In this document: in pieces, positions 1 to 64,000 of the stretch
How the letters are laid out: every line of letters starts with the position of its first letter
How positions within the stretch are numbered: the first letter of the stretch is position 1
NCBI GenBank assembly: GCA_964017195.1
Contig: CAXHKT010000131.1
Span: forward strand, 56,683-120,682
Origin: Siderastrea radians
Taxonomy: Eukaryota > Cnidaria > Anthozoa > Scleractinia > Rhizangiidae
DNA: 64,000 nt
Direction of reading: 5' to 3'
Position numbers and translations under genes: made by a program
The notes under the pieces: generated by a model
Told to the model about the DNA's origin: nothing
What the model saw: the letters and a program-made list of their open reading frames with translations, nothing else
Database searches by the model: none

Positions 1-6
1 ACGCAC

Positions 7-147
7 CTCCTTTTCCAGTATGGTCAGCCGACGGGCCTGTGTTAGAAGATGACGTTGGTCCCTTATGTCGAGTCCAGTCAAACTTGTCACTTTTGTCCTG
101 CACAAAGCCACACATTGATCTGTCGAAATTGCAAGAGGACGGCCCTA
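7..147 (-). CDS. MAM module 20, exon A only (rest beyond window start)
   Basis: A complete exon A (141 nt, TRHKGPT form) with intact acceptor cctcag/TAGGG and donor GGAG/gtgcgt whose first six intron bases are the first six bases of the window. Exons B and C and the true C-terminus of the protein must lie to the left. Confidence 0.82.
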
Positions 148-3100
148 CTGAGGAAAATAAATAATAGCAACAAATGGTAAAAGAGAACCAACAGATATAA
201 AAATATCAATAAATATTAAACGATAATGAGTACGTATAATCAGAAAAGAAAATAGGAGAGGAAAAAAATGACTCAGAGCTATTCCTTAATAACTAGATTA
301 TCTTGCTTCGTTATGAGAAATTCTCAACTCTTTGCAGTCCCTAAAGGTTCCTTACGATTCACTCTCTGGTGCACTTTACCATCACAGATAAACCACCACA
401 CTGTGAATGCATTTAAAATCCCAGAAGACACACTTTTCGCGTACTAAAATGATCTTTAAGAGGACAGAGCAGAGTTAATGCAGATCACGATTTTAATCGC
501 TCTCAAATACCATGTAATACGTACTTGGAGTACAACGACCCTTGCTTAAAGAGAAGTCGTCAATTGCGATGTCACCAGTAAAGCTGCTTCCTGTTATTCC
601 CTCAAAAATTACCTGCAATGGTTCAAAGAGTTATTAAAACTGCCACTTTAAACTAATCAAGTCTTCTTACAAAAGCGTCGAGCCCCTGCTAAACCGTAAT
701 TTCACTGGGAGAAAACACACTAAATGAAAGTCCTCTTTAATACCACCTTTCAGGGGTTTAAATGTTCTTGCATCCAATAAAAATAGTTTAAACAGTGATT
801 ATTCATTTGAGCTGAAATGATAAATTTTTAAAGAGACGAATATGTTTCACTCAATTCTGAAGATAGCTAATATGGCTAGATGGTAAAAACATTCTTTTTG
901 CGACGAACAAATGGAGTATGTTTAGGACACATGGAACGTGGATAATGCACATTTTCCTGTCAGATATTTGGAGACTAGTTATTTATTACAATGCGTGGTA
1001 GAGCAAAAATCAGGTATAGTGTTTTCTACCAGCTAATTTTAGAACCAGGCCGCAGTTTAATGTTTTCTTACCCTTGCATTTCCAACGCGATATGTGGTTA
1101 TCTTGGCCTCATTCCATTTGTTGCCTTTGTTGCCACTCGCAGAGAACACCCTTCTACCATCGATCATAACATTCAGTCTCCCAATGGTTGAACCATACAT
1201 ATGGTAGAAGAATCTAAGGCACATGTACCCGCTGAAACTCAGCAACGGACTGTTTAGTTTTGCATTGTCACCCAGCCTTCGAGGACTTGACGTTTCTATG
1301 TACATGTAATATCCTGTAAAAAAAAAAAGATAATAATAATAAGAGTACACAACATTAAATTTGATGACCTCAAGTCAACTTCAACGTGGCTTTCCAAGTA
1401 ATATGGCATTGCACGGTTCTTGTGATCTATTTAAGAGACACTTCGAGAGACTTCCACCCGACAAGGCTACTTGCAACCGGCATCAAAAAGGACACGATTT
1501 ATTGTGGAATGTATAGTAAATGAGTTTAAGATTGCCTTGTCACTTCAATTAATGCAAATTTAACAATCCTAGCTTCTTTCATGTGGAAATAATATATATT
1601 TTCAGTTATGCTTTTGATAGAGAAGAATCAAAACTGAAAAAAAAGTTAGTTGCGACTTGTATGTCTTTTATGTCATAAATTTGTTACTTGAATTTACTCG
1701 TTGTTATGAGCACTAATTGAATCTATTTCAAAAAGTAACATGTTACACTTTCTTTTCGTATTCTACTTTTCGAAAGTATGTTTTTATGGAAGAAAGCTTT
1801 CTTGGAGAAGCTGGGAAATGATTAAAATGCATGTAAAAGTAAAACGTACAGGCAAAAAGTCTCCTTAATCACGCACCTCCTTTTCCAGTATGGTCAGCCG
1901 ACGGGCCTGTGTTAGAAGATGACGTTGGTCCCTTATTACGAGTCCAGTCAAACTTGTCACTTTTGTCCTGCACAAAGCCACACATTGATCTGTCGAAATT
2001 GCAAGAGGACGGCCCTACTGAGGAAAATAAATAATAGCAACAAATGGTAAAAGAGAACCCACAGATATAAAAGTATCAATAAATATTAAACGATAATGAG
2101 TACGTATAATCAGAAAAGAAAATAGGGGAGAAAAAAAATGACTCAGAGCTTTTCCTTAATAACTAGATTATCTTGCTTCGTTATGAGAAATTCTCAACTC
2201 TTTGCAGTCCCTAAAGGTTCCTTACGATTCACTCTCTGGTGCACTTTACCATCACAGATAAACCACCACACTGTGAATGCATTTAAAATCCCAGAAGACA
2301 CACTTTTCGCGTACTAAAATGATCTTTAAGAGGACAGAGCAGAGTTAATGCAGATCACGATTTTAATCGCTCTCAAATACCATGTAATACGTACTTGGAG
2401 TACAATGACCCTTGCTTAAAGAGAAGTCGTCAATTGCGATGTCACCAGTAAAGCTGCTTCCTGTTATTCCCTCAAAAATTACCTGCAATGGTTCAAAGAG
2501 TTATTAAAACTGCCACTTTAAACTAATCAAGTTTTCTTACAAAAGCGTCGAGCTCCTGCTAAACCGTAATTTCACTGGGAGAAAACACACTAATGAAAGT
2601 CCTCTTTAATACCACCTTTCAGGGGTTTAAATGTTCTTGCATCCAATAAAAATAGTTTAAACAGTGATTATTCATTTGAGCTGAAATGATAAATTTTTAA
2701 AGAGACGAATATGTTTCACTCAATTCTGAAGATAGCTAATATGCCTAGATGGTAAAAACATTCTTTTTGCGACGAACAAATGGAGTATGTTTAGGACACA
2801 TGGAACGTGGATAATGCACATTTTCCTATCAGATATTTGGAGACTAGTTATTTATTGCAGTGCATGGTAGAGCAAAAATCAGGTATAGTGTTTTCTAGCA
2901 GCTAATTTTAGAACCAGGCCGCAGTTTAATGTTTTCTTACCCTTGCATTTCCAACGCGATATGTGGTTATCCTGGCCTCATTCCATTTGTTGCCTTTGTT
3001 GCCACTCGCAGAGAACACCCTTCTACCATCGATCATAACATTCAGTCTCCCAATGGTTGAACCATACATATGGTAGAAGAATCTAAGGCACATGTACCCG

Positions 3101-6100
3101 CTGAAACTCAGCAACGGACTGTTTAGTTTTGCATTGTCAGCTAGGCTTCGAGGACTTGACGTTTCTATGTACATGTAATATCCTGTGACAAAAAAATAAT
3201 AATAAGAGTACACAACATTAAATTTGATGACCTCAAGTCAACTTCAACGTGGCTTTCCAAGTAATAGGGCATTGCACGGTTCTTGTGATCTATTTATAGT
3301 CGAAATACTCAGCGCGTTCCGCTTATTATTTGGGAATGAGATTCATTAATCGGGAACGGATTGCATTACTGGAATCAAAATTCCACTCTCAAGTTGAACA
3401 TTGTAATGTTCCAACGGTAGCCTTGTTCCAAATAAGGAATGCTGATTGGTTTATTATTGACATCAGGCGAATGTTCACGTGCAAGTAGCAGACTGTTGGC
3501 GGCCAGATGTGTCTGACCTGATTTGTGTTCGCTCAACAAAATATTAATCGCAAGTACTTTTCTCCGTGAAGAAATAGTCTGCTGTTATAAAACTGTGAAG
3601 AATAATTTCATAAAAACAAGTGTGCTTTAAATGCACAAGAAAAGTTTCTGAAAATTGAGAAAACTCCCCGTAATGTCAAACTGACTGAAACCAACAGCCG
3701 CCAACGGTTTCGTATTTCGCGTGTGAACCTTTGGCTTATGTAAGTAACAACCCAATCAACATTCGTTAATTCCAATGAGTCTACCGTTGGAAGATTACAA
3801 TCTTCAATTTAAAAATGGAATTTTGATTCCAATAATGCAATCCGTTCCCGATTAAAGAAAATCATTCCAAAATAATGAGCGGAACGCGCTGAGTATTTTC
3901 ACTGTAAGACACACTTCGATAGACTTTCACCCGACAAGGCTACTTGCAACCGGCATGAAAAGGACACGATTTATTGTGGAATGTATAGCAAATGAGTTTA
4001 AGATTGCCTTGTAACTTCAATTAGTGCAAATTTAACAATTCTAGCTTCTTTCATGTGGAAATGATATATTTTCAGTTATGCTTTTGATAGAGAAGAATCA
4101 AAACTGCAAAAAAGTTAGTTGCCACTTGTATGTCTTTTATGTCACAAATTTGTTGCTTAAATTTACTCGTTGTTATGAGCACTAATTGAATCTATTTCAA
4201 AAAGTAGCATGGCACACTTTCTTTTCGTATTCTACTTTACGAAAGTATGTTTTTATGGAAGAAAGCTTTCTTGGAGAAGCTGGGAAATGATTAAAATGCA
4301 TGTAAAAGTAAAACGTACAGGCAAAAAGTCTTCTTACTCACGCACCTCCTTTTCCAGTGTGGTCAGCCGACGGGCCTGTGTTAGAAGATGACGTTGGTCC
4401 CTTATTACGAGTCCAGTCAAACTTGTCCCTTTTGTCCTGCACAAAGCCACACATTGATCTGTCGAAATTGCAAGAGGACGGCCCTACTGAGGAAAATAAA
4501 TAATAGCAACAAATGGTAAAAGAGAACCAACAGATATAAAAATATTAATAAATATTAAACGATAATGGGTACGTATAATCAGAAAAGAAAATAGGAGAGG
4601 AAAAAAATGACTCAGAGCTATTCCTTAATAACTAGATTATCTTGCTTCGTTATGAGAAATTCTCAACTCTTTGCAGTCCCTAAAGGTTGCTTACGATTCA
4701 CTCTCTGGTGCACTTTACCATCACAGATAAACCACCACATTGTGAATGCATTTAAAATCCCAGAAGACACACTTTTAGCGTACTAAAATATTCTTTAAGA
4801 GGACAGAGCAGAGTTAATGCAGATCACGATTTTAATCGCTCTCAAATACCATGTAATACGTACTTGGAGTACAACGACCCTTGCTTAAAGAGAAGTCGTC
4901 AATTGCGATGTCACCAGTAAAGCTGCTTCCTGTTATTCCTTCAAAAATTACCTGCAATGGTTCAAAGAGTTATTAAACTGCCACTTTAAACTAGTCAAGT
5001 CTTCTTACAAAAGCGTCGCGCCCCTGCCAAACCGTAATTTCACCAGGGAGAAAACACACTAAATGAAAGTCCTCTTTAATACCACCTTTCAAGGGTTTAA
5101 ATGTTCTTGCATCCAATAAAAATAGTTTAAACAGTGATTATTCATTTGAGCTGAAATGATAAATTTTCAAAGAGACGAATATGTTTCACTCAATTCTGAA
5201 GATAGCTAATATGGCTAGATGGTAAAAACATTCTTTTTGCGACGAACAAATGGAGTATGTTTAGGACACATGGAACGTGGATAATGCACATTTTCCTGTC
5301 AGATATTTGGAGACTACTTATTTATCAGTGCATGGTAGAGCAAAAATCAGGTATAGTGTTTTCTACCAGCTAATTTTAGAACCAGGCCGCAGTTTAATGT
5401 TTTCTTACCCTTGCATTTCCAACGCGATATGTGGTTATCCTGGCCTCATACCATTTGTTGCCTTTGTTGCCACTCGCAGAGAACACCCTTCTACCATCGA
5501 TCATGACATTCAGTCTCCCAATGGTTGAACCATACATATGGTAGAAGAATCTAAGGCACATGTACCCGCTGAAACTCAGCAACGGACTGTCTAGTTTTGC
5601 ATTGTCACCTAGCCTTCGAGGACTTGACGTTTCTATGTACATGTAATATCCTGTAAAAAAAAAAATAATAATAAGAGTACACAACATTAAATTTGATGAC
5701 CTCAAGTCAACTTCAACGTGGCTTTCCAAGTAATATGGCATTGCTCGGTTCTTGTGATCTATTTAAGACACGCTTTGATAGACTTTCACCCGACAAGGCT
5801 ACTTGCAACCGGCATGAAAAGGACACGATTTATTGTGGAATGTATAGCAAATGAGTTTAAGATTGCCTTGTCACTACAATTAATGCAAATTTAACAATCC
5901 TAGCTTCTTTCATGTGGAAATGATATATTTTCAGTTATGCTTTTGATAGAGAAGAATCAAAACTGAAAACAAGTTAGTTGCCACTTGTATGTCTTTTATG
6001 TCATAAATTTGTTACTTGAATTTACTCGTTGTTATGAGCACTAATTGAATCTATTTCAAAAAGTAACATGTTACACTTTCTTTTCGTATTCTACTTTTCG

Positions 6101-9100
6101 AAAGTATGTTTTTATGGAAGAAAGCTTTCTTGGAGAAGCTGGGAAATGATTAAAATGCATGTAAAAGTAAAACGTACAGGCAAAAAGTCTCCTTAATCAC
6201 GCACCTCCTTTTCCAGTATGGTCAGCCGACGGGCCTGTGTTAGAAGATGACGTTGGTCCCTTATTACGAGTCCAGTCAAACTTGTCACTTTTGTCCTGCA
6301 CAAAGCCACACATTGATCTGTCGAAATTGCAAGAGGACGGCCCTACTGAGGAAAATAAATAATAGCAACAAATGGTAAAAGAGAACCAACAGATATAAAA
6401 ATATCAATAAATATTAAACGATAGTGAGTACGTATAATCAGAAAAGAAAATAGGAGAGGAAAAAAATGAGTCAGAGCTATTCCTTAATAACTAGATTATC
6501 TTGCTTCGTTATAAGAAATTCTCAACTCTTTGCAGTCCCTAAAGGTTCCTTACGATTCACTCTCTGGGGCACTTTACCATCACAGATAAACCACCACACT
6601 GTGAATGCATTTAAAATCCCAGAAGACACACTTTTAGCGTACTAAAATATTCTTTAAGAGGACAGAGCAGAGTTAATGCAGATCACGATTTTAATCGCTC
6701 TCAAATACCATGTAATACGTACTTGGAGTACAACGACCCTTGCTTAAAGAGAAGTCGTCAATTGCGATGTCACCAGTAAAGCTGCTTCCTGTTATTCCTT
6801 CAAAAATTACCTGCAATGGTTCAAAGAGTTATTAAACTGCCACTTTAAACTAATCAAGTCTTCTTACAAAAGCGTCGCGCCCCTGCCAAACCGTAATTTC
6901 ACCAGGGAGAAAACACACTAAATGAAAGTCCTCTTTAATACCACCTTTCAAGGGTTTAAATGTTCTTGCATCCAATAAAAATAGTTTAAACAGTGATTAT
7001 TCATTTGAGCTGAAATGATAAATTTTCAAAGAGACGAATATGTTTCACTCAATTCTGAAGATAGCTAATATGGCTAGATGGTAAAAACATTCTTTTTGCG
7101 ACGAACAAATGGAGTATGTTTAGGACACATGGAACGTGGATAATGCACATTTTCCTGTCAGATATTTGGAGACTAGTTATTTATCAGTGCATGGTAGAGC
7201 AAAAATCAGGTATAGTGTTTTCTACCAGCTAATTTTAGAACCAGGCCGCAGTTTAATGTTTTCTTACCCTTGCATTTCCAACGCGATATGTGGTTATCCT
7301 GGCCTTATACCATTTGTTGCCTTTGTTGCCACTCGCAGAGAACACCCTTCTACCATCGATCATGACATTCAGTCTCCCAATGGTTGAACCATACATATGG
7401 TAGAAGAATCTAAGGCACATGTACCCGCTGAAACTCAGCAACGGACTGTTTAGTTTTGCATTGTCACCTAGCCTTCGAGGACTTGACGTTTCTATGTACA
7501 TGTAATATCCTGTAAAAAAAAAATAATAATAAGAGTACACAACATTAAATTTGATGACCTCAAGTCAACTTCAACGTGGCTTTCCAAGTAATATGGCATT
7601 GCTCGGTTCTTGTGATCTATTTAAGACACGCTTTGATAGACTTTCACCCGACAAGGCTACTTGCAACCGGCATGAAAAGGACACGATTTATTGTGGAATG
7701 TATAGCAAATGAGTTTAAGATTGCCTTGTCACTACAATTAATCCAAATTTAACAATCCTAGCTTCTTTCATGTGGAAATGATATGTTTTCAGTTATGCTT
7801 TTGATAGAGAAGAATCAAAACTGAAAACAAGTTAGTTGCCACTTGTATGTCTTTTATGTCATAAATTTGTTACTTGAATTTACTCGTTGTTATGAGCACT
7901 AATTGAATCTATTTCAAAAAGTAACATGTTACACTTTCTTTTCGTATTCTACTTTTCGAAAGTATGTTTTTATGGAAGAAAGCTTTCTTGGAGAAGCTGG
8001 GAAATGATTAAAATGCATGTAAAAGTAAAACGTACAGGCAAAAAGTCTCCTTAATCACGCACCTCCTTTTCCAGTATGGTCAGCCGACGGGCCTGTGTTA
8101 GAAGATGACGTTGGTCCCTTATTACGAGTCCAGTCAAACTTGTCACTTTTGTCCTGCACAAAGCCACACATTGATCTGTCGAAATTGCAAGAGGACGGCC
8201 CTACTGAGGAAAATAAATAATAGCAACAAATGGTAAAAGAGAACCAACAGATATAAAAATATCAATAAATATTAAACGATAGTGAGTACGTATAATCAGA
8301 AAAGAAAATAGGAGAGGAAAAAAATGAGTCAGAGCTATTCCTTAATAACTAGATTATCTTGCTTCGTTATGAGAAATTCTCAACTCTTTGCAGTCCCTAA
8401 AGGTTCCTTACGATTCACTCTCTGGGGCACTTTACCATCACAGATAAACCACCACACTGTGAATGCATTTAAAATCGCAGAAGACACACTTTTAGCGTAC
8501 TAAAATATTCTTTAAGAGGACAGAGCAGAGTTAATGCAGATCACGATTTTAATCGCTCTCAAATACCATGTAATACGTACTTGGAGTACAACGACCCTTG
8601 CTTAAAGAGAAGTCGTCAATTGCGATGTCACCAGTAATGCTTCTTCCTCTTATTCCTTCAAAAATTACCTGCAATGGTTCAAAGAGTTATTAAAACTGCC
8701 ACTTTAAACTAATCAAGTCTTCTTACAAAAGCGTCGCGCCCCTGCCAAACCGTAATTTCACCAGGGGGAAAACACACTACATGAAAGTCCTCTTTAATAC
8801 CACCTTTCAAGGGTTTAAATGTTCTTGCATCCAATAAAAATAGTTTAAACAGTGATTATTCATTCGAGCTGAAATGATAAATTTTCAAAGAGACGAATAT
8901 GTTTCACTCAATTCTGAAGATAGGTAAAATGCCTAGATGGTCAAAACATTCTTTTTGCGACGAACAAATGGAGTATGTTTAGGACACATGGAACGTGGAT
9001 AATGCACATTTTCCTGTCAGATATTTGGAGACTAGTTATTTATTACAGTGCATGGTAGAGCAAAAATCAGGTATAGCGTTTTCTAGCAGCTAATTTTAGA

Positions 9101-12100
9101 ACCAGGCCGCAGTTTAATGTTTTCTTACCCTTGCATTTCCAACGCGATATGTGGTTATCCTGGCCTCATACCATTTGTTGCCTTTGTTGCCACTCGCAGA
9201 GAACACCCTTCTACCATCGATCATGACATTCAGTCTCCCAATGGTTGAACCATACATATGGTAGAAGAATCTAAGGCACATGTACCCGCTGAAACTCAGC
9301 AACGGACTGTTTAGTTTTGCATTGTCACCTAGCCTTCGAGGACTTGACGTTTCTATGTACATGTAATATCCTGTAAAAAAAAAAATAATAATAAGAGTAC
9401 ACAACATTAAATTTGATGACTTCAAGTCAACTTCAACGTGGCTTTCCAAGTAATATGGCATTGCTCGGTTCTTGTGATCTATTTAAGACACACTTTGATA
9501 GACTTTCACCCGACAAGGCTACTTGCAACCGGCATGAAAAGGACACGATTTATTGTGGAATGTATAGCAAATGAGTTTAAGATTGCCTTGTCACTACAAT
9601 TAATGCAAATTTAACAATCCTAGCTTCTTTCATGTGGAAATGATATATTTTCAGTTATGCTTTTGATAGAGAAGAATCAAAACTGAAAACAAGTTAGTTG
9701 CCACTTGTATGTCTTTTATGTCATAAATTTGTTACTTGAATTTACTCGTTGTTATGAGCACTAATTGAATCTATTTCAAAAAGTAACATGTTACACTTTC
9801 TTTTCGTATTCTACTTTTCGAAAGTATGTTTTTATGGAAGAAAGCTTTCTTGGAGAAGCTGGGAAATGATTAAAATGCATGTAAAAGTAAAACGTACAGG
9901 CAAAAAGTCTCCTTAATCCTAATTATACCAGGGCCAGAGGCCTGCCAGTATAATTGAAATTATATAAACAAACGAAGTGAGAAATATATGAGAAAACATC
10001 AGGTAGAATCCCACTTACTGTGCTACGAACCACTCTTTAACACATCTAGAATAAAAGAAAAACATAACTGTACCCCCCTGAGTAAGAAAATGTCACACAT
10101 GACGTAATACCATAACTCCCTGCGATCGTATAATAGACCGCTGGCCTCTGAGCCCTCCATTCTTTTAACGCTGTGGATGGTTAACACTATTGTTCTTGTA
10201 TTGGCACCATAGGCATGGTACCTGAAAGTGTAAAAATGAGGTGTCACCGTCGACAGGGAAGGGTGGGTGGGTCCTCATATATTTCTCACTTCGTTTGTTT
10301 ATATAATTTCAATTATACTGGCAGGCCTCTGGCCCTGGTATAATTGGGATTATATTACACAAACTCCGTTCGAAATATATGAGAAAACATCAGGTAGAGT
10401 TCAACGCAGAAGGATGGTGCCAATAATAGACAGACAGAATCAAATAACTTGAAAGACTTTAATGTCATAACAAAAATACTGCAAAGTTGACAAAGTCAAT
10501 AAGGGGAAGGTGAGGTAATTCACCATAACATCATCAGATTGCTTAACTGAAATCTCAAAGTCATGAGCTGTTTGTAAGCTCAATGTATGGTTAGTATAAA
10601 GTTACAAAAAGTTTCAATGAAGAACAGCATGTGCAAAAGTTGAGCTGTGAACAGGTTTGTAATAAAACTTCTGAAATGTAGATGGAGAAGACCAGTCAGC
10701 CATCTTCAAAATCTCAGATAATGGGACGTTGGAATTGGCAGCTGCAGTGGTTGAAGCTCCACGCACAGAATGTGCCTTAAAGATATCACTATTGACTCCA
10801 GAAGCCTTCAGAAGAGAACGTAGCCACCTTGCCAAGGATGGAGCCGAAATTGGTTTGTGAGGCTTCACATACGATATAAATAATGGATCTGGTTTAGACG
10901 AGGGGATAGCTGGACAAACTGAACGTGTAGCCTTTAAGTAGCAACGTAATGTCTCTACTGGGCATAACTTGGAGTTTGAAGGGAAACGCGCGAAGAAAGC
11001 CTTCGGTAGTTGATCAGCTGTGCCCCTTTTACGAGGAGACGAGAGAATAAACTCAACACCATCAGGGAGGATGCGGCAGTGGCGTAGATCCAGCTTTGTA
11101 AGTGCTGAAACTCTTTCGGGACAAGTTAAGGAAAATAACATTGCAAGTTTCCATGACAACTGCTTGAGAGACAGTGACCTGTTACTGCCAAGAGACGCAA
11201 GATATGTAGTCACCAAACTCACTTCCCATGTGTGGGAGTATCTAGGTTTAGGGGGGCGATTGTTGAACATCCCCTTAAGAAGCTGGATGACTAACGGGTT
11301 TTGACCCACAGGGAGGCCATTCAGTTTGGTGTGGGAGGTGGAGATCGCTGAGCGTGCTACATTAACTGAGCAATAAGCTGCACCACTGTTGAAGTACTCG
11401 GTTAAGTATAGTAGAATGTCGGTTAATGGCGCTGAAAGAGGATCAGTCTTTCTCTTAACACACCAGCCACTCCAGCGTCTCCAAGCTGATTGATAGGTTT
11501 TTCTTGTAGATGGGCGGGATGCTGAGAGGAGAATCTCCGTAATGTTGTCTGGAATTCCCATTGTCTGGTACTGTCCCCGGAGACATGAAACACGGCTAAG
11601 TGTAGTCTGGGGAACATTGGATGAATCCTCTGAGGGTCGGCTGGGTCCCTCAGGAGGTGTCTGTAGCTCGGGAGGAGGACAGGTTGCTCGACCAGGAGGC
11701 TCAGTAGTAGTGGCCACCATGGCTGAGCTGGCCAAATGGGTGCCACTAATATGATGTCTGCTTTGTCCTGAGACAGTTTGTTTAGGACGGCTGGAATCAG
11801 ATTGAAGGGTGGAAAGGCGTAGCCCTTGAAGGGTGCCCAGTCCATTGTCAACGCATCCGCATGCAGTGCCTCTGGATCCGGACGCCAGCTGACGTACTGG
11901 GGAAGTTGGGTGGATAGGCGAGAGGCAAACAGGTCGATTTTGCACCCCTTCAGAAATGGGGAAATCGTTTGAGGGTCTATCTTCCACTCGCTGCTGTCGT
12001 TGAACACCCTCGACTCTGAGTCGGCAATGGTGTTCAACTTGCCGGGTACGTGCTGAGCTGATATCATGATGTTCCTCTCCAGGCACCATCGCCAGAGTTC

Positions 12101-15100
12101 CAATGTGAGTGCTAAGAGGCAGGGTGAGTGGGTACCGCCTTTGTTGTTTACATGGGCTACTGCCGTTGTGTTGTCCATTCTCAGGCATACCACCTTGTGG
12201 GATTGTTTCTTTAGAAAGGACTTTAGGGCAAGAAAGGCAGCCTTGAGCTCTAATACGTTTATGTGCTGGGTGCGTTCGCTGACTGACCAACGCCCGTTTG
12301 TGCGTTGACTTTCGCAGACCGCGCCCCATCCCGTCTTGGATGCATCTGTTGTTATAAACAACGTTGGAGCTGGAGGTCTGATTGGGCTGCCGTTCACAAA
12401 GTTGATGTTGGACACCCACCAACGGAGTTCTTCCAAAGAGTTGTGATCCAGAGTAATAAACACATCGAAGTTCTGGTTGTTCACATGTAGAGCTTGGATC
12501 ATTCTGATCTGCAAGTATCGGAAATGAAGGGGGGCTTGCCAAATTGCTGGGCGACACGACTCTAGAGTGCCTAGTAAACTTGCTATTTGACGAGCAGACA
12601 TAGTTGGAGTTACGGTTGCCTTCATGCAAAGGGATTTCACCTTTACAACTTTCTCCTGTGGGAGGCTTAGTGTTTCTACAGTGGAGTCGATTACAAAACC
12701 CAGGAATGTTATTATTTGGGTTGGGATTAGACGTGACTTTTCCCGATTGATAGTGAAGCCTAGGCTTTCCAGGAGGGATACAGCCAGAGCTGTGTGACTC
12801 TGCGCCTCCTGGTAGGTTGACCCCAAGATTAGGAAGTCGTCCAGATAGAGTATCATACGAACACCCCGTTTGCGAAGGAATGCTGCTACGGGTTTTAAAA
12901 GTTTGGTGAAGATCCTTGGTGCAGTATTTAAGCCAAAACAAAGGCCTTGGAAGGCGTAACATTTGTCTCTCCAAAGGAATTGAAGAAACTTTTGTGAGTC
13001 CTTGTGGACTGGGACTGACAGATAAGCATCTTTCAGATCCAGAGTGGTCATATAATCTCCCTTTTGAAGTAGAGACTTTAGGCAATGAATGCTTTCCATC
13101 TGGAAGTGTGAGTTTTCCACAAACTTGTTCAGGAAACTCAAGTCTATCCCAGGTCGAAAAGTTCCACCCTTTTTGGGGACTAGGAACAAACGACTGAAGA
13201 AACCCTCTCTTATGGGGGGTGTTTCTGCAATGGCCCCCTTGGTGAGGAGGCTCTCCACCTCTGAATCTATAAGGTGAGCATTAACTTGGTTGGGGTTTGT
13301 AACTGGTAGAGAAAACTGAACTGGTTTGCAACGCAACGGAATTTTGTAACCTGAAACAATACTGAGGATGTCTGGGTCGGAGGTTATTTTCCTCCAGTTG
13401 TCTATGAATGAGTCGATTCTTTTGCCTCTTGTTTGGGGACACGAAAGGAACGTCCGTTTTTTGGACGGTTGTTGTACTTAGAGTAGGAGCCAGCAAAGGG
13501 CTTGTCCTTGTTAGGAGGACGCGAAGGCCCTGAGCGCGGGCGCTTAGCAGGCCGGGAGGCTGCACCCAAGTTCTTTGCGAGGCCCCTCGAAAGGTCTGCT
13601 TGCTTTGATGCAATACTTGGAAAGTCATCCCCAAAGAGCTTTCGCTTAGCATTGGGGAGAGGCTGGTCAGCCAGGCCAATCTTTTCTTTATTTATGGTCA
13701 CGAGGATTTTCTTCCTCCGTAAGGCTGAAAACTGGAAATTTGCAGAGCCTAGCAAACTGCATAGTGACTGCTCAAGAATTAATTTGATGTCATCTTTGGA
13801 TATCTCTTGTTCCGAACATAAAGCATCGTGTAAGCAACAAAGGGGACCTGTTATGTTTAGCATGGACCTCTGCACAGAGGCCAGTTCTTTGTCACGCTCT
13901 TGTGTATACTTTCGAGACTTTAATGGGGAGATCTGATTCAAAACAGAGTTGTCCAAGGTCGGTGAGAACAGACAGTCGACAGATGGGATTGAATAGCTAT
14001 CAAGTATGTCACTCACTTGATCATAAGTTAACTTCCGACGGAAGTGTTTTTCCAAAAAGGCGGTAAAATTCGCCTTTGGTTCCCATGAGGACTGCTGAGA
14101 ATCTGGATCATAAAGATCACCGCCATTTGAAGACACGTTTGGCGCGTTTGGCCGCCCTTCGGCTTCATTTGGGGGTTTATTAACCCCGCTTTGAGGTTCA
14201 GAAACCTCGGTTGGTGGCTCATTTGCCCGAGTTGGTGGCTCATTAGCCCGTGCTGGTGGCCTTAAAGCCGTAACCAAGCCCTCACTATCGGATAAAGCAA
14301 GGTCTTCGTCCGAGTGAACCATCACAGAGAGTGTGTCAGTTTCCACGCTAGGATCTGGAGGGAAGACTGTGAGGTTTTGATGCCAATGCTTTTCTATGGA
14401 CGACACACGATCGTTTGTGTGTTTTAGGTCTTGTTGGACCTCTTGTAAAGTTTTCAGGATAGCCGATAAGGAATCCTGTTCCTCATTTGAGGTTCTCGGA
14501 CGTTTATGAGCGCTTGGAGGAGGAGACTTCTCCGGGTCGCTTCGGCGGCCATGCTTTGAGCTCGAGCGAAATCTCGAGTGTGAACGATGACGTTTCTTGC
14601 TCATTGCGAAGGAACAACGCGGAAAAAATTCCTGAAAGAGAAGTAACTACTTACCCAACAAACGAAACGACTCTAAAAGAGCCGAGGTTAGCCGTAAGAC
14701 GGCCAAAAAAGATTAAAAAGTGTGGTAAAAGAAACCACTTACCTGTTGTGGTCCGTAGCACGAGGGAAAAGATGGAGGGCTCAGAGGCCAGCGGTCTATT
14801 ATACGATCGCAGGGAGTTATGGTATTACGTCATGTGTGACATTTTCTTACCCAGGGGGGTACAGTTATGTTTTTCTTTTATTCTAGATGTGTTAAAGAGT
14901 GGTTCGTAGCACAGTAAGTGGGATTCTACCTGATGTTTTCTCATATATTTCGAACGGAGTTTGTGTAATATAATCACGCACCTCCTTTTCCAGTATGGTC
15001 AGCCGACGGGCCTGTGTTAGAAGATGACGTTGCTCCCTTATTACGAGTCCAGTCAAACTTGTCACTTTTGTCCTGCACAAAGCCACACATTGACCTGTCG

Positions 15101-17848
15101 AAATTGCAAGAGGACGGCCCTACTGAGGAAAATAAATAATAGCAACAAATGGTAAAAGAGAACCAACAGATATAAAAATATCAATAAATATTAAACGATA
15201 GTGAGTACGTATAATCAGAAAAGAAAATAGGAGAGGAAAACAATGAGTCAGAGCTATTCCTTAATAACTAGATTATCTTGCTTCGTTATGAGAAATTCTC
15301 AACTCTTTGCAGTCCCTAAAGGTTGCTTACGATTCACTCTCTGGGGCACTTTACCATCACAGATAAACCACCACACTGTGAATGCATTTAAAATCCCAGA
15401 AGACACACTTTTAGCGTACTAAAATATTCTTTAAGAGGACAGAGCAGAGTTAATGCAGATCACGATTTTAATCGTTCTCAAATACCATGTAATACGTACT
15501 TGGAGTACAACGACCCTTGCTTAAAGAGAAGTCGTCAATTGCGATGTCACCAGTAATGCTTCTTCCTCTTATTCCTTCAAAAATTACCTGCAATGGTTCA
15601 AAGAGTTATTAAAACTGCCACTTTAAACTAATCAAGTCTTCTTACAAAAGCGTCGCGCCCCTGCCAAACCGTAATTTCACCAGGGAGAAAACACACTACA
15701 TGAAAGTCCTCTTTAATACCACCTTTCAAGGGTTTAAATGTTCTTGCATCCAATAAAAATAGTTTAAACAGTGATTATTCATTCGCGCTGAAATGATAAA
15801 TTTTCAAAGAGACGAATATGTTTCACTCAATTCTGAAGATAGGTAAAATGCCTAGATGGTCAAAACATTCTTTTTGCGACGAACAAATGGAGTATGTTTA
15901 GGACACATGGAACGTGGATAATGCACATTTTCCTGTCAGATATTTGGAGACTAGTTATTTATTACAGTGCATGGTAGAGCAAAAATCAGGTATAGTGTTT
16001 TCTAGCAGCTAATTTTAGAACCAGGCCGCAGTTTAATGTTTTCTTACCCTTGCATTTCCAACGCGATATGTGGTTATCCTGGCCTCATACCATTTGTTGC
16101 CTCTGTTGCCACTCGCAGAGAACACCCTTCTACCATCGATCATGACATTCAGTCTCCCAATGGTTGAACCATACATATGGTAGAAGAATCTAAGGCACAT
16201 GTACCCGCTGAAACTCAGCAACGGACTGTTTAGTTTTGCATTGTCACCTAGCCTTCGAGGACTTGACGTTTCTATGTACATGTAATATCCTGTAAAAAAA
16301 AAAAATAATAAGAGTACACAACATTAAATTTGATGACCTCAAGTCAACTTCAACGTGGCTTTCCAAGTAATATGGCATTGCTCGGTTCTTGTGATCTATT
16401 TAAGACACGCTTTGATAGACTTTCACCCGACAAGGCTACTTGCAACCGGCATGAAAAGGACACGATTTATTGTGGAATGTATAGCAAATGAGTTTAAGAT
16501 TGCCTTGTCACTACAATTAATGCAAATTTAACAATCCTAGCTTCTTTCATGTGGAAATGATATATTTTCAGTTATGCTTTTGATAGAGAAGAATCAAAAC
16601 TGAAAACAAGTTAGTTGCCACTTGTATGTCTTTTATGTCATAAATTTGTTACTTGAATTTACTCGTTGTTATGAGCACTAATTGAATCTATTTCAAAAAG
16701 TAACATGTTACACTTTCTTTTCGTATTCTACTTTTCGAAAGTATGTTTTTATGGAAGAAAGCTTTCTTGGAGAAGCTGGGAAATGATTAAGAGGCAATGT
16801 CCACTAATACCGAGCGAAATCGAAAAGATGTGGCACATGATGAAAAATCAAAATTCTCGGTTTTTCGCCCAGAGATACCTTATGGTGGCTCTAGAAACGT
16901 GGTGGCATTTTTTGTTGAGAAACTATTTTTAAACCTCCAAAAAATTAAAAAACCGTTACCGCACTACGTGTCTCTACAAACACCCCGAATAAACGCGAAT
17001 CATACCTTCTCGTAAACTTCGCTCTGTTTCATTCGCGTCATGAAACAATCCTGTTTTGAGCTTAGAAATTTGCTGTTGAAGAGTTTACAAGTAATTTGAG
17101 TCGAATTATTCTTTTGTGGATTAATTTTCAAGGTCATGGCAGGTTGCTGAAAACCACTAAAATTCGCTTGCTTTGAATTCTCAATTTGGCACAGTTTTTC
17201 AAGAGAAAGTTTCCCTCCCCGGTAAAACACCGAATCACTTGAAATTCAGAATTCTTGAAAGAGGAAATGCCGTTCTTAAACCAGGTTTAAAAATTAGTTT
17301 CGGGCTTTTTATCAGCGCTGAGTACAAACGCTCTCAAAATCCCGATAATTACAACATTAACACGTCAACAATTGGCACATACCTGCGACCAAATAACCGA
17401 AAATGTGGACATTTCTTCTATTTTGGTTGGTATTCGGTTGTAATCCACAGCAGAAAGGTAATGTCTAGCTCACCTGAATATGGTATTGTCTAAATATCAG
17501 GTTCTGTGCGTACTCTTTCATAATAACCATCTTGGCGTCCGGGGTCAACAACATCACTGAAGCATCGCGTATTGGCAATCAACCCAAATGACTTATTTCC
17601 ATCCCGCCTCCTTTTGTTAAAATGAAGAACCTTCAGCAATAAAATGATTTTGCCTTATTTGAACTTCAAAAGAGTTTTCTCCTATAAGACGTCTTTTCTT
17701 GATCTGTATTCGTTGTAAAATTTCGAAACGATAATTTCTTGCCGAAAGCTTACAAGCCTGTTTAGTTTGAGTCACGCAAGAAAATGTCACGCACCTGATT
17801 TTACCTGACGTCGGGTTTGACTTGGAGGGGGAAATGCACAGGAAACAA

Positions 17849-17879
<31 letters not shown>

Positions 17880-20800
17880 GATAACAAGCAAGCAAAAAAC
17901 AAACAAACAAAAACAAAGCAATGAGAACTTTGAAAACCTGTGGACCCAAGGACCGATTACCGTCAACTGCCGCTTATAAGCCCTGGGCTTATACAACTTT
18001 GTAAGGGGTTTTGGGTGGGCTTATAAACGGAGGGGCTTATCTCTGGGGAGGGGGGCTTATAAGTTTCGAAATGAGCCACGGCAGTGTTGATCGAAATACG
18101 TTTTTAATTTACCAGTTTTTAATTAACCTTTGAAACGTCACAATAAATCGAATTCGTTTCAATTTTAATTTAACAACAAAATGAAAACTGTAACAACACG
18201 AACGTAACCGGAACGTAACAAAACAGAAGCTCAGAGTTCATCTTCGCAGTGTTCTGTGAGAGTGCTTAATATTAAGGAAACAGGGAAAACTAGAGGGCGA
18301 CTTATATCCGGTGGACCTTATACCGGATGTATTTTTTTGTTTACAGGTAGATGGGCCTATAACCGGGGGGGCTTGTAAACGGTTGGGCTTATAAGTGGCA
18401 GTTAACGGTATTTATGTATTTATCAGTATCATTAGAGGCAGTGAAGCCTTGGCAAAACCTTGCCTGTTACTAGGGCTTTGAAAAAGAAATTATTATTAGG
18501 TCTCTATGCATTGGTCTTCAAACATTGGTCAAGACAGGAGTGAGAATGTAAAAATGTATGTTGAGTTTACTCAAGCCCAAACCAGGGGTGTGGCCAGGGG
18601 TGCCGGAACCGTCCTTTTCGTTCTTTATAAGCTTGTGAAACCATTTTATGGCAAACCTAGCGGATTACAATTTTATACATGAAACTCGAAATTAAGTTGA
18701 GTTTGAAACTCAACTCATGTTGAAACTCATCATGACAAGGAGTCCTAATGTTCAGGGCTCTTTATCGCTTTCCGCCTGATCTTCTGAGCAGTGCAGGTGA
18801 CAAAGGTGGAGAACCATCCTTGTGACGAATGGCTAACGCTCGAAACGTCAGCTTTCAATCTCTTCACGGTGGCTCAATTTACCTTTTCAACTCAGTTGAT
18901 AAATACAAAGTTTTGTGTTTCGCTTCCCCACCGATGCACCACCACAGTTTCTCTAGAAACTAACCCCCTTGTTTGTCAAGAGACGGTTGTGCGATTTTTC
19001 TGCGTCTTCTCACGGTTGAGGAGAACGAGCTCGTTTTCGCTTAGAGCACTGCTATGGACGGTAGACCATCAGATGACAGGGCCTTACATTTCAGCGCAGT
19101 TATTGGTCTTATAGGTCCCACGCCATATGCTCTTCATACACGGACGGATTCCTTCTTTAGAAAATTGTATATTCACACCATCGATCTTCCAAGTGGTAAC
19201 TAAACGGCTTGCAATGGACGCGCACCGGATGACACTTAAGGATGGTTCTCCACCGGGACCGCGCTGTGATGGCAGACGTCATTAAGCAGATTAACACTAC
19301 CATACCAGCCCTGAAGACCCGGGACCGGGTCTTCAGGGCTGTTATGGTAGTGTTAATCTGCTTAATGACGTCTGCCATCACAGCGAGGAATGTACGAAAG
19401 TGGGTATGAGAAAAAAGTGTACTTACCAGAGCCCACAGGAGGGAAGACACCGATGTGTTGCAAAATAGCTTTGAACTACGACTTGTCATTTCCACGCTCT
19501 ACTTTCCTCACTTTCCCGTTCGAGGCATACTTAGACAGCCCTGGTAGAACTCAACATGACCAACGTCGATTAGTTCCCTCTGCGCTATTCCCAGACAAGA
19601 GCGATGGGCTGGGCAAATGGTCCATGTAAAGAATACTAATTAAAAATTCTTTTGCGCGTGCTAAAAGAAAATCAACGAAGCTCAACTTCTGAGTGGGTAT
19701 CGCTGATTTTAACACTGCAAGTGTGGCCCGAAAAGTCTTTTTTTGCAACTGGAACAGCAACTGCTTGTTCATATCGCTTGTAAGAGGCGCAAACGCCTGC
19801 AACTAGTTTCTGAAAAGAATAAGTGACCTCTATTCGCAGCCAAGGGAGATAACGGTTTGATTGGCTATTGTACTCGGTGACAGGGGTCCTGACTACGAGA
19901 ACTCCAAAGAACCTATCCTTTTACAATGGCGCGATATAGAGGAAGCGCTCTACAACTGCTGCGTGTTAAATCTGGCGTTTTCCTTTTTTTCTTTTTTTTA
20001 ACGAAAATTATCAGTTTTCAACATTTACTCAAAGCCGACCCGCACTTAAGACATTTTGTCTAGTTTCTCATAATGCCGCACCTGAAATTCTCACACGCCT
20101 GATTTCCAACAAGAAAATTATTTCCGCAAATGGCAGCTTCTCGGGACACTTTCTTCGACGCAACACTGGTGGCTTGGGAATAATATTGAAATCCTTCACC
20201 GTGAAATTAATTAGACTTGAAAAGTCGAACTCTTGAAAAGTCGAACTCTGCATATAAAGATATAAAAAATATAATACTTTGTGCTTCTAGTGAACACGTG
20301 ACAATTTTTTCCTCTCTCCAGAGCGTCACAAAATGTACATCTATGTAATCTGCAACTTGTTTTGCACAGGTCAGAATTGTGTAGTGAATAGTCCCGTCAT
20401 ATGTAGTATCACTCTATTTTACTAGTCGAAAGACATTTCAGGCATAACTTCGGCAGTGTAACATGACACCAAACAGGAGGACGGAATGTGAGTAAACAAA
20501 CACAGTTGTAGCCAAGTGCTACGCATTGAAAACTTACGATTATAGAGAAAAGTGAACTTAAAATTTTCAGGAAACTTGTAAAAAACAAATGGATGCCTTC
20601 TTTGTTAGCCTTTGATATATGCTTTAGTTTAAATCAGTAGTCCGGCATCTGGGATGAAAACGGGAAACGGTCATTCCGGTCGAGTTGCTGAAACAAACGC
20701 CATCACTATTTACATCGCCTTCTATGTTGTATAATTTCTTTCATAGCCTAAGTTATTTCAGATGTCCTAATCTTTCGATTTTTTCCCATTTTTGCAATCC

Positions 20801-23800
20801 CATCACCAAAGATCACCAAAACCTATCCTGTGACTTGACCAGAACCCGTTGCGTGACAGACAAATTTAGTTAAATCAGACCATAATAACAGTGCGGTTTC
20901 TGAGATTAATGTGGAGATCTCTGCAAAGTTATTTAGCTTCTTCAAGGAATTAACACTGGGAGATTTTAAAAACTCATTTGCCATTCGTTAAGGGATGTGA
21001 ATGTGTTGGCGGAGTCGTTATTCATAAGTTGAAAGTCAATCTGGAGATACCAGGAGATAACGGTCGATTCCACGCGTCAAGATGGCCCTTGGGCAGTACA
21101 CCTAAAACTTGACAAAACCTGGCATTTAGACAAAATCTTATTCAAGGTAAGCTAGATATGACCTTTATCCTGTACTTTTCATCCAAATACCAAAGGAAAC
21201 AAGGAAAAAATTCCAAGTTTTCGGCTATTCGGTAGGAGGCACGAGCCTATTGTTTGTACTGGTTGACAGGTTAATGTTGTGATTATCGGGATTTTGAGAG
21301 CGTTTGTACTCGGCGCTGATAAAAAGCCCGAAACTAATTTTTAAACCTGATTTTAGAATGGTATTTCGTCTTTCAAGAATTCTGAATTTCAAGTGATTTG
21401 GTGTTTTACCGGGGAGGAAAACTATCTCTTGAAAAACTGTGCCAAATTGAGAATTCAAAGCAAGCGAATTTTAGTGATTTTCAGCAGCTCGCCATGACCT
21501 TGAAAATTAATTCACAGATCTAAAACAGGACTCAATTACTTCCTACACACTTTAAAAGCAAACTTCCACGCTTAAAATGGGGGTTTTCTGGGGTGCAAAT
21601 CAAACAGAGCAAAGTTTACGAGAAGGTATGATACAGGTTTATTTCGCGTGTTTACAGGACACGTGTGGCGTAAACATGTTAAATTTTTTTTTCGGGCTTA
21701 AAAAAAATTTTCAAGATAAAAATTCCACCACGTTTCTTAGATTGCCATAGGGTATCCGTGGAAAATTTATGAGGGAATTTTATTTTTCATCATGTGCCGC
21801 CACTCGCTCGATGTTAGTGGACATCCCCTCTTAAAATGCATGTAAAAGTAAACCGTACAGGCAAAAAGTCTCCTTAATCACGCACCTCCTTTTCCAGTAT
21901 GGTCAGCCGACGGGCCTGTGTTAGAAGATGACGTTGGTCCCTTATGTCGAGTCCAGTCAAACTTGTCACTTTTGTCCTGCACAAAGCCACACATTGATCT
22001 GTCGAAATTGCAAGAGGACGGCCCTACTGAGGAAAATAAATAATAGCAACAAATGGTAAAAGAGAACCAACAGATATAAAAATATCAATAAATATTAAAC
22101 GATAGTGAGTACGTATAATCAGAAAAGAAAATAGGAGAGGAAAACAATGAGTCAGAGCTATTCCTTAATAACTAGATTATCTTGCTTCGTTATGAGAAAT
22201 TCTCAACTCTTTGCAGTCCCTAAAGGTTGCTTACGATTCACTCTCTGGGGCACTTTACCATCACAGATAAACCACCACACTGTGAATGCATTTAAAATCC
22301 CAGAAGACACACTTTTAGCGTACTAAAATATTCTTTAAGAGGACAGAGCAGAGTTAATGCAGATCACGATTTTAATCGCTCTCAAATACCATGTAATACG
22401 TACTTGGAGTACAACGACCCTTGCTTAAAGAGAAGTCGTCAATTGCGATGTCACCAGTAAAGCTGCTTCCTGTTATTCCCTCAAAAATTACCTGCAATGG
22501 TTCAAAGAGTTATTAAAACTGCCACTTTAAACTAATCAAGTCTTCTTACAAAAGCGTCGCGCCCCTGCCAAACCGTAATTTCACCAGGGAGAAAACACAC
22601 TAAATGAAAGTCCTCTTTAATACCACCTTTCAAGGGTTTAAATGTTCTTGCATTCAATAAAAATAGTTTAAACAGTGATTATTTATTTGCGCTGAAATGT
22701 AAATTTTCAAAGAGACGAATATGTTTCACTCAATTCTGAAGATAGCTAATATGCCTAGATGGTCAAAACATTCTCTTTGCGACGAACAAATGGAGTATGT
22801 TTAGGACACATGGAACGTGGATAATGCACATTTTCCTGTCAGATATTTGGAGACTAGTTATTTATTACAGTGCATGGTAGAGCAAAAATCAGGTATAGTG
22901 TTTTCTAGCAGCTAATTTTAGAACCAGGCCGCAGTTTAATGTTTTCTTACCCTTGCATTTCCAACGCGATATGTGGTTATCCTGGCCTCATACCATTTGT
23001 TGCCTTTGTTGCCACTCGCAGAGAACACCCTTCTACCATCGATCATGACATTCAGTCTCCCAATGGTTGAACCATACATATGGTAGAAGAATCTAAGGCA
23101 CATGTACCCGCTGAAACTCAGCAACGGACTGTTTAGTTTTGCATTGTCACCTAGCCTTCGAGGACTTGACGTTTCTATGTACATGTAATATCCTGTAAAA
23201 AAAAAATAATAATAAGAGTACACAACATTAAATTTGATGACTTCAAGTCAACTTCAACGTGGCTTTCCAAGTAATATGGCATTGCTCGGTTCTTGTGATC
23301 TATTTAAGACACACTTTGATAGACTTTCACCCGACAAGGCTACTTGCAACCGGCATGAAAAGGACACGATTTACTGTGGAATGTATAGCAAATGAGTTTA
23401 AGATTGCCTTGTCACTACAATTAATGCAAATTTAACAATCCTAGCTTCTTTCATGTGGAAATGATATATTTTCAGTTATGCTTTTAATTTGATAGAGAAG
23501 AATCAAAACTGAAAACAAGTTAGTTGCCACTTGTATGTCTTTTATGTCATAAATTTGTTACTTGAATTTACTCGTTGTTATGAGCACTAATTGAATCCAT
23601 TTCAAAAAGTAACATGTTACACTTTCTTTTCGTATTCTACTTTTCGAAAGTATGTTTTTATGGAAGAAAGCTTTCTTGGAGAAGCTGGGAAATGATTAAA
23701 ATGCATGTAAAAGTAAAACGTACAGGCAAAAAGTCTCCTTAATCACGCACCTCCTTTTCCAGTATGGTCAGCCGACGGGCCTGTGTTAGAAGATGACGTT

Positions 23801-26800
23801 GCTCCCTTATTACGAGTCCAGTCAAACTTGTCACTTTTGTCCTGCACAAAGCCACACATTGATCTGTCGAAATTGCAAGAGGACGGCCCTACTGAGGAAA
23901 ATAAATAATAGCAACAAATGGTAAAAGAGAACCAACAGATATAAAAATATCAATAAATATTAAACGATAGTGAGTACGTATAATCAGAAAAGAAAATAGG
24001 AGAGGAAAAAAATGAGTCAGAGCTATTCCTTAATAACTAGATTATCTTGCTTCGTTATGGGAAATTCTCAACTCTTTGCAGTCCCTAAAGGTTGCTTACG
24101 ATTCACTCTCTGGGACACTTTACCATCACAGATAAACCACCACACTGTGAATGCATTTAAAATCCCAGAAGACACACTTTTAGCGTACTAAAATATTCTT
24201 TAAGAGGACAGAGCAGAGTTAATGCAGATCACGATTTTAATCGCTCTCAAATACCATGTAATACGTACTTGGAGTACAACGACCCTTGCTTAAAGAGAAG
24301 TCGTCAATTGCGATGTCACCAGTAATGCTTCTTCCTCTTATTCCTTCAAAAATTACCTGCAATGGTTCAAAGAGTTATTAAAACTGCCACTTTCAAGTCT
24401 TCTTACAAAAGCGTCGCGCCCCTGCCAAACCGTAATTTCACCAGGGAGAAAACACACTACATGAAAGTCCTCTTTAATACCACCTTTCAAGGGTTTAAAT
24501 GTTCTTGCATCCAATAAAAATAGTTTAAACAGTGATTATTCATTCGAGCTGAAATGATAAATTTTCAAAGAGACGAATATGTTTCACTCAATTCTGAAGA
24601 TAGGTAAAATGCCTAGATGGTCAAAACATTCTTTTTGCGACGAACAAATGGAGTATGTTTAGGACACATGGAACGTGGATAATGCACATTTTCCTGTCAG
24701 ATATTTGGAGACTAGTTATTTATTACAGTGCATGGTAGAGCAAAAATCAGGTATAGCGTTTTCTAGCAGCTAATTTTAGAACCAGGCCGCAGTTTATAAT
24801 TAATGTTTTCTTACCCTTGCATTTCCAACGCGATATGTGGTTATCCTGGCCTCATACCATTTGTTGCCTTTGTTGCCACTCGCAGAGAACACCCTTCTAC
24901 CATCGATCATGACATTCAGTCTCCCAATGGTTGAACCATACATATGGTAGAAGAATCTAAGGCACATGTACCCGCTGAAACTCAGCAACGGACTGTTTAG
25001 TTTTGCATTGTCACCTAGCCTTCGAGGACTTGACGTTTCTATGTACATGTAATATCCTGTAAAAAAAAAATAATAATAAGAGTACACAACATTAAATTTG
25101 ATGACTTCAAGTCAACTTCAACGTGGCTTTCCAAGTAATATGGCATTGCTCGGTTCTTGTGATCTATTTAAGACACACTTTGATAGACTTTCACCCGACA
25201 AGGCTACTTGCAACCGGCATGAAAAGGACACGATTTATTGTGGAATGTATAGCAAATGAGTTTAAGATTGCCTTGTCACTACAATTAATGCAAATTTAAC
25301 AATCCTAGCTTCTTTCATGTGGAAATGATATATTTTCAGTTATGCTTTTGATAGAGAAGAATCAAAACTGAAAACAAGTTAGTTGCCACTTGTATGTCTT
25401 TTATGTCATAAATTTGTTACTTGAATTTACTCGTTGTTATGAGCACTAATTGAATCTATTTCAAAAAGTAACATGTTACACTTTTTTTCGTATTCTACTT
25501 TTCGAAAGTATGTTTTTATGGAAGAAAGCTTTCTTGGAGAAGCTGGGAAATGATTAAAATGCATGTAAAAGTAAAACGTACAGGCAAAAAGTCTCCTTAA
25601 TCCCAATTATACCAGGGCCAGAGGCCTGCCAGTATAATTGAAATTATATAAACAAACGAAGTGAGAAATATATGAGAAAACATCAGGTAGAATCCCACTT
25701 ACTGTGCTACGAACCACTCTTTAACACATCTAGAATAAAAGAAAAACATAACTGTACCCCCCTGGGTAAGAAAATGTCACACATGACGTAATACCATAAC
25801 TCCCTGCGATCGTATAATAGACCCCTGGCCTCTGAGCCCTCCATTCTTTTAACGCTGTGGACGGTTAACACTATTGTTCTTGTATTGGCACCATAGACAT
25901 GGTACCTGAAAGTGTAAAAATGAGGTGTCACCGTCGACAGGGAAGGGTGGGTGGGTCCTCATATATTTCTCACTTCGTTTGTTTATATAATTTCAATTAT
26001 ACTGGCAGGCCTCTGGCCCTGGTATAATTGGGATTATATTACACAAACTCCGTTCGAAATATATGAGAAAACATCAGGTAGAGTTCAACGCAGAAGGATG
26101 GTGCCAATAATAGACAGACAGAATCAAATAACTTGAAAGACTTTAATGTCATAACAAAAATACTGCAAAGTTGACAAAGTCAATAAGGGGAAGGTGAGGT
26201 AATTCACCATAACATCATCAGATTGCTTAACTGAAATCTCAAAGTCATGAGCTGTTTGTAAGCTCAATGTATGGTTAGTATAAAGTTACAAAAAGTTTCA
26301 ATGAAGAACAGCATGTGCAAAAGTTGAGCTGTGAACAGGTTTGTAATAAAACTTCTGAAATGTAGATGGAGAAGACCAGTCAGCCATCTTCAAAATCTCA
26401 GATAATGGGACGTTGGAATTGGCAGCTGCAGTGGTTGAAGCTCCACGCACAGAATGTGCCTTAAAGATATCACTATTGACTCCAGAAGCCTTCAGAAGAG
26501 AACGTAGCCACCTTGCCAAGGATGGAGCCGAAATTGGTTTGTGAGGCTTCACATACGATATAAATAATGGATCTGGTTTAGACGAGGGGATAGCTGGACG
26601 AACTGAACGTGTAGCCTTTAAGTAGCAACGTAATGTCTCTACTGGGCATAACTTGGAGTTTGAAGGGAAACGCGCGAAGAAAGCCTTCGGTAGTTGATCA
26701 GCTGTGCCCCTTTTACGAGGAGACGAGAGAATAAACTCAACACCATCAGGGAGGATGCGGCAGTGGCGTAGATCCAGCTTTGTAAGTGCTGAAACTCTTT

Positions 26801-29800
26801 CGGGACAAGTTAAGGAAAATAACATTGCAAGTTTCCATGACAACTGCTTGAGAGACAGTGACCTGTTACTGCCAAGAGACGCAAGATATGTAGTCACCAA
26901 ACTCACTTCCCATGTGTGGGAGTATCTAGGTTTAGGGGGGCGATTGTTGAACATCCCCTTAAGAAGCTGGATGACTAACGGGTTTTGACCCACAGGGAGG
27001 CCATTCAGTTTGGTGTGGGAGGTGGAGATCGCTGAGCGTGCTACATTAACTGAGCAATAAGCTGCACCACTGTTGAAGTACTCGGTTAAGTATAGTAGAA
27101 TGTCGGTTAATGGCGCTGAAAGAGGATCAGTCTTTCTCTTAACACACCAGCCACTCCAGCGTCTCCAAGCTGATTGATAGGTTTTTCTTGTAGATGGGCG
27201 GGATGCTGAGAGGAGAATCTCCGTAATGTTGTCTGGAATTCCCATTGTCTGGTACTGTCCCCGGAGACATGAAACACGGCTAAGTGTAGTCTGGGGAACA
27301 TTGGATGAATCCTCTGAGGGTCGGCTGGGTCCCTCAGGAGGTGTCTGTAGCTCGGGAGGAGGACAGGTTGCTCGACCAGGAGGCTCAGTAGTAGTGGCCA
27401 CCATGGCTGAGCTGGCCAAATGGGTGCCACTAATATGATGTCTGCTTTGTCCTGAGACAGTTTGTTTAGGACGGCTGGAATCAGATTGAAGGGTGGAAAG
27501 GCGTAGCCCTTGAAGGGTGCCCAGTCCATTGTCAACGCATCCGCATGCAGTGCCTCTGGATCCGGACGCCAGCTGACGTACTGGGGAAGTTGGGTGGATA
27601 GGCGAGAGGCAAACAGGTCGATTTTGCACCCCTTCAGAAATGGGGAAATCGTTTGAGGGTCTATCTTCCACTCGCTGCTGTCGTTGAACACCCTCGACTC
27701 TGAGTCGGCAATGGTGTTCAACTTGCCGGGTACGTGCTGAGCTGATATCATGATGTTCCTCTCCAGGCACCATCGCCAGAGTTCCAATGTGAGTGCTAAG
27801 AGGCAGGGTGAGTGGGTACCGCCTTTGTTGTTTACATGGGCTACTGCCGTTGTGTTGTCCATTCTCAGGCATACCACCTTGTGGGATTGTTTCTTTAGAA
27901 AGGACTTTAGGGCAAGAAAGGCAGCCTTGAGCTCTAATACGTTTATGTGCTGGGTGCGTTCGCTGACTGACCAACGCCCGTTTGTGCGTTGACTTTCGCA
28001 GACCGGGCCCCATCCCGTCTTGGATGCATCTGTTGTTATAAACAACGTTGGAGCTGGAGGTCTGATTGGGCTGCCGTTCACAAAGTTGATGTTGGACACC
28101 CACCAACGGAGTTCTTCCAAAGAGTTGTGATCCAGAGTAATAAACACATCGAAGTTCTGGTTGTTCACATGTAGAGCTTGGATCATTCTGATCTGCAAGT
28201 ATCGGAAATGAAGGGGGGCTTGCCAAATTGCTGGGCGACACGACTCTAGAGTGCCTAGTAAACTTGCTATTGACTGGGTCTTGTTGTGTGACATTTTCTT
28301 ACCCAGGGGGGTACAGTTATGTTTTTCTTTTATTCTAGATGTGTAAAAGAGTGGTTCGTAGCACAGTAAGTGGGATTCTACCTGATGTTTTCTCATATAT
28401 TTCGAACGGAGTTTGTGTAATATAATCACGCACCTCCTTTTCCAGTATGGTCAGCCGACGGGCCTGTGTTAGAAGATGACGTTGCTCCCTTATTACGAGT
28501 CCAGTCAAACTTGTCACTTTTGTCCTGCACAAAGCCACACATTGATCTGTCGAAATTGCAAGAGGACGGCCCTACTGAGGAAAATAAATAATAGCAACAA
28601 ATGGTAAAAGAGAACCAACAGATATAAAAATATCAATAAATATTAAACGATAGTGAGTACGTATAATCAGAAAAGAAAATAGGAGAGGAAAAAAATGAGT
28701 CAGAGCTATTCCTTAATAACTAGATTATCTTGCTTCGTTATGAGAAATTCTCAACTCTTTGCAGTCCCTAAAGGTTGCTTACGATTCACTCTCTGGGGCA
28801 CTTTACCATCACAGATAAACCACCACACTGTGAATGCATTTAAAATCCCAGAAGACACACTTTTAGCGTACTAAAATATTCTTTAAGAGGACAGAGCAGA
28901 GTTAATGCAGATCACGATTTTAATCGCTCTCAAATACCATGTAATACGTACTTGGAGTACAACGACCCTTGCTTAAAGAGAAGTCGTCAATTGCGATGTC
29001 ACCAGTAATGCTTCTTCCTGTTATTCCCTCAAAAATTACCTGCAATGGTTCAAAGAGTTATTAAAACTGCCACTTTAAACTAATCAAGTCTTCTTACAAA
29101 AGTGTCGCGCCCCTGCCAAACCGTAATTTCACCAGGGAGAAAACACACTAAATGTAAGTCCTCTTTAATACCACCTTTCAAGGGTTTAAATGTTCTTGCA
29201 TCCAATAAAAATAGTTTAAACAGTGATTATTCATTTGAGCTGAAATGATAAATTTTCAAAGAGACGAATATGTTTCACTCAATTCTGAAGATAGCTAATA
29301 TGCCTAGATGGTCAAAACATTCTTTTTGCGACGAACAAATGGAGTATGTTTAGGACACATGGAACGTGGATAATGCACATTTTCCTGTCAGATATTTGGA
29401 GACTAGTTATTTATTACAGTGCATGGTAGAGCAAAAATCAGGTATAGCGTTTTCTAGCAGCTAATTTTAGAACCAGGCCGCAGTTTAATGTTTTCTTACC
29501 CTTGCATTTCCAACGCGATATGTGGTTATCCTGGCCTCATACCATTTGTTGCCTTTGTTGCCACTCGCAGAGAACACCCTTCTACCATCGATCATGACAT
29601 TCAGTCTCCCAATGGTTGAACCATACATATGGTAGAAGAATCTAAGGCACATGTACCCGCTGAAACTCAGCAACGGACTGTTTAGTTTTGCATTGTCACC
29701 TAGCCTTCGAGGACTTGACGTTTCTATGTACATGTAATATCCTGTAAAAAAAAAATAATAATAAGAGTACACAACATTAAATTTGATGACTTCAAGTCAA

Positions 29801-32800
29801 CTTCAACGTGGCTTTCCAAGTAATATGGCATTGCTCGGTTCTTGTGATCTATTTAAGACACACTTTGATAGACTTTCACCCGACAAGGCTACTTGCAACC
29901 GGCATGAAAAGGACACGATTTATTGTGGAATGTATAGCAAATGAGTTTAAGATTGCCTTGTCACTACAATTAATGCAAATTTAACAATCCTAGCTTCTTT
30001 CATGTGGAAATGATATATTTTCAGTTATGCTTTTGATAGAGAAGAATCAAAACTGAAAACAAGTTAGTTGCCACTTGTATGTCTTTTATGTCATAAATTT
30101 GTCACTTGAATTTACTCGTTGTTATGAGCACTAATTGAATCTATTTCAAAAAGTAACATGTTACACTTTCTTTTCGTATTCTACTTTTCGAAAGTATGTT
30201 TTTATGGAAGAAAGCTTTCTTGGAGAAGCTGGGAAATGATTAAAATGCATGTAAAAGTAAAACGTACAGGCAAAAAGTCTCCTTAATCACGCACCTCCTT
30301 TTCCAGTATGGTCAGCCGACGGGCCTGTGTTAGAAGATGACGTTGGTCCCTTATTACGAGTCCAGTCAAACTTGTCACTTTTGTCCTGCACAAAGCCACA
30401 CATTGATCTGTCGAAATTGCAAGAGGACGGCCCTACTGAGGAAAATAAATAATAGCAACAAATGGTAAAAGAGAACCAACAGATATAAAAATATCAATAA
30501 ATATTAAACGATAGTGAGTACGTATAATCAGAAAAGAAAATAGGAGAGGAAAAAAATGAGTCAGAGGTATTCCTTAATAACTAGATTATCTTGCTTCGTT
30601 ATGAGAAATTCTCAACTCTTTGCAGTCCCTAAAGGTTGCTTACGATTCACTCTCTGGGGCACTTTACACCCACAGATAAACCACCACACTGTGAATGCAT
30701 TTAAAATCCCAGAAGACACACTTTTAGCGTACTAAAATATTCTTTAAGAGGACAGAGCAGAGTTAATGCAGATCACGATTTTAATCGCTCTCAAATACCA
30801 TGTAATACGTACTTGGAGTACAACGACCCTTGCTTAAAGAGAAGTCGTCAATTGCGATGTCACCAGTAATGCTTCTTCCTGTTAGTCCCTCAAAAATTAC
30901 CTGCAATGGTTCAAAGAGTTATTAAAACTGCCACTTTAAACTAATCAAGTCTTCTTACAAAAGTGTCGCGCCCCTGCCAAACCGTCATTTCACCAGGGAG
31001 AAAACACACTAAATGAAAGTCCTCTTTAATACCACCTTTCAAGGGTTTAAATGTTCTTGCATCCAATAAAAATAGTTTAAACAGTGATTATTCATTTGAG
31101 CTGAAATGATAAATTTTCAAAGAGACGAATATGTTTCACTCAATTCTGAAGATAGCTAATATGCCTAGATGGTCAAAACATTCTTTTTGCGACGAACAAA
31201 TGGAGTATGTTTAGGACACATGGAACATGGATAATGCACATTTTCCTGTCAGATATTTGGAGACTAGTTATTTATTACAGTGCATGGTAGAGCAAAAAAC
31301 AGGTATAGTGTTTTCTAGCAGCTAATTTTAGAACCAGGCCGCAGTTTAATGTTTTCTTACCCTTGCATTTCCAACGCGATATGTGGTTATCCTGGCCTCA
31401 TACCATTTGTTGCCTTTGTTGCCACTCGCAGAGAACACCCTTCTACCATCGATCATGACATTCAGTCTCCCAATGGTTGAACCATACATATGGTAGAAGA
31501 ATCTAAGGCACATGTACCCGCTGAAACTCAGCAACGGACTGTTTAGTTTTGCATTGTCACCTAGCCTTCGAGGACTTGACGTTTCTATGTACATGTAATA
31601 TCCTGTAAAAAAAAAATAATAATAAGAGTACACAACATTAAATTTGATGACCTCAAGTCAACTTCAACGTGGCTTTCCAAGTAATATGGCATTGCTCGGT
31701 TCTTGTGATCTATTTAAGACACGCTTTGATAGACTTTCACCCGACAAGGCTACTTGCAACCGGCATGAAAAGGACACGATTTATTGTGGAATGTATAGCA
31801 AATGAGTTTAAGATTGCCTTGTCACTTCAATTAATGCAAATTTAACAATCCTAGCTTCTTTCATGTGGAAATGATATAGTTTCAGTTATGCTTTTGATAG
31901 AGAAGAATCAAAACTGAAAACAAGTTAGTTGCCACTTGTATGTCTTTTATGTCATAAATTTGTTACTTGAATTTACTCGTTGTTATGAGCACTACTTGAA
32001 TATATTTCAAAAAGTAACATGTTACACTTTCTTTTCGTATTCTACTTTTCGAAAGTATGTTTATATGGAAGAAAGCTTTCTTGGAGAAGCTGGGAAATGA
32101 TTAAAATGCATGTAAAAGTAAAACGTACAGGCAAAAAGTCTCCTTAATCACGCACCTCCTTTTCCAGTATGGTCAGCCGACGGGCCTGTGTTAGAAGATG
32201 ACGTTGGTCCCTTATTACGAGTCCAGTCAAACTTGTCACTTTTGTCCTGCACAAAGCCACACATTGATCTGTCGAAATTGCAAGAGGACGGCCCTACTGA
32301 GGAAAATAAATAATAGCAACAAATGGTAAAAGAGAACCAACAGATATAAAAATATCAATAAATATTAAACGATAGTGAGTACGTATAATCAGAAAAGAAA
32401 ATAGGAGAGGAAAAAAATGAGTCAGAGCTATTCCTTAATAACTAGATTATCTTGCTTCGTTATGAGAAATTCTCAACTCTTTGCAGTCCCTAAAGGTTGC
32501 TTACGATTCACTCTCTGGGGCACTTTACACCCACAGATAAACCACCACACTGTGAATGCATTTAAAATCCCAGAAGACACACTTTTAGCGTACTAAAATA
32601 TTCTTTAAGAGGACAGAGCAGAGTTAATGCAGATCACGATTTTAATCGCTCTCAAATACCATGAAATACGTACTTGGAGTACAACGACCCTTGCTTAAAG
32701 AGAAGTCGTCAATTGCGATGTCACCAGTAATGCTTCTTCCTGTTATTCCCTCAAAAATTACCTGCAATGGTTCAAAGAGTTATTAAAACTGCCACTTTAA

Positions 32801-35800
32801 ACTAATCAAGTCTTCTTACAAAAGTGTCGCGCCCCTGCCAAACAGTAATTTCACCAGGGAGAAAACACACTAAATGAAAGTCCTCTTTAATACCACCTTT
32901 CAAGGGTTTAAGTGTTCTTACATCCAATAAAAATAGTTTAAACAGTGATTATTCATTTGAGCTGAAATGATAAATTTTCAAAGAGACGAATATGTTTCAC
33001 TCAATTCTGAAGATAGCTAATATGCCTAGATGGTCAAAACATTCTTTTTGCGACGAACAAATGGAGTATGTTTAGGACACATGGAACGTGGATAATGCAC
33101 ATTTTCCTGTCAGATATTTGGAGACTAGTTATTTATTACAGTGCATGGTAGAGCAAAAATCAGGTATAGCGTTTTCTAGCAGCTAATTTTAGAACCAGGC
33201 CGCAGTTTAATGTTTTCTTACCCTTGCATTTCCAACGCGATATGTGGTTATCCTGGCCTCATACCATTTGTTGCCTTTGTTGCCACTCGCAGAGAACACC
33301 CTTCTACCATCGATCATGACATTCAGTCTCCCAATGGTTGAACCATACATATGGTAGAAGAATCTAAGGCACATGTACCCGCTGAAACTCAGCAACGGAC
33401 TGTTTAGTTTTGCATTGTCACCTAGCCTTCGAGGACTTGACGTTTCTATGTACATGTAATATCCTGTAAAAAAAAATAATAATAAGAGTACACAACGTTA
33501 AATTTGATGACTTCAAGTCAACTTCAACGTGGCTTTCCAAGTAATATGGCATTGCTCGGTTCTTGTGATCTATTTAAGACACACTTTGATAGACTTTCAC
33601 CCGACAAGGCTACTTGCAACCGGCATGAAAAGGACACGATTTATTGTGGAATGTATAGCAAATGAGTTTAAGATTGCCTTGTCACTACAATTAATGCAAA
33701 TTTAACAATCCTAGCTTCTTTCATGTGGAAATGATATATTTTCAGTTATGCTTTTGATAGAGAAGAATCAAAACTGAAAACAAGTTAGTTGCCACTTGTA
33801 TGTCTTTTATGTCATAAATTTGTTACTTGAATTTACTCGTTGTTATGAGCACTAATTGAATCTATTTCAAAAAGTAACATGTTACACTTTCTTTTCGTAT
33901 TCTACTTTTCGAAAGTATGTTTTTATGGAAGAAAGCTTTCTTGGAGAAGCTGGGAAATGATTAAAATGCATGTAAAAGTAAAACGTACAGGCAAAAAGTC
34001 TCCTTAATCACGCACCTCCTTTTCCAGTATGGTCAGCCGACGGGCCTGTGTTAGAAGATGACGTTGGTCCCTTATTACGAGTCCAGTCAAACTTGTCACT
34101 TTTGTCCTGCACAAAGCCACACATTGATCTGTCGAAATTGCAAGAGGACGGCCCTACTGAGGAAAATAAATAATAGCAACAAATGGTAAAAGAGAACCAA
34201 CAGATATAAAAATATCAATAAATATTAAACGATAGTGAGTACGTATAATCAGAAAAGAAAATAGGAGAGGAAAAAAATGAGTCAGAGCTATTCCTTAATA
34301 ACTAGATTATCTTGCTTCGTTATGAGAAATTCTCAACTCTTTGCAGTCCCTAAAGGTTGCTTACGATTCACTCTCTGGGGCACTTTACACCCACAGATAA
34401 ACCACCACACTGTGAATGCATTTAAAATCCCAGAAGACACACTTTTAGCGTACTAAAATATTCTTTAAGAGGACAGAGCAGAGTTAATGCAGATCACGAT
34501 TTTAATCGCTCTCAAATACCATGTAATACGTACTTGGAGTACAACGACCCTTGCTTAAAGAGAAGTCGTCAATTGCGATGTCACCAGTAATGCTTCTTCC
34601 TGTTATTCCCTCAAAAATTACCTGCAATGGTTCAAAGAGTTATTAAAACTGCCACTTTAAACTAATCAAGTCTTCTTACAAAAGTGTCGCGCCCCTGCCA
34701 AACCGTCATTTCACCAGGGAGAAAACACACTAAATGAAAGTCCTCTTTAATACCACCTTTCAAGGGTTTAAATGTTCTTGCATCCAATAAAAATAGTTTA
34801 AACAGTGATTATTCATTTGAGCTGAAATGATAAATTTTCAAAGAGACGAATATGTTTCACTCAATTCTGAAGATAGCTAATATGCCTAGATGGTCAAAAC
34901 ATTCTTTTTGCGACGAACAAATGGAGTATGTTTAGGACACATGGAACATGGATAATGCACATTTTCCTGTCAGATATTTGGAGACTAGTTATTTATTACA
35001 GTGCATGGTAGAGCAAAAATCAGGTATAGTGTTTTCTAGCAGCTAATTTTAGAACCAGGCCGCAGTTTAATATTTTCTTACCCTTGCATTTCCAACGCGA
35101 TATGTGGTTATCCTGGCCTCATACCATTTGTTGCCTTTGTTGCCACTCGCAGAGAACACCCTTCTACCATCGATCATGACATTCAGTCTCCCAATGGTTG
35201 AACCATACATATGGTAGAAGAATCTAAGGCACATGTACCCGCTGAAACTCAGCAACGGACTGTTTAGTTTTGCATTGTCACCTAGCCTTCGAGGACTTGA
35301 CGTTTCTATGTACATGTAATATCCTGTAAAAAAAAAATAATAATAAGAGTACACAACATTAAATTTGATGACCTCAAGTCAACTTCAACGTGGCTTTCCA
35401 AGTAATATGGCATTGCTCAGTTCTTGTAACCGGCATGAAAAGGACACGATTTATTGTGGAATGTATAGCAAATGAGTTTAAGATTGCCTTGTCACTTCAA
35501 TTAATGCAAATTTAACAATCCTAGCTTCTTTCATGTGGAAATGATATAGTTTCAGTTATGCTTTTGATAGAGAAGAATCAAAACTGAAAACAAGTTAGTT
35601 GCCACTTGTATGTCTTTTATGTCATAAATTTGTTACTTGAATTTACTCGTTGTTATGAGCACTAATTGAATATATTCCAAAAAGTAACATGTTACACTTT
35701 CTTTTCGTATTCTACTTTTCGAAAGTATGTTTATATGGAAGAAAGCTTTCTTGGAGAAGCTGGGAAATGATTAAAATGCATGTAAAAGTAAAACGTACAG

Positions 35801-38800
35801 GCAAAAAGTCTCCTTAATCACGCACCTCCTTTTCCAGTATGGTCAGCCGACGGGCCTGTGTTAGAAGATGACGTTGGTCCCTTATTACGAGTCCAGTCAA
35901 ACTTGTCACTTTTGTCCTGCACAAAGCCACACATTGATCTGTCGAAATTGCAAGAGGACGGCCCTACTGAGGAAAATAAATAATAGCAACAAATGGTAAA
36001 AGAGAACCAACAGATATAAAAATATCAATAAATATTAAACGATAGTGAGTACGTATAATCAGAAAAGAAAATAGGAGAGGAAAAAAATGAGTCAGAGCTA
36101 TTCCTTAATAACTAGATTATCTTGCTTCGTTATGAGAAATTCTCAACTCTTTGCAGTCCCTAAAGGTTGCTTACGATTCACTCTCTGGGGCACTTTACAC
36201 CCACAGATAAACCACCACACTGTGAATGCATTTAAAATCCCAGAAGACACACTTTTAGCGTACTAAAATATTCTTTAAGAGGACAGAGCAGAGTTAATGC
36301 AGATCACGATTTTAATCGCTCTCAAATACCATGTAATACGTACTTGGAGTACAACGACCCTTGCTTAAAGAGAAGTCGTCAATTGCGATGTCACCAGTAA
36401 TGCTTCTTCCTGTTATTCCCTCAAAAATTACCTGCAATGGTTCAAAGAGTTATTAAAACTGCCACTTTAAACTAATCAAGTCTTCTTACAAAAGTGTCGC
36501 GCCCCTGCCAAACCGTCATTTCACCAGGGAGAAAACACACTAAATGTAAGTCCTCTTTAATACCACCTTTCAAGGGTTTAAATGTTCTTGCATCCAATAA
36601 AAATAGTTTAAACAGTGATTATTCATTTGAGCTGAAATGATAAATTTTCAAAGAGACGAATATGTTTCACTCAATTCTGAAGATAGCTAATATGCCTAGA
36701 TGGTCAAAACATTCTTTTTGCGACGAACAAATGGAGTATGTTTAGGACACATGGAACGTGGATAATGCACATTTTCCTGTCAGATATTTGGAGACTAGTT
36801 ATTTATTACAGTGCATGGTAGAGCAAAAATCAGGTATAGCGTTTTCTAGCAGCTAATTTTAGAACCAGGCCGCAGTTTAATGTTTTCTTACCCTTGCATT
36901 TCCAACGCGATATGTGGTTATCCTGGCCTCATACCATTTGTTGCCTTTGTTGCCACTCGCAGAGAACACCCTTCTACCATCGATCATGACATTCAGTCTC
37001 CCAATGGTTGAACCATACATATGGTAGAAGAATCTAAGGCACATGTACCCGCTGAAACTCAGCAACGGACTGTTTAGTTTTGCATTGTCACCTAGCCTTC
37101 GAGGACTTGACGTTTCTATGTACATGTAATATCCTGTAAAAAAAAAATAATAATAAGAGTACACAACATTAAATTTGATGACTTCAAGTCAACTTCAACG
37201 TGGCTTTCCAAGTAATATGGCATTGCTCGGTTCTTGTGATCTATTTAAGACACACTTTGATAGACTTTCACCCGACAAGGCTACTTGCAACCGGCATGAA
37301 AAGGACACGATTTATTGTGGAATGTATAGCAAATGAGTTTAAGATTGCCTTGTCACTACAATTAATGCAAATTTAACAATCCTAGCTTCTTTCATGTGGA
37401 AATGATATATTTTCAGTTATGCTTTTGATAGAGAAGAATCAAAACTGAAAACAAGTTAGTTGCCACTTGTATGTCTTTTATGTCATAAATTTGTTACTTG
37501 AATTTACTCGTTGTTATGAGCACTAATTGAATCTATTTCAAAAAGTAACATGTTACACTTTCTTTTCGTATTCTACTTTTCGAAAGTATGTTTTTATGGA
37601 AGAAAGCTTTCTTGGAGAAGCTGGGAAATGATTAAAATGCATGTAAAAGTAAAACGTACAGGCAAAAAGTCTCCTTAATCACGCACCTCCTTTTCCAGTA
37701 TGGTCAGCCGACGGGCCTGTGTTAGAAGATGACGTTGGTCCCTTATTACGAGTCCAGTCAAACTTGTCACTTTTGTCCTGCACAAAGCCACACATTGATC
37801 TGTCGAAATTGCAAGAGGACGGCCCTACTGAGGAAAATAAATAATAGCAACAAATGGTAAAAGAGAACCAACAGATATAAAAATATCAATAAATATTAAA
37901 CGATAGTGAGTACGTATAATCAGAAAAGAAAATAGGAGAGGAAAAAAATGAGTCAGAGCTATTCCTTAATAACTAGATTATCTTGCTTCGTTATGAGAAA
38001 TTCTCAACTCTTTGCAGTCCCTAAAGGTTGCTTACGATTCACTCTCTGGGGCACTTTACACCCACAGATAAACCACCACACTGTGAATGCATTTAAAATC
38101 CCAGAAGACACACTTTTAGCGTACTAAAATATTCTTTAAGAGGACAGAGCAGAGTTAATGCAGATCACGATTTTAATCGCTCTCAAATACCATGTAATAC
38201 GTACTTGGAGTACAACGACCCTTGCTTAAAGAGAAGTCGTCAATTGCGATGTCACCAGTAATGCTTCTTCCTGTTAGTCCCTCAAAAATTACCTGCAATG
38301 GTTCAAAGAGTTATTAAAACTGCCACTTTAAACTAATCAAGTCTTCTTACAAAAGTGTCGCGCCCCTGCCAAACCGTAATTTCACCAGGGAGAAAACACA
38401 CTAAATGAAAGTCCTCTTTAATACCACCTTTCAAGGGTTTAAATGTTCTTGCATCCAATGAAAATAGTTTAAACAGTGATTATTCATTTGAGCTGAAATG
38501 ATAAATTTTCAAAGAGACGAATATGTTTCACTCAATTCTGAAGATAGCTAATATGCCTAGATGGTCAAAACATTCTTTTTGCGACGAACAAATGGAGTAT
38601 GTTTAGGACACATGGAACATGGATAATGCACATTTTCCTGTCAGATATTTGGAGACTAGTTATTTATTACAGTGCATGGTAGAGCAAAAAACAGGTATAG
38701 TGTTTTCTAGCAGCTAATTTTAGAACCAGGCCGCAGTTTAATGTTTTCTTACCCTTGCATTTCCAACGCGATATGTGGTTATCCTGGCCTCATACCATTT

Positions 38801-41800
38801 GTTGCCTTTGTTGCCACTCGCAGAGAACACCCTTCTACCATCGATCATGACATTCAGTCTCCCAATGGTTGAACCATACATATGGTAGAAGAATCTAAGG
38901 CACATGTACCCGCTGAAACTCAGCAACGGACTGTTTAGTTTTGCATTGTCACCTAGCCTTCGAGGACTTGACGTTTCTATGTACATGTAATATCCTGTAA
39001 AAAAAAAATAATAATAAGAGTACACAACATTAAATTTGATGACCTCAAGTCAACTTCAACGTGGCTTTCCAAGTAATATGGCATTGCTCGGTTCTTGTGA
39101 TCTATTTAAGACACGCTTTGATAGACTTTCACCCGACAAGGCTACTTGCAACCGGCATGAAAAGGACACGATTTATTGTGGAATGTATAGCAAATGAGTT
39201 TAAGATTGCCTTGTCACTTCAATTAATGCAAATTTAACAATCCTAGCTTCTTTCATGTGGAAATGATATAGTTTCAGTTATGCTTTTGATAGAGAAGAAT
39301 CAAAACTGAAAACAAGTTAGTTGCCACTTGTATGTCTTTTATGTCATAAATTTGTTACTTGAATTTACTCGTTGTTATGAGCACTACTTGAATATATTTC
39401 AAAAAGTAACATGTTACACTTTCTTTTCGTATTCTACTTTTCGAAAGTATGTTTATATGGAAGAAAGCTTTCTTGGAGAAGCTGGGAAATGATTAAAATG
39501 CATGTAAAAGTAAAACGTACAGGCAAAAAGTCTCCTTAATCACGCACCTCCTTTTCCAGTATGGTCAGCCGACGGGCCTGTGTTAGAAGATGACGTTGGT
39601 CCCTTATTACGAGTCCAGTCAAACTTGTCACTTTTGTCCTGCACAAAGCCACACATTGATCTGTCGAAATTGCAAGAGGACGGCCCTACTGAGGAAAATA
39701 AATAATAGCAACAAATGGTAAAAGAGAACCAACAGATATAAAAATATCAATAAATATTAAACGATAGTGAGTACGTATAATCAGAAAAGAAAATAGGAGA
39801 GGAAAAAAATGAGTCAGAGCTATTCCTTAATAACTAGATTATCTTGCTTCGTTATGAGAAATTCTCAACTCTTTGCAGTCCCTAAAGGTTGCTTACGATT
39901 CACTCTCTGGGGCACTTTACACCCACAGATAAACCACCACACTGTGAATGCATTTAAAATCCCAGAAGACACACTTTTAGCGTACTAAAATATTCTTTAA
40001 GAGGACAGAGCAGAGTTAATGCAGATCACGATTTTAATCGCTCTCAAATACCATGAAATACGTACTTGGAGTACAACGACCCTTGCTTAAAGAGAAGTCG
40101 TCAATTGCGATGTCACCAGTAATGCTTCTTCCTGTTATTCCCTCAAAAATTACCTGCAATGGTTCAAAGAGTTATTAAAACTGCCACTTTAAACTAATCA
40201 AGTCTTCTTACAAAAGTGTCGCGCCCCTGCCAAACAGTAATTTCACCAGGGAGAAAACACACTAAATGAAAGTCCTCTTTAATACCACCTTTCAAGGGTT
40301 TAAGTGTTCTTACATCCAATAAAAATAGTTTAAACAGTGATTATTCATTTGAGCTGAAATGATAAATTTTCAAAGAGACGAATATGTTTCACTCAATTCT
40401 GAAGATAGCTAATATGCCTAGATGGTCAAAACATTCTTTTTGCGACGAACAAATGGAGTATGTTTAGGACACATGGAACGTGGATAATGCACATTTTCCT
40501 GTCAGATATTTGGAGACTAGTTATTTATTACAGTGCATGGTAGAGCAAAAATCAGGTATAGCGTTTTCTAGCAGCTAATTTTAGAACCAGGCCGCAGTTT
40601 AATGTTTTCTTACCCTTGCATTTCCAACGCGATATGTGGTTATCCTGGCCTCATACCATTTGTTGCCTTTGTTGCCACTCGCAGAGAACACCCTTCTACC
40701 ATCGATCATGACATTCAGTCTCCCAATGGTTGAACCATACATATGGTAGAAGAATCTAAGGCACATGTACCCGCTGAAACTCAGCAACGGACTGTTTAGT
40801 TTTGCATTGTCACCTAGCCTTCGAGGACTTGACGTTTCTATGTACATGTAATATCCTGTAAAAAAAAAATAATAATAAGAGTACACAACATTAAATTTGA
40901 TGACTTCAAGTCAACTTCAACGTGGCTTTCCAAGTAATATGGCATTGCTCGGTTCTTGTGATCTATTTAAGACACACTTTGATAGACTTTCACCCGACAA
41001 GGCTACTTGCAACCGGCATGAAAAGGACACGATTTATTGTGGAATGTACAGCAAATGAGTTTAAGATTGCCTTGTCACTACAATTAATGCAAATTTAACA
41101 ATCCTAGCTTCTTTCATGTGGAAATGATATATTTTCAGTTATGCTTTTGATAGAGAAGAATCAAAACTGAAAACAAGTTAGTTGCCACTTGTATGTCTTT
41201 TATGTCATAAATTTGTTACTTGAATTTACTCGTTGTTATGAGCACTAATTGAATCTATTTCAAAAAGTAACATGTTACACTTTCTTTTCGTATTCTACTT
41301 TTCGAAAGTATGTTTTTATGGAAGAAAGCTTTCTTGGAGAAGCTGGGAAATGATTAAAATGCATGTAAAAGTAAAACGTACAGGCAAAAAGTCTCCTTAA
41401 TCACGCACCTCCTTTTCCAGTATGGTCAGCCGACGGGCCTGTGTTAGAAGATGACGTTGGTCCCTTATTACGAGTCCAGTCAAACTTGTCACTTTTGTCC
41501 TGCACAAAGCCACACATTGATCTGTCGAAATTGCAAGAGGACGGCCCTACTGAGGAAAATAAATAATAGCAACAAATGGTAAAAGAGAACCAACAGATAT
41601 AAAAATATCAATAAATATTAAACGATAGTGAGTACGTATAATCAGAAAAGAAAATAGGAGAGGAAAAAAATGAGTCAGAGCTATTCCTTAATAACTAGAT
41701 TATCTTGCTTCGTTATGAGAAATTCTCAACTCTTTGCAGTCCCTAAAGGTTGCTTACGATTCACTCTCTGGGGCACTTTACACCCACAGATAAACCACCA

Positions 41801-44800
41801 CACTGTGAATGCATTTAAAATCCCAGAAGACACACTTTTAGCGTACTAAAATATTCTTTAAGAGGACAGAGCAGAGTTAATGCAGATCACGATTTTAATC
41901 GCTCTCAAATACCATGTAATACGTACTTGGAGTACAACGACCCTTGCTTAAAGAGAAGTCGTCAATTGCGATGTCACCAGTAATGCTTCTTCCTGTTATT
42001 CCCTCAAAAATTACCTGCAATGGTTCAAAGAGTTATTAAAACTGCCACTTTAAACTAATCAAGTCTTCTTACAAAAGTGTCGCGCCCCTGCCAAACCGTA
42101 ATTTCACCAGGGAGAAAACACACTAAATGTAAGTCCTCTTTAATACCACCTTTCAAGGGTTTAAATGTTCTTGCATCCAATAAAAATAGTTTAAACAGTG
42201 ATTATTCATTTGAGCTGAAATGATAAATTTTCAAAGAGACGAATATGTTTCACTCAATTCTGAAGATAGCTAATATGCCTAGATGGTCAAAACATTCTTT
42301 TTGCGACGAACAAATGGAGTATGTTTAGGACACATGGAACATGGATAATGCACATTTTCCTGTCAGATATTTGGAGACTAGTTATTTATTACAGTGCATG
42401 GTAGAGCAAAAATCAGGTATAGTGTTTTCTAGCAGCTAATTTTAGAACCAGGCCGCAGTTTAATGTTTTCTTACCCTTGCATTTCCAACGCGATATGTGG
42501 TTATCCTGGCCTCATACCATTTGTTGCCTTTGTTGCCACTCGCAGAGAACACCCTTCTACCATCGATCATGACATTCAGTCTCCCAATGGCTGAACCATA
42601 CATATGGTAGAAGAATCTAAGGCACATGTACCCGCTGAAACTCAGCAACGGACTGTTTAGTTTTGCATTGTCACCTAGCCTTCGAGGACTTGACGTTTCT
42701 ATGTACATGTAATATCCTGTAAAAAAAAAATAATAATAAGAGTACACAACATTAAATTTGATGACCTCAAGTCAACTTCAAGGTGGCTTTCCAAGTAATA
42801 TGGCATTGCTCGGTTCTTGTGATCTATTTAAGACACGCTTTGATAGACTTTCACCCGACAAGGCTACTTGCAACCGGCATGAAAAGGACACGATTTATTG
42901 TGGAATGTATAGCAAATGAGTTTAAGATTGCCTTGTCACTTCAATTAATGCAAATTTAACAATCCTAGCTTCTTTCATGTGGAAATGATATAGTTTCAGT
43001 TATGCTTTTGATAGAGAAGAATCAAAACTGAAAACAAGTTAGTTGCCACTTGTATGTCTTTTATGTCATAAATTTGTTACTTGAATTTACTCGTTGTTAT
43101 GAGCACTAATTGAATATATTTCAAAAAGTAACATGTTACACTTTCTTTTCGTATTCTACTTTTCGAAAGTATGTTTATATGGAAGAAAGCTTTCTTGGAG
43201 AAGCTGGGAAATGATTAAAATGCATGTAAAAGTAAAACGTACAGGCAAAAAGTCTCCTTAATCACGCACCTCCTTTTCCAGTATGGTCAGCCGACGGGCC
43301 TGTGTTAGAAGATGACGTTGGTCCCTTATTACGAGTCCAGTCAAACTTGTCACTTTTGTCCTGCACAAAGCCACACATTGATCTGTCGAAATTGCAAGAG
43401 GACGGCCCTACTGAGGAAAATAAATAATAGCAACAAATGGTAAAAGAGAACCAACAGATATAAAAATATCAATAAATATTAAACGATAGTGAGTACGTAT
43501 AATCAGAAAAGAAAATAGGAGAGGAAAAAAATGAGTCAGAGCTATTCCTTAATAACTAGATTATCTTGCTTCGTTATGAGAAATTCTCAACTCTTTGCAG
43601 TCCCTAAAGGTTGCTTACGATTCACTCTCTGGGGCACTTTACACCCACAGATAAACCACCACACTGTGAATGCATTTAAAATCCCAGAAGACACACTTTT
43701 AGCGTACTAAAATATTCTTTAAGAGGACAGAGCAGAGTTAATGCAGATCACGATTTTAATCGCTCTCAAATACCATGTAATACGTACTTGGAGTACAACG
43801 ACCCTTGCTTAAAGAGAAGTCGTCAATTGCGATGTCACCAGTAATGCTTCTTCCTGTTATTCCCTCAAAAATTACCTGCAATGGTTCAAAGAGTTATTAA
43901 AACTGCCACTTTAAACTAATCAAGTCTTCTTACAAAAGTGTCGCGCCCCTGCCAAACCGTAATTTCACCAGGGAGAAAACACACTAAATGAAAGTCCTCT
44001 TTAACACCACCTTTCAAGGGTTTAAGTGTTCTTACATCCAATAAAAATAGTTTAAACAGTGATTATTCATTTGAGCTGAAATGATAAATTTTCAAAGAGA
44101 CGAATATGTTTCACTCAATTCTGAAGATAGCTAATATGCCTAGATGGTCAAAACATTCTTTTTGCGACGAACAAATGGAGTATGTTTAGGACACATGGAA
44201 CGTGGATAATGCACATTTTCCTGTCAGATATTTGGAGACTAGTTATTTATTACAGTGCATGGTAGAGCAAAAATCAGGTATAGTGTTTTCTAGCAGCTAA
44301 TTTTAGAACCAGGCCGCAGTTTAATGTTTTCTTACCCTTGCATTTCCAACGCGATATGTGGTTATCCTGGCCTCATACCATTTGTTGCCTTTGTTGCCAC
44401 TCGCAGAGAACACCCTTCTACCATCGATCATGACATTCAGTCTCCCAATGGTTGAACCATACATATGGTAGAAGAATCTAAGGCACATGTACCCGCTGAA
44501 ACTCAGCAACGGACTGTTTAGTTTTGCATTGTCACCTAGCCTTCGAGGACTCGACGTTTCTATGTACATGTAATATCCTGTAAAAAAATAATAATAATAA
44601 GAGTACACAACATTAAATTTGATGACCTCAAGTCAACTTCAACGTGGCTTTCCAAGTAATATGGCATTGCTCGGTTCTTGTGATCTATTTAAGACACGCT
44701 TTGATAGACTTTCACCCGACAAGGCTACTTGCAACCGGCATGAAAAGGACACGATTTATTGTGGAATGTATAGCAAATGAGTTTAAGATTGCCTTGTCAC

Positions 44801-47800
44801 TTCAATTAATGCAAATTTAACAATCCTAGCTTCTTTCATGTGGAAATGATATAGTTTCAGTTATGCTTTTGATAGAGAAGAATCAAAACTGAAAACAAGT
44901 TAGTTGCCACTTGTATGTCTTTTATGTGATAAATTTGTTACTTGAATTTACTCGTTGTTATGAGCACTAATTGAATCTATTTCAAAAAGTAACATGTTAC
45001 ACTTTCTTTTCGTATTCTACTTTTCGAAAGTATGTTTTTATGGAAGAAAGCTTTCTTGGAGAAGCTGGGAAATGATTAAAATGCATGTAAAAGTAAAACG
45101 TACAGGCAAAAAGTCTCCTTAATCACGCACCTCCTTTTCCAGTATGGTCAGCCGACGGGCCTGTGTTAGAAGATGACGTTGGTCCCTTATTACGAGTCCA
45201 GTCAAACTTGTCACTTTTGTCCTGCACAAAGCCACACATTGATCTGTCGAAATTGCAAGAGGACGGCCCTACTGAGGAAAATAAATAATAGCAACAAATG
45301 GTAAAAGAGAACCAATAGATATAAAAATATCAATAAATATTACACGATTATGAGTACGTATAATCAGAAAAGAAAATAGGAGAGGAAAAAAATGAGTCAG
45401 AGGTATTCCTTAATAACTAGATTATCTCGCTTCGTTATTAGAAATTCTTAACTCTTTGCAGTCCCTAAAGGTTGCTTACGATTCACTCTCTGGGGCCCTT
45501 TACCATCACAGATAAACCACCACACTGTGAATGCATTTAAAATCCCAGAAGACACACTTTTAGCGTACTAAAATATTCTTTAAGAGGACAGAGCAGAGTT
45601 AATGCAGATCACGATTTTAATCGCTCTCAAATACCATGTAATACGTACTTGGAGTACAACGACCCTTGCTTAAAGAGAAGTCGTCAATTGCGATGTCACC
45701 AGTAATGCTTCTTCCTGTTATTCCCTCAAAAATTACCTGCAATGGTTCAAAGAGTTATTAAAACTGCCACTTTAAACTAATCAAGTCTTCTTACAAAAGT
45801 GTCGCGCCCCTGCCAAACCGTAATTTCACCAGGGAGAAAACACACTAAATGTAAGTCCTCTTTAATACCACCTTTCAAGGGTTTAAATGTTCTTGCATCC
45901 AATAAAAATAGTTTAAACAGTGATTATTCATTTGAGCTGAAATGATAAATTTTCAAAGAGACGAATATGTTTCACTCAATTCTGAAGATAGCTAATATGC
46001 CTAGATGGTCAAAACATTCTTTTTGCGACGAACAAATGGAGTATGTTTAGGACACATGGAACGTGGATAATGCACATTTTCCTGTCAGATATTTGGAGAC
46101 TAGTTATTTATTACAGTGCATGGTAGAGCAAAAATCAGGTATAGCGTTTTCTAGCAGCTAATTTTAGAACCAGGCCGCAGTTTAATGTTTTCTTACCCTT
46201 GCATTTCCAACGCGATATGTGGTTATCCTGGCCTCATACCATTTGTTGCCTTTGTTGCCACTCGCAGAGAACACCCTTCTACCATCGATCATGACATTCA
46301 GTCTCCCAATGGTTGAACCATACATATGGTAGAAGAATCTAAGGCACATGTACCCGCTGAAACTCAGCAACGGACTGTTTAGTTTTGCATTGTCACCTAG
46401 CCTTCGAGGACTTGACGTTTCTATGTACATGTAATATCCTGTAAAAAAAAAATAATAATAAGAGTACACAACATTAAATTTGATGACTTCAAGTCAACTT
46501 CAAGGTGGCTTTCCAAGTAATATGGCATTGCTCGGTTCTTGTGATCTATTTAAGACACACTTTGATAGACTTTCACCCGACAAGGCTACTTGCAACCGGC
46601 ATGAAAAGGACACGATTTATTGTGGAATGTATAGCAAATGAGTTAAGATTGCCTTGTCACTGCAATTAATGCAAATTTAACAATCCTAGCTTCTTTCATG
46701 TGGAAATGATATATTTTCAGTTATGCTTTTGATAGAGAAGAATCAAAACTGAAAACAAGTTAGTTGCCACTTGTATGTCTTTTATGTGATAAATTTGTTA
46801 CTTGAATTTACTCGTTGTTATGAGCACTAATTGAATCTATTTCAAAAAGTAACATGTTACACTTTCTTTTCGTATTCTACTTTTCGAAAGTATGTTTTTA
46901 TGGAAGAAAGCTTTCTTGGAGAAGCTGGGAAATGATTAAAATGCATGTAAAAGTAAAACGTACAGGCAAAAAGTCTCCTTAATCACGCACCTCCTTTTCC
47001 AGTATGGTCAGCCGACGGGCCTGTGTTAGAAGATGACGTTGGTCCCTTATGTCGAGTCCAGTCAAACTTGTCACTTTTGTCCTGCACAAAGCCACACATT
47101 GATCTGTCGAAATTGCAAGAGGACGGCCCTACTGAGGAAAATAATTAATAGCAACAAATGGTAAAAGAGAACCAACAGATATAAAAACATCAATAAATAT
47201 TAAACGATAATGAGTACGTATAATCAGAAAAGAAAATAGGAGAGGAAAAAAATGACTCACAGCTATTCCTTAATAACTAGATTATCTTGCTTCGTTATGA
47301 GAAATTCTCAACTCTTTGCAGTCCCTAAAGGTTGCTTACGATTCACTCTCTGGGGCACTTTACCATCACAGATAAACCACCACACTGTGATGTGCATTTA
47401 AAATCCCAGAAGACACACTTTTAGCGTACTAAAATGTTCTTTAAGAGGACAGAGCAGGGTTAATGTCAAGATCACGATTTTAATCGCTCTCAAATACCAT
47501 GTAATACGTACTTGGAGTACAACGACCCTTGCTTAAAGAGAAGTCGTCAATTGCGATGTCACCAGTAAAGCTGCTTCCTGTTATTCCCTCAAAAATTACC
47601 TGCAATGGTTCAAAGAGTTATTAAAACTGCCACCTTAAACTAATCAAGTCTTCTTACAAAAGCGTCGCGCCCCTGCCAACCCGTAATTTCACCAGGGAGA
47701 AAACACACTAAATGAAAGTCCTCTTTAATACCACCTTTCAAGGGTTTAAATGTTCTTGCATCCAATAAAAATAGGTTAAACAGTGATTCTGCATTTGAGC

Positions 47801-50800
47801 TGAAATGATAAATTTTCAAAGAGACGAATATGTTTCACTCAATTCTGAAGATAGCTAATATGCCTAGATGGTCCAATCATTCTTTTTGCGACGAACAAAC
47901 AGAGTATGTTTAGGACACATGGAACATGGATAATGCACATTTTCCTGTCAGATATTTGGAGACTAGTTATTTATTACAATGCGTGGTAGAGCAAAAATCA
48001 GGTATAGTGTTTTCTAGCAGCTAATTTTAGAACCAGGCCGCAGTTTAATGTTTTCTTACCCTTGCATTTCCAACGCGATATGTGGTTATCCTGGCCTCAT
48101 TCCATTTGTTGCCTTTGTTGCCACTCGCAGAGAACACCCTTCTACCATCGATCATAACATTCAGTCTCCCAATGGTTGAACCATACATATGGTAGAAGAA
48201 TCTAAGGCACATGTACCCGCTTAAACGCAGCAGTGGGCTGTTTAGTTTTGCATTGTCACCTAGCCTTCGAGGACTTGACGTTTCTATGTACATGTAGTAT
48301 GCTGTAAAAAAATTTTGAGTATAGAACATTTAATGTGTTGACCTGATGTCAACTTTAAGGTGGCTTTCCAAATAATATGGCATGGCATTATTCTTGTCTT
48401 TTATTTGAAGGACACGTCGATTGATTTTAACCCGACAAGTGCACCTGGACTTAAAAGGGCGCGATTTATTGTGGTTCTTATAAGAATTGAAGTTAAGATT
48501 GGTATTTCACAACAATCAAATTTAACAATCCTTCTGTCATGTGGAAATGATTTAACTTCTTTTATCTTTATGATAGAGAAGAATAAAACCGGAAAAAATT
48601 ACTTACTACAAGATGTGTGTGTTTTCTATCGTAAATTTATGTAATTAAATACAAGCAAATTCCCTTTAATCTCTCACCTCCCTTTCCAGTATGGTCAGCC
48701 GACGGGCCTGTGTTAGAAGACGACGTTGGTCCCTTATGTCGAGTCCAGTCAAACTTGTCACTTTTGTCTTGCAGAAAGCCACACATTGATCTGTCGAAAT
48801 CGCAAGAAGCCACTAAAAATAGAAAAAAAAAAAAAGAAAAATAATAAGAACTGGACAAAGAACAAATATTTTAGATGGGTCAATATTGTTTTACAAAAAG
48901 CAACTTAAAATGTGGTAATATTTTTATTTCCCAATTTGTAAGCACCGTATGTATGAAATTCTAGCGAATTGTTTAATCGTAGAAATATTTTAGACTAGGC
49001 TCGTGTATATTGAGTGTAAGATGTATAGTTTTTATTTGGTTTTGAAAATTCGAGCATCACCTTGAAAACGGCAAATATAATTCATTAATAATGATAAGTA
49101 AAATAGTTACGTGAAAGTTTATCGAAAATAGGACACTGGCAATATTCCAAATAGCAATTCATGGTAATGCCACAGCAACTTAGTTTAACTAGACTTAAAG
49201 GGTATTAAAACATATTGTTTAGTAAAGGAATAGGCTTTGTTGTTGGAGCTGGGATTCCTGCATTGTTTGACGACACAAACTGGAACTCGAAACAAACTGA
49301 AAATCTTGACAATTACCGCATATAAAAATTAATTGCCTAGAGATCATAGTTCGATCAACATCCAGCTTCGAAGAAAGAATTTAAAAGAAAAAAAAATAGG
49401 TGCCTTAGAACACAGGTTGTACTGAGGTTATTTCACAGGCACTTAAAAGTCATTTGTGTTTTATCAGAAAACCCTGACCCGCAGGAATGACTGTAAGAAA
49501 CACGGAAAATTTGCCAGTTTCAGAAGTGTGCCATTAAGTAGCACCTTGATGGATGGTTCCTCTTATTCCTAAAAGGATTTCGATTTATCGCCAAATTTTT
49601 AAACGTGTCAATACAAATAAGGGATGCTTAAATTAGTATTCACTCTGCGCACTGATTGTGAACTATGATGTGGGTCAGTCTCACCCGGTGGATCGCTCAT
49701 TGCATCATGAACACTCTCAAATGAATCATTTTTCAGCTCCATTGCAGTGTCTTGGTCATTAACCTGCGACTTCTCATCTTCAGCTTCATCTCCTAGTTCT
49801 GGGTTGTCTGTAAACAGAAATGAGCTGATTTGAAACGATAACAAAATATGTGTTATGAATATATTTTCTTAGAGTTAAATTTCTGAGAACGAACAAATTT
49901 GGTATCTTTTACACAGCTTCAAAAGTTGTACTATAACACGTATTTAATCTTCATCTTAAACTTATGTTATCAATTGCTCTCAGAATTTCAAAGTGAATCT
50001 TGCGTTACTATATTATTGTTTTATCCTTCTTTTGTACTTAGAATAGTTTCCTACAACTAGTCACGGTATGGTTTCCAGATATATTGTTGTCCAAAGAGGA
50101 TATATTGTTGAAGAAAGGGTAAGTAAACAAGTATAAACAACAGGGCACCTAACGAGAAAATTTTAGCAAAATAATTGAAATATCATTTTCTACTTTCTTA
50201 GGTTGTTTCAGAGCTTTTTAAAGGCAAATTTGTGTAAGCTAACACAGGTTGACCTGTTCCGAGCTTTTAGCTGAAAATTCAGGCGGCAGAAAATTTTAGG
50301 AAACAGATCTTTCCTATCCGCCGAACTTCCGAGCTGCTGATAGCTCTCCGAAAATGCTAGCTGTCCTTATATTACACTCTAAACAACATATTTTGTCATC
50401 CGAAAACCATATGAAGTAATCAGTCCCCTTACTACGAAAGTCTGAGGTGATGTTTTGCCAAAGAAATGTCTACATCCGAATATCTCAGGCGATCTAGGCC
50501 TCACCGAACAGATATTTCCCGAAGCAAGCCATTGGGTGCCTCTGAAACACGGCGAGTTACTGTGATGTGAACGTGAGTTTCCCGAGCAAGTGTGGCGTAA
50601 ATAATTAAGGGCATTCAATTAAAGTAGCCTGCTTTATCCCCTACCAACCCATGTATTTCAGCACAGTCCCAGAAGACAAGCTAACTAAACGTTGTCGTAC
50701 TTTCAGCTAAGTCATATTCCAGAGATTTTCCATCCGCTTCCTCGTAGCTATTCCTAACGACTTCTTCCTCCATTGACGAGGACTGCTCATATTCTTTCCG

Positions 50801-51947
50801 AGTTTCTTCGTCGCTAGCTCCGCCTATTGATGGTTTTCCATTCCCAGTTTCATCGATTGGTTGTTCCTCATTCACATCTCTATTGATCAGTGGATCCTTG
50901 TCTCCGACTTTAATGATCGGTGGTTGCTCGTCTTCAACTCCAGCGATCGATGGATCCTCGTCTCCGACTCCAGCGATCAGTAGCTGCTCGTCTCCGACTC
51001 CAGCAGTCGGTGGTTCTTCGTCCCCAACTCCATTGATCTGTTCAGTTGGATCTTTATATACATCAAGCGGCACTTGTTTCAGCTGTTCTTGTGGTTCCTT
51101 TGGAATAACTGTTGACCACAGAAAAAAAAGAGTAGGAAAATTTAACCGACCCTGAAGAGAAATTTTTGTACCAATAAGGAAGAATTGTAATTTGAACCAA
51201 CGTTTTGTAATAATTAAAAAGTGCTAGTTTACAACCCTCTATGGCACTGATAACAACTCAGACAAGAATCCTCTTTTTTCTTACTTGCAATGTGGGCGGA
51301 AATTTGATTTAAAGAGAAAGCATTGTCGTAAAATTCCATTGGCTAACTAGCAAAGAATTTTTTTACACCACCTACAAGACTGGCTTGTAACTCTATTAAG
51401 ACCCGTACGGTGATGCCTTCGCGATCCAACTATGTAGTATTTATCACCCACCATTACTGACTTGCCAACAGCTCTCGGCAGGGGAGAAGAAAAGCGTACG
51501 ATATGCAATACAGTGCAATTAATTTCAGGTCACAGTGTATTCTTACCGGTAAATGAAGTCAAGATCGACTAAATTTCTAGTAATGAAATGTCGTTCAAAT
51601 GGCAACGAGCCTACGTCTTATAAAGGAAAACAAGTAACGCTACTTGGTTTTTTAACAAATGACACCGAAACAAAACAGAAAATAGTATGTTAAAGATTGT
51701 TCTAGATAGTTGCAAAAGAGGTGTATCAAATTTCCTGAAAATTCTAACATGAAACAAATCTGTTTTATTCATTTCTCGCTGATACAAACCAAAAAAAGTT
51801 CTCGGCACAGCTTTTATGTCGCGGTAATTTTATTTCTTTAGTAAAAGTCATGAATGGACAGAAATGAGATGAGAACTTACCTTTGAACGAGAAAGCGTAC
51901 TGCAATGTTGCCACAAAAAGAAGGAGGGATGTGCAGTGAAGACGCAT
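7..51947 (-). CDS. Giant secreted acidic multi-MAM-domain protein gene (3' end outside window)
   Basis: Predicted gene on the minus strand, starting at the ATG at 51947. It has three N-terminal exons (signal peptide, acidic repeat, acidic linker), then 19 complete MAM modules and the first exon of a 20th. Each module has exons A, B and C, joined A-B in phase 1, B-C in phase 0 and C-next A in phase 1, with GT/AG borders throughout. Every module has the four conserved MAM cysteines and the family signatures (FDW, GP..DHT, YMYIETS, FFYHMYG, GDIAIDD). MAM domains are extracellular adhesion or assembly modules, so the product is inferred to be a secreted multidomain matrix or adhesive protein. No transmembrane segment or stop exon is in the window, so the C-terminus is unknown. 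Predicted coding length here is 9,682 nt. Module identity is extreme and copy number may be mis-assembled. Introns not listed separately hold nothing recognisable beyond the mobile elements listed. Confidence 0.83.
525..2017 (-). CDS. MAM module 19 (exons A 1877-2017, B 1072-1313, C 525-612)
   Basis: Exon B has the private change [10 protein letters not shown]. Exon C is SSF class. This is the last complete module in the window. Confidence 0.85.
2395..4486 (-). CDS. MAM module 18 (exons A 4346-4486, B 2941-3182, C 2395-2482), MITE in intron
   Basis: Exon A has DKRDKFDW in place of DKSDKFDW. Exon B has [10 protein letters not shown] in place of [10 protein letters not shown] and the KWNEARITT form. 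Exon C is SSF class. A 608-bp MITE sits in the A-B intron, 115 bp from exon B. Splice borders are intact. Confidence 0.84.
3297..3904. mobile_element. 608-bp Tc1/mariner-like MITE, TA target duplication
   Basis: Inserted in the A-B intron of module 18. Flanks read gatctatTTA at the left and TAagacac at the right, while empty modules read ctatttaagacac, so the target duplication is TA. The ends are inverted repeats (tagtcgaaatactcagcg at the left; the right end read on the other strand is cagtgaaaatactcagcg), extending imperfectly for about 150 bp on each side. There is no open reading frame, so it is non-autonomous. The TA duplication and CAGT-type end fit Tc1/mariner. Confidence 0.85.
4864..6345 (-). 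CDS. MAM module 17 (exons A 6205-6345, B 5409-5650, C 4864-4951)
   Basis: Exon B has NAKLDSPLL in place of NAKLNSPLL. Exon C is SSF class. Intron sequence is close to module 16. Confidence 0.85.
6723..8203 (-). CDS. MAM module 16 (exons A 8063-8203, B 7268-7509, C 6723-6810)
   Basis: Exon B has a private change, [10 protein letters not shown]. Exon C is SSF class. The last base of the C exon pattern and all six splice borders agree with the other modules. Confidence 0.85.
8581..15122 (-). CDS. MAM module 15 (exons A 14982-15122, B 9129-9370, C 8581-8668), full DIRS in intron
   Basis: Exon A is the KGAT form, exon B the common form and exon [11 protein letters not shown]. The A-B intron holds a full-length DIRS retrotransposon in the same orientation as the gene, beginning 8 nt after the exon A donor (GGAG/gtgcgtga). 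Splicing would have to remove an intron of about 5.6 kb containing the whole element. Confidence 0.82.
9981..10161. repeat. DIRS left inverted terminal repeat
   Basis: Reverse complement of 14772-14952, with near-identity from tatgagaaaacatcaggtag through gagccctccat. The outermost bases beyond each repeat (9919-9980 and 14953-14975) differ between the two ends, as in DIRS elements. Confidence 0.88.
10274..10397. repeat. DIRS internal complementary region
   Basis: The left half (10274-10346) is the reverse complement of the left outer end (9919-9991). The right half (10348-10397) is the reverse complement of the right outer end (about 14926-14975). Joined back to back, they form the template that DIRS elements are thought to use to close a circular intermediate. 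Its position, 3' of the recombinase in element orientation, is the standard one. Confidence 0.87.
10614..11561 (-). CDS. DIRS tyrosine recombinase
   Basis: The C-terminal 315 codons of an 823-codon open frame; the part upstream of 11561 overlaps the RT frame and is probably not separate protein. From the Met at 11561 it has an N-terminal core-binding region ([19 protein letters not shown]), then the catalytic tyrosine-recombinase residues: Arg150 in [11 protein letters not shown], His264 and Arg267 in FKAHSVRG, and nucleophile Tyr300 or Tyr301 in FQKFYYKP. It would integrate the circular DNA form of the element. It overlaps the RT-RNase H frame by about 140 nt, as is common in DIRS elements. 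Confidence 0.88.
   Translation of the reverse strand: MGIPDNITEILLSASRPSTRKTYQSAWRRWSGWCVKRKTDPLSAPLTDILLYLTEYFNSGAAYCSVNVARSAISTSHTKLNGLPVGQNPLVIQLLKGMFNNRPPKPRYSHTWEVSLVTTYLASLGSNRSLSLKQLSWKLAMLFSLTCPERVSALTKLDLRHCRILPDGVEFILSSPRKRGTADQLPKAFFARFPSNSKLCPVETLRCYLKATRSVCPAIPSSKPDPLFISYVKPHKPISAPSLARWLRSLLKASGVNSDIFKAHSVRGASTTAAANSNVPLSEILKMADWSSPSTFQKFYYKPVHSSTFAHAVLH
11423..13336 (-). CDS. DIRS reverse transcriptase-RNase H
   Basis: A 637-residue frame. RT motifs are visible in order: [20 protein letters not shown] (about 49-68), [11 protein letters not shown] (99-109), [13 protein letters not shown] (131-143) and the catalytic YLDD (164-167). RNase H follows, with [11 protein letters not shown] (329-339), the Glu in NVLELKAA (about 363), the Asp in RMDNTTA (388) and [15 protein letters not shown] (429-443). 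The last 150 residues contain the DIRS-typical segment [11 protein letters not shown] and [13 protein letters not shown]. The Met at 13336 may not be the true start, because the frame could be reached from gag by frameshift or reinitiation. It overlaps the recombinase frame at its 3' end. Confidence 0.92.
   Translation of the reverse strand: MRCKPVQFSLPVTNPNQVNAHLIDSEVESLLTKGAIAETPPIREGFFSRLFLVPKKGGTFRPGIDLSFLNKFVENSHFQMESIHCLKSLLQKGDYMTTLDLKDAYLSVPVHKDSQKFLQFLWRDKCYAFQGLCFGLNTAPRIFTKLLKPVAAFLRKRGVRMILYLDDFLILGSTYQEAQSHTALAVSLLESLGFTINREKSRLIPTQIITFLGFVIDSTVETLSLPQEKVVKVKSLCMKATVTPTMSARQIASLLGTLESCRPAIWQAPLHFRYLQIRMIQALHVNNQNFDVFITLDHNSLEELRWWVSNINFVNGSPIRPPAPTLFITTDASKTGWGAVCESQRTNGRWSVSERTQHINVLELKAAFLALKSFLKKQSHKVVCLRMDNTTAVAHVNNKGGTHSPCLLALTLELWRWCLERNIMISAQHVPGKLNTIADSESRVFNDSSEWKIDPQTISPFLKGCKIDLFASRLSTQLPQYVSWRPDPEALHADALTMDWAPFKGYAFPPFNLIPAVLNKLSQDKADIILVAPIWPAQPWWPLLLSLLVEQPVLLPSYRHLLRDPADPQRIHPMFPRLHLAVFHVSGDSTRQWEFQTTLRRFSSQHPAHLQEKPINQLGDAGVAGVLRERLILFQRH
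13402..14604 (-). CDS. DIRS gag-like protein
   Basis: A 400-residue open frame that is the first coding region of the DIRS element. The N-terminus is very basic and Ser/Arg-rich ([19 protein letters not shown]), followed by a possible coiled coil at about residues 45-75 ([20 protein letters not shown]). About residues 115-150 hold a short Pro/Glu/Asn repeat (RANEPPT). The C-terminus is basic and Pro/Arg-rich. No zinc knuckle is visible, as is common for DIRS gag-like proteins, so the assignment rests mainly on position and composition. It ends 66 nt before the first Met of the RT frame. Confidence 0.75.
   Translation of the reverse strand: MSKKRHRSHSRFRSSSKHGRRSDPEKSPPPSAHKRPRTSNEEQDSLSAILKTLQEVQQDLKHTNDRVSSIEKHWHQNLTVFPPDPSVETDTLSVMVHSDEDLALSDSEGLVTALRPPARANEPPTRANEPPTEVSEPQSGVNKPPNEAEGRPNAPNVSSNGGDLYDPDSQQSSWEPKANFTAFLEKHFRRKLTYDQVSDILDSYSIPSVDCLFSPTLDNSVLNQISPLKSRKYTQERDKELASVQRSMLNITGPLCCLHDALCSEQEISKDDIKLILEQSLCSLLGSANFQFSALRRKKILVTINKEKIGLADQPLPNAKRKLFGDDFPSIASKQADLSRGLAKNLGAASRPAKRPRSGPSRPPNKDKPFAGSYSKYNNRPKNGRSFRVPKQEAKESTHS
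14772..14952. repeat. DIRS right inverted terminal repeat
   Basis: Reverse complement of 9981-10161. It lies upstream of the gag-like frame and would carry the element's promoter region. A short spacer (about 14605-14771) separates it from gag. Confidence 0.88.
15500..22026 (-). CDS. MAM module 14 (exons A 21886-22026, B 16048-16289, C 15500-15587), TTAA element in intron
   Basis: Exon A is the TRHKGPT form. Exon B has SGNRGNKW in place of SGNKGNKW. Exon C reads [10 protein letters not shown]. The A-B intron is expanded to about 5.6 kb by a 5,040-bp inverted-repeat element. Splice borders are intact. Confidence 0.82.
17847..17879. repeat. (CAA)n microsatellite
   Basis: About eleven CAA units followed by A-rich sequence with CAAA and GCAA units. 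On the opposite strand it produces poly-Cys or poly-Val frames with no coding meaning. Confidence 0.85.
17958..18410. mobile_element. Nested 453-bp MITE with GCTTATAAG-rich inverted ends
   Basis: The left end reads taccgtcaactgccgcttat and the right end, reverse-complemented, reads taccgttaactgccacttat. Several further copies of gggcttataa occur inside. It lies within the TTAA element. Target duplication is not clear. Confidence 0.65.
18410..21230. other. Interior of the TTAA element without recognisable genes
   Basis: Apart from the palindrome at 19262-19385 I see only short frames with no family resemblance. The stretch near 18808-18900 (ggctaacgctcgaaacgtca) resembles a widespread cnidarian interspersed repeat; this is a memory-based impression. 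The rest shows nothing that I can name. Confidence 0.4.
19262..19385. repeat. 124-bp near-perfect palindrome
   Basis: The two arms, cgctgtgatggcagacgtca and its reverse complement, meet at about 19323 (gaagacccgggaccgggtcttc). Only a few mismatches are seen, so the single strand could form a hairpin of about 58 bp. It is inside the TTAA element. The flanking sequence ggatggttctccacc is itself the reverse complement of a stretch near 18808, so the palindrome belongs to a larger inverted structure. Confidence 0.85.
22404..23891 (-). CDS. MAM module 13 (exons A 23751-23891, B 22951-23192, C 22404-22491)
   Basis: Exon A has KGAT and exon C is the SSF class ([10 protein letters not shown]), an isolated SSF copy between RSI-class neighbours. 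The B-C intron lacks one base in the run tgaaatgtaaattt, and the A-B intron has a small insertion (cttttaatttgatag). Confidence 0.84.
24269..28574 (-). CDS. MAM module 12 (exons A 28434-28574, B 24815-25056, C 24269-24356), DIRS remnant in intron
   Basis: Exon A has the KGAT variant in place of KGPT, shared with modules 13 and 15. Exon C reads [10 protein letters not shown], shared with modules 14 and 15. The A-B intron contains an internally deleted DIRS element, inserted 8 nt after the exon A donor. All six splice borders remain intact, so the module can still be spliced in principle. Confidence 0.82.
25958..26081. repeat. Internal complementary region of the deleted DIRS copy
   Basis: Same arrangement as at 10274-10397: the reverse complement of the left outer end followed by that of the right outer end (tggtataattgggattatat at the join). 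Confidence 0.82.
26298..27245 (-). CDS. DIRS tyrosine recombinase, second copy
   Basis: Equivalent to 10614-11561, with the same [19 protein letters not shown] and FQKFYYKP motifs, so the catalytic Arg, His, Arg and Tyr are retained. One visible difference is RSVRPAIP against RSVCPAIP. The gene may be intact although its element lacks gag and RT. Confidence 0.82.
   Translation of the reverse strand: MGIPDNITEILLSASRPSTRKTYQSAWRRWSGWCVKRKTDPLSAPLTDILLYLTEYFNSGAAYCSVNVARSAISTSHTKLNGLPVGQNPLVIQLLKGMFNNRPPKPRYSHTWEVSLVTTYLASLGSNRSLSLKQLSWKLAMLFSLTCPERVSALTKLDLRHCRILPDGVEFILSSPRKRGTADQLPKAFFARFPSNSKLCPVETLRCYLKATRSVRPAIPSSKPDPLFISYVKPHKPISAPSLARWLRSLLKASGVNSDIFKAHSVRGASTTAAANSNVPLSEILKMADWSSPSTFQKFYYKPVHSSTFAHAVLH
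27107..28260 (-). pseudogene. DIRS RT-RNase H fragment, RT catalytic half deleted
   Basis: Retains sequence from about residue 251 of the intact copy ([13 protein letters not shown]) to the end, so RNase H is present but the RT fingers and palm are gone. The RNase H motif reads [10 protein letters not shown] where the intact copy has GWGAV. The frame stays open upstream to 28429 only because it runs through terminal-repeat sequence. Confidence 0.85.
28952..30435 (-). CDS. MAM module 11 (exons A 30295-30435, B 29500-29741, C 28952-29039)
   Basis: Common exon sequences with RSI-class C. This is the low-coordinate end of the first four-module block. The block similarity to module 7 is lost between about 28810 and 29150, within or next to exon C. 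Confidence 0.85.
30813..32296 (-). CDS. MAM module 10 (exons A 32156-32296, B 31361-31602, C 30813-30900)
   Basis: Exon C has the [10 protein letters not shown] variant shared with module 6. The introns share gcaaaaaacaggtat, atatagtttcag and cactacttgaatat with module 6. Confidence 0.85.
32674..34156 (-). CDS. MAM module 9 (exons A 34016-34156, B 33222-33463, C 32674-32761)
   Basis: Common exon sequences with RSI-class C. The polypyrimidine tract before exon B is one or two T shorter than in its neighbours. It shares accatgaaatacg, aaacagtaatttc and taagtgttcttacatcc with module 5. Confidence 0.85.
34534..35966 (-). CDS. MAM module 8 (exons A 35826-35966, B 35082-35323, C 34534-34621)
   Basis: Common form with an RSI-class exon C. 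The A-B intron lacks 51 bp between ttcttgt and aaccggcatg (near 35428), giving a unit period of 1,810 bp. The partner module 4 keeps these 51 bp, so the deletion followed the block duplication. Coding exons and splice borders are intact. Confidence 0.85.
36344..37827 (-). CDS. MAM module 7 (exons A 37687-37827, B 36892-37133, C 36344-36431)
   Basis: Common form with an RSI-class exon C. The intron marker aaatgtaagtcc and the gtatagcg/gacttcaag combination match module 11, its duplication partner. Confidence 0.85.
38205..39688 (-). CDS. MAM module 6 (exons A 39548-39688, B 38753-38994, C 38205-38292)
   Basis: Exon C reads [10 protein letters not shown] because of an ATA-to-CTA change that is shared only with module 10. 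The intron markers gcaaaaaacaggtat and cactacttgaatat are also shared with module 10, 7,392 bp away. Confidence 0.85.
40066..41549 (-). CDS. MAM module 5 (exons A 41409-41549, B 40614-40855, C 40066-40153)
   Basis: Common exon A, B and RSI-class C sequences. Intron markers accatgaaatacg, aaacagtaatttc and taagtgttcttacatcc are shared with module 9, which lies 7,392 bp away. Confidence 0.85.
41927..43410 (-). CDS. MAM module 4 (exons A 43270-43410, B 42475-42716, C 41927-42014)
   Basis: Exon B has a private substitution, GSAIGRLNV instead of GSTIGRLNV. Exon C is RSI class. Intron markers (aacatggata, atatagtttcag, tgtttatatgg) are shared with module 8, its partner in the four-module duplication. 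Confidence 0.85.
43788..45271 (-). CDS. MAM module 3 (exons A 45131-45271, B 44336-44577, C 43788-43875)
   Basis: Typical module with TRNKGPT in exon A and the RSI-class exon C. The B-C intron carries the marker gtttaagtgttcttac, otherwise seen only in modules 5 and 9, so this module looks like a mosaic of two array lineages. Confidence 0.85.
45649..47131 (-). CDS. MAM module 2 (exons A 46991-47131, B 46197-46438, C 45649-45736)
   Basis: Exon A has the [10 protein letters not shown] variant shared with modules 1, 14 and 20. Exon B is the common [11 protein letters not shown] form. Exon C is the RSI class ([10 protein letters not shown]). Junctions are cctcag/TAGGG, GGAG/gtgcg, ttacag/GATAT, AAGG/gtaaga, ttgcag/GTAAT and CCAA/gtacg, the pattern followed by all later modules. 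Confidence 0.85.
47512..48812 (-). CDS. MAM module 1 (exons A 48678-48812, B 48060-48301, C 47512-47599)
   Basis: The 5'-most MAM domain. Exon A is 135 nt, six nt shorter than in later modules, because it begins [12 protein letters not shown] rather than [14 protein letters not shown]. Exon B carries [10 protein letters not shown] and the variant PLLRLSGYM. Exon C carries [15 protein letters not shown] and ends GRCTP. The A-B intron (48302-48677) is shorter and clearly more diverged than in other modules, and the period to module 2 is only 1,687 bp. This edge module seems to have escaped the homogenisation that affects the rest of the array. Four canonical MAM cysteines are present. Confidence 0.85.
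49685..49807 (-). CDS. Exon 3: acidic linker before the MAM array
   Basis: Acceptor tttacag/ACAACC and donor CCGG/gtgaga define 123 nt in phase 1-1 (41 codons). The sequence begins [19 protein letters not shown] and ends MSDPP, which joins in frame to VASCDFD of the first MAM module. It is strongly acidic with no cysteines and reads as a linker between the repeat region and the first globular domain. Its phases match exons 2 and A1 exactly, which is the main support. The intron that follows (48813-49684) shows nothing recognisable. Confidence 0.72.
50701..51108 (-). CDS. Exon 2: acidic low-complexity repeat region
   Basis: Acceptor caacag/TTATTCC and donor GAAA/gtacga give a 408-nt phase 1-1 exon (136 codons). 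The product is rich in Asp and Glu and carries about five imperfect 10-residue repeats of the form [30 protein letters not shown], followed by more acidic Ser/Glu-rich sequence (SSSMEEEVV). Acidic, disordered extracellular tracts often bind calcium or cationic surfaces, and that role here is inference. The same DNA is a degenerate 30-bp tandem repeat between about 50880 and 51035. The reverse strand also stays open, which is a by-product of the repeat. The intron that follows (49808-50700) holds nothing recognisable. Confidence 0.72.
51881..51947 (-). CDS. Exon 1: signal peptide of the multi-MAM protein
   Basis: Starts at the ATG at 51947 and reads [20 protein letters not shown] then FK before the donor AAAG/gtaagt. 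A basic residue is followed by a hydrophobic core (LLLFVA) and a small-residue cleavage region (AFS), a typical eukaryotic signal peptide, so the product should enter the secretory pathway. Length is 67 nt, ending in phase 1, which matches the phase-1 acceptor of exon 2. Upstream in-frame sequence gives no better start. The following intron (51109-51880) shows no recognisable content. Confidence 0.75.
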
Positions 51948-53500
51948 CTTGTCTTCACTGAACGCCGTAGAGGCATCAAATGGAATAAATCTTAGGTGTT
52001 GTAAGTTTTAATAAGTTAAAATACAGACTTTGCAAGTCTATATTGAATTGAATATGATGCTTTTAGCCTTATCAGTGGCCTTTATTGCTACATATGATGT
52101 CTCCATCGCTACTTGTGCTTTCATGATCTTGAAATGTCTGATACGTGTAATATCAGTCGTAACCTCCAATATACTGTAAGTTTATTCGAATATAAATTCA
52201 TATTTGACGTGATACCATGCTTTTAGTGTTAAGAGGACACTTGTGGGCTTTACCGCTACTTATGATGACTCATTTGTAACTTTTCTTTGTTGATTCATGA
52301 TCTTGAGATGTCTGATACGTGTATATCAGCCGTGAATTAGCGCACGAGGCAAGTTAACTAGAAAAAAGTGTCGATCGGTCAAATGATTTGTTAGCAAGTA
52401 CAAGTTAGAGCCGAAAGGCCCAATTATTAGCTACAACGCCTTATTTTCTGTAAACCAACAACATGTCTGTAATGTTGAAAACATGTACAGCAGCTATCTT
52501 GGTGTTCACTAAAGGAAGAACCAAAGCAAACACAAAATTCCCAAAACAATATTTGCGATGAGACTGAAATTTGCCAATGTCTTTTCTTTGTTCACACATT
52601 CATGATAGCAGGTCGTTTTATTTTCTTTCATTTTATTCAGTTTATTCTATTTTGTTTTATTTTATTTTATTTTTGGTTAAAAATCTTGCAAGGTTATAAG
52701 TTTACGTGATATGTTGCGGAATGATGTAGCAACTTCAATCTGTAATATTATTAGGCGTTTAGTTTGGGATTTTTGAACGAATTTCACGATTGTTTGACGA
52801 TGAAAACACATTTTGGTCTACTGAATAAGACGTATTCTTAAGGATTAACTTGTCGGACCTGACTGTGCATTTGCAGCAAAACTAATTTGGATATTTTTTA
52901 AGTGGCTTGGTATTCAGACGTTTTGGTGCAACATCTTTACATGACTGATTTATCAAGATTATATGACGATACTGCGGAATGGTTTTATCACGAAAATATA
53001 GCAGACGCGTTTGGCGTGGTGCTGGATTGCAAACAGTGAAGTTATAAGTCTGGCATATTTGGAAAATACAGTAAAAACAGTTGCCTGCTGAATGGAATTG
53101 TTAACATTTTAAGCTGTTTTGACTTTTGATATTTTTTATGCTTGAATGATTTTTGCAATCGCATTGAGACTAGAGTATCAGATACGGGGATATCGGACTG
53201 AGCAGTGTAATGGAACTAAATGCATTATATAGTTCTTTCGCTTTTAGGAGCTACTTCAGGCCATTAAGTTACGCTTTGGTTCAAAGTCCTTCTTTTCCAT
53301 TTATAGCTCTTTGTTCGAGATCGGTGATGATTCTAAGGTGGAGCTTTGTGTGAAGGGATTTTGAGAATTCAAAAGGAACGACGTCTTTCAGAATTGCCTA
53401 TACATATTAAATATTTTTACTGCCAAGGGTGTTTGTTCTTTTACACATTGTAATCAGATATAATATATCGCACTCAACTGTGGCCCGTTCTTAACTTTCC
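51948..53500. other. Upstream region of the multi-MAM gene; diverged direct repeat, no gene seen
   Basis: No clear TATA box or initiator is visible in the first 100 bp upstream of the ATG at 51947. Two diverged direct copies occur at about 52054-52165 and 52205-52345, sharing atgcttttag, gatctt(g)a(g)atgtctga and tacgtgtaatatcag-like sequence; a third trace lies near 53170-53205. From 52350 to 53500 I see only A+T-rich sequence with no recognisable gene. Confidence 0.5.
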
Positions 53501-55560
53501 TTGAGTAGCCTCAAGTTTGTTTTTGTCTTGAAAGACTTCGGCATGAAATTTTTCGAAGCTACTGTAAGTTTGTGTGTAACTGAATTTATAAGGAATCATA
53601 ATTTAGCATGGGTCCTTCTAGAATGTATAGTGACAGTTGTTACGCTCAAAGCCAGTACCTGCAGTTGTAGGTGCTCAAAACCACACTCGCGAATTAAATG
53701 GCCCTGCTGTTGTCATTCCGTCAGTTACTTGGTTTAACGAAATCTTCAGAGAGTGTAGGCATAGAATTGTTCGGCAGGCCATGCAAGTACCTAGCGACTT
53801 GAACATACCCGTGTTGGAGTATTTATATCCCAGTTCATGTTATTGTTAATAAATACTGTATAGTTTTTTCTTCCAACTTTGTAAGTGAATATAGGACTCG
53901 CTGTTGGCTGATATTATATCTACTGAATAACAAAGATTCAGAACGTGCACGTTTTCATTTCCAAGTTTTCAACGGGTGCTAATTATCCAAGACAGCAGAA
54001 CAGGCCTAGGTACAGTTTGTACCAATAAATACAACAAAAGGCATACATTTAAGCCTGTGGCACTTTTACATGTCTCCCCGTTTTCAAACAGATACACCGT
54101 AAGCCAACCTAAAACCACTTCGGGGATGCGGAAGTTGTTGAACGAATCGTTTATTTTAACTCGGCCATGAAGTCTGAGAACATACAGTGTGAAAACCAAG
54201 GCTATAATTGTCCGGCCGGGTTCAACTTTTGGGAACTCTGCTGTAGCGTTGTAAACCACCACAGTAGCGGCCAAAAATATCCGACTCATGCATTTCATGT
54301 TTAGATATTTACCGTCGTAAACAAGTGAAAAGTGCGGCTTCCCTGTATGTTTACGAACTATAGCAGCCGATGGAGCTTGTTTTGTTTCTCCCACACTTCG
54401 TAGAAGTGTGGCGAATAAAACTGAATTTCAATGAAAAAAAAAATTGCGCGGTATGTTCCACAAATAACAACAAAAATAAAAACAAATTAAATAAATCAAT
54501 TTTGGCCACAATTATCGGGGTACCCTAAATTATTATTTTACGTTCACGCCACTTTGTAGGTAGAACGTCGACGTTTTACAGAACCCGCCTCAATGAACTA
54601 TACTTTTTCTCGGTGCTTTTGATTACTAGCTGTTGGCAAAATCGACTTCTGTCTGTACTTCATTTTACAAAATCCAGTTCTGCTCAGGTTGGTTACAATC
54701 TTCCGGGAATTACAAACAGTGCCCCAGATTAAGTGGATAAAACTTGTATAATATTAATAGTTTGTGGGTAAGATATCGAACTCACAGCTTTAAGCCGAGA
54801 ATGCGATGGTTCTAAAAGAATCAGGGTTCTGTGACAGTGTTAGAAAGGACGTTTGTGTCGTTTTGGATAGATAATCCGTCTTAATGCTTATTGTGAAGTT
54901 ATTATAGTCAATAAAATTTGGAAGAAATTGAGACGACACGTCTGTGTTTAGATTTACATGTATAAAGAACATTTTCACTCTCGAGTGTTTTAAATGCCTG
55001 CCAGTTTTGATATTGTGGTCGATGGAAAAGAGGGTGAACGTGCACTGGCGCTTCCATTTACAATTTTCAAACTAATAGTGATTTACACAAGCGAAAATAC
55101 GTCTTGTTCAACTTGTTCAAGTGTATAGTGGATCCACTGAAACTGATAGGCTTGGGCTTGTCACACCTTACATTCCTGTCCGTTTTCAACTTAACGCGTG
55201 GTGAACCAGCCCATAACCACTCCAGGTTTCGGTAAAGGGAAGGGTTGATTCACAAGAAAGGGGCCAACATCGGAGAAACGTAAGAAACGACTCGTTTATT
55301 GTTACCAGTATACAAAATGCAACAGGATATTGTTATCATTTTAACTTTTCTTGACAAGCTCGTCTTAGCATTTACTGCTGACTCTTTAATTTTTACTGCT
55401 TAAAAATTATTTTTAGCTTTCACTTTCAGTCTGTTTAGCTGGTATTGTACTCCAGCGATGAAGAAGCAGAACAGAACGTGCACGTTTTTATATACAGTGT
55501 TTATAAAATGTCACAGACTAAAAAGGAAGAACCTGTACTCAAATGCAACTGAAGGGTAGA
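53501..55560. other. Intergenic stretch with unassigned open frames
   Basis: Two modest frames occur: plus 53637-53849 (contains SVTWFNEIFRECRHRIVRQA) and minus 53969-54394 (141 codons, contains VLRLHGRVKINDSF). I do not recognise a family for either, and neither has a convincing splice or promoter context. They may be repeat remnants. The remainder shows nothing. Confidence 0.3.
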
Positions 55561-55567
55561 TCGACGA

Positions 55568-55760
55568 GCGCGATGGTGTAGTCGGTTAGCGCGTTGGACT
55601 TTTCATCTAAAGGTCGGTGGTTCGAGGCCCAGTCCCTGCCATCGTGTTGTTTCCTTCGACAAGAAACTTTACCCTACATTGTCTTTCTCCACCCAGCACA
55701 GGTGTCCCAAGCTAACAGTGTGAGCATGGTGATAAATAGAAGGATTTGTATGGAAATTTA
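55568..55760 (+). mobile_element. tRNA-derived SINE
   Basis: The head resembles a tRNA. A 7-bp acceptor stem pairs GCGATGG (55570-55576) with CCATCGT (55639-55645), there is an A-box-like tggtgtagtcgg, an anticodon arm with a Lys-like TTT loop (cttttca), and a perfect B box ggttcgaggcc. The variable and T-arm region carries extra bases and position 37 is a pyrimidine, so it is not a working tRNA. The body contains ttccttcgacaagaaacttt and ctttctccaccca, which resemble widespread animal SINE core sequence. The 3' limit is uncertain. Confidence 0.7.
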
Positions 55761-57146
55761 ACAAATCATTTCTAAAATCGCAAAATAATTTGTTTTTCGC
55801 AAATAAAGTTCCTTTCTTGTTTTAGTTTGTGTCCATTGTGTGTTTCTTGGTTTTGTATGCTGATTTGAGCTTATTTAAAGCTATTTAACCGACTTTGGCT
55901 CATCGCTCACATACTGTGTAAATCAGTATTAATTACTGGCGAATTATGGACTGGCCAACCGTGAGCTGGGAATTTCCCCCTCGGGCGTCTTGAAAAAAAA
56001 AAAAGAAACGCGAACAACAGCGTAAGAGTAAGCTAAAAACATCACAACAAAAACACGTCTGAAGGGAAAACCAAAGAAAAAAAAAGGAAAAATCTCGAGG
56101 GGAGGGAGGGTGGGTCGCGACGCTTGAACTGTAGTCGTGTTGTCTAACCGTCGAAAGACCTCGAGATGTGGTTTCAGTTCCAAGGAGCAGCTGATACAGT
56201 GCTGCTGAGTCCACGCGAGGGACTCTGCTGCTAGTCCAAGGAGCAGCTGATACAGTGCTGCTGAGTCCACGCGAGGCGGGCAAAACAAACCCATTTTCAC
56301 GGATTTGTAACTTGCATGCATAATACATCACCACAGCACACCCCTGCTATTTTGAACATGCGAGGAAACTTTAAAGTTGTTGGAGATCACGGAAGTTCAA
56401 GATAGCCAATAGTAAGCGAGAATATCAACCAAGGGAGACAAGTTTCAGTTGAAGATAATTGGGGATTCGAGATACAAGGGATTTATGATAGGAGAGTCTA
56501 CAGTATTAAAATGACTCTGAACAATAAATAGCATCACGGAAAAGTACTGCTGAGTGGGTTTTAATTGGACAAATACACTTCAGGATTTCATCCACAGACT
56601 CAAGAACGTTTGTACCACCAGTAAAGGTATAATATAAGATGCGCGCGCTGGTTACTTATATCGAGTTCAGTATATATCTTCACGATGCACGTGCCCTACA
56701 AGTTAGGAAGAAGATTCAGCCGGGGTACAATTCATCAGTACTTTTTAAGATTCAGTTCTAACGTATGTACTTTTTTTTCTTGAAATCCCACTGTATACTG
56801 TATTTTTATCTCAGTGGAACTAAAGCAATTTTCACGTTGATAACTCCTAAGTACATTTAAACTTCTATACAATCGTGGCCACTGTTTCTTGAACCCGCAG
56901 CCCATTCCAATGCGATGTTTGTTGATTTTCCTAAAGCACCAGTGACATTGAAACAAGTGGGGTGACAGCTTAAGATTTTTCTGGAGATTGTGGCTGCAGT
57001 TTATTTTCTCTTGCTATAACCGCCGACAAAATTAATTGAATACTATCGTTGCTGCATCGAGAAGAAATTCAGAATCAGCATTTATGATGGTAACTCCACA
57101 GAAGCATGGTCTTCTCTGTGTCTAGAAATCCAGTCTTCACCTGTGG
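55761..57146. other. Intergenic region with a 41-bp tandem duplication and a dispersed repeat
   Basis: At about 56180-56278 the segment ccaaggagcagctgatacag plus its continuation to cgcgagg occurs twice in direct order, separated by about 15 bp. At 56666-56765 there is a copy of a dispersed repeat (tatatcttcacgatgcac to ttcagttctaacgta) that recurs at 60466-60560. No gene is recognised. Confidence 0.6.
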
Positions 57147-57149
57147 TTA

Positions 57150-58068
57150 GGGACCGACCATTTAACTCTTGAGGGGGGGTGTGGATGATTTCGAAAAAAA
57201 ATTTCCTGCAAGCCCTTGTCGGAAGAAAAAAATTGCATGCAGCACAAATGAAATAGAAAAAAATTCTTGCACTGCTGCAAGCAAGAAAAAAAAAATGTTG
57301 CAAAGCTATTTCATCATTCCAGGGGGACTTTACAAAATCCCAGCAAAACTGCAACCATTCTTCCCTTGCTCCCTTTAAACTCTGGAGTTGGTTATGCTTC
57401 AGAATGTGCAATGCATTCTTAGCTTTATAGGGTCCGACAATCTGTGAGCCAGCGAGCCACTCCAGTTAGCCTAAATCACACTCTGGTTTAGCCAAAACAA
57501 CATTCCGGTTAGCCTACCGACTTGCATATTTGCTTGTAGTGTTCTTCAAGTGCTGTTTGTTTTTATTGCTTATCAATACGAAAAAAAGTGTTCTTCCAAG
57601 AATTCTTTCGAATTCTCCGATTAAAAATCACAGACATGATTGCTTAAAATCTCCGAATAAGGTCTTGAAATAGCTGATTTTATAATAAAAAATTCCTCTT
57701 CAATCTATGCGTCCAAAACGCCCAAATTGAACACTACTAAAAAGAATAAATCCCCCCCCCCCAAAAAATGTTTTTGTATAGCATGATTTTGTATAGCTTA
57801 CAACATTTTAAGGCTTTGCAGCTCCATATTGAACTATTACAACAATAACCACAATGTAAATGTAAATACATTCTGTAAATGTAAACACATGACACTTTTT
57901 TGACGGAAAGAAATCCTGCAGAGAAATGAAGAGGAAAAAAAAATATTCTGCAGAGCATTTAGAAGGAAAAAAAATATCCTGCCCACTAGGTTGCTAGAAA
58001 AAAAGAGCTTGCTAACCAGAAATCATCCACCCCCCCCCCCCCCCCTCAAGAGTTAAATGGTCGGCCCC
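57150..58068. mobile_element. 919-bp PIF/Harbinger-like MITE, TTA duplication
   Basis: The termini are inverted repeats: gggaccgaccatttaactct at the left, and at the right, reverse-complemented, ggggccgaccatttaactct. Both continue into a G-run and tggatgattt. TTA flanks both ends (57147-57149 and 58069-58071). The interior is a string of poly-A tracts alternating with ctgca-containing spacers and has no coding capacity. The 3-bp TTA duplication fits PIF/Harbinger. Confidence 0.8.
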
Positions 58069-58150
58069 TTATGAAACAAAGTTTAAGTCAATCTATCAGT
58101 CAGTGTTGATCGGTTCATTGAATGAACAAACGGCCAATCGGAAGGTTAAT

Positions 58151-58215
58151 CGGTCGGTCGGTCAGTCGGTCGGTCGGTCGGTCAGTCGGTCGGTCGGTCG
58201 GTCAGTCCGGCGCGG
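58151..58215. repeat. (CGGT)n simple repeat
   Basis: About 15 tandem CGGT units with occasional CAGT variants. The plus-strand frame through it is an artefact (repeated RSVG). Confidence 0.9.
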
Positions 58216-58383
58216 TCAGTCGATCAGTTAGTCCTTCAGTCGCTCAATTAAACTTTACTAATCCCAATGAAATTGCAGCAACAACATCCTCTTTTGAAGC
58301 AGGAAAAACTCTTTCTGGGCTTTACAGGGGGATATCAATCTGCGACCTACCAATCCCACGCCAGCTTTGCCTTGAAGTTATTA

Positions 58384-58700
58384 CTAAGAATTCGGCTCAG
58401 TTAGGTTCAATGTAAGCTTATTAGAAGACAACCAGGTATTAACAGATTTTAAATCTTTGTTAAGACAATCATTAATATCGTTTATATCCTTGCCTGCGTA
58501 AGTAATGCTGGTATCGTCAGCATACATTCGAGGATGGGAGAAATTAAGGCACTGCGGTAAATCATTAATACAGAGTAAGAATAAAAGCGGGCCAAGAATT
58601 GTGCCTTGAGGCACACCACACTTAGGAAACTTTGGCGTAGATTTAGAACAATCGATTGGTGTAATACATTGATGTGATACAAGTCCAATTAAGGTTTCTT
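58384..58700 (-). pseudogene. Non-LTR retrotransposon reverse-transcriptase fragment
   Basis: The minus-strand translation contains GVPQGTILGPLLFLLCINDL, then RMYADDTSITYAG with the catalytic YADD-type motif, then SVNTWLSSNKLTLNL. These are RT palm motifs of Jockey/CR1/L2-type LINEs. Only about 100 residues remain and the frame stops at 58384 in TEPNS, so it is a dead fragment. No endonuclease or 5' part is seen. Confidence 0.85.
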
Positions 58701-59047
58701 TTCAAGGTGAAAATCATTTCTTACGACAGTCACAGCAACGAACAAACCCAAACACTGAAATCCTTCATATCTACTGTTAAAAATACAAGGAAAAAAGACA
58801 AGATATGCAGGAGATATGCTTATGACAGCAAATGCTACCAGTTACCTTGACATTTCGGCCGCAGTAAAATTTCCTGCCTTTTCCTTTGCACCTGGTGAAA
58901 ATACACATCGCCATTGAGATAAAGATGCTGGAACGCTTGAGAAGGAATTGCCAATTAGCTAAGGATGCTTTTGCACTCAGAAATCTTGAAGACAATTATT
59001 TAACCAACGCTGGCGATAGCCAATCAGATTCGAGAATTTTTGTATAT

Positions 59048-59083
59048 GTAATGGCATGAGGCCGAGTAGAATTAAGGATAAAT

Positions 59084-59126
<43 letters not shown>

Positions 59127-59129
59127 CGT

Positions 59130-59164
<35 letters not shown>

Positions 59165-59207
59165 ATGAAAATTTATCCTTAATTCTACGAGGGCTCAATG
59201 CTATTAC
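59048..59207. repeat. 160-bp palindromic (fold-back) element
   Basis: The arms gtagaattaaggataaattt and its reverse complement meet near 59126 (gcccgagtcgcgtactcgggc). Arms of about 75 bp differ at a few positions. No coding content. Flanking sequence gatagccaatcagattcga recurs near 60164, so it seems to sit in a repeated neighbourhood. Confidence 0.85.
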
Positions 59208-59484
59208 TTGTTTATAACACAGAGGGCAAAATTTTCTGAAAACTTTTTTATTGCACGTCGAAACACAATCCGCCGCTGGCACTCAGAATAAACAATTCTC
59301 CACACAAGCAGTTTACTAAACTGCTACTCAGCGTCCAGAACAAAAAAAAAACTGTCTTTTATGCATATGTTCATCTTTTGAGATAATTAAAATTCTAGTC
59401 CATTGACAAACTCACACTCAAAACTCAAACTAAGTAAATTTATTTAAGCTTACCTGAGTTGCGAAGCGACCTCTCGCTCGCTGA

Positions 59485-59754
59485 GGGCCATTCCATTTTA
59501 TATCCACACCCCCCCTATGGAAGAGGTCAATCAAAATTTACCCCCTAAGAATCAAAGATCAAAAGTGCCGACATGTGCCCCCCCCCCTAAATTTTCTTTT
59601 CCCCTCAGAAAAAAGGCAATTTTTTTCCAAACCCCTCGGAAATATTTAAAAGATCAAAGGCGCCGACGCAGAGACCCCCTCAGAAATGACGTTCAAGCAC
59701 CCCCTCAGAAAATCTCTTCCATCGGGGGGGTGTGGATATTAAATGGAATGGCCC
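59485..59754. mobile_element. 270-bp MITE with 3-bp TGA duplication
   Basis: The left end, gggccattccattttatatc, and the right end, reverse-complemented, gggccattccatttaatatc, are inverted repeats that continue with a C-run and ggaagag. TGA lies on both sides (59482-59484 and 59755-59757). No coding capacity. The size, the 3-bp duplication and the G-rich end suggest a PIF/Harbinger-type MITE. Confidence 0.78.
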
Positions 59755-60600
59755 TGAATTAATCAAGGTTTTCGGTAGTTTTAGAACAAATAACCATTTG
59801 CTGTTTCCCGTAAAACGTTCAGGTTCACCTTCTGGAATTTCTCTTCGAACTATCACCCGATTTCCATACCATTTTTGCCAACCAACTCGGTTAATTTTAA
59901 ACTCTGAAACTATATTCTTGTGTTGAACAACTCAAAATCCAATTCAAAATCTGCTTTTCGTTTCAAGACGCTTACAAAATGCAAATGGCGGGCTCTCGCG
60001 CTTAGCCAATCAAATGCGAGTATTTATGGCGCTTGCCCAATCAGGAGTCAGTAATTTTGCCCTCGTTGGAAAGAAAATTAAGAAAAAATGCCCCTTGTCT
60101 CAACCAATCAGTAATCAGTAATTTTGCCCTCTATGTTATAAATGCTCAAATTATGGCTGGTGATAGCCAATCAGATTCGAAAATTTTGTCACAGTCACGA
60201 TTACACTTGAATAAGTTCTTTTTTACGTATCTTGCAATTAAAACTGCTGTCTATTCCTTCTCTGGCAAGTTTTTCTCCTTTTTCTTTCTCGAATTTTGTT
60301 ATAGATATGATTAATTGGTAACAGGACTTCGTGTCGTCCAATTGGACTCCCGCTACGTGGTCGTCCGACTTCGTTTATCACTCGTATGATTACAGACCGA
60401 ATTGGACTCCACTTAGTGCTATTACCATTATAAATGTTCTCGCTGATTAATGAAGTGGAGTTCATTATATCTTCACGATGCACTACCCCACTAGTTAGCG
60501 AGAAGATAGATTCTGCCGCGTACGACTTATCCGTACTTTTTACGGTTCAGTTCTAACGTAATTTTGGCCCAGAAAATATCATAAAAAGCAGAAAATGATA
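59755..60600. other. Intergenic repeats, no gene
   Basis: From 59980 to 60200 there are several copies of agccaatcagRttcg-like and agtaattttgccctc sequence, apparently a decayed interspersed repeat related to the surroundings of the palindrome at 59048. At 60466-60560 lies the second copy of the dispersed repeat noted at 56666. Confidence 0.5.
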
Positions 60601-60604
60601 CTGT

Positions 60605-61000
60605 GTGGCACTAAATTTTTGCGGGTTCTAATTTTTGCGATTTTTGCGGTTTTTTTCGCGATCCGCAAAAATAAGTTCCCAAGTTTACCGCAATTTTTTT
60701 TTAACGCAAAAATTTACTCCACTGTGGAAATTATATTCCAAAATACTGATTTGAAGGAGAAAATGCCATAGATAACTCGGTGGATAATACATCAAGCGGT
60801 ACCCTAGTTATTGTCGATCCAATTTGTAGTGTAATATAGTGACATCGATTAAGCTGTCTTACATTCTCATGTTGTTTTATCTGTATTTCGATAGCATGTA
60901 CTCAAATAAAAAACGAATATGTTATCAGTTCCATTTGAACGCGACTTTCAGAAAATCGCAAAAATTAATTCCCAGCAAGAAAGAACCAGTCTCTTCCTGC
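60605..61000. mobile_element. Remnant of a TTTTTGCG-type non-autonomous element
   Basis: The left part contains aaatttttgcgggttctaat and the right part contains gcaaaaattaattcccagc, mutually inverted and rich in tttttgcg. The arrangement resembles an abundant cnidarian short DNA element; this is recall, not a search. Limits and target duplication are unclear. Confidence 0.5.
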
Positions 61001-61121
61001 CACACGGTATTTTTTAGCATTCTCCTTTTAATGTCAGCTGTTCTCGTTGAATGCCTCCGGATTCTATGGACCCCATGGCCCACTAACAATCAACAGTCTC
61101 TTCCAGGAAATGAAATATTGG

Positions 61122-61128
61122 TATAAAG
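61122..61128 (+). promoter_or_regulatory. Possible TATA box of the 61237 exon
   Basis: TATAAAG lies 109 bp upstream of the ATG at 61237. A start site about 30 bp downstream would give a 5' leader of about 85 nt. Sequence-only suggestion. Confidence 0.35.
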
Positions 61129-61236
61129 GTCATTTCATTTCTGAAAGAGTGAGTTTACAAAATTTGTCTTATCAGGAACTTTTGAACTTAAAAATAGCAA
61201 AATATTTAAATTATTCATAGCAACACTGAGATCACG

Positions 61237-61360
61237 ATGGCTTGGGAGTTCATCGCCTGTCTTTTATTAGCCACATTGGTTTCAGCTGTCATGGCTGTCC
61301 CATGCCGTAAAGCAGATTTTGCAGCGTTTTCTAGCAAGTTTAAGTTAAGAAATTTTGAAG
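61237..61360 (+). CDS. First coding exon of a secreted protein (signal peptide)
   Basis: ATG at 61237 with context cacgATGG opens a frame MAWEFIACLLLATLVSAVMA followed by VPCRKADFAAFSSKFKLRNFE, ending at a strong donor, GAAG/gtaagc. The first 20 residues are a clear signal peptide with likely cleavage after AVMA. The exon is 124 nt and ends in phase 1, the usual phase for a signal-peptide exon in animal extracellular proteins. I cannot identify the next exon in the remaining 2.6 kb, so the product is unknown. It is transcribed away from the multi-MAM gene. Confidence 0.6.
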
Positions 61361-61930
61361 GTAAGCTATGTTATACCACCTTTTGAAAGAAAGGAAGAAG
61401 CGGCACTTATTGAAACAGAGCGAAAGGACCGCCTGCGTTCAAGTGTGCCAAGATTAAAATTGCACTGAATAAAACAAACGCCTTATAGCCTTAATTTCCT
61501 GAAGAGATAGCTGTTAGCTGAAATTACTATTTTGCAAAACAGTATCGACAAGTTAAGTCGATGACATACTTATACTTCCACGAAACGTACAGAAAAGAAG
61601 ATAGTTGCAAACAATAACATTGCATTTGTTTTCCCTGATTTATTTGTCCCTAATTCAACGAAAACTCGCACAGTAGTTAGTCAGGTAACTTTATTTTAGC
61701 AGGGTGGCCCATTTAGCTCGAAGGCTAGCATCCAACGGGGCCCTGCATCTAAAAAATATACATTAAATGTATAAAATATTACATAAGAAGGTAAAAAATA
61801 ACAAATTAAAAAAAAATTAAAAAGCTAAAAAATTCTATCCTAAGATGCTAAAAAAAATACAATTTCTGTGAGGTTTTTAAAAGCTAAAAAATACAGTACA
61901 TTATCCTAAAAAGAAGTTCCTTGCTACGCG
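61361..61930. other. Presumed intron sequence, A+T-rich
   Basis: The stretch 61690-61750 (tggcccatttagctcgaagg, ggggccctgc) resembles the 3' end of LINE copies, which is recall-based and low confidence. The rest is A+T-rich with no other feature. Confidence 0.3.
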
Positions 61931-62720
61931 AGAGAACGTCTGTTCAGTCGTGAATTGTACTAATGTTGTTAATTGTAACACCTGTCCTGAATGGTAACAA
62001 TCGTAGTTGTAATACCTGTCGTAAATTGTAATAACACATTGTCGTGTTTTGTAAGTCTTAAGTGCCCCTGATTTTTCTTCTTCATAGTCTTAGTGCTTTT
62101 AAGCTCTTTCTTCTGCACTCGGTAAAGGAGAGGGGTGTACAGGGGACTTCTCGCTTCTTGCACTCTATAATCGAGGGGTGTACAGGGGACTTCTTGCACT
62201 CTATAATCTCGAACCCGGCCCTTGCTACCTGCCGCCTTTTTGCGCTTTTCGATCGCAAAATGTAGCATAATGCTGCGTAATTTGTTTCCTATTTATCCCA
62301 TTTACCGCCATCTTGGAAATCCTACTTCCCACTTCCTCGTTTTTTCCCTGTTCTCTGTACACCTCCCGCCCTCCTTTCCTTCGGGTCCCCCACCCTTGTT
62401 CCCCTTCTCCTCCCTTCTCCGTTATGGTAGTCAAACAATTTTTATCAGCTTATTCATGACAGCTACCAGTCATTATAAAGACTGTTAGTTGTTATTACAA
62501 AACACGACAATGCGTTTTTACGATTTGCGACAGCTCAGATTGTTACAATTAATTACGACAACACGTTGTTAGAATTTGCTATAGTTACGTTATTACAAAG
62601 AACGACAAGAGCTATTACAATTTATGACATGCATTACAATTCCCGACGACTATTATTACAATTCACGGCAGATATTACAATTCACAACGCTTCTACAATT
62701 CACGAAAGAACAACGTCTGT
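61931..62720. mobile_element. Putative element bounded by inverted arrays of ~20-bp tandem repeats
   Basis: The left side (61931-62060) has several degenerate copies of gtcgtgaattgtaataa. The right side (62480-62720) has about ten copies of the reverse complement, such as ttacaattcacgac. The core between them (62060-62480) contains a direct duplication of gaggggtgtacaggggactt (near 62130 and 62173) and no recognisable gene. Inverted arrays of subrepeats are a known layout of some DNA transposons; the family is not assigned. Confidence 0.6.
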
Positions 62721-64000
62721 ATATTGAAATTGGACATTGCACAAAAAGTTTTTTTTTTCACATTTTTGCTAGCGGCCGTGCAAGTTCGAATCGAAGTTGA
62801 GGTCTAAAACGTACGGTTATAGTATCGAGTCGTAGCAGATCAAATAGCAAATTTCTAGGGTGCTTTTGATAGTTCTTATTTACTTACATAAAGTTTTCTA
62901 ATGAGTTCTACCAGCTTCAAGTCGAAAGCTAAATCACTTGATGCGCTTTTTAATTTATTATCCATACGATCTATTTTGTAGTGAGTAATGCATAAAAAGT
63001 ATTTTATTACCAAAATAATGGTATGTGTCAGAGTTTTTAGTGTTGCATTTCAAACCTTGGGAAATTTTTCTGATAAAGTTCGCTGAACGGCAATTAACAA
63101 TTTATACACGAGTTTTTTTCTATTCGAGGAATGTCAGCGAGGCAAAGTCAAGTTGGAACCGCAGACGAAAAGTTTAAAAAAAACATATGGTGATCGCAAT
63201 TGGAAAATAACGATCGATATTTGAATCGTATTTACGAAAAGGTGAAGCTAAATTTTCAGTTTTCAAGGTCATAGCGTCTGTGAATAGATCATGACGATTG
63301 CGTATTTTTACTCACATATTGCCAAGCGAGTCGACCTAATAGAACTCCTACGAATTTTTTTTTATGGAGTAGGTGAATGCCAGATGGCGTTAGAAATAGC
63401 TCACCTCAGTATTTCTAAAACTTTACATTCTTGTAACAAACGAGGATGGTCTTTAAATAAACCGAGTGGCTGTTTTAGGCAGTTGTCCCTTTAAAGCAAC
63501 AAACAATCCCGCAGAAGTTTCCTGGAATTGATGATCGTGTTTTTAATTTCTAGTAAAATATTTCTTTTAGTGACTGGGTGTTTGCAATTCATCATATTTA
63601 TTTCTCTTTAAATATTTTAGTTATCACTTTTTTTGATCGGTTAGTACATTCGTGAGCCAAACCTATTTTCTTAAAGAACATCACAACCCACTGATGGAGT
63701 ACATACTTTTAAGTAAGGTCAGTAAGAGACGTTTCATCATTTTCTGGACATAGCGGAAAACAAAGACTACTCCAAAATGTTTTCCCAGCAAATTTTCTTT
63801 TGGTTGTTTAAAACATGTATGGAGACTTCACTGAATTGTAAAAAATGGCGCTTGGTTTTTTACGAAATATGCAATTACAACAAAACACTGACTAGCGAAG
63901 CCGATTAACACAGTAATTGTTGAGAATTACAAAATACATTATTACTGAATGAGGTAGTACAAAGCGACACTGCTTTTACTATCTTTGGTCTCCATAAATG
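62721..64000. other. No recognisable gene
   Basis: Only short frames and A+T-rich sequence. A second exon of the 61237 gene could be present but I cannot identify one. Confidence 0.3.

What the first reader, a model, noticed from the sequence alone, without database searches (positions are those of the whole stretch)
7..51947. A giant secreted protein built from at least 20 nearly identical MAM domains behind an acidic N-terminus
The sequence shows a signal-peptide exon, two acidic exons and then a long array of three-exon MAM modules, all in one orientation with matching splice phases and no stop between modules. Most known MAM proteins have one or a few diverged MAM domains mixed with other domains. 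A run of 20 or more near-identical ones is unusual. The predicted product exceeds 3,200 residues and is not complete in this window. A repetitive adhesive or matrix polymer, possibly associated with a coral skeleton or mucus, would fit, but that function is inference.
Basis: partly seen in the sequence, partly recalled or inferred. Interest (0 to 1): 0.87.

Follow-up and report, generated by a model that had tools for sequence, protein, structure and literature searches.

The report
Coral giant protein of twin repeats
A stony coral carries a gene model for a huge secreted protein made of twenty almost identical adhesion domains in a row, strongly positively charged, which looks like a natural adhesive fibre kept uniform by repeated copying within the gene; its job is not yet known.

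Summary
The minus strand carries one coherent 61-exon open frame: signal peptide, two acidic exons, 19 complete three-exon MAM modules and the first exon of a twentieth, no stop, canonical splice sites. Left of the window, in the same 120.7-kb contig, the model ends with module 20 and one PAN-like exon: 64 exons, about 3,440 residues. Mitochondrial NAD2 is 100% identical to Siderastrea radians, so the host is a stony coral of that genus. 'Most MAM proteins have few' needs correcting: 34 of 234 database relatives have 20 or more MAM domains, but diverged ones (mean internal identity 0.24-0.48); here it is 0.97. Also unusual: uniform 6-residue linkers and the highest net charge per MAM of 235 proteins, +7.7. 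Introns are homogenised too, with an edge effect and a duplicated retroelement-bearing module, pointing to unequal exchange; dN/dS 0.19 against a paralogous array suggests the protein is used, though the signal inside the array is weak. Best guess: polycationic adhesive or matrix fibre; gamete recognition is the main rival. No RNA or protein evidence. New variant of a known kind.

The parts
51881..51947 (-). exon 1, signal peptide [22 protein letters not shown]
   Evidence: judged by eye, no signal-peptide program
50701..51108 (-). exon 2, acidic, with about 5 copies of a 30-base / 10-residue repeat ([10 protein letters not shown] type)
49685..49807 (-). exon 3, acidic
47512..48812 (-). MAM module 1 (the most diverged of the 19: 93-95% aa to the others)
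45649..47131 (-). MAM module 2
43788..45271 (-). MAM module 3
41927..43410 (-). MAM module 4
40066..41549 (-). MAM module 5
38205..39688 (-). MAM module 6
36344..37827 (-). MAM module 7
34534..35966 (-). MAM module 8
32674..34156 (-). MAM module 9
30813..32296 (-). MAM module 10
28952..30435 (-). MAM module 11
24269..28574 (-). MAM module 12; intron 1 holds an internally deleted DIRS-type element
22404..23891 (-). MAM module 13
15500..22026 (-). MAM module 14; intron 1 holds a 5-kb insert with 0.7-kb inverted ends
8581..15122 (-). MAM module 15; intron 1 holds a DIRS-type element
6723..8203 (-). MAM module 16
4864..6345 (-). MAM module 17
2395..4486 (-). MAM module 18; intron 1 holds a 0.6-kb insert with inverted ends
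525..2017 (-). MAM module 19
7..147 (-). first exon of MAM module 20; its exons 2 and 3 (C124:55898-56139, 55295-55385) and a terminal PAN-like exon (C124:54178-54426) lie left of the window

Best explanation
One gene of a Siderastrea coral encodes a secreted protein of about 3,440 residues: signal peptide, an acidic head of about 178 residues (net -36), twenty MAM domains joined by the same 6-residue linker (twenty modules net +154) and a PAN-like end. Shown from sequence: the anatomy as a gene model, the uniformity, the charge, purifying selection on the module against a paralogous array, and marks of unequal exchange. Inferred: it acts as a multivalent polycationic fibre. Each MAM is one binding unit; twenty in register on short linkers give avidity and reach; the positive surface binds polyanions (mucus, sulphated glycans, acidic matrix proteins), and MAM-MAM contacts and the opposite-charged head help it assemble side by side into an adhesive or gel-forming extracellular layer. 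Copy number, rather than sequence, is what changes readily.
For: Coherent gene model of 64 exons, 0 stops, canonical splice dinucleotides. MAM E 6e-39; best solved relative is the MAM domain of MDGA1. Module period 157 aa in 19 of 19 steps, linker the same each time. Array pI 9.59, head pI 4.05 (array as far as it lies in the window); net +154 over twenty modules; +7.7 per MAM is the highest of 235 proteins, next +3.6, median -6.0; 17 of 21 basic positions are basic in under 25% of 2,989 other MAM domains; charge largely kept in paralogous arrays (consensus +8 against +6, with three R-to-K exchanges). dN/dS 0.19 between array consensus sequences, Fisher p 1.2e-7. No length change in exons of 19 modules, 18 gap intervals in introns. 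Edge effect (Spearman -0.63, p 0.003) and a same-site retroelement, 99.7% identical, in modules 12 and 15.
Against: No RNA, peptide or localisation data. Within the window array the replacement/silent balance is only weakly below neutral: 21 replacement to 14 silent for 19 modules (p 0.013), and 16 to 7 for modules 2-19 (p 0.31). Array C of the same genome is near-identical too but has net charge 0 per module, so uniformity does not need positive charge. MAM self-association is known for other proteins, not tested here. The acidic head has no match among 234 proteins and no Pfam match. The PAN-like end is below Pfam's cut-off (18.1 against 21.4 bits), and its place in the gene rests on phase and splice sites. 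Polycation-polyanion binding is chemistry by inference.
Confidence: 0.45

Rival explanations
1. Gamete-recognition protein: an egg-coat or sperm protein whose repeats are homogenised like those of abalone VERL, so that copy number and sequence turn over between species.
For: Same evolutionary signature as VERL (repeats 3-22 at least 95% identical in the sequenced allele, repeats 1 and 2 evolving apart: PMC2704960, passages); here module 1 is diverged and the middle is uniform. Fish proteins whose listed Pfam domains (TIL, VWD) are of zonadhesin type also have runs of near-identical MAMs (P0195, P0210 and others). A MAM/LDL-receptor transcript is among genes up in premature/mature ovaries of Euphyllia (PMC7579821, passages). 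Fertilisation is the most enriched term in expanding families of S. siderea (PMC11370458, section 17).
Against: No VWD, TIL or ZP domain in the parts scanned by Pfam. dN/dS 0.19 between arrays, no sign of positive selection. Most entries called zonadhesin outside placental mammals differ markedly from true ones (PMC9275260, passages). In zonadhesin the egg-coat binding lies in VWD, not MAM (same, and PMC1325057, passages). The GO term may itself come from loose annotation.
Confidence: 0.2
2. Component of the coral skeletal organic matrix.
For: MAM and LDL-receptor proteins 1 and 2 are reported as well represented in Acropora millepora skeleton (PMC4043741, passages) and one was found in A. digitifera skeleton (PMC4890752, passages). 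The acidic head could bind mineral.
Against: Those are long mixed-domain proteins with a homologue in non-calcifying Nematostella, not this gene; P0125 and P0126, of Nematostella and Pocillopora, share an irregular linker pattern unlike this one. The array is strongly basic.
Confidence: 0.13
3. A by-product: recent unequal exchange has inflated a working MAM gene, and copy number has no special function.
For: Homogenised arrays recur in this genome (8, 11 and 10 modules); tandem duplications are reported as more abundant in S. siderea than in many taxa compared (species here not settled); silent/replacement balance inside the array is nearly neutral.
Against: No broken module in 19 complete ones, no length change in their exons against 18 gap intervals in introns, charge and frame conserved against paralogue.
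Confidence: 0.15
4. Artefact: assembly expansion, or separate genes or pseudogenes read together.
For: The array lies on a small contig of 120,682 bp in an assembly with contigs up to at least 75 Mb; no reads or RNA seen.
Against: Every pair among units 2-11 differs by at least 2 bases over the unit; inserts sit in intron 1 of only four of the modules; the signal-peptide exon has one real match on the contig; phases fit throughout.
Confidence: 0.07

Closest known systems
Coral MAM-plus-trypsin proteins (Acropora palmata P0134, A. muricata P0001, Montipora P0004, Porites P0019)
   Same: MAM arrays, in Acropora also near-identical (P0134: 12 MAM, mean 0.93; P0001: 8 MAM, 0.95)
   Different: linkers of 18 residues (Acropora) or 14-47 (the others), trypsin domains at one or both ends (listed Pfam and sequences), net charge +1.4 to +2.6 per MAM; no trypsin match on this contig
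Giant MAM or MAM/LDL-receptor proteins (Nematostella P0125, Pocillopora P0126, Glandiceps P0121; skeletal proteins B3EWZ5 and B3EWZ6 of A. millepora)
   Same: for the three P entries: 24-33 MAM domains, 4,060-5,452 residues
   Different: diverged MAMs (0.45-0.48 in these three, 0.24-0.48 in all 34), irregular linkers, other domains in many
Aciniform spidroin AcSp1 (PMC3933166, passages)
   Same: works alike in design: unique ends around long repeats, 98.7% nucleotide identity, intragenic concerted evolution
   Different: not related by sequence as far as known (recall), no introns; here each repeat spans three exons and the introns are homogenised too
Abalone VERL (PMC2704960, PMC8830517, passages)
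   Same: about 22 repeats, 20 of them near-identical, first repeats diverged
   Different: ZP-N repeats, egg-coat receptor; no ZP match here in the parts scanned

Membership tests
MAM domain family (PF00629) | Pfam MAM profile over the curated cut-off; four conserved cysteines (the latter recalled) | tested here: met
   133.8 bits, cut-off 26.4, profile positions 1-157 of 158, for one module; all 20 found by a home-made profile; cysteines at module positions 2, 9, 75 and 151 (by eye)
[quoted passage not shown]
   19 of 19 linkers are 6 residues; no LDLa in module, head or end by Pfam
Coral MAM-trypsin proteins | trypsin domain at one or both ends | tested here: not met
   no tblastn match (E up to 1e-3) of the trypsin-bearing parts of five coral proteins on contig C124 or near arrays A and B
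Zonadhesin | VWD/TIL domains besides MAM domains | tested here: not met
   none by Pfam in module, head or terminal exon
VERL and egg-coat ZP proteins | ZP domain | tested here: not met
   none by Pfam in module, head or terminal exon
PAN/apple domain (terminal exon) | Pfam PAN_1 over cut-off | tested here: inconclusive
   E 0.0025, 18.1 bits against 21.4 on the trimmed exon; not listed on the longer form
Skeletal organic matrix protein | peptides found in cleaned skeleton | not testable with these tools
   no proteome data here

The most novel reading that the evidence does not exclude
A new class of animal structural protein: a 'MAM silk', a natural polymer built of near-identical positively charged MAM domains with an opposite-charged head, in which intragenic concerted evolution runs through exons and introns alike and lets a coral tune fibre length by copy number; several such arrays of different charge (window +8, A and B +6, C 0 per module) would form a set of matched fibres.
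Probability: 0.22. Interest if true: 0.75.

Novelty: new variant of a known kind. Interest (0 to 1): 0.5.

Why it matters
If the array is one protein, it is the most uniform long MAM protein among the 235 compared (one shorter protein with 7 MAMs is more uniform), and a clear case of whole-unit homogenisation (exons with introns) in an animal gene, with paralogous arrays in the same genome for comparison. It would give a tractable material: a folded cationic repeat that may bind mucus or matrix in seawater. It also suggests that short-read coral genomes and proteomes may have collapsed or missed such genes (inference). If it proves to be a gamete protein instead, it offers a VERL-like system in corals.

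Tried and rejected
Trypsin domain at the 3' end, as in the nearest coral relatives: looked for and not found. C124 as the other haplotype of array A or B: rejected, since outside the arrays A has no match to C124 and B one of 65 bases at E up to 1e-10, and modules differ by 10%; my first count for B used wrong array bounds and was redone. Whether C124 is a second haplotype of some other place was not tested. I first counted 12 modules in array B (note); the count by exon is 11. PAN-like exons near arrays A and B: weak tblastn pieces lay in short frames broken by stops. The 5' and 3' ends of genes A and B were not resolved. Solved structures for the PAN-like exon: 0 at E up to 10. Literature: 'tandem MAM domains', 'MAM repeats' and 'multiple MAM domains' had no occurrence in the 25 listed of 97 papers; 'MAM domain' with 'tandem repeats' and 'cnidarian' gave 0 papers. 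AlphaFold was not run: spliced proteins of this gene are outside the tool's stated inputs.

Full report
What is there. A BLAST scan of the window found 19 full copies of a unit of about 1.86 kb plus a partial one. On the minus strand each unit holds three exons that encode one MAM domain; 20 first exons, 19 second and 19 third exons are in the window. The signal-peptide exon (51881-51947) and two acidic exons (50701-51108, 49685-49807) precede them. The 61 exons give 3,227 residues, 0 stops, canonical splice borders and phases that fit. One module scores 133.8 bits against Pfam MAM (cut-off 26.4), and its nearest solved relative is the MAM domain of MDGA1 (E 3e-40).

Beyond the window. The window is the right end of a contig of 120,682 bp in an assembly of 804.8 Mb and 439 contigs. 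Left of the window the twentieth module is completed and is the last; its third exon has 91 bases instead of 88. One further exon with compatible phase (C124:54178-54426) encodes a cysteine-rich domain that matches PAN_1 just below the cut-off (18.1 of 21.4 bits). The model then has 64 exons and 3,421 residues up to the end of that exon as spliced; read on without a splice, the same frame meets a stop after 16 more residues. That this exon belongs to the gene rests on splice sites and phase only.

Which organism. The assembly has a 19,383-bp mitochondrial contig whose gene order I know as that of stony corals from recall. Its NAD2 matches Siderastrea radians at 100% over the 365 residues of that entry, next Porites rus at 96%. 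The published S. siderea assembly has 822 Mb and a 19,387-bp mitochondrial genome (PMC11370458, passages). So genus Siderastrea, species not settled; the matched entry stands for a cluster of 31 sequences.

How uniform. The 19 complete modules in the window have 14 distinct coding sequences and 12 distinct proteins; modules 5, 7, 8, 9 and 11 have identical coding sequence. Introns are nearly as alike: modules 2-19 differ on average by 1.3, 1.8 and 1.7% in introns 1, 2 and 3, and by 0.95% in exons (intron 1 for 14 of 19 modules). No two units among modules 2-11 are identical (minimum 2 differences). Units two and four apart are more alike than in shuffled order (fractions 0.009 and 0.012; lags 1, 3 and 5 not). 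Modules near the ends are more diverged (Spearman -0.63, p 0.003, 20 modules). Modules 12 and 15 carry a DIRS-type element at the same site; their introns match at 99.7% over 3.2 kb, about 0.5 kb of this being intron, and the copy in 12 is internally deleted. So a module with its insert was copied. Together this is what unequal exchange, perhaps with gene conversion, gives.

Is it used. Against a paralogous array on C1, the module consensus differs with dS 0.286 and dN 0.053, ratio 0.19 (Fisher p 1.2e-7). Inside the window array the signal is weak: 14 silent and 21 replacement changes for 19 modules (p 0.013), 7 and 16 without module 1 (p 0.31). The exons of 19 modules have no length change; introns have 18 distinct gap intervals.

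Other arrays. Array A (C1:52.112-52.123 Mb) has 8 modules and array B (C1:52.324-52.340 Mb) 11; within arrays modules differ by 1.6 and 1.8%, A against B 1.8%, window against A or B about 10%. A and B share flanks of over 3 kb at 97.3% and 89.6%, so they are a recent duplicate or a duplicated assembly stretch. Array C (C1:22.52-22.56 Mb) has 10 modules with nearly identical protein pieces; whether it is one gene was not worked out. The window array and the A/B arrays are thus each uniform within themselves and apart from each other.

How unusual. I scored 234 database proteins (the best 120 of each of two searches, less overlap) and the window gene with one home-made MAM profile. 34 of 234 have 20 or more MAM domains, with mean internal identity 0.24 to 0.48 and 0 to 3 domains with a twin at 95% or more; the window gene has 0.972 and 20 of 20. 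The nearest with many domains is Acropora palmata P0134 (12 MAM, 0.93, 11 with a twin); a fish protein, P0054, has 7 at 0.998, so it is more uniform though shorter. These are hits chosen by similarity, and short-read assemblies may have collapsed such arrays, so nothing here says how common they are in nature. Linkers are 6 residues in 19 of 19 cases here; in Nematostella P0125 and Pocillopora P0126 they vary from 4 to 142. Net charge per MAM is +7.7 here, the highest of 235, next +3.6, median -6.0. 17 of 21 basic positions are basic in under 25% of 2,989 other domains, while 11 of 14 positions that are often acidic elsewhere are acidic here too.

Interpretation. The design is that of a fibre protein: unique ends around a long run of near-identical units, as in aciniform spidroin (PMC3933166, passages). 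MAM domains are described as adhesive and important for multimerisation (PMC1325057, passages). The positive array with a negative head suggests binding to polyanionic mucus, glycan or acidic matrix and perhaps self-pairing; this step is inference. In cnidarians, MAM/LDL-receptor proteins occur in coral skeleton (PMC4043741, PMC4890752, passages), one transcript is up in the anemone pedal disc (PMC6626399, passage) and one in coral ovaries (PMC7579821, passages), so place cannot be told from family alone. Gamete recognition is the strongest rival, because homogenised repeats with diverged first units also mark VERL (PMC2704960, passages) and because fertilisation leads the expanding gene families of S. 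siderea (PMC11370458, section 17); against it stand the lack of ZP or VWD domains in the parts scanned and the low dN/dS.

Limits. No RNA, read or protein data were available. Two whole-genome questions (other copies of the acidic head and of the terminal exon) did not complete by the busy tool. The signal peptide was judged by eye.

Noticed in passing
window 9371-14981 and 25057-28433: DIRS-type retroelement (reverse transcriptase over cut-off, tyrosine recombinase at 26.6 bits just under 27.1) in intron 1 of module 15, and an internally deleted same-site copy in intron 1 of module 12.
   Followed up: partly
window 16290-21885: Different 5-kb insert in intron 1 of module 14 with about 700-base inverted arms 80% alike and no reading frame of 150 aa or more.
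   Followed up: no
window 3297-3905: About 0.6-kb insert with inverted ends in intron 1 of module 18, MITE-like by eye.
   Followed up: no
first exons of modules 2-20: Tandem acceptor CAG-TAG (NAGNAG) in frame, so each linker could be spliced one residue shorter (by eye).
   Followed up: no
window 61237 onward, + strand: A start codon followed by a hydrophobic stretch and a splice-like end looks like the signal-peptide exon of another secreted protein (by eye).
   Followed up: no
G000 C4:55.86-55.94 Mb and 56.22-56.29 Mb: Two MAM clusters about 355 kb apart with matching spacing, a likely large duplication or duplicated assembly stretch.
   Followed up: no
L034:341-790: Mitochondrial COX1 is split, with an endonuclease-like reading frame (by eye) before its second part; ND5 is split too.
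   Followed up: no
window 58150-58233: TCGG tandem repeat.
   Followed up: no
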